From Hymenopus coronatus (taxonomy: Eukaryota > Arthropoda > Insecta > Mantodea > Hymenopodidae), in NCBI GenBank assembly GCA_030762935.1, contig CM060896.1, positions 12,636,001 to 12,700,000 on the forward strand: a stretch of DNA of 64,000 nucleotides, written 5' to 3'. Of this stretch, positions 1 to 64,000 are shown piece after piece. A program made the translations under genes and the position numbers. The notes below the pieces were generated by a model, which ran no database searches, had not been told where the DNA came from, and saw only the letters and a program-made list of their open reading frames with translations. Numbering within the stretch: position 1 is the first letter of the stretch; each line of letters starts with the position of its first letter.

Positions 1-2706
1 CTTGAGTGAGTTTGTATCTCTTCAGACCTGACAAATCAATACAAGCCTTTTCACAGCAGTTACAGTCAGCAGCCCTGTGTTTATGTTTACTATTACCTTA
101 TAGTTGGTTTCAAGGGTGATGATAAGTATTTTTTCTTTTATCAGGTCATTTGATATGAGAAAACATGTTTTGATTCAATTTTTAATTTTAAAGAAATTGA
201 AAAATATAATTTAAACACTTCTTTCATTTAAATACAATTGCATAGTATAAGACACATTAATATAATTGGCTTACACTATATCATTACATGTTATTTGTTT
301 TATACTGAAAAGCTCCTGATTGCAAAATGCTTCCATTACCCACCAATCTCTTGGTGAGCAACTATCAAGGAATGAAAAATGTTTTTCAACTTCATTATTG
401 TGCCACTATCTCTATAATGATTTGTCAATGACCATTTATGCTTATTATTCCTTTAAGTTACAAAAACTGACTTCTCCTTTATAAATTCTATGCCAATAGT
501 GAGGTCGACAATATATGCTTTCTTTTGTTTCTGTAATACTTCTACTTCATTTCCTAACCTTACATTTAATGATCATTAATACATTTTCAATGAATAATAT
601 GAAAAGCTACGTTAATTAATAAAAACTTATGGCAAACATAACTGATAGCATTTGGTAATTAATATACTGCTTGAACACTTGCACAACTGACACAGAAGGA
701 AGCAAGGTAAAGGAAAAACAAGACATTTATTTTGTCCCATGGAATATAGACTAGAAATTCACAAAACTAGGAAAACAACAGCTCATATAAACACAATAAA
801 AACAATAGATTGGATAGACTTCTATGGTGTTGAGAAATTTTTTGTTACATATTTTGAGGTGATACTTTGTATAATTTTAATAATATTATATATTCAAACA
901 CAATTACAATCTAATTTCCTGGATCTGGGAAGTGATAACTTAATATTACATCATTTGCGAATGTTTTTATGGTTTTTATTTTTAAACAATAGGCCATACA
1001 ATTACTTCTGGCAGTAATGAAGGTATTTATTATTTCTGGCAACCACTGCTTGTTCTTCAGTATCATTTTGTTATTAGTGATATTATTAGTGTCAATGCAG
1101 TTTACGATACAGTTTATGCTTAGTTTTGTGGATTTTCTCAGAAAATTAACCATTATTTGCTGCAATGTGACCCATCTTACCTCTACATATCACAATAATA
1201 AAATATATGGCTGATGAATTAAATATCAACTGTTTGCCCAATTTTCGAGCATCAGAAACAGGTATTATAAAAAGAAAACAGGCATGTTCCTCAGTTAATC
1301 ATGTTAGAACGAGTAATTGTTCTGTCCTGATGAATAACAGTTATAATACAACAAATCAAAATACTGCAGTGATTCTGCTTCCTCCTGCAGTGTGGGTGCT
1401 GCTCAGCTAGTCAGGACTGCTCTCAATGTTCCTTGTGAGGTGAATGTTCAAATCACATGGTTTATCCAATCATATTTTTAAAGCTCAGAAAAGATTATAT
1501 CTTATAATGACTCTCCAACTACCAATTCTTCAATTAGTAATAACTCTACTGTAATAAATCCTGTGACTATGGAAACCAATCTTAAAACTTCAGCAGAGAC
1601 AAAACTATCAAAAATTTAATTTGATCTGGAAATGAAAATGAGGTAACAAATGTAGAAAATTTAAATAAAAGTTGTTCTAAGCTTTACTGAATGTATCCCC
1701 CAGGCTCCTGGGGCCACAATACCCTGCAACAATATATGAATTATGATGGAAAAAGCATACAATAATCTCCAGAGTACGTATAAAGAAAGTACAAACTAGA
1801 AAAGGAAGAAGCAGAAACCTAGAAATAAGCAACTAAGAACTTGCCCAATAATAACCCTCTTTTGATAACCATTGAAAAACATTAGAAAAATTATGAATGA
1901 ATAAGTTTAGTGTTAATCTATTTTCTAAATTTTCGTATAAATTTATGGAGTAATTTATATTGATATAATAAATTCTTGTAAGGATAATTGGAAAATAAAT
2001 TATGGTTAATAAAATTTTATTAGAATGATACTGGTGGCTGTTGCCGTTCTCTCTCTTGAGAACATGGAAAAAACATTTTAATGAAATTTTTTATTCCCTA
2101 ATGATCTAACACCTCTCAATGAATATATCGAGGACATATAAGAACAGTATGATATTTTTGTGTTTTCGGATGATATTATTAGAGCAAGAAAATGAATTGC
2201 ATTTGATTCTGCAGCAGGTCCCAATCAAATCTCTATTAGACTATAAAACCTATTAAGAACACTAAAGTTAAAACAATACTTCTAAATCTAATGTTAGATG
2301 GAGCTATGTTCCAGAATGTCTCTGCATAGCCAGGACTGCTCTAATTTATAACATCAGTGATAGAACATGCAGAAAAAAATTGTACACCTAGTACAAGATA
2401 TTCTTGTAAGCAACAAATAATTGAAAAGCAGATTTATTTTAATCTTTTCTATAATAATAACCTTTCAATGCACCAAAGGAGATTGGTGCTTGAATTATTA
2501 CATCTCTTTTCACAGCATTTTAAAACATGCTAGAAACAAGAAAAATAATTGTATGATTGCCTTCTTCCAAGCAATATTCCATCAGCAATGTTATGTTGCC
2601 CGAGGACACACAGGGAGGTCTTGATCTAGTCAGAGCTACCTGAGAGCCCCATCTCCAGCAATTTAACATCATAAAGAAATTAGAAATGTAGAAATGTACC
2701 AGAGAG

Positions 2707-2737
<31 letters not shown>

Positions 2738-2880
2738 TATAGGAGTCTCACCAGCAATTCAGCAAAGTTTCATCAATGAGTAGATGAATGACAACAAGAG
2801 AATGATGGTATAAGTAAACTAAATTGTTAACTACTGTCAAAATGAACACCAACATAGATAGGTCCCAAGACAACCATTGC
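1..2880. other. AT-rich stretch with no recognisable gene
   Basis: About 2.9 kb of AT-rich DNA downstream of gene 1. The short open frames (up to 92 codons) show no domain or codon bias I recognise and overlap on both strands. It holds a poly(A)/(AT)n tract at 2706-2740. I see no element boundary. Confidence 0.5.
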
Positions 2881-3345
2881 ACCACATTGGCTGTGACACA
2901 TTGAAGCATTCAGCTCCTGCTAAAGAATGGATTGCTGAGAAATGTACGTCATCATAAAGTTGGAATGATAGCTGATTTCTTCCATGAAATTAAGTGAAAA
3001 GTATATGAAGCAATTACACTGTTTCTACAGAAGGCTTAACATGGCATGTTGATATAATAGCATTAATGCCTAAAAGGCATTTTGCAGTTATAATTGATCC
3101 AACCATTAGAATGGAAAATTCATTAGATCAAGCACCTAATGACCATCTTGATAAAAAAAAAAAAAAAGAAAGACAGAAAAGAATATATGAACCATGAATT
3201 GCCATTATCTTTAAGAGGTATTTGAAAAGTAATTAAAATTTACTTGACTCTTAATAGGAGCAAAGATAGCTGTTTCCAGAGTCATGTATTCTTTTTTCCT
3301 TGTCCATAAATTACCAATTTTTGCCCTCAAATCAATTTGTGTGTC
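2880..3345 (+). pseudogene. Decayed retroelement C-terminal domain (R2-like?)
   Basis: Broken plus-strand coding remnant. Conceptual pieces include WHVDIIALMPKRHFAVIID, then DPTIRMEN, then IYEP, and after a frame change IGAKIAVSRVMYSFF. These fit a C-terminal region I associate with arthropod non-LTR (R2-type) polyproteins (DPT-R-E, then K-YEP, then IGARGTI). The family name is from memory and uncertain. Stops and frameshifts rule out function. An A-rich run at 3154-3167 interrupts it. Confidence 0.45.
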
Positions 3346-3892
3346 AGTTTAGATAGACTCCATTTCTATTGTATAGAACCTCTTATACAGTTAATTGTAT
3401 ATTAGATTGTTATAACAATTGTGTTGATAATTATTGTTAAAACAATTTAATTTAATCCTAGGTTGTTGATGTTTCTATTTTTAGGAATGGAATTTATTTC
3501 AAATTTATTGACATATTGAAATGTTCTTAAGTTATACTGGTGGGCCTGAGTAATATATCTGAGCTCTAACCATTTATTTTTACCAGTTACAATCACTTAC
3601 AAAATGCAAGCAATGTGGGGGGGGGGGGCATGTAAGGGGGCTTTTGAAGTCCTGCATGTGTATTAATGGTGTTATGGCAAATATTTTAAGTTATGTAAAA
3701 AGCTTGAAAAACAGTTTTGCTCAGACTCGATAAGAGGAATCCCAAAGGGTAAGCAGAAGAATACTGGAAAGGAATTATTTGAAATAAAATCTATAATTAC
3801 AGGAAAGTAAGACCTTCAAGATATATCTGAGGACCTGTTTATGCAATCTATCTGCCTGTTATGAACAATTCCATTCATATTATACACAATGT

Positions 3893-3898
3893 TTTATT
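3893..3898 (-). promoter_or_regulatory. Candidate poly(A) signal of gene 1
   Basis: AATAAA on the minus strand about 510 nt downstream of the gene 1 stop codon, and the first such hexamer I found after the stop. A hexamer alone is weak evidence in AT-rich DNA. Confidence 0.3.
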
Positions 3899-3937
3899 TA
3901 ACTAATCATATACTCATACAGACTTAATAATTTTGTT

Positions 3938-4165
3938 GTTTCTAAACCATATATGAATAAACAATTTAATTTAATGTCCTTTAGCAAACAATTGTCACAA
4001 TTTCACATGCTGTATATATTTTGGTCTATTACATTTTTATAATGGTCTGCATAATGTTTTCTAAACCATATATGAATAAACAATTTAATTAAATGTCCTT
4101 TAGTATGCAATTGTCCAAAGTTCACATGCTGGATGTATTTAGGTCAATTAAATTTTTGTTAACAG
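3938..4165. repeat. Two-copy tandem duplication, period 119 bp
   Basis: Two consecutive units share tctaaaccatatatgaataa (at 3941 and 4060) and then diverge gradually, e.g. acaatttaatt, atgtcctttag, ttcacatgctg. The duplication lies in the 3' flank of gene 1, between its stop codon and the candidate poly(A) signal. Confidence 0.8.
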
Positions 4166-4406
4166 GTGTCTACAATAAACAGATACTCTGTATCTCCTTC
4201 TACATTTAAGGATGTATTTAGATAATCACAAGTTCTCAATAAAGCACTTATATAACTTTCACACTTAAAGGCACCTTTTACATTATTTCAAGCTACTGCA
4301 AGCTGAAAAGAAGAGTGAAATGCTTCTGAAAATCATCACTTTCTTGTAGACTTTGACATAGTGAAGGAAAGAGTGTCCTCAAATTTGACAACTAAGAGAA
4401 TTGTAC

Positions 4407-5856
4407 TTACATACATTCTGCTACTGAGGCTTTGTCTTGATGAATTAATTTGTGTCTTTTAAAATTTGAAAAATCACTAAAAGTCTTATCACAAATCTTA
4501 CATTTGTGTGGCTTTATGCCCTCATGAATCAATTTGTGTGTTTTCAAATGTTGCAATAAAGTAAAAGTCTTGTCACAAACCTTACACCTGTGTGGCTTTA
4601 TATCCTCATGAGACAATTTGTGTCTTTTCAAATTGATCAACTGACCAAAAGCCTTGTTACAAATGTTACACTTGTGTTGCTTTATACCATCATGAATCAA
4701 TTTGTGGGTTTTCAAATTTGATGAATCCGTGAAAGTTTTGCCACAAAAGTTACATTTGTGTAGCTCGATGCCCTCATGAATCAATTTGTGTGTTTTCAAA
4801 CGATAAAATCGAGCAAAGGTCTTATCACAAATGTTACACCTATGTAGCTTCCTGCTATGTGGCTTTATGCCCTCATGTATCAATTTGTGTGTTTTCAAAT
4901 TTGACAACTGAGTAAAAGCCTTCTCACACACATTACACTTGTGTGGCTTTAGGCCATCATGAATCAATTTGTGTCTTTTTAAATGCTGCAAAAGTGAAAA
5001 AGTTTTTCCACAGATGCTACATTTATGTGGCTTTATGCCCTCATGAATCATCAGTTTATGTGTTTTCAAACTTGACACTGAAGCAAAAGCCTTGTTACAA
5101 ATGTTACACTTGTATGGCTTTATGCCCTCATGAATCAATGTGTGTTTTTTCAAATTTGACAACTGAGTAAAACTTTTTTCACAAATATTACACTTGTACG
5201 GCTTCTTACCCTCATGAATAAATTTATGAATCTTAAAATTTTTCAAAGATGTAAAAGCCTTGTTGCAAATGTTACACTTATGTGGTTTCTTGCCCTCATG
5301 ATTCAATTTGTGAGTTTTAAAATTTGGTACATTTGTGAAAGCCTTGTTACAAATGTTACACTTATGTGGTTTGTTGCCATCATGCCTCAATTTGTGTCTT
5401 TTCAGAGATGACGAATGCTTAAAATCCTTCTCACAAACATTGCATTTGTTTGCTTTCTTACTCTCATGAACCAATCTGTGGCTTTTTAAATGGTATGAGT
5501 GTTTAAAACTCTTCTCACAAATGCCACATTTGAATGCCTTTGGGTACTCATCACATGTCAAGATTGACTTGCAGCTCTCCATATTCATAACTTGCGTATT
5601 TGTGTTGCTTGGCTGAAGCAAATTATTTTGTTTCAAACTGAAAGACATACCAATAATTTCTTTAGCATCAGGTGTTTCTGAGTAAATTCTTGTTTCTATT
5701 GGGGATATATCTGTAACATCACTCTCTTCTCTTTTGAACTTTCTGGCATCTTCACATTCAGGACTGTAATTTCTCATATTCAAGCTCATGTCATTATCAA
5801 AGTCTCCATTAGATAACAAATGTGATGTACAACTGGTATCACCGTCTTTGTATAAA
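4407..5856 (-). CDS. Gene 1, exon 3: 13-finger C2H2 zinc-finger array
   Basis: Terminal coding exon of a minus-strand zinc-finger gene, probably a sequence-specific nuclear DNA-binding protein. Seen: an acceptor (ttcttaaatttcag) just upstream of 5856, then an acidic/serine-rich stretch of about 110 residues, then 13 fingers of the form C-x2-C-x12-H-x3-H, ending VAECM and TAA at 4409-4407. Finger 6 has an extra residue between its histidines (HKLMIH). The linker between fingers 8 and 9 is about six residues longer than the others. Linkers are HEGIKPH / HDGLKPH rather than the canonical TGEKP. Fingers 5 and 8 (TQLSNLK) and fingers 7 and 12 (LLQHLK) share recognition-helix cores, which suggests internal duplication. 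The phase matches exon 2: its last two bases (AG) plus the first T here make a Ser codon, so the joined CDS is 1836 nt (611 aa). The sequence atgtaagt overlapping the stop resembles a donor, so a further exon is possible. A minus-strand AATAAA lies at 3898-3893. The DNA target is unknown. Confidence 0.9.
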
Positions 5857-6299
5857 CTGAAATTTAAGAATAATATTATCAGGAATTGCTATATCAGATA
5901 ATAGCAAATGATTATTTTACATATATTCATCAATAGAAATGTAACTACATGAAAAAACATAGTTCTGTGAATATGGATGTGCTCCTATTATATATTCAAT
6001 TGCAAGTAAAAAATATTTCACTAATTTTAAACATTGTATTAATTTAACTGAACGCTGAATTTGTTTCAAACCATTATCTTGTCTGAAAACTAAAGCTAGT
6101 TAGTACCAACCAATTTTAGTAATGTGAGCCAGTTCTGATTCTCATTTTTTTTTTTTTTTTGTAAAATGTTCACTTTCTCACACATATCAGCTAGCTAGTG
6201 AATGTGGGACAATCTTATTTCATTTTTATGCACCTTTTTTTCATATATAAGGAAGTTATGGGTAAACCAATTTAAATATTCTTTCTTCACTCATACAAA

Positions 6300-6410
6300 G
6301 AGAGTCCTAAAATCAGTGTTACACTCCTTATGTTCACATACTTCCATATTCAAAACTAACAGAGAATATGACATTATGACTGGAGGTAGTCACTGATTTA
6401 ACTTGATGAA
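6300..6410 (-). repeat. Single unit of the ~100-bp intronic satellite
   Basis: Contains the diagnostic string gttacactccttatgttcac, followed by aactaacagagaatatgaca and gtagtcactgatttaacttga. It is the same unit as at 13.8-14.2 kb and the reverse complement of those at 47.5-48.5 kb. It lies ~450 bp upstream of the gene 1 finger exon. Confidence 0.65.
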
Positions 6411-7764
6411 ATAACTCCAAGAACACTGCTAATTCATATTCAATTCTAAAACCTACTTTATGACACTAGGTTTTGCAACTAATTTCGTGAAATAAATAAT
6501 TTTTATGGCACTAGTTCCACAAGATGTGGTTTTTACATGGCAATACTTGTGAATAGTATAGTTTCATAGCTTTTTAACATATTTCTGCAGCAGTAGTGTC
6601 TAAAAATGGATTATCAAGATATACCAGCAGTTAAATTTGTGGCAGAGGTGTCATTTACTGGCTTTAAAAAATGAGAGACATGAATATGGACTGGACCTTG
6701 GATTCAGATATGGTAACTTTTAGGATGCTTGAAAATTTTCATAGAGGATCCAACAAACTATCATAGACTAGATTAGAAAACATCATGTAGTTTTGTTTAG
6801 GCCTAAATGCCACTGAACATAGAACTTGTCAAGGATATTCATCTAAGAATGACTTCCCAGTAGTTTAGCTTTTTGCATTGGAAAGTAACATGGAAACAAA
6901 GAGACAACATACTGTAATGCCTGAAGCATCTTCATCATCATCAGAGTTGAAATTACAAATCTTGCGAGGTATTTTGCAGTGGTGACTCATATTCATTGCT
7001 ACAGTTTCTATACTATGTTTTCATGAGGTATTGTTTGTGTTACACCTAAAGTACATTGGAGGAATATATCAAGGTAACCAACTATATTACTACTAAAATG
7101 TTGTTAATGCACTTATTTATCAGATTTATTCTGCATTATCTTCAAGAATTTTTAGTCACAATTTCTGAAGGAATAATTATATAATTTTAAGATTGAATAA
7201 CATTTCCTATTAAGGATTTTTTCAGCTCTGGCAAATATTCTGCCCTTTTGGCAGAAATCAGCGTTCCTTAGTCCAAAAACATTTTCTTCTGGAAGCTTTA
7301 TGCATCTGTGCATTGATACATTTGCTACACATATTTTATTGTCTTCTGTTCTTGATGATGGAGACCTGAGAACTTGGACTCTTATCTTTAAGAGGCTTTA
7401 AATGGTTCTCTTGTTTCATTTCTTTTTTGAATTTCTTATTTGCATCTGACATGTTATAAATGAATTGAAAATGTTTCATTTATGACAATGTTCCTAGGTC
7501 ATAATTACTGAACCTCTTCAATGAGAGAACAAGATATCTACTCAAAAATTCCAAGTGACCTATTATCTCCTCAAAGTCCTCCATTTCTAATAAGCTTAAA
7601 CAATAAGAAAAATACTAATATCATCCACAATGTTTCAGGTACCACAAAGGGAAGAGGAACAGAAGCAAATATTCATGTTTTGATGAAATAGATGGAAAAC
7701 ATGTGATGAAATATCTGCCCAAAGGGGGGAAGAATTTTATAATGATAAATGTACATTTAGTGTT

Positions 7765-8030
7765 GCTGATAGCTTCATATACCCAAGGTCATGGGCTCAA
7801 ACTCGGCAGAGGACAATTCATTTTTTTGGGTGTAAAAATCCTTAGTATGGCCTCCCTCAAAAATGAAGCGAACCTGTTGGTCCCATAATGTAGGTATAAG
7901 GCACATAAAAAAACACTCAAGCCGAAAGAGAAGCCTCTGAGCAAAATTAAGCAATCTTTCCCGCCCAGTATAGAATGGGATGCTGAGAACCACAACAGTT
8001 AAAGAGCATCCATAAATAAAACTCCACTTC
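7765..8030 (+). mobile_element. SINE family B copy (tRNA-derived)
   Basis: 5'-truncated copy of a tRNA-derived SINE; the B-box-like atgggctcaaactcg is present and the A-box degraded. Family hallmarks follow: gtgtaaaaatccttagta, ttggtcccat, ctcaagcc, gcctctgagcaaa, tagaatgggatgctgagaac and the 3' end agagcatccataaata. The best-preserved copy is at 35752. Confidence 0.8.
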
Positions 8031-8660
8031 ACATTTAAAAATGCTATATAGTCTTTTCCTGAAAATCCTGCTTTGATTGGAGATGATGCATTTTTGCTTA
8101 CTCTGTATTTAATGACACCATTTTCTAAGCATGGTGCCCTGAGTCATAAAGAAAAGATTTACAGCTATAGGTTATCACGAGCAAGGTGCATGTTGAAAAT
8201 ATTTTCAGAATTTTGGTATCAAAATAATAATTTTGAATATTTTAGAGAATGATAGCACTTCTACCAGACAGAACTGACAAAAGTGATCAAAGCTGCAGGT
8301 GCATTCATAATTGGCCAAGGACATCCATAAAATATTTAGTCTTCATTAACAGGTACAGCAAAATTTGAAACATATGAATACATGCTAGGTTCCTAGAATA
8401 ATGTGGACTTGAAGTTCACTTAATGATACAGCATTGCCCCCACCCCCTAGAAAGCCATAATTAATCATTTACGGTTAGCTAGACAGAAAAGGGAATATCT
8501 TGCATAATATTTGACTGGAGAAGGTTCTGTTCCATGGAGGTTTGAAAGTCTAGTTTTATAATTTATGTGTATTCCTTTTTTCTCTTTGTTTTATTATGCA
8601 CACAATTCTTATTGTGCTCAAAGCTGCACAGGTACTGATTTTGTTGAATTGATATTTAAA

Positions 8661-8850
8661 TTTTTTTTGGTAGTGTTTAATGCCCACTTTTACTACTTGT
8701 TGCACTGCAGGCAATGACACTGGTGATACATGGAATGAAGATGGAGCACCGGTGGAATGTGATGGAGGGGAAAACTGCGCCCCTGCGCCACTTGGTCCAC
8801 CACTAATCTCTCATGTGGTCGCTTGGGATCGAACCTGGGCCATCTAGTGA
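8661..8850 (-). mobile_element. SINE family A copy (tRNA-derived), 5'-truncated
   Basis: Minus-strand copy of the commoner SINE family. Its A-rich tail appears as tttttttt at 8661, followed by the reverse complement of the 3' body (tagtgtttaatgcccac, cactgcaggcaatgacac, ggaatgaagatggagcacc) and the B box (ggatcgaacctgg). The A box is missing. Confidence 0.8.
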
Positions 8851-9681
8851 TATTTCAATGTTGATGTACTGGTGTAGAATTGTCAAATTTCCTTTTATGC
8901 AATTGATATTCATGTCAACTTTAACCCTCCTAGTGCCATATGTCGATGGTCCTTGCTAGTAATTTAAATATGGCAATAGGGTAAAAAACAATGGGCTTCT
9001 ACATCTTGAAATACTAGTCATTAAAAAAATGTATAATGTAATGTTAGAGATACAATGATCACTTAAAAATGAATTTTGCCACATTCTCTTCTGTTCAGTA
9101 ATCTATTGACTAAATGAATTATGGGGTAGCAAATTAATATCACACATATTTAATCACAACAGAGAATAATAGCTTTTACATTGTAATCTGAGATGAAGTA
9201 TCATACACTACTGCAAAATATAACTGGTACCAATGATTTTAGTATGTTTTGCATCTGGAATATAAGAGCTTCAGTTAATTGTCATGGTTTTTCTACACTA
9301 GTTTCAACAATACACCATGGAGTAGCAACTCTGAATTTAAAGAAGTACACAAAAGCTGATTGTAATTAAGTACTTGGAACCATCTGAAAATTAGAAATGA
9401 ATCACTAATTAAAAAATAAATTTCATTATCAATTAAACACATCAAGCCCTCCAAGTTTCTCTTCATTTAGAGCAGTTATGCAAACTAATGTACTTACAGT
9501 GTAATCCCTCTTCACATTTTATACATACTGTACACCATTTTTGTTATGGTGCATAACACACTGTACACTGGAATTCCCACTTCTTTGGCAATAATTTCAC
9601 ATCATATATGATAAAGAAGAATTATTAATTGTATCTTCAGCCATCCAACGTCTCTTCAGAAACTACCAAGAGCTTACATAT

Positions 9682-9978
9682 TCAATTATTGAGGAATTTA
9701 ACTGAAATTGGCTCATTTTCTTCCGAGTCATACTTGCAATTTAATACATATACACTGAACATTGACATACCCCCCTTTTGCATTTGGTGGCCACAGAGGT
9801 GTATCATGTACACAATCATCACTGTTTCTGTCATACTATTTGCAACAATCTCATACTCATAATATGTCGAAATTTCTTCATCCCACTCTGGGACAAAAAC
9901 ATTCCTGGAAGAACCTATGATGTTCACTTTTACACTGAAAATGGGACTGTATTGATCAAGGCTAAACAAAATTGGCAA
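9682..9978 (-). other. Unassigned 98-codon open frame
   Basis: Begins MPILFSLDQYSPIFSVKVN, contains SSRNVFVPEWDEEIST and ends VKFLNN. It is longer and less biased in composition than most spurious frames in this intron, and the Asp/Glu/Trp patch looks protein-like. I recognise no domain. It lies in gene 1 intron 2 on the gene's own strand, so it could be a decayed transposon piece, a skipped exon or chance. No convincing splice sites were found. Confidence 0.25.
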
Positions 9979-10333
9979 GCACTGGAAATACAGATCTTAA
10001 AATAACAAAAGACACCTCTGACAGCCCTAGAAATATACCATTAGAAAGGTTTCCTCTTTCCAGTAGTAAAAAGCACTTCCCTATAAGGTGTTTCAAAAGT
10101 AGGTATAAGGTCTCTCAAATGCTGTGTTGATAACATTGACATGACAGTCTTCACATGGTGTACAGTGAATTATATTGACGGGTGTCATTTTAACGTTGAA
10201 ACTATTTAAAGATTTCAGTAGTTAAGAGGTTTTATGCATGTGATTTTTTTCAATAAACTGTACTGTAATTAACATCTTTGGTTATTTGTTTTTACTATTC
10301 TGTATACAGGATGTCATACATTACAATCAGATT

Positions 10334-10550
10334 GTTTTTTTTTTTTTCTTCTTCTTCTGATAGTGTTCACTTTTACTGCTATGGCTCTGCAAAGTCAGTG
10401 ATGGTACAGTGGAATACGATGGCAGGGGAAACCAGAGAAAATCTGCCCCTGTGCTGCTTTTTCCAACACAAATCCAATATGTAGTCACCTGGGATCAAGC
10501 CTGAGCTCTTTGTTGAGAGACCAGTGGTCTAACCACTGGCCCAGTGCTGC
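10334..10550 (-). mobile_element. SINE family A copy, near full length
   Basis: T-rich run at 10334 (the reverse of its tail), then the family A body (ggcaggggaaaccagagaaa, ctgcccctgtgctgc) and both tRNA-like promoter boxes: a B box (gggatcaagcctg) and an A-box region (agtggtctaaccactgg). It ends cagtgctgc. Confidence 0.8.
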
Positions 10551-11404
10551 TATACACATATATTATATGTATACAATCATTAGAATATTTGTTGAATATT
10601 ACCAAATTTAACTCAAAAGTTTATATACAAATTTTAAACTATTTACTTAACTTCTAGTATATTATAGTCCTACATGCACATGTAGTATCTTCTTAGAACA
10701 TTAACAATATATAAAGAATATATTTTGATCCCATACAAAAGAAAAAGAAAAAAGAAAAGAAAAAGGGGAATGTTTTTCTTGCTTGTGATTAAAATAGATG
10801 ATTGCAAAAATTTCATTTTAAAGATTTAGTACACTTGAGATTTTAAATTGTATATTAAGCTTTTTATTTTCCACTTAATTGAAAACTGGAATTTTCATTT
10901 TTTATGAATACTTTGTTTTAATTAAGAATATTTATGGTTCTTACACAACAAATTATGCCAAACTAAGTATTCTTACCAGATTTCTTACTATATTAAGCAC
11001 AAACTGCATATAAAGTAATGTTTAAGTCTGAAGTTAGAAAGAGTAGTACATTTCCTTTTGGATTTTCTGTGAAAGATGTCATGCTATCTACCGCCATCAG
11101 TTTCAACTCAAAGATGACGAACAGGAGCAGAGCAGTTTAGAGAGGAAAAGGACCATCCTGAAGAAATGTTTCAATTTTGATAATTTTGACACCTTGGAGA
11201 ATTCCAGTCTACAATTATCTACCTTGCATTACGCTGAAAAAAATTATAATATTTGAGCTACTATTTTCTAATAACCAAAAGTTGCACGTCTATTTTTGCT
11301 TAATGTTATGTTTCAACGATGTTGAATTCCCATTAACAATGCAGATGATAAGAAAATAAGCACTTTATTCATATTTTAAAACAAATACCATCATTTAAGG
11401 AATT

Positions 11405-11590
11405 TTCTTTTTTTTTGGATAATGTCCACTATTACTATGCACCAGTGGAATGTGATGGCAGGGGAAACCGAAGAACCCCACGAAAACTGGCCCCTGCGCC
11501 ACTTTGTCCACCACAAATCTCACATGTCGCTTGGGATTGAACCAGGGCCATCTAGGTGAGAGGGAAATGGTCTAACCACTCTGTCGCATT
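11405..11590 (-). mobile_element. SINE family A copy with internal deletion
   Basis: Same family: ataatgtccactattact, then a deletion across the central body, then cagtggaatgtgatggcagg, ccactttgtccaccacaaat, B box ggattgaaccaggg and A-box region gtctaaccactc. Confidence 0.8.
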
Positions 11591-13273
11591 AAGGAAATGC
11601 TTTTTCAACATTATTCATGGAGATGAAATGTACAGTGCTATTATTTTGAATTGATTTTGCACAGAGAAATGCTGTAAATGTCAATCATTGTTGATAATTT
11701 GAATATAATATGATTGCTTACAGATTGCCTTCCACAAGAGAGAAACATTTGCCTTCCAAATAATCAGTGTTGCAGTATTTGTTTTTATTTTGATGTATCC
11801 GCAAATAAAAATAAAGCTAAAACTGCTTTGTCTGAGACCAACTACTACAGGAGAGAGAAAAAACTCTTCACGTTTAGACTATAGAGCAGAACTTATTGTT
11901 CTAATTGTATCTACAATTCATAAACTCTGTGTTGTCAGTGGTGTTACATTCTTGCATTCTTGTGCCCATTTTTATCAATAATGGATAGGCTCCTTGCAAT
12001 ATCTTTTAAATGGCTCTTGCATGTATTTTTGTCAGCAAATTGAAAAAGATCAGAAATTGTGTAGAATAAGTTTTCATGATCTGTGTTTAACTGGAAATTT
12101 TAAACTGATAATTTTATTAATTTTATATCTCAAACCTATTAGTGAAAATAATTTAAGTAGCCAAGTATTTTTAAAAACTGAACAGAAATGTGAATGATTG
12201 ATTGCTTCTGCACAATTAAGTAATCTACACCAAAAAAAATGTCAGCAAATGAAAAAACATTCCCTTCATTAAGTCCACCACACGTGTTATTTGTAATATT
12301 AATAGTTAGTCTCTGAGTAAAAGTTAACAAACTTCCAAACCATAATGTGAGTTGCTGGAATTTAAACTTATACTAAAAATACAAAGTGATGAATAAAATT
12401 GGCTTTTAAATATTAGGAATTATTAATTAACGGAAAGTCCTATGGCTTTGTATAAAATTGCTTAAGTTATATATGATCACATGTAGAGCTGAACATGATT
12501 TGAGCAAGTTAATAAAACAAACTGTTAATGAAATGGATATAACAACATTTCTATAAGCATCAGAGTGGTGAAATAAAAGGGGGGGGAACACATTAATACT
12601 GCACAGTACATAATGGCATCATTTACGACTGGATAAAAGAGTGAAGCACGCAAAGCAGTATATAACTAGCATTTATAACCAATTTGAAGTTGCATTATTA
12701 AATTATGAAGTAGTCTTACCAAATTAGAATGGATCTTCCTTTCAGGATGGAATCTACAGGCTTCAACCAGGAATATTCAGCTTGTACACATCATCAATGA
12801 CATTTCCAGAATCTTTACTCTTTTCTATCTTCCAAGTTCTATTTTTAGGTACCTCTTATTGAATGAATTCATGTTTTAAGTTCTTCAGTCATCATTTCAT
12901 CTATACTAATTTTTTGTTTTTGTTTTTTTTTAATTGATGCAAGAGCATCAGCATGCTTCACTTTATTTTTAAAATGTATATCAAAAGTCTTACAAGCACC
13001 TCTAAGCTGCATATAAATTATTATTTAATTATGATTATTAATTTCCCCACTCCTTTTGTAAACTACAACCAGCCTCAAAATCAAATACCAGAAATAATTT
13101 TGTTTCCACAAAAGTTGGAAATAACCAAAACAGGTTAGTGTCGCAACAAACTTTTGGCATTAACACTGACATAAGAGATAGTTGCAAAAGCTATTGCCAA
13201 CATGTAAACTACCTTAACAGGTAATACTACAACAAATCTAGGAATATTAATTTATAGATTTGATCAAACTAAA

Positions 13274-13815
13274 AGAGGTGTCTGGAAAGTAAATACATTA
13301 TTAGTGATTGTTCAAAATGCTTGAGACAATTTCTGATCCTACCAGTTGTTGAGTGTGTTTCATAATACAATTTTTGAATGCAAGGAATGTTAAGCTGAAA
13401 TTTATTGTTAACTTGTAATGACACATGAAATTATGAGAAACTGGTTAGGCAATTCAATGATGGAGAATGCAATGTTCATGATGAAGCATGGAGTGGGCAG
13501 CCTTCTATTGTCACTGTTGGTTAGGTCGAACAAGTGAATGAAGCAGTACATGAAAACAGATGGTTCACAGGAAGAATGCTTTGTGATATGTTTCCACAAA
13601 ACACGGTGTTCAGCAGTGGCTATCTTCACCGGCAGCAGCTTTCTTTGAAGAGGGCATACACAAGTGGATTCCCTGCTATGACAAATGCCTGAACAATATG
13701 GGCATCTATGTCTAAAAATAGCATAAGCAATGCTCTATCATGTACAAATAAATTTTGTTATGAAAATAAATATTTTATGCCTTTTTTTCCAAAGTGGGAC
13801 TTACTTTCTAAAAAT
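13274..13815 (+). mobile_element. Mariner-like element with internal deletion
   Basis: The coding remnant reads LVRQFNDGECNVHDEAWSGQ (helix-turn-helix region of a mariner transposase) from about 13441, with an in-frame stop, then VEQVNEAVHENRWFT. Soon after comes a C-terminal piece, FFEEGIHKWIPCYDKCLNN (about 13638-13705). The catalytic DDD core is missing between them. Candidate terminal repeats: ggtgtctggaaagtaa at 13278 and, inverted, gacttactttctaaaaatgg at 13797. At about 540 bp it is a non-autonomous deletion derivative. Confidence 0.75.
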
Positions 13816-13819
13816 GGCT

Positions 13820-14245
13820 TGCACTATGTTGCATTCCTTATGTTCACAGAGCAGTTCCATTTCTAACAGTAGCAGAGAATACTACATTATGTATGGAGAT
13901 AGCCACTTTTAGAGCTTAATCAAGTTACTATGTTACACTCCAATTGTCAAAAGAACAATCCTACATATAACACTAATAGGAATGTGACATTAAGCCTGGA
14001 AATAGTCACTTATTGAATTTGATTGGATGACTATGTTGCATTCCTTATATTTAAAATGTAGTTGTATATGCAACTCTAACAGATATGACGAAATGTCTGG
14101 GGATAGTCAATTATAGAACTTGACCAAACTACTACATTACACTGCTTCAGTTCAAAGAACAGTTCCATATCTAGCTCTACAGGAATCTGAAAACATGTGT
14201 GAGGACAGACACTAATACAACTTGATCAAGGAACGCCATCTGCTC
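13820..14245 (-). repeat. Array of ~100-bp satellite, about 4 units
   Basis: Repeating motif gttgcattccttatgttcac ... agttccatttctaacag ... gatagtcactt... with period about 103 bp, at roughly 13825, 13930, 14036 and 14130. Units are ~70% alike by eye. It begins about 90 bp past gene 1 exon 2 in transcript order, the same place the gene 2 array starts after its exon 2. Confidence 0.7.
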
Positions 14246-14336
14246 ATTAAGTATAGAAAGTAGCTCAATATATAACATTAAGTAGAAATGCATAGAAAAT
14301 GTAAAAATAATTGAAAGCATAAACCATGGGACTTAC

Positions 14337-14377
14337 CTTGGTAGTTTTGTAGAATGAAACTCTTTATCTGTTCCATA
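14337..14377 (-). CDS. Gene 1, exon 2: 41-nt microexon
   Basis: A 41-nt exon between an acceptor (ttctgttacag) and a donor (AAG/gtaagt), both on the minus strand. It is entered in phase 0 and left in phase 2, encoding YGTDKEFHSTKLP plus two bases of the next codon. The call is supported by length and phase: without it, exon 1 (ending on a whole codon) does not join the finger exon in the observed frame. The paralogue on the plus strand has an exon of the same 41 nt, with the same phase and a similar ending (FYSIKSP), at 47370-47410. It separates the N-terminal acidic exon from the finger exon. Transcript evidence would settle it. Confidence 0.8.
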
Positions 14378-14854
14378 CTGTAACAGAATAATTCACATGT
14401 AACTCACATATTCATTTCAAATTTTGACATCATCATCTTTAGGAAAATGATAAGAAGCATACACATAAGATTTGTTAAGTAATCAACAAATATATTACTT
14501 CACAACAAACGCATCACAGATAAGTGTTATTCCACCATAAAAGCACAAAGACTTTATGGGCTGAAAAGAAGTCGAAAGCTCTGGATCTACGAAGTTGTTT
14601 TATAAATTGTTAAACTGAAAACTTATTTAAACCTCTTGTCACTAGTTCAATAACTTAATTCTTCTCAAATAAAATAATTTTTGAAACACTGTCTCAGCCA
14701 GTAAAATCCAATGCTTTTAAACAAAAACGGCATTTAATTTATGCTAATGATGAAAGTTAATCAAAATTCTGCAATAACTTTTAAAATTACTGTTTATTTT
14801 AATGAGAGCAAAACTGTGGCTTAACATTTTAAAATGAGTGATAATATCAGTCAA

Positions 14855-15082
14855 ATTATGGATGAGTGGTTACACCATTTGCCTCTCATCTAGACTGCCT
14901 GGGTTCGACCCCAAGCGATGGTGTGTGAGATTTGAAGTGGACAAGCAGCACAGGGGCAAGTTTTCTCTGGTTTCCTTCACCATGACATTACACCAGTGCT
15001 CCATCTTCATTCCATGTATCATCAGTGTCATTACCTGCAGTGCCATAAGTAGAAAAGCAGGCATTAAACACTATATAAAAAA
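14855..15082 (+). mobile_element. SINE family A copy with target-site duplication
   Basis: Plus-strand copy with A-box region gagtggttacacca and B box gggttcgacccc, then the body (gtggacaagcagcacagggg, ttctctggtttcc, ccagtgctccatcttcattc, gtatcatcagtgtcatta) and tail aaacactatataaaaaaa. The 9-bp direct repeat atcagtcaa flanks it (14846-14854 and 15083-15091). Confidence 0.88.
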
Positions 15083-15285
15083 ATCAGTCAATTTACTTCC
15101 CTCATTCATATCCATTCAGACTCAGATTTGTGAAAAATTTCCCAACACAGTAAAAATTTTGAAGTTGATTCAGCATTAGTGATACAGATTTAAACTTTAT
15201 AATTCAATCACTATGAATCTTCCAAAAATTAAATGACAGATAAAGGGTAGCCTTTTTAAACAAAATTCTAATTAAAATAAAAGTA

Positions 15286-15560
15286 ACATTTCAATGGATG
15301 CTAGCTTACAACTTAATACAAGGTAATGAAACAGCTGATTTTCTGGCAAAGAAACATAAAAGGAATTACATCAAAATCATTTGCTCTACTGTCTTATCAC
15401 TCTATCAACAAAATAATTTTATTCATACAAAAAAACAAAAAACATGGGAAAGTACATATAGACACACAACTAACTAAATTAAATAATATAAAGAAAATCT
15501 TTTGTAGTACTTCTTAGCCTACAAATACGCCATGAATGTCTCAACAAATATCGAGAGGAT
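15286..15560 (+). pseudogene. LINE RNase H-domain remnant
   Basis: Translation gives FQWMLAYNLIQGNETADFLA followed by KKHKRN, matching the end of the RNase H domain in jockey/I-type non-LTR retrotransposons (the usual form is WIPSHCGIxGNExAD-LAK). About 200 nt later LRHECLNKYREDWHC resembles the C-terminal region that follows. Frame breaks are present. Confidence 0.65.
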
Positions 15561-16317
15561 TGGCATTGCATAATCTATTCTACAGTCTTTATTTTTAGCT
15601 TAATAACATACAGAGAGGTACCACATACCCTCCTACCCATCCTTCAATCAATATCCCAACACCACATCAAAATAATGGAGTGAAAGAGAGCAAATAACTT
15701 CATTGCCAATCCCAAACATTAGTTACTAACAAACTGTATTCTGTGTTTTAACAATACTGTAAATAATAAGTCCATGAAGTATAAAAACTGCAGAATTTTA
15801 TCAAAACTAGCTGGGAAGTTCTTACTTTACTGCAGGCCCAAATTTTGGGAAATGAAAACTCCATACAACATAAAGCATCCCAGCCATTTTTGCTTTATAG
15901 AACACATAGTTAACAACTTTTAATCTATACATCTCTTTTGAGTTTGCTTAATTAAGGAGATAAATTTTTTCCATGCATCACAGCAGGTTTTGAAAAGTCC
16001 AAAGTGGCTGATCTAAGAGAAGCTCATTTGCATGGCTTTTAATTGATTACCCATTTCATTCACTATTTGAAGCATAGCATTCAGATATCTTATATACATA
16101 CATTATTATGGTGCAAACTTATTTATGTTGGTTACATGTGTTTAGATTATCAAAACACAAAAAGTACAGCTGAAACTGATATTTTCACTGTCATGAGCAA
16201 GCTCACATTTCATATGAACAAAATGGAGGATATTTCCTCATGTTACTCATGTGAAGTTTTCTAAGGGGCTCCTCTACTTACAATGAAAAGGCATTTTTCC
16301 AAGTGTCAGCATTTTTT

Positions 16318-16318
16318 C

Positions 16319-16370
<52 letters not shown>

Positions 16371-16371
16371 T
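16318..16371. repeat. (AAT)n microsatellite
   Basis: About 18 uninterrupted AAT triplets in gene 1 intron 1. Confidence 0.95.
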
Positions 16372-17128
16372 ATCCATTTTACTAATTTGTGCACTGTTTT
16401 TACTCAATGTTTCACACAGTTATCTAGAATAACTGCCTGTTTATCTTCACAAGTATTAGCCATTTCACTTCATTGGTCTGCTGTACTTTTCTCCTTTCCA
16501 CTACTGATGCATTCCTTTCTCTTAGGGTTTAACGTTGGCTATCTTTCTCTAACTGCTCCATAATAATATTATTATTTTTTACCTATAGATTGTACACCAC
16601 CTGCTAATCCAGCCTAGTTATCAATCCCAGTATCACACTCTTCTTTCTGCATATTTTAATTCTCACAAGTGCAAAGTTTCTTTTTGCAGTCCCTCTAATC
16701 AACAACTTCCTCAGAGCATTTTTAATTATATTCATTATACAGAATTATTATTAGAAAAGTTTTCCTTTTAATCAAACTTCCACTTAAGATCTACAGAAAG
16801 AAACATGTGGTGATAACACTTGAGCTTTTCAATGACACTATTTCAAAGTACAATATTTACATTTTTTGTTCTTTCTTTCTTCACTAGGTCTTATAAATAA
16901 CTATAACAATAATAAAAATATCATGCCTCTAGCTCTTATAAAATGGGAAACCCCACTGCCAGTCTTATGCCCAATTACGTACTGTAGAGACCATCAACTG
17001 ATATGGGGAGGTGATGTGTCCATATATATATATATTATGCTAATGGCATTTACTTACAAATCATAGTTCAGTATTTTAGTGACAACTATAACAAATAAAA
17101 AATTGGTGCCCTCTGTCTTTAAACTTAC

Positions 17129-17522
17129 CTTAATGTCATCATAAATACACAGAGTTTCTGTTGAAGTAGTTTCCACCCAGCACTTTCCTTCTGAAATTTC
17201 TATTTTGGGCTCGAATGCACTATGTTTGCTGACTTTATTATATCCCATTACAGGATCTTCTGAAATAAATTCTCGCTGATTCTCCGAAAAAAAATTGGAA
17301 ATAACAGTCTCTTCTTCAACTTCTGTTTTGGTATCTTCATCGCAGTCCCTGCCACTTGTAACAGTTTCACTCTTAACTTTCTCTACAAAGTCTATGGAAA
17401 AAAGTTCTCTATCATTCTGTAAACAGAAGTCCAAGGGACAAGATTCTTCCTTGATTTCTTCTTTGATATCCATTTTACTGTAATTGCTGTATTTGAACGG
17501 TTCTTTTCTTCAACCAGCAAGT
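17129..17522 (-). CDS. Gene 1, exon 1: N-terminal acidic/SUMO-motif region
   Basis: First coding exon of the minus-strand zinc-finger gene. The acceptor ttttccacag ends at 17523, followed by 49 nt of 5' leader, ATG at 17473-17471, and 345 nt (115 codons) to a strong donor (AAG/gtaagt). The start is chosen because MDIK is conserved in the paralogue at 45461. The protein is acidic and lysine/glutamate-rich, opening MDIKEEIKEES. It has three Psi-K-x-E sequences (IKEE twice near the N-terminus, VKSE near residue 33) that fit the SUMO-acceptor consensus; modification itself is inference. No ZAD, BTB or KRAB domain is recognisable. The upstream acceptor implies at least one more 5' exon, probably non-coding, beyond 17.5 kb that I cannot locate. 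Confidence 0.85.
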
Positions 17523-18964
17523 CTGTGGAAAATGAAACATATATTAGTAACATATATTTTTGGTTTCTTTTTAGATAGTTAAAACTTGTTAAATTTTAAC
17601 CAATGGGACAGATTTCTTTTAAGAAGAAAAAATAATAAGAAATTGATGTAACATGTTAAGTAGAATGTTTCAAGCTCTATAGGCTGTTACCGTGCATTAC
17701 TATCCTAAAACATACTTTAATTCCCATTACTCCAAACACTAGTTTTGTAATCTTGGACAGAGCCGAGCTTTCCATGTTGCAAAAAACATTCAAATCAAAA
17801 TAGTGAGCATTACATTAGCAATTTCAATCTGGCAGTTGTTAAGCTCATTTTGTGGAGTTAAAATATTTTCAGCCAGAATCACAAAGAGAAATTTTCCTTC
17901 ATCATCTAAGCATTCAATATTATTAGTCTGATAAGACCAGTCTCTTAAGACTGGTATTGTTGAATTAACAAAGTAGTTACATGCAACATTTTAAGACAAA
18001 CAATGAAATTTACCAGAAATATAATCTCAATACACAGAACTCAGTTCTACTTCTTTCCCAGCAGTGATCTTTCAAATATCCTTGTTTTGTTTTCTATTTT
18101 CTTTCTTCATATGGTAGGCAAGAATCCAAAAGCAGAAGAGGAGTTAAGGGAAATGGTAGGGGAATAAACAGTGTCACATAGGAGTTGAAATTAGTAGGTC
18201 AATGGATTAATAAGGAAAAGGGGAAGGCAGGCAGGTGTGAGATGATATGTGTGAACAGCAGGAGAAGCGTGATAAAATTAAAAGACAAAAAGGACATCGG
18301 ATAATAGTAATAGAGAAGGCGACAGGTGGACAACAGGTAGAACATGGGAAGAACAGAAGGGAGAATAGACAGTGAAAAGGATATAATCACTGAGGTTAAG
18401 GGAGGTGTGAGAGGTGGGAACAATAAAGAGCAATATATGAACAGTTAAGAAAGAAAAAAAAAATCAAAGTACAGTAAGAAAAGGGAGATGTAGTAAATAG
18501 GCAAAAAAGTACTGGGAAACATCCACAGATCAATGGGAGATAAGGGGTAGAGTCACGATGCACAATATAACAAGGGTGTCCAGTTGTAAGGGACCCCTAC
18601 TGAAAAAAATGCTTTGACTGAGGTGAAATTTGCAGAATGTGTAAAATTGTAATACATTAGAAGTAGAAATAAATAAATACATTCATTGTCTTTCTTAAAT
18701 AATTTCAGAGTAATTGGTACAAAATTAACATTACATCATTCTCCGGTGTTTCACATATAACAGATGTTAATGTGGGTAGCTATAATTTGAGTTTTCTTCA
18801 ACAGATTTCAGCTTTTATCTGGATCTTTGCCCATATCAGTATTTGGGTCTCCTGTAACACTGTTTTACATAATATGGCATTAACCAATTATCCAATTCTT
18901 TCTACATACTAACTTTCATAGAGAAAGCTGAAATAAATTTCTATTTCCATGATACCCCCTCACC

Positions 18965-19014
<50 letters not shown>

Positions 19015-20488
19015 ACATTTTTTTTTTCTTTAATGATTAAATTCTACAGAATTAAATGAGGATTTAATAACTTTCATTTACCATATTAATCTTTGTTCGG
19101 ATCAAAGTTTCTCCAATTTAATGGAAAATGTTATCATCAAACTTCTGGTTGAGGAATGGGTAATCCAATTTCATCCTCTCTTGCTGAGCTTTTCATGAGC
19201 TATTTTTAAATATATGATACTAAAGTTTTCTCTCAGGCTTTTCAAATCTGGCATACATACACAAATGTTACTTTTACTATCATTTCTGATAAACATGTAA
19301 ATGATGTTTTAAAACTTTAAATTTATAAGATAAAGCCATAACATTCAAATTATAAATTTAAAAAGATGGCTATCTCTCTTTCCTAGATTTAGAAATAATA
19401 AAAAAATAACATTAAACTCAATCTTGGCATTTATAGAAACTTAACTGATACTGATAATTATGTAAAAATAAAAAGCTTCACATAAATTTGCTGTTTTTAA
19501 TACTTTAAATTAAAGGTTGATAAGTGTACATCTTAATAAAGATAAATTTAATCAAGAAAAGAAACACATTATCAGCACTTCTTTAATTAATAACTTTAAT
19601 AATGTCCTCATAATTAAAAAAATTGAGAAGTTTAGATATCAAAAAGCTGTTAAAGAGGTTTGTACTCTTGTGAATACAAAAGAGATTTGCTGTTTTTAAA
19701 AATGTACTTATCCTTCAGCAATAAAAATTCACAAATATTTTTAAAGATTTATATAACATATATAACATTAATTCTTCAAAATAAATTCATGATAAAAATT
19801 CCTTAGGCCTTCCTAAAAAGATAAGATTTAAAAAAACCGACATTTATTACTTAAATTGTTTAAACTGTCAACACATTTACATTAATAAATCTAAGCATTG
19901 TTTGGAAAGCAGAGTTAAGGAGCACTTAAGAACAAACAAACAGATTGACAAATCAGTGTGGCAGATAATTTTTGGTCATTTAACCATGAAATAAAACCAG
20001 AAGTTACAATACCATAAGAAACAGTACATCACCTAGCGGTGGTAACTGTAATGATGTAAATAAGCAATATGAAAAAAACTGACGTAATTAAATTTGGATT
20101 ATAAACATATCCCAATTGAATTTATAATAAGATAGGTGTAGTTTTGTCACATATTATTTATAGGTATTATATTAACAGTTTAAATTGCTTAGAAGATAAG
20201 TTTATTTTCTATTCACTCTTAGGTTCAACCGTACCAAAATAGGTCAATGTAGTCAGTGCACCACGGTACAACACAGTAGTACTGCACACAAGAATATAGT
20301 TACCTGCTAACAATTTAATTACAAAGTGAATTTACTCTTAAATGGTATAATATTCTATACAAATACCTAAGAGTTAAATTTCTGCCAATTTGTATGGTTA
20401 AACAGAACTACAAGTCCCAAAATGCAATTCATAGATTTTCACAATATTGTTTTCACAGCACCATTGCCGGTTATTGCTGTTTAGAATC
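17523..20488. other. Upstream flank of gene 1, no gene recognised
   Basis: AT-rich. 18110-18480 is strongly purine-rich on the plus strand. 18968-19013 is (CT)n. Near 18569 the phrase agggtgtccagttgtaaggg resembles a mariner terminus, but I found no partner. The 5' untranslated exon(s) of gene 1 must lie here or farther upstream. Confidence 0.5.
18968..19013. repeat. (CT)n microsatellite
   Basis: About 23 CT dinucleotides without interruption. Confidence 0.95.
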
Positions 20489-20806
20489 ATGGAAAACAAT
20501 TGCCATGAATTTCTTCTGGCATCTTCATCGAGTTACATAAAGCATAAGGCTGATAAAACTTTGACTAGTGGTGAAAAAGCTATAGCATTTAATGTTTATT
20601 GTAAGCTTTGTGAGAAATATTCAATACTTCCAGTAAAAGAGTTCACTGGAATTTTGGCTACAAATACAAACAGTGCTCACCAAGAAAAATCTGTAATGGA
20701 AAAAGTTATTGAACCCCAGAAAGAAAGAATGTGTGTGAAACGCACAATGCAAGAATGTGACGATTTTGTGAAGAATGCAATTTGCATAATAGTGCATAAT
20801 TTCTAA
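20489..20806 (+). pseudogene. N-terminal fragment of IS630/Tc1-type (DDE_3) transposase
   Basis: Open frame beginning MENNCHEFLLASSSSYIKHK, then LTSGEKAIAFNVYCKLCEKY, and ending near CDDFVKNAICIIVHNF. The GE-AI--NVY opening and the later DDF-KN-I---I--F resemble the DNA-binding N-terminus of the DDE_3 transposases at 29150 and 54435. The frame stops at 20806 and no catalytic domain follows, so it is a fragment. An upstream ATG at 20447 is in frame, but the similarity starts near 20489. Confidence 0.5.
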
Positions 20807-22320
20807 CACTTGATAAGTGTAATGAAAGAAGAAGTGTTGTTTTGGGAGATAGTTTTTGTTTATAACCTGGTTATCAAACTTGGAATGAAAAGCACAGCAT
20901 AAACAGCTCAGAAGATGATTGTGATCTGGAGGGAATAAAGCCACTTGCACAGAGCGAATAGATGTAGGTTGTTGCATATACGTTATTTCTTTTTGCTTGT
21001 GCTTTTTAGAATTAATTATTTCATGTGCATTCATATTTATGACAATGAATATTATCATCAGTGTACCTAACAGAATTTTAAGTCACTGTTTAAGTTGTCA
21101 AATTAAGGACTCTGTTCATTCACGATATGCCGCATGCATGCATCATGTGGTCATGAAAGTGTTTCAGCATTTCTGGCACAAATGGCAGAAGGCTGCATTA
21201 TAATGGTGCACAGGTCGCCTGGGTTTTGTTTTGGTGAAGATTAACTTGAGGCTGAATAGGTAATAGGTTGCAGATCACAAGTCAAGGATCCTGAGCTTAA
21301 CTTTAGGCTAGCCTTAGGTTTCTCTGCCGACGTGTGTGTGTATATATGCATTTGAAACAAAATAAGCCTTCATAAGTGCTTCCATTGTAGGAGGTGAGCA
21401 TTGGCTCACAGACTATAGCAAGTTACAGTGAATCACTGCTGTGTGGGTATATGAAACTCTATTATTCTACATAACATACCTCCTTTGTAAAGGTAAGCGT
21501 TGGCTCACACACCATCACTGAATCACCATAGTGAATCATATAATATAATATGTATTCAGAAGATTCCATAAGAGTCCTACAGAAGAATTTTCAGGGGGTA
21601 CATCGCAACTCCATGTTAAACTGAAGGGATGATGGAAGTTATGAGATAATATCACAACCCTAACTTTAGGGTGATGTGAGGACTTAGAATTAGCAAGATT
21701 AGGGAATATTGCCCATAGATTGTGGAGTGAAAGTGAAAAGGGCACTCAAAATGTAATTACATATGAAATAACTTAACTTAAACCTAAACAACAACAATTC
21801 AGATAACGTAATAATATTGAGTGACAGTGAGACATCCATAATAAGAGGCCAATTTAGGGCAGAGCTTGCCTCTACTTGTGTATGGTGTCTGGGATTGAGG
21901 CATTACTTCTACAGCAACACTCTCAACATAGTTCCAAAGCACAGGAGAGAACAGAGGGAAAGGTAAACCTTGCAAGCACCTTTCAAGGACTATTTATACT
22001 AAACTCTTCTCCTTAAGCACAGGCTGAGGGTAATTATTACCATAAAAGACAAAAGGACCTTTGCTACAAACCCTGGATATGCAGCCAACATCACCAGCAG
22101 AAACCCAAGTTGCTGGAACAGTGATGCAACTATTGCACCATTCTGGTTTATGTTGTATTTTATAATGTTTGTCTAATTTATAGAAATTTGCTGATCTGTA
22201 CACTCTTGGTTAAACCCTGCAAAGACCACATCAGAGACATCGAACAATTAATTATTAGTTAGCAATTGAATAATATCTGATCAATATCTGCCTGACTCTA
22301 GCCAAGAGATAAATGGCACT
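20807..22320. other. No gene recognised
   Basis: Contains a loose repeat of ggtgagcattggctcacaga (21393) and aggtaagcgttggctcacac (21491). Open frames here are short and unconvincing. Confidence 0.4.
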
Positions 22321-22339
22321 ATCCCTAGGGACTTACAAT

Positions 22340-22690
22340 CACCATGGTACTACATAGCAATCCACTACTCATGTTTGTTGTAATCTTGAGCTGCTCACCC
22401 AGGAAAAAAGACAATACACCAAGTGCGTGATGTTCAGAAACAAGGTGCATCCTATGAGCCATACAATGCCCACTAATCAGGTGTAGAGATATGTTTCTCC
22501 TAATTCTAGCTGCAACTTCTTTTTTATCAGTAAATACTGCCACCCCATCCAAACCAAATCCTACAAGCCTTTCTTTAAACATTTGTACACCTATGCTGTT
22601 TTCTGAGAAAGCTTGGAGACACTTTGCATTAGCATTTTCCACTGGTACTAGTTTATAGAAACAGCAGCATGTGTTATATTCCTTAGACAC
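22340..22690 (-). pseudogene. hAT-like transposase (ZNF862/KIAA1586-type) fragment
   Basis: Minus-strand frame with FYKLVPVENANAKCLQAF, then KERLVGFGLDGVAVFTDKKE, AARIRRNISLHLISGHCMAH and RMHLVSEHH. The GFG-DGA-V...G and HC-AHR-L series is characteristic of the domesticated or hAT-type transposase core in ZNF862-like proteins. It is only about 115 residues, with no BED finger or C-terminal dimerisation domain. The GFGLDG aspartate (often catalytic in hAT) is kept. Confidence 0.7.
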
Positions 22691-22695
22691 CAACT

Positions 22696-22910
22696 GTCTT
22701 GGTTTTCAAAGTGCACAAAAAAATGCTTTATAGGTTCTCTCTTTACCCATTTAAACATCCACTGACCTTGAATTATCCTTACACAGTTATACTTTCTTCT
22801 CCCTACTTTTGCTGCATCTATTTTTACTGTAACTCCATTTCCACTCAGTGTTTTTCAGTGGCACAACACCAAACTAAGCATACTTCTCTTGAGAAGCAGT
22901 AACCACCATG
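22696..22910 (-). pseudogene. Merlin/ISXO2-like transposase fragment
   Basis: Reading the minus strand downward: YCFSREVCLVW, then after a frame change GVTVKIDAAKVGRRKYN, then IIQGQWMFKWVKREP and FFVHFENQDS. This follows the core of Merlin/ISXO2-like transposases (W-xF-REVC, then EIDESKFGKRKYNRG, then VEGQWVFGGVER, then FLV-VEDR). The first catalytic Asp (KID) is present, and the following Glu-Ser has become Ala-Ala. It abuts the hAT-like fragment at about 22690. Confidence 0.65.
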
Positions 22911-23780
22911 TGAGCAGGAACATCCAGTTCATGTTGCAGAAAAATTTATCATGAATCTCTAGTTAATCAGCACATTATAAATATATGTACCATTTCCATT
23001 ATCAGGTGAACCTAGGAGAAAATAGTGTTGTCATACATGACACTTTAAAGCTCAACATCTTATTATTTTAACCAACTGTTCTTTCCAGGAGGCTCCAGAC
23101 TTCCATTGGCAACAACACTGGGACCACAGCTATGACAAATGTAAGTATTTGACAGGACAATGTAGCTTATCAGAAATGCTCTTAATTGTTCCATATCTGG
23201 CACAGTTTGAATAAATGTGCTTAAAAGTATATAACCATCACAACCTTGCACGTTTTGATGCACTCAAATTGCACATTACAAATGCACATCGGGACAAGAA
23301 ATAATCACGGGATCAAATATGTACTCTCCCCTTGACCTTGCAACATATACATTTTTTTGGGATAGTGTTTAAAGCCCGCTTCTACTGCTGCAACATATTT
23401 GCATGAGTCGCCTAGAGCCAGTGGGAAACATGGGTGAGCTATGATGAAAACAAAATAATTTAACTATATGAAAATAATTTACAGAAATAATAGGTAATAA
23501 ATGGTATCCTTAATGCAATGTGAGGCAACTTTATTTATATTTAAAAAATATACTTTGTTTAGCAGTTCTGAAGTAACTATGACCATTAACATTTACTGCC
23601 AATGTTTTCAACACTCCTGATACTGCAATTGATAGCATGATAGCTTGAGAAACCCAGAGTTTCTAGATTGAATCCCTTTTACTTGAAGTAATTTATTAAA
23701 TTAAATGTGACGGTTAATAAGGAAATCAAGGATGAAAGGAGATGAGTCCTTTAAGACTTCTTTTAAATGAAATGAAACGG
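22911..23780. other. No gene recognised; SINE A tail fragment
   Basis: Holds a short minus-strand SINE family A tail fragment at about 23351-23392 (tagtgtttaaagcccgcttc). Otherwise AT-rich with no supported feature. Confidence 0.45.
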
Positions 23781-23781
23781 T

Positions 23782-24063
23782 TTATGTTTATGGGTGCTCT
23801 TTAACTGCTGTGTTTCTTAGTGTCCCATTCTATAGGGGTGCAAAAGACCGCTTAATTTTCCTAAGGGGCCTATTTATCAGGCTTATGAGTCTTTTACATG
23901 CTGTAGATCTACAATATGGGACCAACGGCTTTACTTCCCTTCTCAAGGAAACCATGCCAAGGATTTTTATGCCCTTAAAAATCCATTGTCCTCCACTGGA
24001 TTTGAACCCGCGACCTTGGGTATATAAAGTTAGCATGGTAACCACTACACTGCAGAGGGAGAC
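23782..24063 (-). mobile_element. SINE family B copy, near full length
   Basis: Reverse complement of the family B consensus: tgggtgctctttaactgctg at one end; B box (ggatttgaacccgcg) and A-box region (agttagcatggtaaccacta) at the other. Most internal hallmarks are retained. Confidence 0.85.
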
Positions 24064-27000
24064 AACTTCTTTCAATTGTTTTTATTTTTGTTTATTTTTT
24101 TTATGAAATATTTTGTGCAACAGAGAGAATTTCTGAGCTATTTGGATACCTAATTAATAAGAAATTATAGGCTTGGCACGGGTTTTCATTCCAAATATGT
24201 ACAAAATAGCATGTCTTAGTTACTTATTACATCATTACACTGCTCCAGTTGAATGTATAACATAACTTGTGCCCTAAGGTTGATAATTGGTTTCTAATGG
24301 CCTTGTTTGACTCAAATTATATCTAATGCATTCATACACCATGGCCATATGGATTACAAGCATTCTGGCCAGGTACAAGAGCCCTACTCTTACCTCAAAA
24401 ATCAATTTTACAATACAAAGATAAAGTGCATATATTCTTGTGCTTGATTAAAAACTCTAGGCTAAAGAAACCAGTCATATTTCTTCACAAGTGAAAGCCC
24501 CCAATATGACCATAGATATTAAAGGGGACTATTCAAATGAAACAATTAAAAAATATGTTAAGCCATTCTTAAATTTAAAATTTGTCAGCACTACTGAAGT
24601 CTTTGGTCACTCCTGATCGTAGGTATCCTGTTATACTTAATTTATGGAATCTGAAAAATAATATATCCAGCATAACCCTGAATTAATAAACAAAATGTTG
24701 CTTAAACTAAGTTGCATTATCCAAGTGCCACCTTTTAGATGATCTCACTTATATACGTTTACGCTTGCGCCAGTTACAAGCGTAGTATAGCCAACGTAGT
24801 AAAAAAAAAACACTAATGAGAATGTCACTAAATGCACTGGTTCATAGGGCTTTCCTCTTCACAGGAATCCTCATCAACATCCTGTCATTATTCTACAGCC
24901 ACGTCCTTTGGCCTAGACTGCTGCATTCTACTCCTAATAAACATTCCTCAGCTACGCTTTGCGGTTTTGGGTCTGTCAATATTGGCAAGAAAAAAAATAG
25001 CAGAAGCAATGTTCTAATGATGTCTGGGGTGTGATTAACAGAAGTATAACGTTTGTTTTCCGTATGTTTTGGGCATAAATAAACTTCATTCAAAATATAA
25101 AGCCTCGTACCCATTCAGAAGTTTACCCGTAGATTTTATTAATGTCAGCAGAGATAGAGATTTGTACATTAAGTTTTCCAAAACCGTTGTCCTGTAATGT
25201 ACATTAGTTTTGCTTTCCTTGAAAGAAAATTATCATAGGAAAAATATGTATTTAAACTAAAGGGAAATTAATATTCACTTTTACTTACAGTAATTAAGAA
25301 ATGCGTTCCAAAATAATTAGTATCTCAGCACATTTTACTGTTGCTCAAACAACACAATATAATTAAGTGAACATACGATAAAAGTTACATTAGACAGAAA
25401 TGTACTAAATTAAAGAACTCCACAGAATTATTTAAGTTACTATTTTGCTCTTCCAAAGAGCTTCAATAACCGAAGATAGATGCTGTACGCTCGTCTTGTC
25501 ACAAAATGCTAAACTACTTGTGCATATGGACATATGGACTAAAGAATAGCGTTTCCGTGCTGAGAACCTAAATTTCATTAGACCTCACCCGTAGTTCGCA
25601 GGTTCAATAGAACAATGGTATAACCAGTACATTATCAGTTAGCTTTTAAGACATTACCCTTTAGAGATGGGAGATATTACCTTTCAGAAATTCTACATTA
25701 AAGAAGGGTAAACAACCAATTGAAGTTAATCATAATATACTCCAGGTGAAAGAGAATTTGAGCGGAAAAGTACGGATAATATTGTTACAATGGTTATTGG
25801 TTTGTTTGGGCCTCGGGTAAGGCAATAATACCACAGAAGATCACACGTCTGTAAATCTCAGATGTTGGTCTGCCGGTCATAACGAGTCTTCATCTGATTC
25901 AATTACTTTACTGTCAAATTCAATATTTAATACAGTGAGCGCATGGGAATATGTTGGAGTTTTGTGTTCTCAGTTAATTGTATATTACGTGGCAGGGAAT
26001 ATGGTGGTAGAAAGCTTATTTACTACTTGGCAAAGCAATGAGGTGTACTGATCTTTGTTGACACGGCGTTACATTCGCTTAACCTCAGTACACTAGAACT
26101 GTGAAATTCTGGGAACTCTGCATACAATAGGTAATAAATTACTAATGGAGGTTGATAGTATACATCATTGTAATGAGATAAGTACATAATAGGAAACATA
26201 ACCTAATGATAGGGTGTACATTGCATATCTACGCAAATAATTATTGCTATTAACAAAACATCGCACTCTCTAATTTCCATCACGTATTTAAAAGAAGAAG
26301 AAGAAGAAAGTGACCCACATGTACTTAAGTCTCCCTACTAAGTCGCTTAAATAGTATTGGGTGTACAGATTATTCTTAACAAATTCTACAGCAGGTTTAT
26401 TACAAAACTTGGCCGCACGGCCTATGTAATCTTCACTGAAATTTCCTTAGCGCGCGTGTCCAACATTCATTCAGTCGTCACACCTGCGTCAGTCTTATTT
26501 CTGCTCTAGTCCAGTTCACACTTGAATAACATTAGAACTGTTTAGAAACTTTAGTTTTTCTCCATTTGCTTTTAAAATGCAGTATATACTACCACAAAGT
26601 GTTATGAACGATACATATGTACATAGGCAAACAGGCGTGTGCTTACGCAGCAGAAATTAGACGAAATCGGTGAAAGGTCAGAAGACAAAGTACGCTGCGC
26701 GGCAACGGTCATCACGAAAACTTCTTAGACGCCATGTACAAGAAACTGAGGTTTTAAAAGCTAGCATGGAAAACAACAAAAGTTTTAAAACTCAAACCGT
26801 ACAAGGTTACTGTTGTCCAGGAATAATTGCTACTACATGATCACTAAAGTCGGGTATATTTCTCTAACTGGATTTTGAGGTATGTTCATGATGGAGCAAT
26901 CATCGACGGTTAAAACTGTTCAATGAAAAGCATGGGTTCATGCCATCACATCGCAATCGATATTATGCTGCAGTCAATCCCAATTTAGTTTATGAATCTT

Positions 27001-27140
27001 CCTTGCATAATTAATAAATTGAAGTATGGTACTCAATAATTGCATACAGAGTAATAGTAGCTATTTTATCAATATGCCATTAATGCAGAGATATGAAGAA
27101 ATAACACACTAATACCATGTTTCGAATGGCTGACAGACAT
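24064..27140. other. Intergenic, no gene recognised; CpG content rises after ~25 kb
   Basis: From about 25.4 kb CpG dinucleotides become frequent (e.g. gcgcgcgtgtccaac at 26451, gctgcgcggcaacggtcatc at 26695), unlike the flanks. This could be a promoter-proximal region for one of the divergent zinc-finger genes or younger, less deaminated DNA. No start site could be fixed. Confidence 0.35.
26682..26712. repeat. CpG-rich direct repeat, copy 1
   Basis: agaagacaaagtacgctgcg followed by cggcaacg recurs almost unchanged at 28932-28962 in the same orientation. Weaker similarity continues for about 100 bp downstream. Confidence 0.7.
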
Positions 27141-27144
27141 TGAA

Positions 27145-27470
27145 CGTTGGTCTGGATATTTACATCAGGATTTTGCCACTGCGCTTATAGATGACAAATT
27201 ATTACAGTTTATTGCGGAAAGCTTTTTAGATACAATAATTAATAAGCAATTGTGGCCCGCTTGGTCCCCTGATCCTATGGCTTGCGATTTTTATTTTTGG
27301 GGTAACTTGAAAAATTACAAAAGTAATCCTCACATATCAGAACTTAGAAGAATTAAAACAAAATGTAGGACAGAAATAACGGGATTTCGGAAGCTGAGCT
27401 AACGCGTGTGAATGAAAATTTCCTCAGAATATGCCGTAGATGTATTTCCAGCTTTCCCTCTGGTAAGGTA
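27145..27470 (+). pseudogene. Mariner-like transposase C-terminal fragment
   Basis: Frame pieces: DFATALIDDKLLQFIAESFL, then QLWPAWSPDPMACDFYFWGN, LKNYKSNPHISELRR, and after a frameshift GISEAELTRVNENFLRICRR. This matches the C-terminal third of insect mariner transposases (W--RSPDL-P-DF-LWG--K). The final catalytic Asp in the CDFYFWG segment is kept. No TIR was identified and the rest of the element is missing. Confidence 0.75.
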
Positions 27471-27639
27471 TATTTTTTGTTTATCTGAAAATTGTTAATG
27501 CTGTTTTATTTGACGTCCACACATGTGTGACTGGGTGACGGACTGTGCGCCTGACAACCAAGTTAAGTAGCATACTTTCTGTATTTTCCGAACTACTTAA
27601 TTATAATAAAATTGGAATAGACCTTAACACCTTTCGTTA

Positions 27640-27795
27640 CAGATTTTAGCGCCATTCTCTGTAATGTAGAGGTAACTTGTCTGTCTCACATTCAAGAGAT
27701 CCCGAGTTTGATCTCGGTCATGGTGAGTTACGTGGATAAGGAGTCCTAGGGTTTTCTCTCCCCTGAGAAGACAAGTCGAGTAACTCTAATCTCTA
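27640..27795 (+). mobile_element. Possible third tRNA-derived SINE family (C)
   Basis: tRNA-like block: gtagaggtaacttgtctgtc (A-box-like), about 30 nt, then gagtttgatctcggtc (B-box-like), then ggttttctctcccctgagaa. The spacing suits an internal Pol III promoter, but it is a single copy and lacks a clear tail. Confidence 0.4.
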
Positions 27796-28877
27796 TAAAC
27801 CCCAGACAATTTGAATTTCTCATCCATCATCCACTATTACCTTCCATGTTAAAATCTGATGTTCCTTTCACATGACTTTCTCTAGATATTTTGCCGCAAA
27901 CTATTCTTAAAAAGCTTATTCTTCTATATATTTCAAGCTGATCAAGATAAAGATTAGAAGAAATTATCTTATTGCTTGCTTCCTTATAAGTAGGAGGGAA
28001 ATAAGGGGATATACTGGGAAAACAAGCGATAAACACATATTTCAAAAACTTGTCGCTATGTGATTGAAGTTAGGTTCTCTTTATATGGCCAGGAATAAAA
28101 CAAAAGAAATAGGAATGAAAGATGCCCGCTTGAGAAATGTTTTAAAATTGAAACTCATAACAAGAAATATCTCGGAAATGATCAACTGCACATTAAACAA
28201 AAACAAGAAAGTTTATGGACAAAATGTGTGTTTTAACGAGCTCTACATGTTTTGTTGTTGCTTGTCTTCCCCCACATAAATCATCATCAGTATTCATGTC
28301 TTATTTTCTCAGTTGCAATAGTTTTATGACGTACTTCATCTCTCGCTGGCGATTAATAACATTTCGCCAGTGGTGACCTGTCTTAAGGGCACGTGTAGAC
28401 AATAATTTCTACATTATATTATCAGGTAAAATACTATAACCTATAGCGCATGTTGTATAAATTTAAACTTACTATGAATTCTTTGAGCACTACACGGTTG
28501 TACTAAAGATGGCTGTCGGAAATTGTTACCGGCAGCATTTCTTGGACACAAGCGATTTTGTGGCCATCCTATGCGCACGTGCAGAAGAATTCAGTTCTTT
28601 GGGATGTAGTTAATTTGTGAATGCGGGGTTCAAGAGGCTGAGAGGGGAGGGTTCTCTTAGAACACGAAAGCCTCTGTGGTCATTTGCCGCGCAGAGAAAA
28701 TAAGAACTGACAATATGCAAAACTTAAAGTTTGAGTCCTAATCCTGACAAAAATATTTAACCAAAGATCTCTCCACGTGTAAGATTAAATAATAAGAAAC
28801 AATTCTTAAGTTTGAATGTCTTCTTATTTAAAAGCAAGTTGATCTGAACGAAATATACAAAAAGAAGCTTACGTGGG

Positions 28878-28878
<1 letters not shown>
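27796..28878. other. No gene recognised
   Basis: Frames such as 28064-28279 show nothing recognisable. A YY1-like aagatggctgtc lies at 28508 in a CpG-bearing stretch (28490-28700), a weak promoter hint only. Confidence 0.35.

Positions 28879-28907
<29 letters not shown>
28879..28907 (+). repeat. Poly(A) tract
   Basis: About 29 consecutive A residues. No recognisable retroelement body precedes it. Confidence 0.95.
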
Positions 28908-28908
<1 letters not shown>

Positions 28909-28931
28909 AATGTTGGTACTTGATATCAAGC

Positions 28932-28962
28932 AGAAGACAAAGTACGCTGCGCGGCAACGCTC
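28932..28962. repeat. CpG-rich direct repeat, copy 2
   Basis: Second copy of the 26682 repeat, about 190 bp upstream of the DDE_3 transposase remnant at 29150. It may therefore be part of that transposon's end rather than a host element. Confidence 0.7.
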
Positions 28963-29149
28963 AACGCGCACAAGCGGTGTGTTGTGCAAGTACCGAAGGT
29001 TTACTGCAAAATAGATTCACGGAACCTTTAAAGCTTCACTTGAAAACGCAAAATGCCAAATAACCAATAGTTATTGAAACTATGGACATGAACAAACAGT
29101 AAAATGGCGCCTTACTTGCGAGAAGTGATTAGTGACCAGTGTTGTGAAA

Positions 29150-29815
29150 ATGAGTGCTGAGAGTTACAAAATCCACCTTAAGAGGAAACTCAAAAGAAGT
29201 GGTGAAATAGCCTTGAATGTGTTTCACGTGCTAATTAAACATAATCCGAATGTGTTGGAGAATAATTTGGTGAAATTAACTGCAGAATAATATGCGGATT
29301 TATCAGTTTCTAGCGTTTAAAGAATTGGCAGCGTTAACACTCACTTTAAGAGGGAAAATCCTAGGCGATGATTTGTAAGGTATACAATTGCTTATAAATA
29401 AAATATTTAAGACATTAATACAACGATCACGATTTACTTTAAGGGTAGTTTCCATAATTTTCTGAGAGAAAAGCGAGCTTCGTTTGTGAAAAGAAGCATC
29501 ATGAACGTTGTGATTGATATATCTATGGAAGCTATTTAAGTTGTGTAAGATAGTATTAAAGACTGAAATCTTTTAAACAGAAGTACACCAGCTGTTAAGA
29601 CGATCTATGCATTAATTTGCAGCAGGATCACCTCTCCGATAATGTTGCTCACATATGGTACACATGTGAAGGTGACGGTTCGTGTTCAAATTTCTCGGAG
29701 CATGTCGCGTTCAATTCCTGACTTAAACCAAAGAGTTATCGAAGTATTTTTTCAAGCAAAGGATCGAAGGATAGACTTCATCTACAAACTTACACACAAA
29801 GTAGCATTTCATTTC
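29150..29815 (+). pseudogene. DDE_3 (IS630-like) transposase N-terminal remnant
   Basis: ATG at 29150 opens MSAESYKIHLKRKLKRSGEI, then ALNVFHVLIKHNPNVLENN, with a helix-turn-helix-like LVKLTAE...LSVSSV-RIGS, broken by stops. Further on, TIYALICSRITSP and (other frame) DNVAHIWYT fit the next segment of this transposase type. The GE-AL-NVF opening parallels 20489. The catalytic domain is missing. The leader contains aaaatggcgccttacttgcg (29101), possibly the element's promoter. Confidence 0.5.
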
Positions 29816-29850
29816 CAATGATAGCTTTTAGCATCCACTAATTTTAGTCT

Positions 29851-30112
29851 GTCGTCGTCCATTATCTAGGGTAACATGCTAGTCTCTGGTTCTCAAAGTC
29901 GCGGGTTCAAACCCGGCTGATATATTTTTTCAGGCGTAAAAATCCCTTCCTTCATAAGGGAAGTAAAATCGTTGATACCTTGTCGTAGATTTACGGCACG
30001 TAAAAATACTCAAGCCTGATAAAGAGGTCTCTGAGTAATATTAAGCGTTCTTTCACGCCAAAAATAGAATGGGACATGAACCGTAGCAGTTAAAGAACGT
30101 CCATAAATAAAT
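29851..30112 (+). mobile_element. SINE family B copy
   Basis: A-box region gggtaacatgctagtc, B box gcgggttcaaacccggc, then ggcgtaaaaatcccttcc, gtagatttacggcacgtaaa, ctcaagcctgataaagaggt and the 3' end gttaaagaacgtccataaat. It is one of the better-preserved copies, with CpGs intact. Confidence 0.88.
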
Positions 30113-30507
30113 CTCAATTTAGCTTTAATGTTAGTCAATCTTAAAATTGTGTCCTACCAGATAATATGGCCAAGAGCCGCCACCGCATTTCGTCTCCATT
30201 ATGAATGATTACTAATGTTGTATCTGCAGTGAGTGTACTGCAATTGTCACGGTTCTTCTTCGACGCGAGATTTACATAAATAGTGCTTGATACATATTTT
30301 CCGAACCGCCTGGTTACTTTATCCGGCAACACGTTGGAAACTGCAGACGACATCTCACGTTTTTTAAAACAGTAACGGAGTCTGATCAGGACTCCGGTAC
30401 TGTATCCCTATTTACATTTCCCCCCGTAGGTTTTACTGATTACTGGTTTACTGGTTTTACTGTTTCTTTTACAAACATATACACATTGCACAAACATATA
30501 ACATCCA

Positions 30508-30596
30508 TGCCCAAGGCGGGACTCGAACCCACGATCCCCTGCCCACGAAGCACCAAAGAGAGACGCTTTAGCGAGCGTGGCCATGGGGACCGGCTT
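30508..30596 (-). mobile_element. tRNA-like sequence, probable SINE head (family D)
   Basis: On the minus strand ccatggccacgctcgctaaa is followed 35 nt later by gatcgtgggttcgagtcccg, a clear B box and T-loop. The 5' half does not fold into a convincing cloverleaf, so a SINE or pseudo-tRNA is more likely than a functional tRNA gene. Confidence 0.45.
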
Positions 30597-30597
30597 T

Positions 30598-30631
<34 letters not shown>
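30597..30631. repeat. Oligo(T)/oligo(A) junction
   Basis: A T-rich run directly followed by about 19 A, between the family D head and a family A head. It is probably two homopolymer tails meeting where one SINE inserted into another's tail. Confidence 0.85.
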
Positions 30632-30639
30632 CCGCCCCA

Positions 30640-30744
30640 GAGACGTTTTGTCCACCACAAATCTCACATGCGGCCGCTTGGTATCGAACCCCGGCCGTCT
30701 ATGTGAGAGTCGAGTGGTCCAACCACTCGGCCACGGTGCGGCCC
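30640..30744 (-). mobile_element. SINE family A 5' head with the best-preserved Pol III boxes
   Basis: On the minus strand: gggccgcaccgtggccgagt, ggttggaccactcgactc, B box ccggggttcgatacca, then gagatttgtggtggacaaaa. The tRNA-like 5' half is nearly ideal. The body ends abruptly at the homopolymer junction. Confidence 0.8.
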
Positions 30745-33560
30745 ACGTTAGGAATTTACGGTTAGCCTTGCATATCTGTGTATGGATCGATGAGGCGGAG
30801 TGAGTCTATTCCCTTCTTTGGAGAGTGTTGACAGGTTTTGTCTGTGTTGTTGGGTATTAGCCATGTATTAGCTTTCTTCAGGGGCTGAAGCTCTTTGGAA
30901 GGTAACCTAACCTAGAAATTTTCTATTGCTCAATAATGTTTTCATAGATCTTGGTGTGTTTGTTATGCTCATCTCATTTTATTGTTATTTTTAAACAACC
31001 CTGAAATGTTCAGAGAGATTATTTGTGTTGGAAATGTTTCTTCATTAGTGTAAGTAAATTAAATTATTATCCCTCAAGGTTTATTCGCTCAACTATATCT
31101 TAATGTATTTTAACTATGGATTTAGCGTATTAAAATATATTTGCTTTACAAGATAAAGGAGTTAGGTATACAGGGAACATATGCGCAAATTTTGTGTCAT
31201 GTTACTTTGCCTCAAATGAAACTATTATAAGCGTGTACAATAATTGCGGTTTCTAAGGAATTTACGTCCAGAAACCAATTTAAATATAACACTGCCACAA
31301 CGCAGATAATGACAAACTATTATTAGCCGTAGCACAGGCATGGTGAAGAAGGTTTAGAGGAATGCAGTGGAGTATTTACCATCTCCACTAATCTCATCAC
31401 CAAATCCAGGTCAGCCGTCTTTTTCCCAATTGTTTATTTACGTATATTGGTATCTTTACAAGACGAGATTCAAGGTGTGCAGTGTTGGAAATAAATAGAA
31501 ACATGATGTACGATTTCGTGATAATACTCTAAAATTAAATGTCGCGGATAAGCTCTCGAACCCAGGGGAAAGCTACAAATTGACATTTCCATCACAATAC
31601 GTACTATTTGAACACCAAAATGTGAAGAATACCCTAATAACACTTTTGCAACTTTTATATTTTTCATTTATAATATGCTTACACTTTTGTTACTTCTGCG
31701 TCACTTTGCTACATAAACGTAACGGACCTGAGGCATCATGGCAACATTGCTTCTTCTGCCCTTGCAGAAGTCTGAAAATAGCGGAAGAAGCCGAGCCGTC
31801 AAGCGTTTGAGGCCCATAAAGCGCACAGCGTAGCTGAGACATATAAGGCCGCAGCTGCGCAGCGACGATAGGGCACAGCAGAGGATTCTGTGAAGCTAAA
31901 CCCCAATGAACCATGGCATAGCTCTATGATTTCTGAGGCCTAAACCCACCAAATCACCAAAAGTTTTGGATTTTCATAGGTTGGTAACATTGATTTATCG
32001 CTAGTTTTGAAGCTAATAGATGCTAGTTTTGGTGCTAATTGTGTTACTTTATGGTATATAAGTAGGCTCACAAACAAGGGTGAGTGGGTATAATGACATC
32101 CATCTAATATGTTCCTTGCCCCTTCAAGATTATGCGGGATATAAGAATCATCAGAATCTGCAAGTTTTTAGCTTGTAAAAGAATTAACTTGGATTCAAGA
32201 GTGAAACTATTGAAAAAAAAAAAAAAAGCAAACAAAAGGACATTTCTTTGATACCTATAATTGTGAGGTGAAAGATTTTGCTTATGTTTCCTGCAGATGT
32301 GCTTGCTAGCTATTGGTCTTATCATTCACAACTGTAGATGACTCACAAATACATTTATGTGTTTAGGATCCAAAGCATAGCTGAGGGACTTTTTTTAAAG
32401 TAGAGGAGGGATAGCAGGGGTTAGCTGAGGGATGTGCATGTCTAAAGCCCAGTGATCCCAAGTAACTTTCACTACTGCTTTCATCAGGTTCTCATACACC
32501 TGAGGAATGATAGGTATTGAAGAAATGTCAAACAAATATTCACAACACTCTTTGAAACATATTTATATAAACAAAATGAGAATACTTTTTTTACGGGTTG
32601 ACCTCATGGGATAAATCATTAACAGAATGAATACAATGTGAATCAGTTTTCTTACATCAAATTCATTGAAAATGAACAACCATACATTCACAAAAAAAAA
32701 AAAAAAAACACAAAGACACTAGAATAATTAATTTTGCAGAGTGTATGACTTTCATTTGTTATTGTTGTAACTATATTAGGAGTCAAGTTTTTGGAAGTCA
32801 TTTGGAGCACAGATGTTGAAATGCATACTTGTTACTCTTGATGTTCCTTAATTTCAGAATGTTCAGTTTTGAAAACATGTTCACATAACATACATACATC
32901 CAAATAGTACTAATAACTGACCAGCAAAATTGCAGAAATTAGGAAACTGAGTTTTGGGGAAATGTTTAAAGAACTCTGTCTGCAACTTCCTTGACAGTCT
33001 CATAGCTGTCGAGTTTTGAATGCCTGTTCTTCTAATTCTAATTCAGCAGATACTTTAATTGGCTGAAAGAGAAAATATTAAACAACCGTCATTACAAATC
33101 CATTGATTTTATTTCAGAAAATCTGTCCCCAAATGCTTAAGGGTTAGAAGATGAAAAAACTTCTTTTGTGTTGCTAATGTCTTCCTATAACTCAAGTTGT
33201 CATACTTTTGTAACTGCTACTCTTGTAAACTGAAATTCTGAAAGACTTTGGGCAGAAAAAAATATTAGTTTGTCAGAAAAGGAAGACCAAAGATTGTAGC
33301 ATTAAAATATCTGTGTGTGACAACATTTTAATGTCCCATGTTCAACTGGCAGTGGAAACATTGTGTATATTTATAGTGTGCTGGTTAACCAGAGATCCAA
33401 CAAGGCAAACTTTTCTCGCACATTAATGTGACATTAGAATCAGCCAGTATTTATTTATTTGTACTAAGCATACTCCAATTTTCCTTAATATATGAAAACA
33501 TTTATTTTAATGCTAATGCTACACTAATCATGCTACTGCTGCCATTACTGTCACTGTCTT
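30745..33560. other. No gene recognised
   Basis: 31.70-31.93 kb is unusually GC- and CpG-rich (e.g. aagccgagccgtcaagcgtt, ggccgcagctgcgcagcgac), a candidate promoter region for one of the flanking divergent genes. Poly(A) tracts lie at 32214-32227 and 32692-32708. No coding signal supported. Confidence 0.35.
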
Positions 33561-33574
33561 TTCCTCTACCTTTA

Positions 33575-33760
33575 GCCATTTTCCAATATATACCGTTTCC
33601 TCATAGCTCTGTTCCTTGACATTTCAAAATAATATGCTCCATATTTTCTTTTCCTGCACATATTGGACACTGATTCTGTTGGAGGCCTTTCGGTCTCCAC
33701 ACCCACTTATACTGAGGTAACACTCTCTTTGATTCTTATTTAATTTATCCAAATATATTT
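33575..33760 (-). pseudogene. LINE ORF2 C-terminal zinc-knuckle fragment
   Basis: Minus-strand translation VWRPKGLQQNQCPICAGKEN then MEHIILKCQGTE has the C-x2-C-x6-H-x4-C knuckle found after the RT in many non-LTR elements. It is near-identical in pattern to NQCPIYSQNEDLEHIIFKCK at 57.3 kb, so both belong to one LINE family. Confidence 0.65.
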
Positions 33761-34394
33761 CTTTTTCCCATGAATTAAAGAAACAATATTGCCATCCCTG
33801 AAATATCCAACAGTATGTAGATTATGGATACTACCTTCATAACAGATATGTGTGATCACTTAAATTGGCTAAATACTTTGCTGCAAGGGAAACATTGTTC
33901 CATTTTGAATATGGCTGATGCCATTGTCATCTATGGTAAACTCAAGTTATGGTGCATCAGCTGCAGAAGCCAGAATTGCATCATTTTTCATGTCTACAGA
34001 ATCATGTTTGTATGAAATACCAACCTGCTCTAGAAATTCTTTTTTTGGACTCAAACAAGAGACTTCATTACTTGAGTGATATCAAGTTTGTGTCCTAATT
34101 TGTCATATGTTAGCAATGTTTGGAGGGATTTACATCTGCGAGTAGTTCTTCTCAGTTATTAACAACATTAAGAACAAAAGCAGATCAAGAATAACTGATG
34201 CTAATTTAATTTCCATATTGTGTTTAAATATTATTGAATTAAAGCTCCATATTGACAGACTTGTAGTAGCAAAGTCAGAAAACCGTTATCAGAAAACATG
34301 ATTGATAAGCTGTAGTGTCTATATTATATTACAGTCACATAATGAAAATAAAGAGATAGTTTATCAACATTATTATGATTCTTATATACTATCC
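33761..34394. other. No gene recognised
   Basis: AT-rich; short frames only. It may contain more LINE-derived sequence too decayed to name. Confidence 0.35.
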
Positions 34395-34937
34395 AGCTGC
34401 AGGATTGGGCAGAGAAAGAGAATAAGTTATTGGAGTATCAAGCAGGAAAGGTAGGAGGACAGTTGATAATATATTAGTTGTTAAGATAATAGTGGATAAA
34501 TATTTGGCAAAGAAAAAGGGTAGAGTATATATGGCCTTCGTAGATTTGCAGAAGTCATTTGACACAATACATAGGGAGGCATTATGGATGAAGCTCCAGT
34601 TGAAAGGAGTACCAAAATGATAAGGACAATGCAATATATTTATAAGGAGAATATGTTCTGTATAAAAATAGGTGCAAATAGGGTGTCAAGTTATGAAGAA
34701 TAGTATAGGACTTAGGCAAGGATGTAAATTGAGCCCCATATTATTTAATCTTTTTATTGATGATGTTCTTTAAGTAATTAGCAAAGAGAATGTCTACTCA
34801 CCCACAATAAATAACAAGGAAATTGCAGGCTGATTTGGTGGTAGGGTCCATATCTGTTGGAGGATTATAAGAGCATTAAATGTGTTTGGAGGATTCTGTA
34901 AAAGTTGGGAGTTGACGATAAACTAAAAAAAGTCTAG

Positions 34938-35361
34938 TTCAAAATCTTCTCGGGCTTCTAGCCAGGTAAAAACTTGGCTTGACACCAACGTTTCGAAGAA
35001 GTGCATCTTCCTTGTCTTCAGGGTGAACTGACGGTTTGAGCTTGCGGAGACTGGTATTTATAAGAGCTGGGATGAAGCTAACATCTGATTAGTTCGCGTG
35101 ATATTATGGCCTGGTATTTAAGATGACTGAGATATGGGCATCTTAAATACCAGGCCATAATATCACCCGAACCAATCAGATGTTAGCTTCATCCCAGCTC
35201 TTATAAATACCAGTCTCCGCAAGCTCAAACCATCAGTTCACCCTGAAGACGAGGAAGATGCACTTCTTCGAAACGTCGGTGTCAAGCCAAGTTTTTACCT
35301 GGCTAGAAGCCCGAGAAGATTTTGAATTAATACGTCGCCAGGAAAGCTTCAGTTCTTATTT
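34938..35361 (+). mobile_element. Foldback (Penelope-like?) element, long-arm copy
   Basis: Inverted repeat with arms of about 188 bp (34938-35125 and 35139-35326) around a 13-nt spacer, then a unique tail (ttaatacgtcgccaggaaag ... ttcttatttt). Flanked by the 14-bp target duplication taaaaaaagtctag (34924-34937 and 35362-35375). Arms start with ttcaaaatcttctcgggctt. It belongs to the same family as 38976 and 44063. The family name is inferred from the inverted pLTR-like structure, variable truncation and hammerhead-like core; a foldback DNA transposon or MITE is the alternative. Confidence 0.75.
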
Positions 35362-35751
35362 TAAAAAAAGTCTAGGACTATGGTATTTAAAAAGGGATAT
35401 AGATTAAAAAGAGAAGAAAACTGGAATACAGAAGAACAGGAAATAGCTATAACAAGAAAAATGGAGTATTTAGGGGTTCAGCTAAGCAGTAATGAAGGTG
35501 GCATGATCAAAAGAAAGCAGTTTTATCTAAGAGTAAAGTTGCCAGGAAGGGAATAAGAGCATGTTTATTCAAAATACCAGGAATGCAAATTAAGTGGTTA
35601 GAGAAAGTTAACTAGTGAATAGTGGAAGCCAAAATGTTATATGGGATGGAGGTTTGGGATTATGATGAAGGGTGGCAAAGAGTGGACTTAATACAAAGAA
35701 GCTTCTGTCGATTAATTATGGGTTTACCATTTGCATCACCAAAGGGAGTAG

Positions 35752-36047
35752 TTGCCTTCCGTGGTGTAATGGTTACCATGCTAACTTCAGATACCCAAGG
35801 TCGTGGGTTCAAACCTGGCAGAGGACGATGGATTTTTTTCGGCGTAAAAATCCTTAGCATGGCTTCCTTCGGAAGGAAAGTAAAGCCGTTGGTCCCATGT
35901 TGTAGATTTACGGCACGCAAAAGAACCTCAAGCCTGATAGAGAGGCCTCTGAGCAAAGTTTAGCAGTATTTCATGCCCAGGATAGAATTGGATGCTGAGA
36001 ACCACAGTAGTTAAAGAGCATCCATAAATAACACGCCATTTCCATTT
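35752..36047 (+). mobile_element. SINE family B, full-length reference copy with TSD
   Basis: Complete element: A-box region gtggtgtaatggttaccatg, B box gtgggttcaaacctgg, then cggcgtaaaaatccttagca, gtagatttacggcacgcaaa and the 3' end agagcatccataaata. The perfect 14-bp target duplication accaaagggagtag flanks it (35738-35751 and 36048-36061) inside the LINE. The head is tRNA-derived; the parent tRNA is uncertain. Confidence 0.93.
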
Positions 36048-36109
36048 ACCAAAGGGAGTAGCAATGTTGGAAGTAGGCAGTACAGGAAGTAAAGGTATAA
36101 TAATTGAAT

Positions 36110-36163
36110 TTTTTTTATAGTGTTTAATGCCCGCTTTAACTATTTGTGGCACTGCAGGTGATA
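36110..36163 (-). mobile_element. SINE family A, short 5'-truncated copy with TSD
   Basis: Only the last ~50 bp of family A (reverse complement tagtgtttaatgcccgcttt) plus its A tail, flanked by the 13-bp repeat ataataattgaat (36097-36109 and 36164-36176). Confidence 0.85.
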
Positions 36164-36876
36164 ATAATAATTGAATGATTGCTGAAGTTTTGGCATCAGG
36201 TTAGATTATTGGAAGATCAAGGTATAGTTAATGTATGATTATGCAAGAGAAAGTATTAATGCCGGATAACTGGTCTTTATCATTACAAAAGATTACAGAG
36301 GAAATAAGTATGGGGAACTTATGGAGGAGAGAAATTGTCTGGAGGGAGGGTTTTGGAAAGAGATCAGAAGGAGAATAGAGGATATCAATATTCAATATAA
36401 TTTTGGTAGTACTAGGGATAAGAGATCCTTGTTATTATATAGACAAATTAAAAAAGATTAGGGAAGGGAAAAAACATATAGGAGAGGAAGCAGTGGGCAT
36501 GGTATAGAACTGGAGCAATGACATTAAGGGGAATGAAAGGGAAAATGGATCTAAAGAAGTGCCCATTATGTGGGGGAATGGAAAATGACCTACATTTTAT
36601 TTTAGGTGAAGAGACAAAATTATTGAGGGACTAATTGGTACCAGCTAGGTGGTTGTGGTTACCAAGGGAAATAATTAAGGTGAGAATTAAAAAATCTAAG
36701 AATACAGATGAGATTAGAAAACTGGGGGAATTATCAGGAAAGACTAAAGAGAAATGTAAAAGAAGAATTCTTAAACCTTAAATTCATAATTGGATGGATG
36801 CCTATCAGAAAAATTGGTATATTTAAGTGTAAGGGAGTTAAAAATTAGGTAGATTATGAACTTGAAATATAATATA

Positions 36877-38334
36877 TGAGGGTTGGGGCAAAAGTCATGG
36901 CAACTAGTTTTTTTCTTGTAGATATGTGGATGGATCACAAATGTATGTATGTCGTGTGGAAGTTCTGCAGGCATAGTGTGTATTCAGAACAACAGATGGC
37001 TCTGTGATAGCTGGTAGTGGTGCAATGAGGGCTGTGAAATCAGTCAGTTGGTGAGTGTCGTGCGAGAAGGAAGTAACTTATGTTGAGCAGCATGCTTATA
37101 TGAAAATAGCCATTCTCCGAGGGAGAAATGCGATGGAATGTCAGAGTATATTAGTAGAAGCCCTTAGGAATAATGCTCTACCATACCACGGTGGGCAGGA
37201 AAGTTTCAGCAAGGATGTGTGTCAACCAGTGATGAGCAACGTTTAGGATGACTTGTCAGTGAGCAGACTGACGTGGCACGTGCTATCATCGAGCAGCTCC
37301 TGGATGAAGACAGACGATGGACGCTACTGGAGATAGAAGACAAATGGCATCAAGAAATACACCGTCCACAGGATATTGTGTAATGAGCTGCAACTACGCA
37401 AAATTGCATCATGGTGGGTACCGCATGCACTGACGGAAGTTCAAAGGTGGGTGCACTATGCAATCTGCTCCGACCACCTTGCAAGCTGGCAACAGGATGT
37501 CGATCAATTCTTGTCACAAATAGTTGCCATCAATGAATTTTGGGCCAGGGCATACAAACCAGAACTGAAACGTCAGTCCGCGGAGTGGCGACATGCTGGA
37601 TCACCAAGGAAGCAGAAGTTCCATCAGAATCCTTCTCCAGTCAAATTGATGGTGATCGTCGCATATGATGTCAGGGCTGTCATTGTTTGCCACTTGGTTC
37701 CACACGGCAGAATAGTGACTGCACAGTACTACAGGGACTTCCTGGTGCAACAGGTACAACGTGGCATTCAGGAGAAACATCCAGATCTTGTGGACAGTGC
37801 AATAATCCTGCGCGACATTGCAAAACCACATAAAGCAGAGGATGTAGGGCAGCTACTGCTACATTGGGGGTGGGAAGAATTGGAGCACCCACCATACTCT
37901 CACAACATTTTGCCCTGTGACTTTGATCTCATTCGAAAGATTAAGGAATCACTACGTGGTAGGCGGTTTGCAACACGAGAGGACATTGCTAATGCTGTGC
38001 GTGGACAGCTGACCTGATTCACAAATGATGCTTCAAATGCAACGTCAGATGGTATTCACATTGTTGGCAGCATGTGGTGTCAGTAGCAGGTGACTATTTT
38101 GAGGGTATTTAGGCCTAGGTATGTCATGTCAACTGCAAGTGTACTGTGTTGTCATTCTTTTGCATTGTGAAAGTCATATTGCCCTGTATACTACCATGAT
38201 AAATTAGTGTGTTACGATATTCAGTGCTATTCATTGTTCACACATGTCCTTTCGTCTGTATATGTCATATTTTCCAACCAGACTGGTATCTTCAAGGAAA
38301 TAAATAGTTGCCATGTCATTTGCCCCAACCCTCT
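36877..38334 (+). mobile_element. Mariner element with TIRs
   Basis: About 1.46 kb bounded by ~27-bp inverted repeats: gagggttggggcaaaagtca at 36878 and tcatttgccccaaccctc at 38317. A single degenerate transposase gene lies between. It is inserted near the 3' end of the LINE, whose UTR continues on both sides. Confidence 0.88.
37050..38076 (+). pseudogene. Mariner (Mos1-like) transposase, inactivated
   Basis: N-terminal part VTYVEQHAYMKIAILRGRNA near 37076, broken by frameshifts, then an open frame from 37376: LRKIASWWVPHALTEVQRW, PELKRQSAEWRHAGSPR, VIVAYDVRAVIVCHLVPHGR, AQYYRDFLVQQV, WEELEHPPYS, PCDFDLIRKIKESLRGR. This is a typical mariner DD34D layout. The first catalytic motif, normally xDE-W, reads VAINEFWARAYKP (Asp to Asn). 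The second, normally HDNARPH, reads RDIAKPH, keeping Asp. The third Asp (PCDFDL) is kept. The N-terminal frameshifts and the motif 1 change make it inactive. The stop after RGQLT is followed by readable C-terminal sequence. Confidence 0.88.
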
Positions 38335-38639
38335 TATTAATAACCACAGTGTTTACTTATATTTACACCAGTGGCAACTCAAATGTAAATGTACAGGCTG
38401 TGTTACCAGAAGGAAGAAATGATGTATGTATATGTAATAAGTGTTAAGCTGTATAGTAATTACTGTTATGTATGTTGGAAGTGAAATAAATTCAAATTGA
38501 AATATACTATTCCATGTGTGCCACTAACTTCATTCATTGTTACATTGTTTCTCATGTCAAAGAGGCTACTGCAGCTGGGGTATAATGGTGAGGAAGTCTG
38601 GGCAAGACTATTTTCCCTTCAATGGCATCCCTGCTATAT

Positions 38640-38800
38640 TGCATGATAAAATTCACAAAATCAGTATGAGTTAATAAAACTTGGAGTTTCACGAGGAACT
38701 TTTCTTGGAGCACACTTGCTTCTATTACACATCAATGATTTAACTAAAACCCTCGGATTTTAAAATAATCTCATATGTGGATAATACATAATGTCTGCAA
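38640..38800 (+). pseudogene. LINE reverse-transcriptase fragment (jockey/CR1-like)
   Basis: Translation includes KLGVSRGTFLGAHLLLLHIN then DLTKTLGF, a decayed form of the GVPQGS-LGPLLF-LYINDL block of the RT palm domain. The remainder is not recognisable. Confidence 0.65.
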
Positions 38801-38975
38801 ATAAAGATATACTCGGTCTTGGGATTCTAGTAAATGTAAAACCAGAGGATAGCTATGATTACACAATAAAAATAATTTAAAAGTAAATTTACAAAAGCAA
38901 ATATAATCATGTTCCAGCAAAAAAATAACAGGTACAATAATGAAAGTAAATGTAAAATGTAAACAAAAAAATATA

Positions 38976-39171
38976 TTCAAAATCTTCTCGGGCTTCTAGC
39001 CAGGTAATAACTTGGCTTGACACCAACGTTTCGAAGAAGTGCATCTTCCTCGTCTTCAGGGTGAAGATGCACTTCTTCGAAACGTTGGTGTCAAGCCAAG
39101 TTATTACCTGGCTAGAAGCCCGAGAAGATTTTGAATTAACACGTCGCCAGGAAAGCTATAGTTCTTATTTT
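38976..39171 (+). mobile_element. Foldback (Penelope-like?) element, medium-arm copy
   Basis: Same arm terminus and tail as 34938. Arms pair for about 80 bp with a small asymmetric loop; the left arm extends to ctcgtcttcagggtg while the right arm starts at gaagatgcacttcttcg. Flanked by the 11-bp direct repeat aaaaaaatata (38965-38975 and 39172-39182). Confidence 0.8.
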
Positions 39172-39182
39172 AAAAAAATATA

Positions 39183-40275
39183 TATATATATGACTGGATG
39201 ACAGGCAGACAGTTGGTCAGTCAGTCAGGGTATTTGTGTGTTCATGTGTCTGGAGAATATAAAATCCCTGGTAGAAATTCTTGGTGAGAGTATAATATTC
39301 AAATATCATTGAACCATCATGTAAAATATTAGTACTCATTTTAGAACAATTTAAAATAACCTAAACTTAAATTACATAATCATGGTATATTATGGATTAA
39401 TACACCTTCAATATGAAATGTTGCCCTATGACAAATATAAATAGGATACTAATATGTGTTTCTAATGCAAATAGAGAATCATGTAGAAGCTGCAGTATTA
39501 ATTGCTGTATCATTATATGTATATAAAGTAATTATGTTTAATAAATAACACAAACTTCAGATTGTACTTAGAACACAAAACAATTACTTTAGAGATAGTG
39601 CTCACAAGAAAGTCAAAAACGATCCTCTCACAGTAGGTAAAATATTGTAAAAAAGTTGTCAAGAGATATAAAGATTCCAAGTTGTATAATATACCAACAC
39701 TCTAAATATGGGCCTACCTGTATAGGGTATGTGGATAGTAATTATTGTATATTTAAAATTGAAAATGCTTGAAACTTGTAAAAATTTAAAGCCAAAGAAT
39801 CATCACCACTATCATTATCATTCCATTCTAGGCACTTAATCATCAGCCAATTGCCATTATGTCAGGAAAAGTATCTAAATTATATGATATATGCTACAAT
39901 TTTATGTACTATGCCATCTAATTTATTGAAGAACTTCACCTCATGCTGAACAATCAAGTGACCACATTCTTCTGAGGCAATAAAATTACAAATACAATGA
40001 TTTGTAGACTTGGTGTATAACATGATAGGGCTTAAATTTGCAACATGTCAACTTTTTACTATAATTATTATGTATTATATAATTAAAAAAGTTTATGAAT
40101 AAAATGCAATGACAAATATGCTTTTTTATTAAGTCACATTTAAATAAATTTCAGAGATAAAAGAACCCCTGCCGCAATGTGTTCATGTGTTTATTTGTTG
40201 GCTCATTCCATTTTGGAAACATAACTAGTTGCCTCAGAGGATGTCATTCTGATTTTAATTCCCATCTAATTTTAA
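39183..40275. other. No gene recognised
   Basis: AT-rich DNA between the foldback element and the piggyBac element; no supported feature. Confidence 0.45.
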
Positions 40276-40879
40276 ACTGTCATTTGTCACTATATGAGCA
40301 TTTTGCTCACACTTTCATTTTTTTTTTTTTTTTTTTACAATAATAACTGCTCAATCTAGCTGACTTTTAAACTTGCCGGAAGCAGTTGTTTAAGTTAGTT
40401 AACAACAATCATACTGACAATAGTTTGTGCAATCTGTGTCCAGTTGAGGTACCAGCTGTAAGTGGTTTCCTCATCAAGCGACAAACCATGCTATTGAATT
40501 GTGTAGTCTGCAATCATCCTGGCTTGAAGCTAAAATGTAGAAACCCTATTGTGTATTCATTAAAAATATCCTTTGATTGAATTATTTTCGTTGATATTCA
40601 GTTAGGTTTTTACAATAAGTCAATCAGAAGAAATCCTTCTAACAACAGGATGGAAGGGACACTCTAGGTATATTTATTTTCACTGTTTGTTGTAATAAAT
40701 GTGTATTTAATTACCATATATTTACTGTTTCTTTTGACACAGATTCGAAGATTCGAACACATATGTTGAGAATCAAATTTAGGCCGATGCCATAATCAAT
40801 AGTAGAACATTTTCTAACATGATTTCTGACTGCCTACTTATTTTATTAATTATTATTATTATTTTAGGATTCCCTGCAT

Positions 40880-41862
40880 GGTTGAGTGAAAGTAGTACTT
40901 CTAGACAGTGGTGATTTGAACCAGGAAGAAAGATTAAATGAGTGGGAATCTGATGCACATTCTGAACATAGTGATGCAGAACAATCTTCAGGAGATTCTC
41001 AGAAACTGAAATTGATTTTCAGCCAATGAAAAGATAAAATAACAGTATAGTCCATGCATCCACCATGCTCCCATATTTGAAGACCTACACATAATATAGT
41101 TATAACATATCCAGGCTGTCAAGGAGAGGCTAAAACTGCAACTTCAATGGCAAATGCATGGTATTTATTCTTTCTTGAAGAGACAATTTTAATACTGTAC
41201 TAACATATATCTCTAAAAAATGCGAACTAAATATGCACAACCGAGGGACTGTCCTGATACAACTTTACATGAAATAACTTCTGTAATTGGTCTTATATAC
41301 TCGGCAGGCTTGAAATAGGCTGCTCATATCAGCATTCAAGAGCTTTGGGCTGATGATTGCACATCTCCTGAATGTTTTCATGTCGTGATGTCAAGTTGTA
41401 GGTTCTAAATTCTTCTTGAGGCTCTATGATTTGATGACGTCAACAATAGAGCTGAGAAAGAATATCAATAATCTGGCCCCCATTAGAAGAATATTTGAGG
41501 AATCTGTTGTCAGATGCATAAATAATTATGAATTAAAAGAAAACATAACACTTGATTAAATGCTACCTGCTTTCCAAGGAAGAGTAAATTCCATCAAAAC
41601 TATCAAAATATGGAATGAAAATTTATGCATTGGTAGATTCTGAAACATATTATGTTTCAAATCTAGAAATTTATCCAGGGACGCAACCTGAAGGTCCATA
41701 CCAGACTGTTAATAAAGCATCTAATGTTGTGAATAGATTAGCAGCACCCATTTTCAATAGCAAAAGAAACATTACCATGGATAATTATTTTACATCTGTT
41801 CTGCTAGCCCTGGAGTTGCTGCAGAAGAAAACTTCTGTGGTTGTAACACTAAACGAGGGAGG

Positions 41863-41893
<31 letters not shown>

Positions 41894-42565
41894 ACCCATT
41901 TTTGTAAATACTAAGGAGAGGCCAGCTTGTAGTAAGTAGTATGTTGGGTTTCCTCAAAACGGGGCTTCTAGTGTCATATGTGTCTAAAAGATACAAAACT
42001 GTGCTGCTTTTTTCAGCTGTACATTCTGCTGATGAAATTAATGAGGAAACCAGTGACAAAAACAAACCACTCATAGTTACATTCTACAACAAAATAAAGG
42101 TGTAGTTGATATTGCCAACAAACTCATATATTAATATTCAGTATCTAGAATTACCTACAGGTCGCTAATGGCAGCAGTTTCTTGGCCGTTGAACATTGGT
42201 GAAATAAATTCACAGATCATTTATTCTACTAATAAAGAGAATAAATTAGATCATTGAATATTTTTGAAACGTTTTGCTCTAGAACTTATAAAACCCCATG
42301 TGAGAGTATGTCTATTTTAAATTTGTCAGACAGCTTGCGAGACTCAGTGAAGAAAATTGTTGGTAATGAAGAGGAGAATGCAGTAATTGCAATACTATGA
42401 CAACTCCTGGTGTATGTTCTCTGTGCCCTCTATAAGACAACAGAAAATCCAAAAGTCTGCTGTGAATGTAACATTTGTGCAACGAACATGCAAGAATTAC
42501 CTGCAATAAGTGCTTTGAACTGCCAGTGTTGCCACCATAATTTGATTTTAAGAGTAGATTGAATT
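40880..42565 (+). pseudogene. piggyBac-like transposase, inactivated
   Basis: Acidic N-terminus (SGDLNQEERLNEWESDAHSE), a decayed middle, then a good stretch from 41615 (MKIYALVDSETYYVSNLEIY, then NITMDNYFTSVLLALELLQK). A ~28-nt poly(A) expansion at 41863-41890 breaks the frame. It resumes with KRYKTVLLFSAVHSADEINE, YSVSRITYRSLMAAVSW, and ends in a Cys-rich tail (VCCECNICATNMQELP...LNCQCC) matching the C-terminal zinc-binding domain. DNYFTS is the second catalytic Asp motif of DDE_Tnp_1_7. Confidence 0.8.
41863..41890 (+). repeat. Poly(A) tract inside the transposase frame
   Basis: Homopolymer expansion after the codons for LNEGG; it accounts for the artefactual poly-lysine open frame here. 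Confidence 0.9.
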
Positions 42566-42838
42566 TGTGCTAGCTTTAGGTATTACATGTTATACATATT
42601 TAACAAACTAAACCCATAATTTTTTTCAATGAAGACATTGAATTTGAATTTCTTTCAAATATGTACACATACTACATTAAGTTAACCATAAATTAATATT
42701 CTTTACTTTTGTTTTAAGACAGATGTTTTGTGATCCCTTCAAAAAAAATGTAATTTGTAGTAGATTTAGAAAATTATAATTTACATTTTATTAGCATTTT
42801 GCTACCATGTCATAACAACGGTAGCGACAAATGACAGG

Positions 42839-44062
42839 CTAAAAATTCAAGGACAGATTTACTGTTTGATCATTGGTTAACTAAAAGAAATAAGAGAAAA
42901 CTGCCTCATGTTACAAACATTTTTTTATTTGAATTGCTGATTGGCTCTCCTCTGAAAGTATCTATGCAACAAGAATGGATTAGTGCTTTAGGTAAAAATG
43001 GATCACAGGTGACAGAAGTATTAGCAAGGGCATAGTTTAGCTAAAGGTTAGAATCCACTGAAGAACATTTAATGCACTGTCCATAGACACATTATTGTCC
43101 ATTCTTATATGTAACATCTGTTATCTGTGAAGGACACATTATTGTAACATCTGTTTTGATAGACTGATTGATGTGATGCTAAATGTGCTTCAGTCACTCT
43201 GAAATATTGAAAAAAACAAATCAAAACAGGCATTAATATTTTAAAGATCACTGCTGGGAAAGAAGTGTTGATTAGATCCATGTGTATGTAGATTCCAATT
43301 GTTGGGTTCATGTTTCTGGTCAATATTATATAATCTTAAACATTTTGTATAACACCATATTTTGTTGATTGTGATAGTTTGGGAATAAATTTATGGCTCA
43401 TTCCATATAAAATCAAAAGTGAAAACCATAATTTATTTTAAATCCAACTTTTGTATGCTTATAGGGACTGAAAATAATAAGGTTTCAGCAAAATATGAAT
43501 AATTTATCATTCATAATTTCCTATTGTCAATATACAACTTACTGTAATTTTTTACTTTTGAGTTAAATAATTGCCTAAGTTGTCCTGATAAATGAGTGTA
43601 AATTTATTGATCTCCATCATTTCACATTTTGCCTCTTGTAATTGACTATAAAGTATTATTTAATATTTGGGGACAGATACCATAAGAATATTTCTTTAAC
43701 TTCCCACATTTTATTACATTTATAGGAAGATATGTAAGCTTTCAGTCCCTGGTACCACCAATAGAATGCAAGAAAATAACTCCTGAAGTTTTTGGCATAA
43801 GGAGATTTTCTCATTCAATATAATATTCCAAACAGAGCAGTTTGTCTAGGTGGTTATACTAACTATCAGTATGAATGGGTTAGGTAATATACAGGTAATA
43901 CAGTGAATAATACAATAAAATTAAGTAATTATACTAAATTAGGGACAGATAAAAACAATTGACATATAGCGTAATTTAGGCAACTGTATAGTACATATAT
44001 GTAATATTAATTATTCATTCATTTATAGACTTCTCAACATAGGAAATAAACTTTACAGAAAT
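42839..44062. other. No gene recognised
   Basis: AT-rich. A short direct repeat (acattattgt..., gtaacatctgtt) occurs at 43089-43155. No other feature supported. Confidence 0.45.
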
Positions 44063-44162
44063 AAAATAAGAACTAAAACTTTCCTGGCGACGTGTTAATT
44101 CAAAATCTTCTCGGGCTTCTAGCCAGGTAAAAACCTGGCTAGAAGCCCGAGAAGATTTTGAA
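44063..44162 (-). mobile_element. Foldback (Penelope-like?) element, short-arm copy
   Basis: Third copy, opposite orientation: tail first (aaaataagaactaaaacttt, cctggcgacgtgttaa), then a near-perfect hairpin of ~31-bp arms (ttcaaaatcttctcgggctt...) with only a few loop nucleotides. Flanked by the 11-bp direct repeat tttacagaaat (44052-44062 and 44163-44173). Confidence 0.8.
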
Positions 44163-44173
44163 TTTACAGAAAT

Positions 44174-45021
44174 AGTCACTGTTTTAGTCCTCTACAGAGC
44201 TCACATAAGAAGGTGAAACACAAAGCAACTCCATGGATACTTGGTTGCAATTCCATTCAGAGTATTCAAATCGTTAGAATTTGCACAAAATGCAGACTAA
44301 AATTACAAAAGATTTTCCAAATTAAAAATAATAATTAAGTCTCTGCAATTAATTTTTCATAAATGTTTGTGTTCAGTTAGAATTAACATTGTGACACAGC
44401 CGTAGAGAGGAAGTTGGTTTTATTTATAATCAAAGTTGAGATGCTCTGAAGCAGTAGGCAAATTTTAGTTTCTTAAAATAAATATCTGGTTAAGAGTAAT
44501 AATATGACTACACCAGGATGTCCTACAGACATTAGATAATTATAGGTATACATATATACGCAAATATCAAATTTTGTGTGAATGACGTCTATTTTAATAT
44601 TTACTATAATGAAAACTATTTTTTGTGCTGGAATTGTTGGTATATGTGGCTTAACACAGACACCTAATATTGCTGATAAGAGGTAATTTTTATTTATGGC
44701 CATTTTCAAAGGGACTGACCAATATGTCATTAAGTTTTACCATTGACTATTGATATTGAATGTTTAGATGACGAAAGAAAATTCTTCTCTTTGAGTCTGT
44801 TTTGAAATATTTTACAAAACAAGCTTTACCAAGAACTGATTATTGTTGAAGTGAAGTTCTTTAAGTAATTCTGTGCTCATTATTTTTCTTGGAATATTTT
44901 TTACAATGTATGCATGTCCAAGATTATAAAACTACTTTTGGAATAATGTGATTTGGGCAATATTTTACTATAATGATATTAATGATCATAATAAGAAAAT
45001 AATTGGTTCCAGATCAACCAA
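44174..45021. other. No gene recognised
   Basis: AT-rich upstream flank of gene 2 exon 1; an upstream 5' exon must exist somewhere before 45413, given the acceptor there. Confidence 0.4.
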
Positions 45022-45260
45022 ATGCTGCATTGTGCCTGAGTGGTTAGACCACTCAACTCTCACATAGGAGGCTTGGGTTTGATCCCAAGCGACTGTATGT
45101 AGGATTTGTGGTGGACAAAGTGGCGCAGGGGCAAATTTTCTCTGGGTTCTCCAGTTTCCTCTGCCATTGCATTCCATCTTCATTCCATGATTCATCAGTG
45201 TCATCTCTGTAGTGCCATTTGTAGCAAAAGCAGGTGTTAAACAGTATAAAAAAGAAAAAG
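45022..45260 (+). mobile_element. SINE family A copy, full length
   Basis: Head gctgcattgtgcctgagtgg, ttagaccactcaactctc, B box gggtttgatccc, then gatttgtggtggacaaagtg, gcgcaggggcaaattttctc, tcatcagtgtcatctctg and the A-rich tail acagtataaaaaagaaaaag. It lies 150 bp upstream of the gene 2 exon 1 acceptor. Confidence 0.88.
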
Positions 45261-45413
45261 ATTAAAAATGTAACTTAACATATTACTCTAAAATACTATA
45301 TAATTGTTTAAACTGTCTGTCCTATTGGTTGAAATTTGATGTAGTTTCAACTATATAGAAGCCAACTCAATGGAAATATTTCATGTACTATTAATATCTT
45401 TCTTTTTCCACAG

Positions 45414-45805
45414 TCTTACTACTGATGTTTAATAACATAACTATTAAAAGACAGCAAAAAATGGATATCAAAGTAGAAATCAAAGAGGAGAGTTGTTTTT
45501 TGGACCTATGTTCACAGAGTGAGAGAGAGCTTAATTCTAATGACCTTCTAAAGAAAGTTAAGCATGAAACTGTTACAAATGGCAATAACTGTGGTATAGA
45601 TATCAACAAAGAAATTAAAAAAGATGCTGTGGATTCTAAATTGTATTCAATGGATCAGAGAGAATTCTTTTCAGAGCACCCTGTAATAAAATTTAATATA
45701 AGCAGCAAAGGCAGTGAAATTGAAACCAAAATAGAAATTAAAGACGATCAATGGTGGCTGAAAGAAACTTCAATAGAAAGTCCTCGTGTTTCTTGTGATA
45801 TTCAG
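45414..45805 (+). CDS. Gene 2, exon 1: paralogous N-terminal region of zinc-finger gene
   Basis: First coding exon of a plus-strand paralogue of gene 1. Acceptor ctttttccacag ends at 45413; about 47 nt of leader; MDIK ATG at 45461; donor CAG/gtaagt at 45805/45806. The CDS from MDIK is 345 nt, exactly the gene 1 length, and the 115 residues align without gaps with about 57 identities (~50%). Shared blocks include KEES, ETVT, QREF and SE-PV. An in-frame upstream ATG at 45425 could add 12 residues, but the homologue supports 45461. Psi-K-x-E motifs are kept (IKVE, IKEE, VKHE). The finger exon is not in the window; in gene 1 it lies 8.5 kb beyond exon 2, and here it is probably past 64000. Confidence 0.85.
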
Positions 45806-46090
45806 GTAAGTTATGCATGCACTTTTTATTAATTCTAATAGTTTTCTATGTACAGTACTGAATAATTGTTTCTAATAAGATATTGATAATTTATTTTGCA
45901 TAGAAAATAAATAAACATGAACAATTTCACAAATATTGTATTTTAAAATGTTAATTAAAAGGCTAAATGTTATTACTGTTTGGTTTTTCTGTTGTACTTT
46001 TATATAATTTCACACAGGAGGAAAAGATTTGTAATAGTTGTATAATTGAGGATTTTCTGCTAATTAGGCATAGCAGTATAGGAAGAAGAC

Positions 46091-46161
46091 GGTAAAATAG
46101 AGACTTCACATTTGTGGAAATACAGATGTGTTTCCACAAATGTGAAGTCCCTATTTTATCC
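46091..46161. repeat. 30-bp inverted repeat (hairpin)
   Basis: ggtaaaatagagacttcaca plus tttgtggaaa pairs with tttccacaaatgtgaagtcc plus ctattttatcc across a 10-nt loop; two or three mismatches. Its transcript (intron 1 of gene 2) would fold strongly. It may be a tiny MITE or foldback element. Confidence 0.85.
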
Positions 46162-47291
46162 AGAGTGAAAAAAATAGCCACATGAAATCCTATTAGCCTA
46201 GAAAGCATTATGAAAGGAGAAAGAGAGAAATAAGAAGCCAGCAATACAATGAAATGTCTAAAAAGTAAAGGTAAACAATATAACGGTAGGAGCTGTATAT
46301 CATATAAATAAAAAAAAGTGTTCTATGGCTTTTGTAGCTTGATGTTTCTGTTTTTGAAAACATTGCTTGTGTTAAGGAAAGAACTTCCAAGCTAGTTTTA
46401 AATGAAAAATTCTGCAAATTTTCTCTTCAAGAAAGCTTAATATAGCAATATTGCTTAAGTGCTAAACATCCAGTTCTTTTTTCTGAGTGACGTATTCCAA
46501 GACTGTAAATATCCTTGTTATTTTTGTGCAATGTTTTCAGCAAACTGCATTTTTATTTATCAAACTAAGAACGGAATCTATACAATTCTCATAAATTAAA
46601 ATTTAAACAAGTTTTAAAAAATGAGCCATACTTAACACTTTTAAGATTCATTATGTTACCTAGAACACTTTTTTTTCATAGAATGTTTCCTGCATCTCTA
46701 GTTAGAAACATACATCCTGTGAAATATGTTCTAGATAACTATCTAAAGTAATGAAGCTTAAAGGTGTTAAGTTTGACTGATTTTTAAACATTTTAAACTA
46801 AATTATATTAGTTATTTCATTTTTAAACTAGTGAACTAGCATTTAATCTACCTACAAAATTAGTGCTTGTTAACCGATCCTGAGTCACAACAGTTTGTGA
46901 AACATGTCCTAATAATATAAGTTGATGGAGATTGAATGATTATATCTCATTTTAAACTCTAAATAACCCTTTATATATTTCTTTTACTTGTTGGACTACA
47001 CAGTTAATGCTAAATTTAAATATTGCAGAATAATGACATAATTGCATTATCAGAACAACGTAAGTGTTGAGTTAAAAAAAAAAAAACATTGAATTTTCAT
47101 GCCCAGGTACAGATAATAAAATGAAGTGATACACTTTTTATTTTTAACTATTTATGAAACTGGGCTTTTGGAACTCCACAGCTTTATACTTGTTACAACA
47201 TTTTTTCTCTGCTTTCATGGATTTGATACTTTATATGAAGTAATCTCTTATTTACAGGTTACTCAGGTTGACCCATATTTGCTTTTGCCTC

Positions 47292-47308
47292 TCCCCCCCC
47301 CCCCCCCC
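47292..47308 (+). repeat. Poly(C) tract
   Basis: About 17 C residues after ctct, 60 bp before gene 2 exon 2. It could affect splicing or assembly. Confidence 0.9.
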
Positions 47309-47369
47309 AAGTCATTAATGTGAAGGAACAAACAGATCATGTGATTTACATGAAATTATTCTGTTACAG

Positions 47370-47410
47370 CAGGAAACAATTGAAGGCTTTTATTCTATAA
47401 AATCACCAAG
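47370..47410 (+). CDS. Gene 2, exon 2: 41-nt microexon
   Basis: Acceptor attctgttacag ends at 47369 and donor CCAAG/gtaagt follows 47410. The exon is 41 nt, phase 0 in and phase 2 out, encoding QETIEGFYSIKSP plus two bases. It matches gene 1 exon 2 in length, phase, acceptor sequence and C-terminal residues, which is the main reason to call it. Intron 1 of gene 2 is about 1.56 kb (2.75 kb in gene 1). Confidence 0.8.
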
Positions 47411-47459
47411 GTAAGTCCTCTTGCTTCATTGTCCACTAACTTTGAGTTTCTTTTAAATC

Positions 47460-48520
47460 TTTTACACATTTTTGTTAGATATGGGACTATTCTCTGAACA
47501 TAAGTACCTAAAACAGTTCTGATTCAGTAACTATCCTAAGAGACATTGTGATATTCCCTAGTAGTTTTCATTTAGAACTTTTTTTTAGATGTACAAAGTG
47601 TAATACAATCATTTTGATCATTTGTATAAGTGATCATCATCCTGCACATTGTGATATTATTTCTTTGTGTTAAGTATGGAACTGTTCTCGGAACATAAGG
47701 AGTGTAATATATTGTCTTTGATCATGCATAGGTGTCTATCCCCAGACATATTGTCATATTCCTTTTCATTGTTAGATATGAAATCATTCTCTAGGCATAA
47801 GGAGTGAAAAATACTATTTCTTTGATCATGTGGTATAGGTCCCTATACACAGTTCTTCGATTGAGCTGTATCAGCATGATTCCCCAGATGCGTTCCCTGT
47901 TAGTGTTAGATATAGAACTGATCTTTGATCAAGTTGTGTCAGTGACTATCTAGACACAATGGTGCATTTCATGTTAGTGTTAGATATAGAACTGATTTTT
48001 GATCAAGTCATGTTAATCATGTTCCTTGTTAGTGCTAGATGAAGAAGAAGAGTAAGACTTCTTTGATTAAGTTCTGTTAGTGACTATTCCCAGACACATT
48101 GTCAAGTTCCCTGGTTTGGTAGATTGGAACTGCTCTCTGAACATAATAGCAGAGTTCTTTCATTAGGTTATACCAGTGGCTATCCTGAGACAAGGTCATT
48201 TTCCTTGTTAATTTAAAATATGAAACTGTTCTCTGCACATAAGAAATACACAGTGCATTGATCAAGTTTTATCACTCAAGTTGTATTATCTCCAGACACA
48301 TTGTTACTTTCCATTTTAATGTTGGATATGAAGCTGTTCTCTGAGCATATAGAGATTAACCCTTGATCAAATTATATCAGTAACTATTCCCAGACACGTT
48401 GTCAAGTTTCCTTTCAATGTAGGATGTGGAACTGTTCTCTGAATGTAGGAGTAACCTGTTCCTTGATAAAGTTGTGTCACTGATTATTTTCAGACAAATT
48501 TTTATGTTTCTTGTTAGTGA
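47460..48520 (+). repeat. Array of ~100-bp satellite in gene 2 intron 2, about 9-10 units
   Basis: Units share gttagatatgaaactgttct ctctgaacataaggagtg ... tttgatcaagttgtatcagt gactatccccagacacattg. The ttctctgaacata core recurs at about 47491, 47683, 47786, 48131, 48229, 48335 and 48434 (spacing near 100 bp, with shortened units between). It starts 50 bp after gene 2 exon 2. It is the reverse complement of the gene 1 array, so the two have the same orientation relative to transcription. Confidence 0.8.
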
Positions 48521-49320
48521 ATGACTTTATTGCTCCTTCCTCCTGTACATTGTTACAAATTCTACAAATTGTCATAGTGTATAAACATTTATTTAGCGCC
48601 CCATTCAGTTTAATTCCCTGGTTATACTGTGCATGGTGGCTAGAGCTGTCAGACCTACAAGTACTGCCCAGAGCTTCCGGGTTTGGAATGAATTCTCAGG
48701 CTATACAGCCCAATGACTTGAATGTGATTGTACTCTTAATCTGTTTGAATGTTAATTTTGTTTTGTAACAAAATGATATGTTTCTATTCTTATTCTTGTG
48801 TGTCTAATATTATTTCATTATTGTATATATAGTAATCGGCTCATACATATTAAAGAAATATATCACGCAAATATAAACTGACATCTATTTTTGTGTTCGT
48901 TCGTTTGTCAGTTATAAGGTTATGATATATCAGTTTACCAGCAATTGCTGGAATCCTTGTGCAAAATTTAGAATCAAGCTTCTATAACATGATGTAGAAA
49001 GTCTAGTTCTTCAAATATATTCAGACTTTTCATCATCATTAGAAAATTGAGGAACTGAAAACATATTGTGAGTTTGCTCAGAATGACTATACTGAAATAT
49101 TGTGACACATTGTTATGTAATGATTGTCTTTGCAGTCAGCTGTGGAGCATAAGATGTGGCAAGTTTAAAAATGTATTATGTAGCATGGTGCAAAGTAAAA
49201 ATACCTCCCCTAAGTGTGGAAATTTATTAGTTCACTAGACTAAATAAATAGTATTCACTAACATCACCAGAATGTTTACTAGATTTTTTTAAATGCAACA
49301 TTACTTATATTTCCTAAGGT
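48521..49320. other. No gene recognised
   Basis: Gene 2 intron 2 (presumed). The 85-codon frame at 48511-48768 shows nothing recognisable. Confidence 0.45.
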
Positions 49321-49328
49321 AGAGTCAG

Positions 49329-49870
49329 TCCACGCTAGAGAGACCGAGATTATGCAACACTGTTTTCAGACTCCTGTATGGTCATGCGCATGTGCATCAA
49401 CAGAGGCTATAGTCACAGGACATGTGTATCTGGACATGTTGCAAAACATTGTTATTGACCAACTTCCCCATGGATCGATTTTCCAGCAAGATGAGGTATT
49501 GCCCCATTATCATCGACAGGTGCCTGACTTCTTGAATGAGAACTTTCCCAATATGTGGATCAGAGGAGGAGGCCCCCTTGCCTGGCTACTCAGGTCACCT
49601 GATTTGACCCTTTGAAATTTTTTTCTGGTGATTTCTGAAGAGCGTTGCTGCAGCACTTGTAACTCCACAAATGCTACAGAAGACTTGGCAGGAGGCTAAA
49701 CACCATTTAGATGTGTGCAGAGTCACCCAAGGTGCACACTTCGAGTTGCATTGACCATCCTCCAAAACTTGGCAAGTTTTTATCTCAAGTTATGTAAAAG
49801 TTTATATACCAATCCATTCTGTATACTTCAAATTATCACTTATTTTTTGATCCCTCTAGCGTGGACACCC
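49329..49870 (+). mobile_element. Mariner-like element, 5' internal deletion, TIRs retained
   Basis: Left remnant gtccacgctagagagaccga at 49330; right ccctctagcgtggacaccct at 49854. Between them only the C-terminal transposase part: TEAIVTGHVYLDMLQNIVID, GSIFQQDEVLPHYHRQVPDF, GGPLAWLLRSPDLTL, and after a frameshift EAKHHLDVCRVTQGAHFEL. The catalytic Asp of the normal QQDGAPPH survives as QQDEVLPH. The helix-turn-helix region is deleted. Confidence 0.8.
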
Positions 49871-50195
49871 TGTAATTATACTATTAGAAAAATAGGACAT
49901 ACTTTCCATAGATGTTCATGAGGCTGTGTTGGAAGTAAAGAAAAAATAGAGGAGGAGAGGTTATATGCATAACAACTTGTAATGTTTTTTACTACTATTA
50001 TTTTTATTGGGTTTGGTAGAGGTTCAGTATATGATCATTAGTAGCAGCAACAGCAGTTAATTTTATTATGTTAGTAAAAATTGTGAACGTAATAATACAC
50101 AAAAATTTGTTTAAAAATTTACCATGACACACCTGCTGCGCTCTCTATTTCTATTATCACATGTCCTCTTTGTCTTATAATTTCTTCTTCTTTCA

Positions 50196-50442
50196 CGGCC
50201 GTGCCGAGGCCGAGTGGTTAGACCACTTGCCTCTCACCTAGATGACCCAGGTTCGATCCCAAGCACCGGGGAGATCCGCATGTGAGATTTGTGGTGGACA
50301 AAGCGGCACTAGGGTGGGTTTTCTCTGGTTTCCCCTGCCATCACATTCCACCGGTGCGCCATCTTCATTCATGTATCATCAGTGTCACTGCCTGTGGTGC
50401 CGTAAGTAGTTAAAGTGGGCTTTAAACACTACCAAAAAAGAA
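50196..50442 (+). mobile_element. SINE family A, full-length reference copy with TSD
   Basis: Head cggccgtgccgaggccgagt, ggttagaccacttgcctc, B box ccaggttcgatccc, body ttgtggtggacaaagcggca, ttctctggtttcccctgcca, caccggtgcgccatcttcat, 3' end ggctttaaacactaccaaaa. The 10-bp duplication tcttctttca flanks it (50186-50195 and 50443-50452). The tRNA-like head has the long variable-arm spacing of a Ser/Leu-type tRNA, by eye. Confidence 0.92.
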
Positions 50443-50499
50443 TCTTCTTTCATACTGTTCACATGTATCATCTCACACCTACATGCCTTTCCCTTTTCT

Positions 50500-51700
50500 T
50501 TATAAACCTGCTGGCCTACTAATTACAGCTCATCTCTTGAACTGTCCACCCCCACCCTTGCCATAAAAACATAACTTGATTTCCACTTTGATACGTTTTC
50601 TTCGTAATTTGCTGAATACAGTTGTTTCTACTGCAAATGACCTCCCCTCCTTTCTTCTAGTCTTCTCCTCTGTTGCAGTTGACCTCCCCTCCTTTCTTCT
50701 AGTCTTCTCCTCTGTTGCAGTTTCTCCTGCCCCTAGCTGTGCTTTGCTGGTCTTTGCCACCTCCCGTTCATTTCTATCTCTTCACTATACACAGATGCAT
50801 TTGTTGCATTCTGCTGAGTTAACCCTTCTTGACCATTGACCTCTTAGGCTGATGCTCCCTGAATTCTTGCTTTATCTTCAATTTTCTATTTCCTGCCTTT
50901 CTAATCCATAATTTTAAATTTCTAATATATGCCATACTTACTTTTATGTGGACCATTCTTCCTTGTTCTATTAGTCTTGTTAGTTGTTCTCTTTGTACAT
51001 CAGGTCTCTATTATTTTAAATGTCCATTCCTTAATTTTCTGATTGGTTTATCATGTCTTTCACGATTTGCATATTGAGGCATATAATATCATAATTGTTC
51101 ACTTTGAGCCCTAATTTTTTGACAAATAGATCTTGATTTGAACGTCAATGCAAAATTGTACTTTGGTGGCTTGATATGCGCAGATGTTTGCATCAAGGCC
51201 TCTTGCACATCATGTCCTTGAGCATTTCTTCTATCATGGCATTAACTTTCTTGGTGTTGCTGTCGTCTCTACCCTCCAGGGCACATATGCATTCACCAAT
51301 GTCTTCCAGGATATCAATGCAACAGTCAAGGCTCTTTATTGTTCTCCCAAGCTCTTCCACACTGACCATTTGTCCATAAATTTGGCCATTTTCAGGTTCT
51401 CCACTGCACAATTCACAGCCCTTATTTTATTTCTCATTTTCTGCACTGCAGTTTCCATTTCCTGGCTTTCATTTCTTCTTTTGGACCCTTCAGTGTGATC
51501 TTATTTCCATCTGCAGCTTCTCTAACAAGGAATTCACTATATTTTTTCACTTCCCATTTTGTTCATTCCAGAATTTACATTCAATTTGGCCATTATTTCT
51601 TTCCTGCCAATAGCACCTGAAGCATTTCCTCCATTTTGGCAGTTTTTCATTTCATTCTGATGCCAGTGTAACAAATGAGGACACCAGTTTCTGTTTAATT
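50500..51700 (-). pseudogene. Possible LINE ORF1 (gag-like) remnant
   Basis: Minus-strand frames read IMAKLNVNSGMNKMGSEK, then SEFLVREAADGNKITLKGPK, then METAVQKMRNKIRAVNCAVE and NLKMAKFMDKWSVWKSLGEQ, with Lys/Glu-rich coiled-coil-like sequence and a duplicated TATEEKTRRKEGRS block near the end. Composition resembles the N-terminal protein of non-LTR elements, but I see no zinc knuckle and the assignment is tentative. A decayed host exon is the alternative. Confidence 0.35.
50637..50722. repeat. Two-copy perfect 42-bp tandem repeat
   Basis: gacctcccctcctttcttct plus agtcttctcctctgttgcagtt repeated back to back with no mismatch seen. The length is a multiple of three, so the minus-strand frame stays open across both copies (TATEEKTRRKEGRS twice). 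Confidence 0.9.
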
Positions 51701-52173
51701 CACTTCATTGGTCACTAGAGCAGCACACATAATGCAGCACTTACACTTTTGGTATACAAATAACTAAGTTACTGCATTCACATCAGTTTCCAAGCATTCA
51801 TCACTTGCTAAATTGACTTTTCAAGTCACTTCACTTCCTCCACCAGCCCTTGTCGGCCCTTTAAATAATCCATAGCCAACTTCAAAAGCTCCAGTCTTAG
51901 AAATTATGGGAACATTATGTTTTGTCCATTAAACAGATGACACTGGAAGAAGAATGTTCTGGTCCTGGGATAAAGAATGTCCAAAAATTCTTGCAAACAC
52001 ATAAAGCCCTTTGTTTAGCCAGCTATTCTGTATGTTTGCCCTATTGTTACAGTGGGCCAGGCAACAATCCCTTAAGGGGTTGTTCAGGTTCATGTGCTAC
52101 TGTTACAATACTTTGTACATAAAGTTTCGGGGTAATTATCAATTTTGAAATGACAAATGATTTATGTACATGG
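51701..52173. other. No gene recognised
   Basis: No supported feature between the ORF1-like remnant and the second piggyBac element. Confidence 0.4.
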
Positions 52174-52359
52174 TTAACCTTTTTGCAGATATGGATGTCA
52201 TGACATCAATTTTAAAATGCAGGAGAAACAATATGGATTTCATATGATGTCCTGTGCATACATTTAATGCTTATTTAACCCTAATTATTTTAATTTTTGT
52301 CTTTTATAATAAAATTAAATAAATTCTAGAATAAATAAACTCTTACCTTTAAAGTTTCC

Positions 52360-52640
52360 TTATTAAAGGTATACCTCAAAATATGGATAGACACATAAGG
52401 GCACATCTTCACATTCACGACATATGTTAGTCTCTATACAAACTCCTTTTTTGCGGCACACCAAACACCTTCGAAATGGATGCAACTTTTAGCAGTCAGT
52501 ATCCTTTTAGGAAAGTGTTTTCCTTCAAGTCTGAGGGGTGCAGGGGTTGTAGATTTCTAACCCCCTGTATGAAGAGGCCTCTGAATGTTATAGTGCTCAT
52601 CTCACTGTGTTATGCTTATTAATTTAACAAACAAAAATTT
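52360..52640 (-). pseudogene. piggyBac transposase C-terminal Cys-rich domain (detached)
   Basis: Minus-strand LQPLHPSDLKENTFLKGY, then RRCLVCRKKGVCIETNICRE then CEDVPLCVYPYFEVY. This is the RRC-VC---G-R-ET-Y-C--C---LC--PCF pattern of the piggyBac CRD. It is the missing 3' end of the gene at 54540-56058. Confidence 0.8.
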
Positions 52641-52664
52641 AATTTCTAACAAAAGGAAGAAATA

Positions 52665-52998
52665 TGGCATATATGTCCAATATTAGTCACTTATACAACA
52701 TGATCAAAGAGACAGTATTACATTCCTTATATCTAGAGAACAATTCCACATCTAACAAAAGGGGGACTATGACAATGTGTATAATTATAGGGACCTACAC
52801 AACATGATCAAAGAAATAGTATTTTTCGCTCCTTATGCCTAGAGAATGATTTCATATCTAACACTGAAAAGGAATATGACAATATGTCTGTGGATAGATG
52901 CCTATGCATGATCAAAGACAATATATAACACTCCTTGTGTTCCGAGAACAGTTCTATACTTAACACAAAGAGATAGTATCACAATGTGCAGGATGATG
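52665..52998 (-). repeat. Satellite array, about 3 units, inverted copy of 47633-47862
   Basis: Units with acattccttatatctagaga, gctccttatgcctagagaat and cactccttgtgttccgagaa at ~100-bp spacing. Of these, 52780-52998 is the reverse complement of 47633-47862 at about 94% identity by eye (about 13 differences over 215 bp), far closer than units within either array. Confidence 0.8.
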
Positions 52999-53082
52999 AT
53001 TACGTGAACGTGGCTTAGGCGTGAGGTGATTGGGGAAACTCTTCAATGCCATCTAGCTTGTCATCTTCGAAAACATCCATAT

Positions 53083-54435
53083 TTATTTCTGATCTTCTGC
53101 CACACTCGCTGAAAAATCACTACTGTCACCATTAACAGTGAATGTCAGGTTTTCCACTTCTGTTTCTAGAAGGCCTTCAGTTTTTACATACGCCTCTTCC
53201 ACTTGGCGAACATGCCGATATACTGGACCCCATTCTACTTCGCCTATTTCACCAAATTGCTGTTTGCACAAATGCCACACATCTTCCATCTTGAAACTCT
53301 TATTGCAAAGGGCAACCCATTCTTTGAAATTTGCCCAAATTTTTTCTATGGCGTTGAGTTCGGGATGGTACAGTGGTAAGCGGAGAACTATGTGCCCATC
53401 TTCCTCTAAAACTTCATCAAGAATATACTTCTTATGCTTTGGCTTATGCAGCTTTATAAGGTCATAAAGTCCTGTTTTAAGCATATCACCTGCGAATGGA
53501 ATTCTGTTTTTAAGCAACCAGTCTTGCATTTCCTGCTTTCTTTTGTTCATTGTTGGACCCTTGTTCCTGGACACGTTGTGATAGGAAGCACTGTTAATCA
53601 CAAGAATGGACTTTTCTGGAAGATTGGGCTTTAATTTTTCTTTAACCCATTTCATGTAATTTTTGCTGTTCATTTCCCTATGATAATCACCACTTTGGTG
53701 TTTGATTTAAATATCAGTTGTGCATTGGGAATGATACCATTTTCTGTTCCTGCATTCACAATAATTAATCTTTGTCCCTTGGAGGTAGGTGCCATATAAC
53801 CCTGTGTGCTATTGTCAGACCAAGCTTTCTTTTTCGTGTGTGAACTGTGATATATGTCTGGTCGCTGTAGACACTAGGACGGTCTTCCTGGCGATATTTT
53901 ATAATAGCACATAGAAATGAAACACGTGCACTTCTTATGAATACTTTTCAATAAGAAGGCGCCTGTTCTAACGCATGTTTCGCCTACGAAATCCCAGAAG
54001 CTTGAACACTTTGAGCAAACGTGATTCTTGGCCTTTATAATAAATTGTCTCTCTTACTTATGTAGTACAGCTTTCATCGTAGGAACTCTGTTTACATGAA
54101 TGTAGAATTCAAATAGTCCTACGAACTATACACAAATCAAAATCATCCAGATCAGTGCAAGGTTTGGGCCTGTTTTTGTTTCATTTTGGTGTACTGAATG
54201 AAGAAACTGAGCCACTTTGTACATCAAGCATCTCCTTCTTTATTTTCTTAACTGTGGACAATTAAATGGCCGTTGCAGCTGCAACACACTCATGAAGCCT
54301 ATTCACGGGGATTAGAAAATTCTTTCTGTCAGCTTCCTGATGTGTACATTTCAGCACATTTGCTACTGTTTCTCTAGCTTGGCCTTTTATTATTATATGA
54401 TAAACTTTAGAGCATTTGAATGCCATTGTACTCAT
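53083..54435 (-). pseudogene. IS630/Tc1-type (DDE_3) transposase, degenerate
   Basis: ATG at 54435 (MSTMAFKCSKVYHIIIKGQA), DDFDLCIVRRTI near 54100, then YSDQTYIHSSHTKKKAWSDN (first Asp) near 53850, SKGQRLIIVNAGTENGIIPN, and an open 196-codon frame from 53673: KSILVINSASYHNVSRNKGP, GDMLKTGLYDLIKLHKPKHK, RLPLYHPELNAIEKIWANFK. The second catalytic motif, normally xxDNAxYHN, reads VINSASYHN, so the Asp is lost. The third acidic residue (Glu in ELNAIEKIWA) is kept. The last ~35 residues are Glu/Asp-rich. Upstream frames are broken. Confidence 0.85.
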
Positions 54436-54539
54436 GTTTTAATGCACTGGAAAACTCACATGCAACAGCAATAACAAGTAATAGCTATAATAATAATTAG
54501 TATTCCTACATAAGGCACGTGCTAACCAAGATCACTCGT

Positions 54540-56058
54540 CTAGATCAGGAAACACTGACTTTTGCACATACAGGTTGACGCAGATGGCAGGCGGCAGGGT
54601 GTGGGGAACTGACAGGCCAGTCGGACAGTTGAAACGAGGCTTGCCCGCTGTTGAAAGCTAGCTCTATCAGGGTTTTTATGGAAATATGAATACTCTATAT
54701 GGTGATATCCAGCTGGTGCAAAAACAATTTTTTATACCATTTAACTGTTTTTCGTAAAGAAGGATATGATTGCAATACCTAATCTACTAGATCCACACCA
54801 CCCATATGCATATGGATAACATCAGGCTTGAAAATTGACATTTTGGTGTGAGCATCGAAATCTTAGGGCTGCAATTGGACAGTGCTGTAACCACCCTCCT
54901 ATCTTGCCAAGTAATGTAGGTCAAGGGTGGGAGCTGAAACACCTGCAATTCTCCTCTCCTTAGAGACTTTGTATTCACATTCTTCGTCAAACCAATACAT
55001 TTGAACGTACTGTTCTAATTGCATTTGTGTTGCTTTTGTATAAGGCCATGTATAATTTAGGGGAGCTGTACCAATTATCTAAATATAAAGTCCTACCCTG
55101 GTCAAGTATAGGTTCCATCAGGTGCATTACTATGGAGCCAGATAACCCCAAATCTTTGTCTCCAGTATAATCAGTCCCTTGACCAGTGTAAATGCAGCTA
55201 TTGTAAAGATATCCTATTTTACTTTCACAAAGATCAATACTCTTTATGCCAAATCTGGCCCTCTTTGTTTTGATGTATTGCTTCCAACCTAAGTGGCTCT
55301 TCCAAAACATCAAGCTTTCATCTACAGTGACCATATCACCAGGTATGCAATTTTCTTTGAATTTTGAAATAATATATTCCAAAACCGACCTAATTTTGTG
55401 TAGTTTATCATTTACATTTTCTGTGCCGGTGAAATGAAGAAACTACAAAATGGAAGTAAACCTGTTATTTGACACGCACTTCCCAAAAAATGGAGTAGCT
55501 AGCATGTCATCTGTAGACCAGCACATATCTAAAGTTGGTTTATGAATAACTTCCGATCATAATTAGACCAAATGGACTGTAAATTTCATTCAGTATTACT
55601 TCTGTCCACTTCTGAATTCTACTCTTAGGCCCTAAATTGCCTTTAGAATTCAGGTCTTCCTTCACCTTACTCGCATATGCATTTGTTTCTGTAACAATGA
55701 GAGACACTAAGTCAGCAGTAAAAAATGTGAAAATGTCAATTGGTTGTCTGTCAGAAGTCAGATGAGCTTGGGGTTGTACACCAGAGGCTGTGGTCATGAA
55801 GATATGTCTAGTTGTTTTGGAGTCATTTTGACTTCTCCATAAAGTTGCTTCTTCACGAACACCCGAAGGAAGAGAGTCACTTTCTTCTGCACTGCTACTT
55901 ATATTCTCAACGCCCCCTTCAAAATCTGAAAACTCACTGTCAATATCAAAGTCACTGTCATATAGCAAAAAGTCCTCCACATTATCTGAAGTAATTTCTG
56001 AAGCCTGTACACTGCCTACACAAGCTAATTTGTTAGCTACGTTGTTAGTCAAAGCCAT
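54540..56058 (-). pseudogene. piggyBac-like transposase, N-terminal and catalytic part
   Basis: ATG at 56058. Acidic N-terminus (FLLYDSDFDIDSEFSDFEGG), then QPIDIFTFFTADLVSLIVTE. After a broken stretch comes ENCIPGDMVTVDESLMFWKS (first catalytic Asp, typically S-DE-M--FKGR), YIKTKRARFGIKSIDLCES, YTGDKDLGLSGSIVMHLMEP, LYLDNWYSSPKLYMALYKS (second Asp), and MHMGGVDLVD (third Asp) near 54780. Then LRKTVKWYKKLFLHQLDITI. In-frame stops occur between 55540 and 55390 and near 54990. Confidence 0.85.
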
Positions 56059-56639
56059 GGTTAGAACTGAGATATAACATTTTCAAATGTGCTTTTCTGA
56101 TAGCTAAAACAAAAAACTGTGAAACCCATAGCTACACGCTCTACCATAAATCTCCACTGTGTATTTATTCTAAGGCGTAAATAGAAACGCTGACAGAGAG
56201 GTTTGATTTCTTTGCAGCCTGGGTGTTCCTCACAAACACACACATGTAATTGCATCATAGCAATAGACAGAATGATAAAACCTTGAAGCTGAGAACTTTG
56301 TACTTAGGTAGCTAACTATACATATATACATTTGTATGCACATAATACAAATTAGGTGCATTCGATGTACAGAATGCCTTTTGCTACAGAGAAAATATTA
56401 TAGACATTTAAACTTTTGTTAATACAATCTCTCTTTGTTTCTATGATAGATGTATAGTGCCTTTAATGAACTTTAAGCCAATTTTTGCTTCATTAAAATA
56501 TCTTAATAAATACCAAACATATGAATGTTTATATTAAAAACATATTTACCTACATTTAACACTTCAAATGCCTTGAATTATGTATTGGGTATCCATTACT
56601 GGCCGTGCAGAACTTAAATGGCCATTGCTTAAGCGGTTA

Positions 56640-57170
56640 ATGTTTTTTAATGTGGATATTAACATTAAATTTGGATAGCTTTGTATAAAAGGATATAAGC
56701 ACTGCATAGTGACATAGGCCTTATTTTTAATATTTAATATATGTCTTAAATTTTAAGATGTTTATTATTTATTGTAATGCAAGAACATTAAATGTTGTAT
56801 ACTTGGTGAATTTCATTTTGTATGCTGTGGCATGTTCTATGTTCAGTGCCTGCTTGGCCATCATGCACATCAGTCTAATATCTTCACTGTTTGACTATAT
56901 CCAGATACATTCTCATGTTCTCTGAAGGTGTTAGTTATTAGAACTGTTTTCTGAAATAGGAGTGAAATGCAGTTCTTTGATCAGGATGGTTGTATCAGGA
57001 TATCTGCAACACATTGTTATATTCCGTTTTAGTGTTAGATATGAAGAAAGTAATTATGACTGGTATTCAACCTTGGTTCATGCCATATTCATGTTTTACA
57101 ATAAATCATTAATTCTAGTTTGTTGCTTCCTTTGTAATTTGTTCTTTAACTGTATTTACAGTCCATAGTT
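56640..57170. other. Flank with two satellite units
   Basis: 56850-57060 carries about two units of the ~100-bp satellite in the plus orientation (tcagtctaatatcttcactg, gttagttattagaactgttt, gttagatatgaagaaag). Nothing else recognised. Confidence 0.55.
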
Positions 57171-57174
57171 AAAG

Positions 57175-58650
57175 TATTGCTCTACCTTCTTACAATCTTT
57201 ATGGAACATTTCAGTTATAGTCATATTTTTCTCTAACCTAAACACTTTCTTATTGTTGTATTCTTTTCTCCAAATTTCAGTTCCTTTGCATTTAAATATA
57301 ATGTGTTCCAGATCTTCATTTTGACTGTATATAGGACATTGATTTTGTGGACATTCTTAGACCTTTTAGCCTCCATACTCCTATTCCCAGCCATACAATG
57401 CTTTCTCGCTCCTCTTTGTCATGTCTATGTTTTTTTCTCTTCCTCATAAATGTTTCACCATAAAATCTCTTTTTTGATGCCTTGTTAAATATTTTTGTAT
57501 TTCTATATACTAAAAATCTCTTTATTGCCAAGTTCCAGAAATTACTCACTTTGTTTTCTCTTCCTCTCCATATCTCCTTTCTAAGACAATTGACCCATAT
57601 ATTTGCTCTTTAAACTCTTTTCTTGATATTCTAAACACTGTTTGAACAAATTTCTTTCTTCAAAGTTCAAGATTATACAACAAAATTTCAGTGGTCTTTC
57701 CATTAGCTTTCCCTTATCACATTGCATAAGTCTAATTGTGCTACTTGCCCAACAGTTGCATTTGGTAATCCAAGGATTTCTCTACAGAATATCCTGTACA
57801 CCTCATCTATGATTTTTCATCCTCGTTCTAATCCCCATATTTCTCCCCCTTGCTTCACTTTTGCCACCATATTATATACTTTTCTTATCATTTAAAATTT
57901 ATATCAGGTACTCTGTGTTTGCAGCTTTTAATAGCTGATAAAGCTCCATTTACTTTTGCTAGTACAAATTATTGTTGTTTTTCTCATCTGCCATCACCAT
58001 CTATTTTAACTCCTAGATAATGTGTTCTCATTTATTTTCATTCTTCCATTTTTCATATTTTATCAAATTCCCCTCTTTTTTACACAGTATGAACTTGGTT
58101 CACTTTTAGTCTCCATTCTTTATAATAATTGTCTGTTTGTAACCATGATTGTTTCAAGCTATTAATTGTAATTGCATCTGCCACTAGATCATTTGCAAAA
58201 AGTAATCCAGGAATATGGACATTATTAATTATGGCATGAAATTGTAATTCCTCCTAATATCCAATAATACATCATCTATATATAAATTAAGTTGGACTAG
58301 AATTAACTTACATCCATGCCTCATGGCCTTTCTCTTGCTGGATATCTCTTGTTCACCCTTATACTAAAGGTATTCTCATTATATAATGCTCTAAGGTTGT
58401 CTCCCACTTGTTTACTAAATCTGTGCCGCAAAAATAATCCAGTTGTATACTCTCTGGATCAACTATAGCTATGCATAACTTTCCGCTCTTGTCCTTCAAG
58501 TATTTGCCTAGCAATGTTTTTATAATAAATTATCAACTGTTCTCCTTCCTATTCAGAAGCACAAATGGGATTCTGAGAGAATATTATATTATTTGACACA
58601 TATTTGTATCCTACTTGCCATAATCTTTATTAAAATTTTGCCTCTATGCA
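57175..58650 (-). mobile_element. LINE ORF2 remnant (RT and C-terminal zinc knuckle)
   Basis: Minus-strand reading order: GMDVS... then YIDDVLL near 58270, PGLLFANDLVADAITINSL near 58170 (the F-DD box decayed to FAND), and at the end NQCPIYSQNEDLEHIIFKCK then GTEIWRKEY near 57300 (zinc knuckle). Same family as 33575 and related to the LINE at 34395. Many stops. Confidence 0.7.
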
Positions 58651-59318
58651 GTGCAATCTATAATTGTTTGATTTGTCAATATTTCCCTTACCTTATATGA
58701 TGGAGTCCAGTAGCTTCATTTCTCTTTATATTTCTTCATCCAGCATGCCTACATAATAATTACCTGTTTCATAAATTCGTATCTCTTTTATTCCAGATGG
58801 TAAAGTTGCTCACATTATCATGTGGTTGCCTTTTCTGAACTACATTTATTGTAAAGAACATTTAGTTTAAACATTTAATGGTATTCCAAACTCTGGATTG
58901 ATGTGCATGCTACTAAAAGTTGTGCTTAGACTTCAAACTTTTCATGCATGTCATTAAGATTTTTCTCTTTCAGACTACATTCTATTTCTGTGGGTCTCTT
59001 ATCAAGAATAGCCTAATTTTCTTCAATCTATTGTCAATACTACAAACATGTTTTAAGTGAGGTGCAGGAACAACAGGAAATCCGTTACTCTTCTCTAGAA
59101 GAGTTTCTTCTTATTTAAAATTCGCACATGGAAGTTTTGTTTGGTGACTGTATAGACTTTTGGCATAATAGTAGCATTAATACACTGAAATATATGGTTG
59201 CTCAATGTAATAAGGTGTGTATGAAGGCTTTTACATCAGTTTGCACAGTGAAAGAAGTTAAGGGAGGGGAACAGAATTTGTTAGCAATTGCAAACTGGAA
59301 AAAAAAAATTGGAGTGTT
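58651..59318. other. No gene recognised
   Basis: Possibly more of the LINE 5' part, too decayed to assign. Confidence 0.35.
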
Positions 59319-59543
59319 ATTTATAGACGCTCTTTAACTGCTGTGGTTCTCAGCGTCCCATTCTACACTAGGCATGAGGTTCTATTGCGTGCTGTAAATC
59401 TACAACACGGTACTTCCCTTCCGAAGGAAACCATGCTAAGGAATTTTACGCCTGAAAAAATCCATTGTCCTTCGCCGGGTTTGAACCTGCGACCTTGGGT
59501 ATATGAAGTTAGCATGGTAAACATTACACCACGGAGGGCGACA
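59319..59543 (-). mobile_element. SINE family B copy with internal deletions
   Basis: Reverse complement: gacgctctttaactgctgtg, gtcccattctacac, a deletion, gaggttctattgcgtgctgt, B box gggtttgaacctgcg and A-box region agttagcatggtaaacatta. Confidence 0.82.
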
Positions 59544-60295
59544 CAAAATGGAAGGCAACCAATTCCACATAATTATGCTATGCATCAAAACAATGGCTGT
59601 GTAAAACATTTATCTATTAAGAAGAACAAGTTTTTGTAACAACTGCTTGTAAAGGAATAGGTGGAGTACACAATGTGAATGTAACACAAAAAGATTTTCT
59701 TTGAAATTATAGCTAAAACATTTGGAGGATCAGAAATAAGAAAGCTTTCAATAACATCAACCTCTGAATATTCAGGAGTAGTATAATTGGTAGAGACTTA
59801 TGTTGTGTTGCAAAATGCTAATAACTTGACCACAAGCTCATGTGAGCACACACAGTCAGATGTTGACTTCACACTTTTAAATGTGCTATGCTGCTCATAA
59901 TGATACAGGTATTTGTATACTTTTATCACCTTTGATATATATCTTTGAGGTTTGCATGTCAGTTCTCACTTGTCACTTTAAAATATTTTCAGAACTACAT
60001 ACATGTGTTGGCACTTATAAGGGAAGTACATAGAAAGCATACCTAGGATGGGTTAAATTTATCTGAGAAATATTTTACTCAACTAGTTAGTTATCAATCT
60101 GCTAGTTTTAAGGAAATCACTGACTTTATTCAATTAAGTTAATAGAATCCCTCCATCAGTTTGCATTCTCATCATTGTCGTTCTCTAGACTTCCATGATC
60201 AAATAATACCATCAAATGTCATATGAAAGCCACTGTGATAAATTGGTGCACATTGTATTTATATCCTCCTTTTTTTTTTTTTATTTTTTATTATT
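59544..60295. other. No gene recognised
   Basis: AT-rich, ending in a T-rich run (60269-60300). Confidence 0.45.
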
Positions 60296-60520
60296 ATTTA
60301 TGGATGCTTTTTAACTACTGTGGTTCACAGCATCCCATTCTAAATTGGGCGTGAAAGACTGCTTAACTTTGTTCAGAGGCCTCTCTATCAGGCTTGAGGT
60401 TCTTTTACTTGCCGTAAATCTATGACATGGGACCAATGGCTTTACTTCCCTTCCGAAGGAAGCCATATTAAGAATCTTTATCCCCAAAAAAATCCATCAT
60501 CCTCCGCCTGGATTTATATC
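60296..60520 (-). mobile_element. SINE family B copy, head truncated
   Basis: Reverse complement: ttatggatgctttttaacta, gcgtgaaagactgcttaact, cagaggcctctctatcaggc, ttcccttccgaaggaagcca. It loses similarity at the B box, where the tRNA-like head is decayed. Confidence 0.8.
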
Positions 60521-61800
60521 CTTGTCATGTTGCTTGTTATCAAACTTTGAATGCCCTTTGTATCATACAATAGCAAATAACAGTTAAACTTCATTTCATT
60601 TCTAGTTTGTTCATTGATAATACATATTAAACATACATTTTATTGGATAGGTTCAGTAATTTAAATAAAATAATTAATACAGTACTTCATTAGCAACTTC
60701 ACTGATTCCCTTGTTGCTCTTTTTATGCTTATTCCTCTATACTGTAGTAGCAAGTTTTACTTTATATTTTTTATTCCAAAATATCTGCATTAACATAACT
60801 TTTTCTACATTTCTTTAGAAAAACACTCCATTGTGCTGTTATTAAGATTTATTTACTTACATTAACAGTAATTGATCACAATTGCTATTATCTTATTGAC
60901 ATTTTTCCAACCCAAAATTTGATAATACTTTGAATTAATAGTCTTCAGTATTTTGTGTGAGCATAATACATTTACTTCCAAGTTTCATATCTCATTATCA
61001 TGCTAACCAGTCTCATAATTTAACAACTCTATGTTTTTTGCTGATATATTTTATTTGTGATTATAGCAAGTATTCTTGTAATTGTTAGCGCCTGAGAGTT
61101 TGGTTGCTTACCTATAGAACACTTTTTAAACCTGCATTCAGTTTTAGAATGTGATACTTTTCCTGAAAGATCACATTTTATGCAAGCCATTTTCTTTATT
61201 TATGACCATAATCAGATTTGATGAGTTCAATATTTGTCAGAAAGTAATTTCTTTTTCTGTCTTAATCTTTGTGAAATTTTATTTTTAATTAATGGTTGTA
61301 TTGGCACATAAATGAAATGAAGAGTATCACTGAAGAATATGTAATTGAGGAGCTCCCAAGTATGAAATCCGTCACATATTACTAATAACTATGCAGAAAA
61401 TTATCTAGAATACTTCAACATAATAATAACAACAAAAATGTGTGTTTATCAAGCAACAAAACATTCGGCAAACTTCAGAACTACCTCCACAGTATAGCAC
61501 AGTAAACTTAAACGGATTCTCCTTAACTTGGAATGATCAGTTGTACTACAACTGCGACATTCACTCATCAAAATTAGCATCATCTTGTAAACATTCAGTC
61601 CTTTTTTGTACCTAATGTGAAATTCTGTAGTAGAGATGAGAAGACCCTTAAATTATGTGTCAATTGCAGCCCATCATCACATTGAAAATGTTTGAAGACA
61701 AGGGTTCATAGCAGTGAAATATCAATTGCAAGGTGACATGGGCTTGATTGTTCCAACAATAGCTATTGAGAACACAAGTTTTGGAATAAGAGAAATGTTA
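60521..61800. other. No gene recognised
   Basis: AT-rich; short frames only, no supported feature. Confidence 0.45.
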
Positions 61801-61952
61801 TATATGCAGGGTGGCCCATATAAAGTGTCACAGGTGAATATCTCTTAAACAAACAGAAAAAACCAAATGCCAAAATGCAAAATCTTATAGGAGCAAAGGG
61901 CCTTCCAAATTGTGGTATGGAAAATATTATCATGGGGCCCAATGGGACCAAC

Positions 61953-62160
61953 GTCAGAATTTAAAGTGAAACCATGGTAAGTTTTTGTGTATATTCTGAT
62001 TCCCTAAAATAAACTAAGCAAGTTATTAAAACTTTTTCTTTCTTTGAAATCTATTGTTGGGCTGTTGTCGGATCAGAATTTTAAATGAAACCATGATAAT
62101 CTATTTGTATGGTTTGGCTTCCCACAATACACTAAGCAACTTTTATTAAAGCTTTTTTTT
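61953..62160. repeat. Two-copy diverged tandem repeat inside the long-TIR element
   Basis: tcagaatttaaagtgaaacc ... aactaagcaagttattaaaa recurs as tcagaattttaaatgaaacc ... cactaagcaacttttattaaa about 100 bp later. Confidence 0.65.
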
Positions 62161-62239
62161 TTCCAAATGAAATGTTCTTTGAAGTACTTATGAATTAGTA
62201 AAACATAGTACTAAACAAATTAGTTAAATTACTTGGATG

Positions 62240-63090
62240 ATTACTTTAAATTACTTTATTAAATATTCAAAGTTGACTCCATTAACATCTAAACATTGGC
62301 AATTCTTTGGGAATGTTTCTTCTGTTAACATATAGGGGCTAATAGTATGACAAGCTTCACATATTTGAAACTGCATATTCTCTTTGGTTGTAGGTGTTTT
62401 AAACATGACTTTCTGTTTGATGTATCCTTATAAAAAAAAACTGCAAGGGTGTTAGGTTGGGTGAATGAGGAAGGCATATGATAAGTTCAGCACATCCAAT
62501 CCACTTTCACCAAATTTTATATTTAGAACATAATGTGTACATACTGCAAAATATGGTGGTGCACCATCCTGCTGGTAACATCTCTCTTCTCAAACTGAAG
62601 GACACATTCTCCAATAAGGGAAATAATTCATGGTTGAGAAAATGGTGATATAATTCACCAGTAATTGTGCCTTCAAAGAAGTAAGGGCCTATGACAAGGT
62701 TATCAAAAATTCAGTACCAAATATTTAACAACCAACAATGCTGAAAAGGCACAGTTCTATTCATTTGGGGTTTCCTGATGCCCAATAATGTATATTATGC
62801 TGCAACAGCTTTGGATAACCACTTGCAAAAGCAACTTGATGCTGAAAATCTCTGTGTGAGCTCTTGATGCAAACACATATGATGAGGTATTTCTGCTGCT
62901 TTAGTATCTGTTGTACAGAAGTGCGGCTAAGCCCATTGTTTTTGGACAATTCACGCTGACTTATGGTGGATTTACAGCAGCAAGAATACCAATTTTCATA
63001 ATTCACTTTTGATTTCACCTTCTAGCAATTATTGTTCTTTACACTGCATAGTTGTATTTCCAGTTGTTTGAATTTCATATGCAACATTTG
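62240..63090 (-). pseudogene. Mariner-like (DD34D-type) transposase, degenerate
   Basis: Reading downward: STISQRELSKNNGLSRTSVQ, QILKQQKY (helix-turn-helix), HNIHYWASGNPK, then broken pieces LLVNYITIFSTMNYFPYWR, CYQQDGAPPYFAVCTHYVL (second Asp, QQDGAPP), LSYAFLIHPT-HPCSFFL (third motif, normally RSPDLTP-DFFLW; the Asp is lost), GYIKQKVMFKTPTTKENMQF and ISPYMLTEETFPKNCQCLD. Several stops; inactive. Confidence 0.8.
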
Positions 63091-63585
63091 CAGCCCTTAC
63101 CTCTCATTGAACATAGTTTGATAATTTCTCCTGCATTCATATAATACTAAAATCATATCTACCTCTGTATCAAAATTTGCCCTTTTTTTAAAAAAAAAAA
63201 AAAACTTTTGAAGATTCACAGTAAGTAATCAATATGGCTAATTATGTAGGATGTTGTATTTTATGAGTTCAAGAGGCTTTGAAACCACAATACCTATGTT
63301 CTTTCATTTGATACTGCCCAAGTTCATAAGGGAGATGTTTTCATCCAATAACACTCAACAATTCATTTTAGAAAACCATATTTCTTATAAAACTTTCTTA
63401 GTTTATTGTGAGGAACAAGAATGTAGAAACAAATTACCATGATTTCATTTATAATTCTTAGATTGGGCCTCATAAGGGTCTCCATGAAAATATTTTCCAC
63501 ATAACAATTTGGAAATCTTGGCATTTGATTTTTTCTGTTGGGTAAGAGATATTCACCTGTAACACTTTAAATAGACGTCATGTAT

Positions 63586-64000
63586 TTAAAAGATGATAAA
63601 CATTCACATGCTCATCTGAGAAAATTGATCAATTGGTGATGATGCAAGTTTAAAAAAAGTCAAGAAATATACTTGTAAAAGCTTTGAAAATCTTGGAGGA
63701 AGTCAAAAAAAAAATTCAGTGGCAATTGTAAGACCTTGAGAATAATCTTAAAATTACTATGTTTGAAATTTACAGTAAACTTTCTTGGCTCCAAGAAAAC
63801 ACACTGAAGTAATGAAAACAACTGGCAAAGCTCTAGATGTGAAAATGGAACTTCAAGATGTTGATGTGTGCTATTGATGAACCTAAACCTTTCATCCCAA
63901 CTACTTAATGCAATAGTTGTTAAATATTTTAGAGGAAATGCAGAAATATGGTATTTAGGTTTGCATTCAGCTGTCCTGTTTCCATCAATGAGAGAATTTA
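63586..64000. other. No gene recognised
   Basis: AT-rich right edge of the window. If gene 2 continues, its finger exon lies beyond this end. Confidence 0.4.

Follow-up and report, generated by a model that had tools for sequence, protein, structure and literature searches.

Genes 1 and 2 of the window, the 64,000-nt stretch of Hymenopus coronatus DNA analysed here, are intact-looking members of a large, apparently lineage-specific C2H2 zinc-finger family. The tail exon common to this family (exon 1) is made of repeated units bearing conserved SUMO-consensus motifs, [VILMF]KxE/D. The exon, which carries these SUMO-attachment-like motifs, may represent an unnamed effector domain.

Architecture of the two genes

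Genes 1 and 2 look like real three-exon zinc-finger genes facing away from each other.

17474..17533, minus strand: gene 1, upstream acceptor (ATTTTCCACAG) and the 49-nt untranslated part of exon 1
17129..17473, minus strand: gene 1 exon 1, 345 nt, 115 codons from the ATG (MDIK...), donor GTAAGT
14337..14377, minus strand: gene 1 exon 2, 41 nt, acceptor TTCTGTTACAG, donor GTAAGT
13820..14289, minus strand: array of imperfect repeats in intron 2 of gene 1, directly after exon 2
4407..5856, minus strand: gene 1 exon 3, linker of ~105 aa and 13 C2H2 fingers, TAA at 4409-4407
45403..45460, plus strand: gene 2, upstream acceptor (TTTTTCCACAG) and the 47-nt untranslated part of exon 1
45461..45805, plus strand: gene 2 exon 1, 345 nt, 115 codons, donor GTAAGT
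47370..47410, plus strand: gene 2 exon 2, 41 nt, donor GTAAGT
47476..48519, plus strand: counterpart array of imperfect repeats in intron 2 of gene 2
C17:12703682-12705026 (67682-69026 in window numbering), plus strand: gene 2 exon 3, 11 fingers

The three exons of gene 1 join in frame to encode 611 aa, ending at the TAA stop. The finger exon of gene 2, which an earlier note on this DNA had proposed to seek past position 64000, lies 3.7 kb beyond the window end and joins the other exons in frame to give 576 aa. In each gene an open array of tandem C2H2 fingers is in frame with the tail. Pfam zf-C2H2 was matched at E = 2.7e-59, and the five-residue finger linkers are mostly EGxKP or DGxKP. In both genes, exons 1 and 2 are followed by GTAAGT donors, the acceptor 5' of exon 1 ends in TTTTCCACAG and that 5' of exon 2 is TTCTGTTACAG; splicing is predicted from these signals together with phase and conservation.

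Alignment confirmed that the two genes share the 345-nt and 41-nt exons, their phases, donors and acceptors, as the earlier note had stated, and reproduced its gap-free exon 1 alignment (57/115 residues and 248/345 nt identical, 0 gaps; tblastn E ~2e-29 in a search within the window). Exon 2 was identical at 29/41 nt. The three gene 1 junctions listed in that note are apparently two coding junctions and one upstream, untranslated junction. Gaps were absent from 386 exon columns, compared to 20 openings in 703 adjoining aligned non-coding columns (Poisson P = 2e-5), and a stop-free outcome was obtained in only ~1% of trials in a random-substitution simulation. However, the exon identity of the pair (71.8%) did not significantly exceed the 68.7% measured in the aligned non-coding flanks (P = 0.30), and the bootstrap range of dN/dS for the pair was 0.38–1.32.

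Similarity between the genes was collinear through the introns and the 5' flank. Neither of the intron 2 arrays was listed by Tandem Repeats Finder, and scanning the window against Rfam (at gathering scores) and for tRNAs returned no matches. A decayed finger array was observed at the left edge of the window. The 28-kb interval between the genes contains both 5' ends; the earlier note placed both promoters there, and none of the present analyses indicates a shared one. Two transposase remnants and dispersed repeats are also found in this interval.

Occurrence of the family across the genome

With gene 1 exon 1 as query, 155 matches at no fewer than 149 distinct places were found in the 3.13-Gb genome; these counts are lower bounds, as 150 of 1028 candidates were scored. 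Internal stops occurred in 8 of the 150 listed match rows. Sixty-nine exon 1 copies were read from the 149 listed places, a non-random choice that omitted some stop-bearing ones, and 68 were used (L027, whose frame was not recovered, was left out). L082 was left out as incomplete, and L005 and L026 denote one place. Stops were present in 2 of the 68 copies, which were picked mostly among open ones.

A finger exon was found downstream at 6/7 exon 1 loci for which the downstream stretch was examined; the second C20 stretch showed none within ~12 kb. This places exon 1 in zinc-finger genes rather than in a transposon, the outcome that would have counted against the earlier interpretation. The 41-nt exon 2 was found in five copies, including genes 1 and 2; neither of the two exon 2 queries detected it in the C14 stretch. 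A TTTCAG acceptor in the same phase precedes the finger exon in genes 1–3 (gene 3 being the next listed exon 1 copy on C17), one C20 copy and two C14 copies. In clade A, the main clade, a GTRAG donor follows exon 1 in 30/34 copies, and, by a loose criterion, [CT]AG occurs 38–56 nt before the ATG in 32 of the 33 copies for which 52 nt or more had been read. The median dN/dS over 561 clade A pairs (0.58) suggests weak purifying selection on this clade. As a side observation, (TTAGG)n repeats gave 88,925 matches in the genome versus 23 for the backward control; like the zf-AD matches described below, they are a mark of arthropod, probably insect, DNA.

No relative of the N-terminal part was detected among 5.8 billion proteins (gene 1, E ≤ 1; gene 2, E ≤ 10). 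This search may miss distant relatives because only proteins sharing 5-residue words were scored (202 and 84 candidates). Within this scope, the result agrees with the earlier suggestion of a lineage-specific family. A literature search of open-licence papers found no paper on the tail family.

Kinship of genes 1 and 2 and gene order

The two genes are paralogues in divergent orientation with a common exon plan, as first described. The collinear introns had suggested a private inverted duplication of one ancestral gene, an idea that the genome search and trees did not support. Closer kin of both genes were found elsewhere. The exon 1 DNA of gene 1 was 82.0% identical to a C20 copy and 77.4% identical to gene 3, compared to 71.9% for gene 2, whilst gene 2 exon 1 shared 78.1% identity with another C20 copy. 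The exon 3 linker of gene 1 likewise scored 77.8 bits against gene 3 and 35.4 against gene 2, and gene 3 shares an unusual finger spacer with gene 1. Free trees placed genes 1 and 2 apart. Constraining them as sisters gave p-AU values of 0.081 (protein) and 0.050 (DNA), so their sisterhood is disfavoured at a borderline level and not formally rejected. Whilst these values, the orientation and the collinear homology of introns and 5' flank could be reconciled with one local inverted duplication, the closer kin in both exon 1 and the exon 3 linker, and the spacer in gene 3, make such an origin of the pair very unlikely. The collinear intron similarity could instead stem from ancestry common to the wider family.

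The C14 cluster (37.4–43.0 Mb, ~5.5 Mb) looks like an amplified head-to-head unit; its pairs, duplicates of a single unit, are not independent of one another. Outside C14, neighbours within 40 kb comprised 8 head-to-head, 10 and 4 tandem and 0 tail-to-tail pairs. A family-wide head-to-head enrichment was dropped here (excess P = 0.15); the excess of minus-minus neighbours gave P = 0.03. The absence of tail-to-tail pairs is only partly due to gene length, since those genes that could be delimited span about 7 to 24 kb. The head-to-head order of genes 1 and 2 is one of several cluster orders and probably non-functional in itself.

Repeats and SUMO-consensus motifs in the tail exon

Exon 1 had no consistent match in Pfam, NCBIfam or solved structures. 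ZAD (zf-AD, PF07776), KRAB, SCAN and BTB were matched by 0/11 family members at Pfam E ≤ 1, which bears out the earlier statement that the N-terminal domain is not ZAD, BTB or KRAB. The exon is internally repetitive, with consensus units 1 and 2 aligning at a score of 75 (shuffled mean 22.7).

[VILMF]KxE/D occurred 3.97 times per clade A copy compared to 0.68 in shuffled sequences. Motif totals were 135 versus 23.4 expected in clade A and 119 versus 27.0 in clade C, counts that are non-independent because the copies are related, clade C consisting largely of near-identical C14 copies, for most of which the first unit was not read. An arginine-swapped control motif showed no such excess (clade A, 1 versus 3.6; clade C, 5 versus 4.0), whereas the reversed motif was also frequent in clade A (57 versus 23.3), though not in clade C (31 versus 26.5). 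Four clade A consensus sites were intact in 33/34, 30/34, 24/32 and 26/33 copies; one clade C site was intact in 18/33 copies only. Conservation was higher at motif residues than elsewhere (clade A, P = 3e-5; clade C, P = 0.0015), but motif lysines alone did not significantly surpass other lysines in conservation (P = 0.086 and 0.078). With these caveats from the reversed motif and the lysines, both the excess and the conservation expected of SUMO sites were observed.

Possible functions of the tail

We tentatively propose, at somewhat short of even confidence, that these proteins are DNA-binding transcription factors whose SUMO-acceptor tail, rather than KRAB or ZAD, recruits repressors. The plan comprises an untranslated 5' part, the tail exon, the 41-nt exon (seen in five members) and the finger exon. 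The fingers would select DNA targets. The tail, acidic and probably disordered, would receive SUMO at the motif lysines, and the SUMO groups would bring in co-repressors through SUMO-binding motifs, as KRAB does in vertebrates. The plan, the family and the conserved motifs in the repeated tail units are seen in the sequence, and the choice of targets, SUMO attachment and co-repressor recruitment are our inference. Counting against this proposal, the passages of PMC9890238 on repressive fragments in Drosophila report that SUMO motifs are no commoner in them than in other fragments.

The tail could instead be an acidic activation domain, in which acidic residues set among aromatic and leucine ones contact Mediator or a similar partner and the KxE motifs are a by-product of a composition that is acidic and contains lysine. 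Acidic residues do exceed basic ones in the first 128 aa (32 versus 15 in gene 1, 26 versus 18 in gene 2), and LDFC, EFCSQ and WWLE stretches recur by eye in the tail. However, a composition-keeping shuffle yields only about one-sixth of the clade A motifs and an arginine-for-lysine version of the motif shows no excess, making this alternative unlikely. A weakly constrained, disordered spacer without an effector role, leaving the fingers to act alone, would fit the similar identity of exons and flanks and the wide dN/dS range of the gene 1–gene 2 pair. Yet the gap-free exon columns, the clade A median dN/dS and the higher conservation at motif residues than elsewhere lead us to consider it rather unlikely too. 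High copy number, long clusters, the stops and changed donors of some copies and the decayed array at the left window edge might be taken to indicate that exon 1 is transposon-borne or that the copies are mostly dead. This is extremely improbable given that 142/150 listed rows are stop-free, that so few of the (mostly open) copies used carry a stop, and that downstream finger exons and clade A donors are largely retained.

Comparison with known zinc-finger systems

Tetrapod KRAB-ZNF genes possess an N-terminal effector exon, a single last finger exon and a history of clustered expansion, and the mantis family is similar in these respects, but without a KRAB match in the members scanned. Insects have no direct KAP-1 orthologue according to an excerpt of PMC6444547. 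The same excerpt describes the ZF271-like/APEZ genes of Oncopeltus and the pea aphid, which likewise form large insect-lineage expansions with many tandem fingers, in clusters of changing gene structure, the fingers being the only Pfam domain. Genes 1 and 2 share this architecture of tandem fingers, five-residue linkers and no other named domain; unlike ZF271-like/APEZ genes, for which that excerpt gives no other domain, they carry the conserved tail exon of KxE units and the 41-nt exon. ZAD-ZNF genes, as portrayed in part of PMC7655104, are likewise abundant in insects, turn over rapidly and carry a disordered linker that has been little characterised, but differ in their zf-AD domain, absent from all 11 members scanned. 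Elsewhere in the genome, zf-AD gave 42 matches over the cut-off, many with internal stops.

For the motif counts, 97 of the 120 finger homologues listed were sorted by organism and 23 omitted (no organism shown, or protist). Polyneopteran proteins (Schistocerca, Periplaneta) were among the insect arrays most like that of gene 1 (up to 54% identity), the best E-values overall being vertebrate. [VILMF]KxE/D was enriched upstream of the fingers in other polyneopteran proteins (25 versus 3.9 in six non-redundant sequences); the counts were 41 versus 28.1 in 43 vertebrate ones, one vertebrate with a short pre-finger region being left out; an earlier vertebrate count covered 50 sequences. Two of 13 polyneopteran sequences lacked the motif. 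Family profiles run against the 120 proteins revealed no tail homology, including to the Schistocerca or Periplaneta tails, the best hit (E = 0.012) lying within the fingers of an unnamed protein, compared to E = 0.11 for the reversed-sequence control.

That SUMO-acceptor repeats form a KRAB-like repressor system, spread over at least 149 places that are typically zinc-finger genes and including the amplified head-to-head cluster of ~5.5 Mb, is a doubtful extension of our proposal. If true, expanded insect zinc-finger families would gain their missing partner interface. The conserved tail exon of this large family, with its SUMO-type sites, is a concrete and testable candidate for such an interface.

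Paired zinc-finger genes with one exon plan

The earlier note had described two head-to-head zinc-finger genes of the same architecture, and this was borne out. Gene 1 and gene 2 share an exon 1 of 345 nt (the tail exon), an exon 2 of 41 nt and an exon 3 encoding a linker and fingers. Exon 1 aligns without a gap between the two at 57/115 residues and 248/345 bases, with codon positions 1, 2 and 3 identical at 81, 84 and 83 of 115, respectively. The gene 1 exons join in frame to a 611-aa protein with 13 fingers. No finger exon for gene 2 was found within the 64-kb window; the note had suggested looking past position 64000, and one is present there on the same contig (C17). Its acceptor, AAATTTCAG, is identical in gene 1 and matches in phase, and its addition gives an in-frame protein of 576 aa.

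17473-17129, minus strand: gene 1 exon 1
14377-14337, minus strand: gene 1 exon 2
5856-4407, minus strand: gene 1 finger exon
45461-45805, plus strand: gene 2 exon 1
47370-47410, plus strand: gene 2 exon 2
C17:12704013-12704918: gene 2 fingers (n = 11), 3.7 kb beyond the window end

Several other elements were observed around the pair. In each gene, an imperfect dispersed repeat (unit ~110 bp by eye) adjoins the 3' side of the 41-nt exon; three further sites in the window carry it too. The gene 2 5' flank carries another dispersed repeat, absent from the flank of gene 1, which we provisionally label SINE-like. A decayed zinc-finger array at the left edge (tblastn E 0.001-0.08), with in-frame stops and an edge finger in which both histidines are replaced, probably represents a dead relative on the downstream side of gene 1.

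13820-14289, 47476-48519, 52594-53008, 56864-57059, 6287-6459: imperfect dispersed repeat
45024-45256: SINE-like repeat in the gene 2 5' flank
8661-8860, 10374-10550, 11439-11588, 50208-50439: copies related to the SINE-like repeat
37337-38017, 41588-41914, 53083-53706, 54987-56082: DDE transposase remains (Pfam Transposase_1, DDE_Tnp_1_7, DDE_3; the piece at 55540-56082 scores below Pfam's cut-off)
1-76, minus strand, running on to C17:12635798: decayed zinc-finger array

A large family sharing the tail exon

Searching the species' own genome (3.13 Gb, 384 contigs; the window is C17:12636001-12700000) with exon 1 gave at least 155 matches, covering at least 149 distinct places; those listed lie on contigs C14 (73), C20 (41), C17 (16), C18 (7), C19 (7), C6 (4) and C11 (1), and internal stops occurred in 8 of the 150 matches listed. 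Of the seven loci examined, six (genes 1-3, gene 3 being the next listed copy on C17, one C20 locus and both C14 loci) have a finger exon downstream of exon 1, each such exon preceded by a TTTCAG acceptor in the phase required by a 41-nt exon; the second C20 locus showed no finger exon within ~12 kb after exon 1. The 41-nt exon itself was found in genes 1, 2 and 3 and at the two C20 loci, and was not found at the C14 loci examined. An extra inverted 41-nt exon with splice sites lies at C17:12743435-12743494 (minus), ~4 kb beyond gene 3's own.

As the note had proposed, the N-terminal part lacks a named partner domain: across 11 family members, no Pfam/NCBIfam match was better than E 0.012 and each weak match was confined to a single member, and the tail matched no solved structure at E ≤ 1. 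The note's suggestion of a possible lineage-specific family is supported in the sense of an unnamed one.

Kinship and constraint of genes 1 and 2

The note had also taken the pair for an inverted duplication of one ancestral gene. Exon-1 copies were read at 69 places, chosen non-randomly. The protein tree (68 copies) placed gene 1 within a clade of 20 rows (support 97/94), and it grouped gene 2 with a C20 copy (98/87); a DNA tree of the 34 copies of clade A, the main exon-1 clade, gave the same groupings (92/85 and 95/78). Exon-1 DNA identity of gene 1 was 82.0% to the C20:28.9 Mb copy, 77.4% to gene 3 and 71.9% to gene 2, and that of gene 2 to the C20:28.69 Mb copy was 78.1%. The linker of exon 3, a separate exon, gave the same order of kinship (gene 1: gene 3 77.8, C20 75.9, gene 2 35.4 bits; gene 2: C20 67.8, gene 3 55.5 bits). 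Forcing genes 1 and 2 together cost 31 (protein) and 24 (DNA) log-likelihood units (p-AU 0.081 and 0.050). Given these closer kin elsewhere and this cost, a duplication private to the pair is disfavoured and probably wrong.

Between the two genes, the exons had no gaps in 386 columns versus 20 openings in 703 columns of aligned non-coding flanks (P = 2e-5). Identity was 71.8% in exons and 68.7% in the flanks (P = 0.30), the latter biased upward as the flanks were picked for alignability. The pair gave dN 0.33 and dS 0.48 (NG86; bootstrap ratio 0.38-1.32). The reading frame has therefore been preserved despite rapid residue change.

Orientation and the C14 cluster

Among listed neighbours ≤40 kb apart, excluding the C14 cluster, 8 pairs were head-to-head, 14 tandem and none tail-to-tail. 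The head-to-head excess in this set was not significant (P = 0.15), and gene length accounts at least in part for the missing tail-to-tail pairs.

G000:C14:37.4-43.0 Mb: C14 cluster of the same genome, at least 64 exon-1 places, 12 head-to-head pairs, 15-18 kb spacing

Six of these 12 pairs were read. All six minus members fell within one 7-row clade (88/85, protein tree), all six plus members within another (100/98), and the plus copies share a changed donor, GTAATT; we interpret the pairs as the product of repeated amplification of a single head-to-head unit, although the repeated pairs may instead be an assembly artefact. In the plus-strand partner that was read over its whole length, the finger exon is short.

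Repeats and conserved motifs in the tail exon

The tail is internally repetitive. Consensus unit 1 resembled unit 2 (score 75, shuffled mean 22.7) and unit 3 (51, shuffled mean 21.3), similarity between units 2 and 3 was not significant (P = 0.10), and the unit 1-unit 2 similarity was detectable at P < 0.05 in 23/33 single clade-A copies. Longer tail exons occur in gene 3 and two fully read C14 copies (157 and 154 aa).

The repeat units bear [VILMF]KxE/D, which we take to be the SUMO consensus. It occurred 3.97 times per copy in clade A (0.68 shuffled) and 3.61 in clade C, which consists largely of near-identical C14 copies (0.82 shuffled). The four consensus sites were intact in 33/34, 30/34, 24/32 and 26/33 copies of clade A and in 28/31, 31/33, 18/33 and 24/32 of clade C. 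Gene 1 has three sites (expected 0.74) and gene 2 five (expected 0.80), three of them at common positions (3, 7 and 33). Motif residues were better conserved than the remaining exon (P = 3e-5, clade A; P = 0.0015, clade C), although for motif lysines compared with other lysines the difference was not significant (P = 0.086 and 0.078). An arginine-swapped control gave no excess in either clade; a reversed motif was in excess in clade A (57 vs 23.3 expected) and not in clade C.

Among the 120 best finger homologues, a small sample picked by finger similarity, the pre-finger motif count was 25 (3.9 expected) in 6 non-redundant polyneopteran sequences, 16 (4.7) in 8 other insects, 15 (4.5) in 9 other invertebrates and, a weak excess, 41 (28.1) in 43 vertebrates; 2/13 polyneopteran sequences lacked it. 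This hints that the excess extends beyond the family. KxE motifs are likewise abundant before the fingers of the Schistocerca proteins P0100, P0049 and P0067, and by eye the pre-finger region of P0100 contains a block repeated several times.

A candidate effector exon

One study reports insect zinc-finger expansions without KRAB or KAP-1 and urges a search for other partners (PMC6444547). Another reports no enrichment of SUMO motifs among repressive fragments from Drosophila (PMC9890238), a result that speaks against a general rule. Beyond the observed gene plan, family, conserved motifs and kept frame, we propose that genes of the tail family would be expressed and their fingers would bind DNA, that SUMO would be attached to a putatively disordered tail, and that repressors would then be recruited. 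Our verdict is that the zinc-finger finding widens to a large gene family whose tail exon is a candidate effector.
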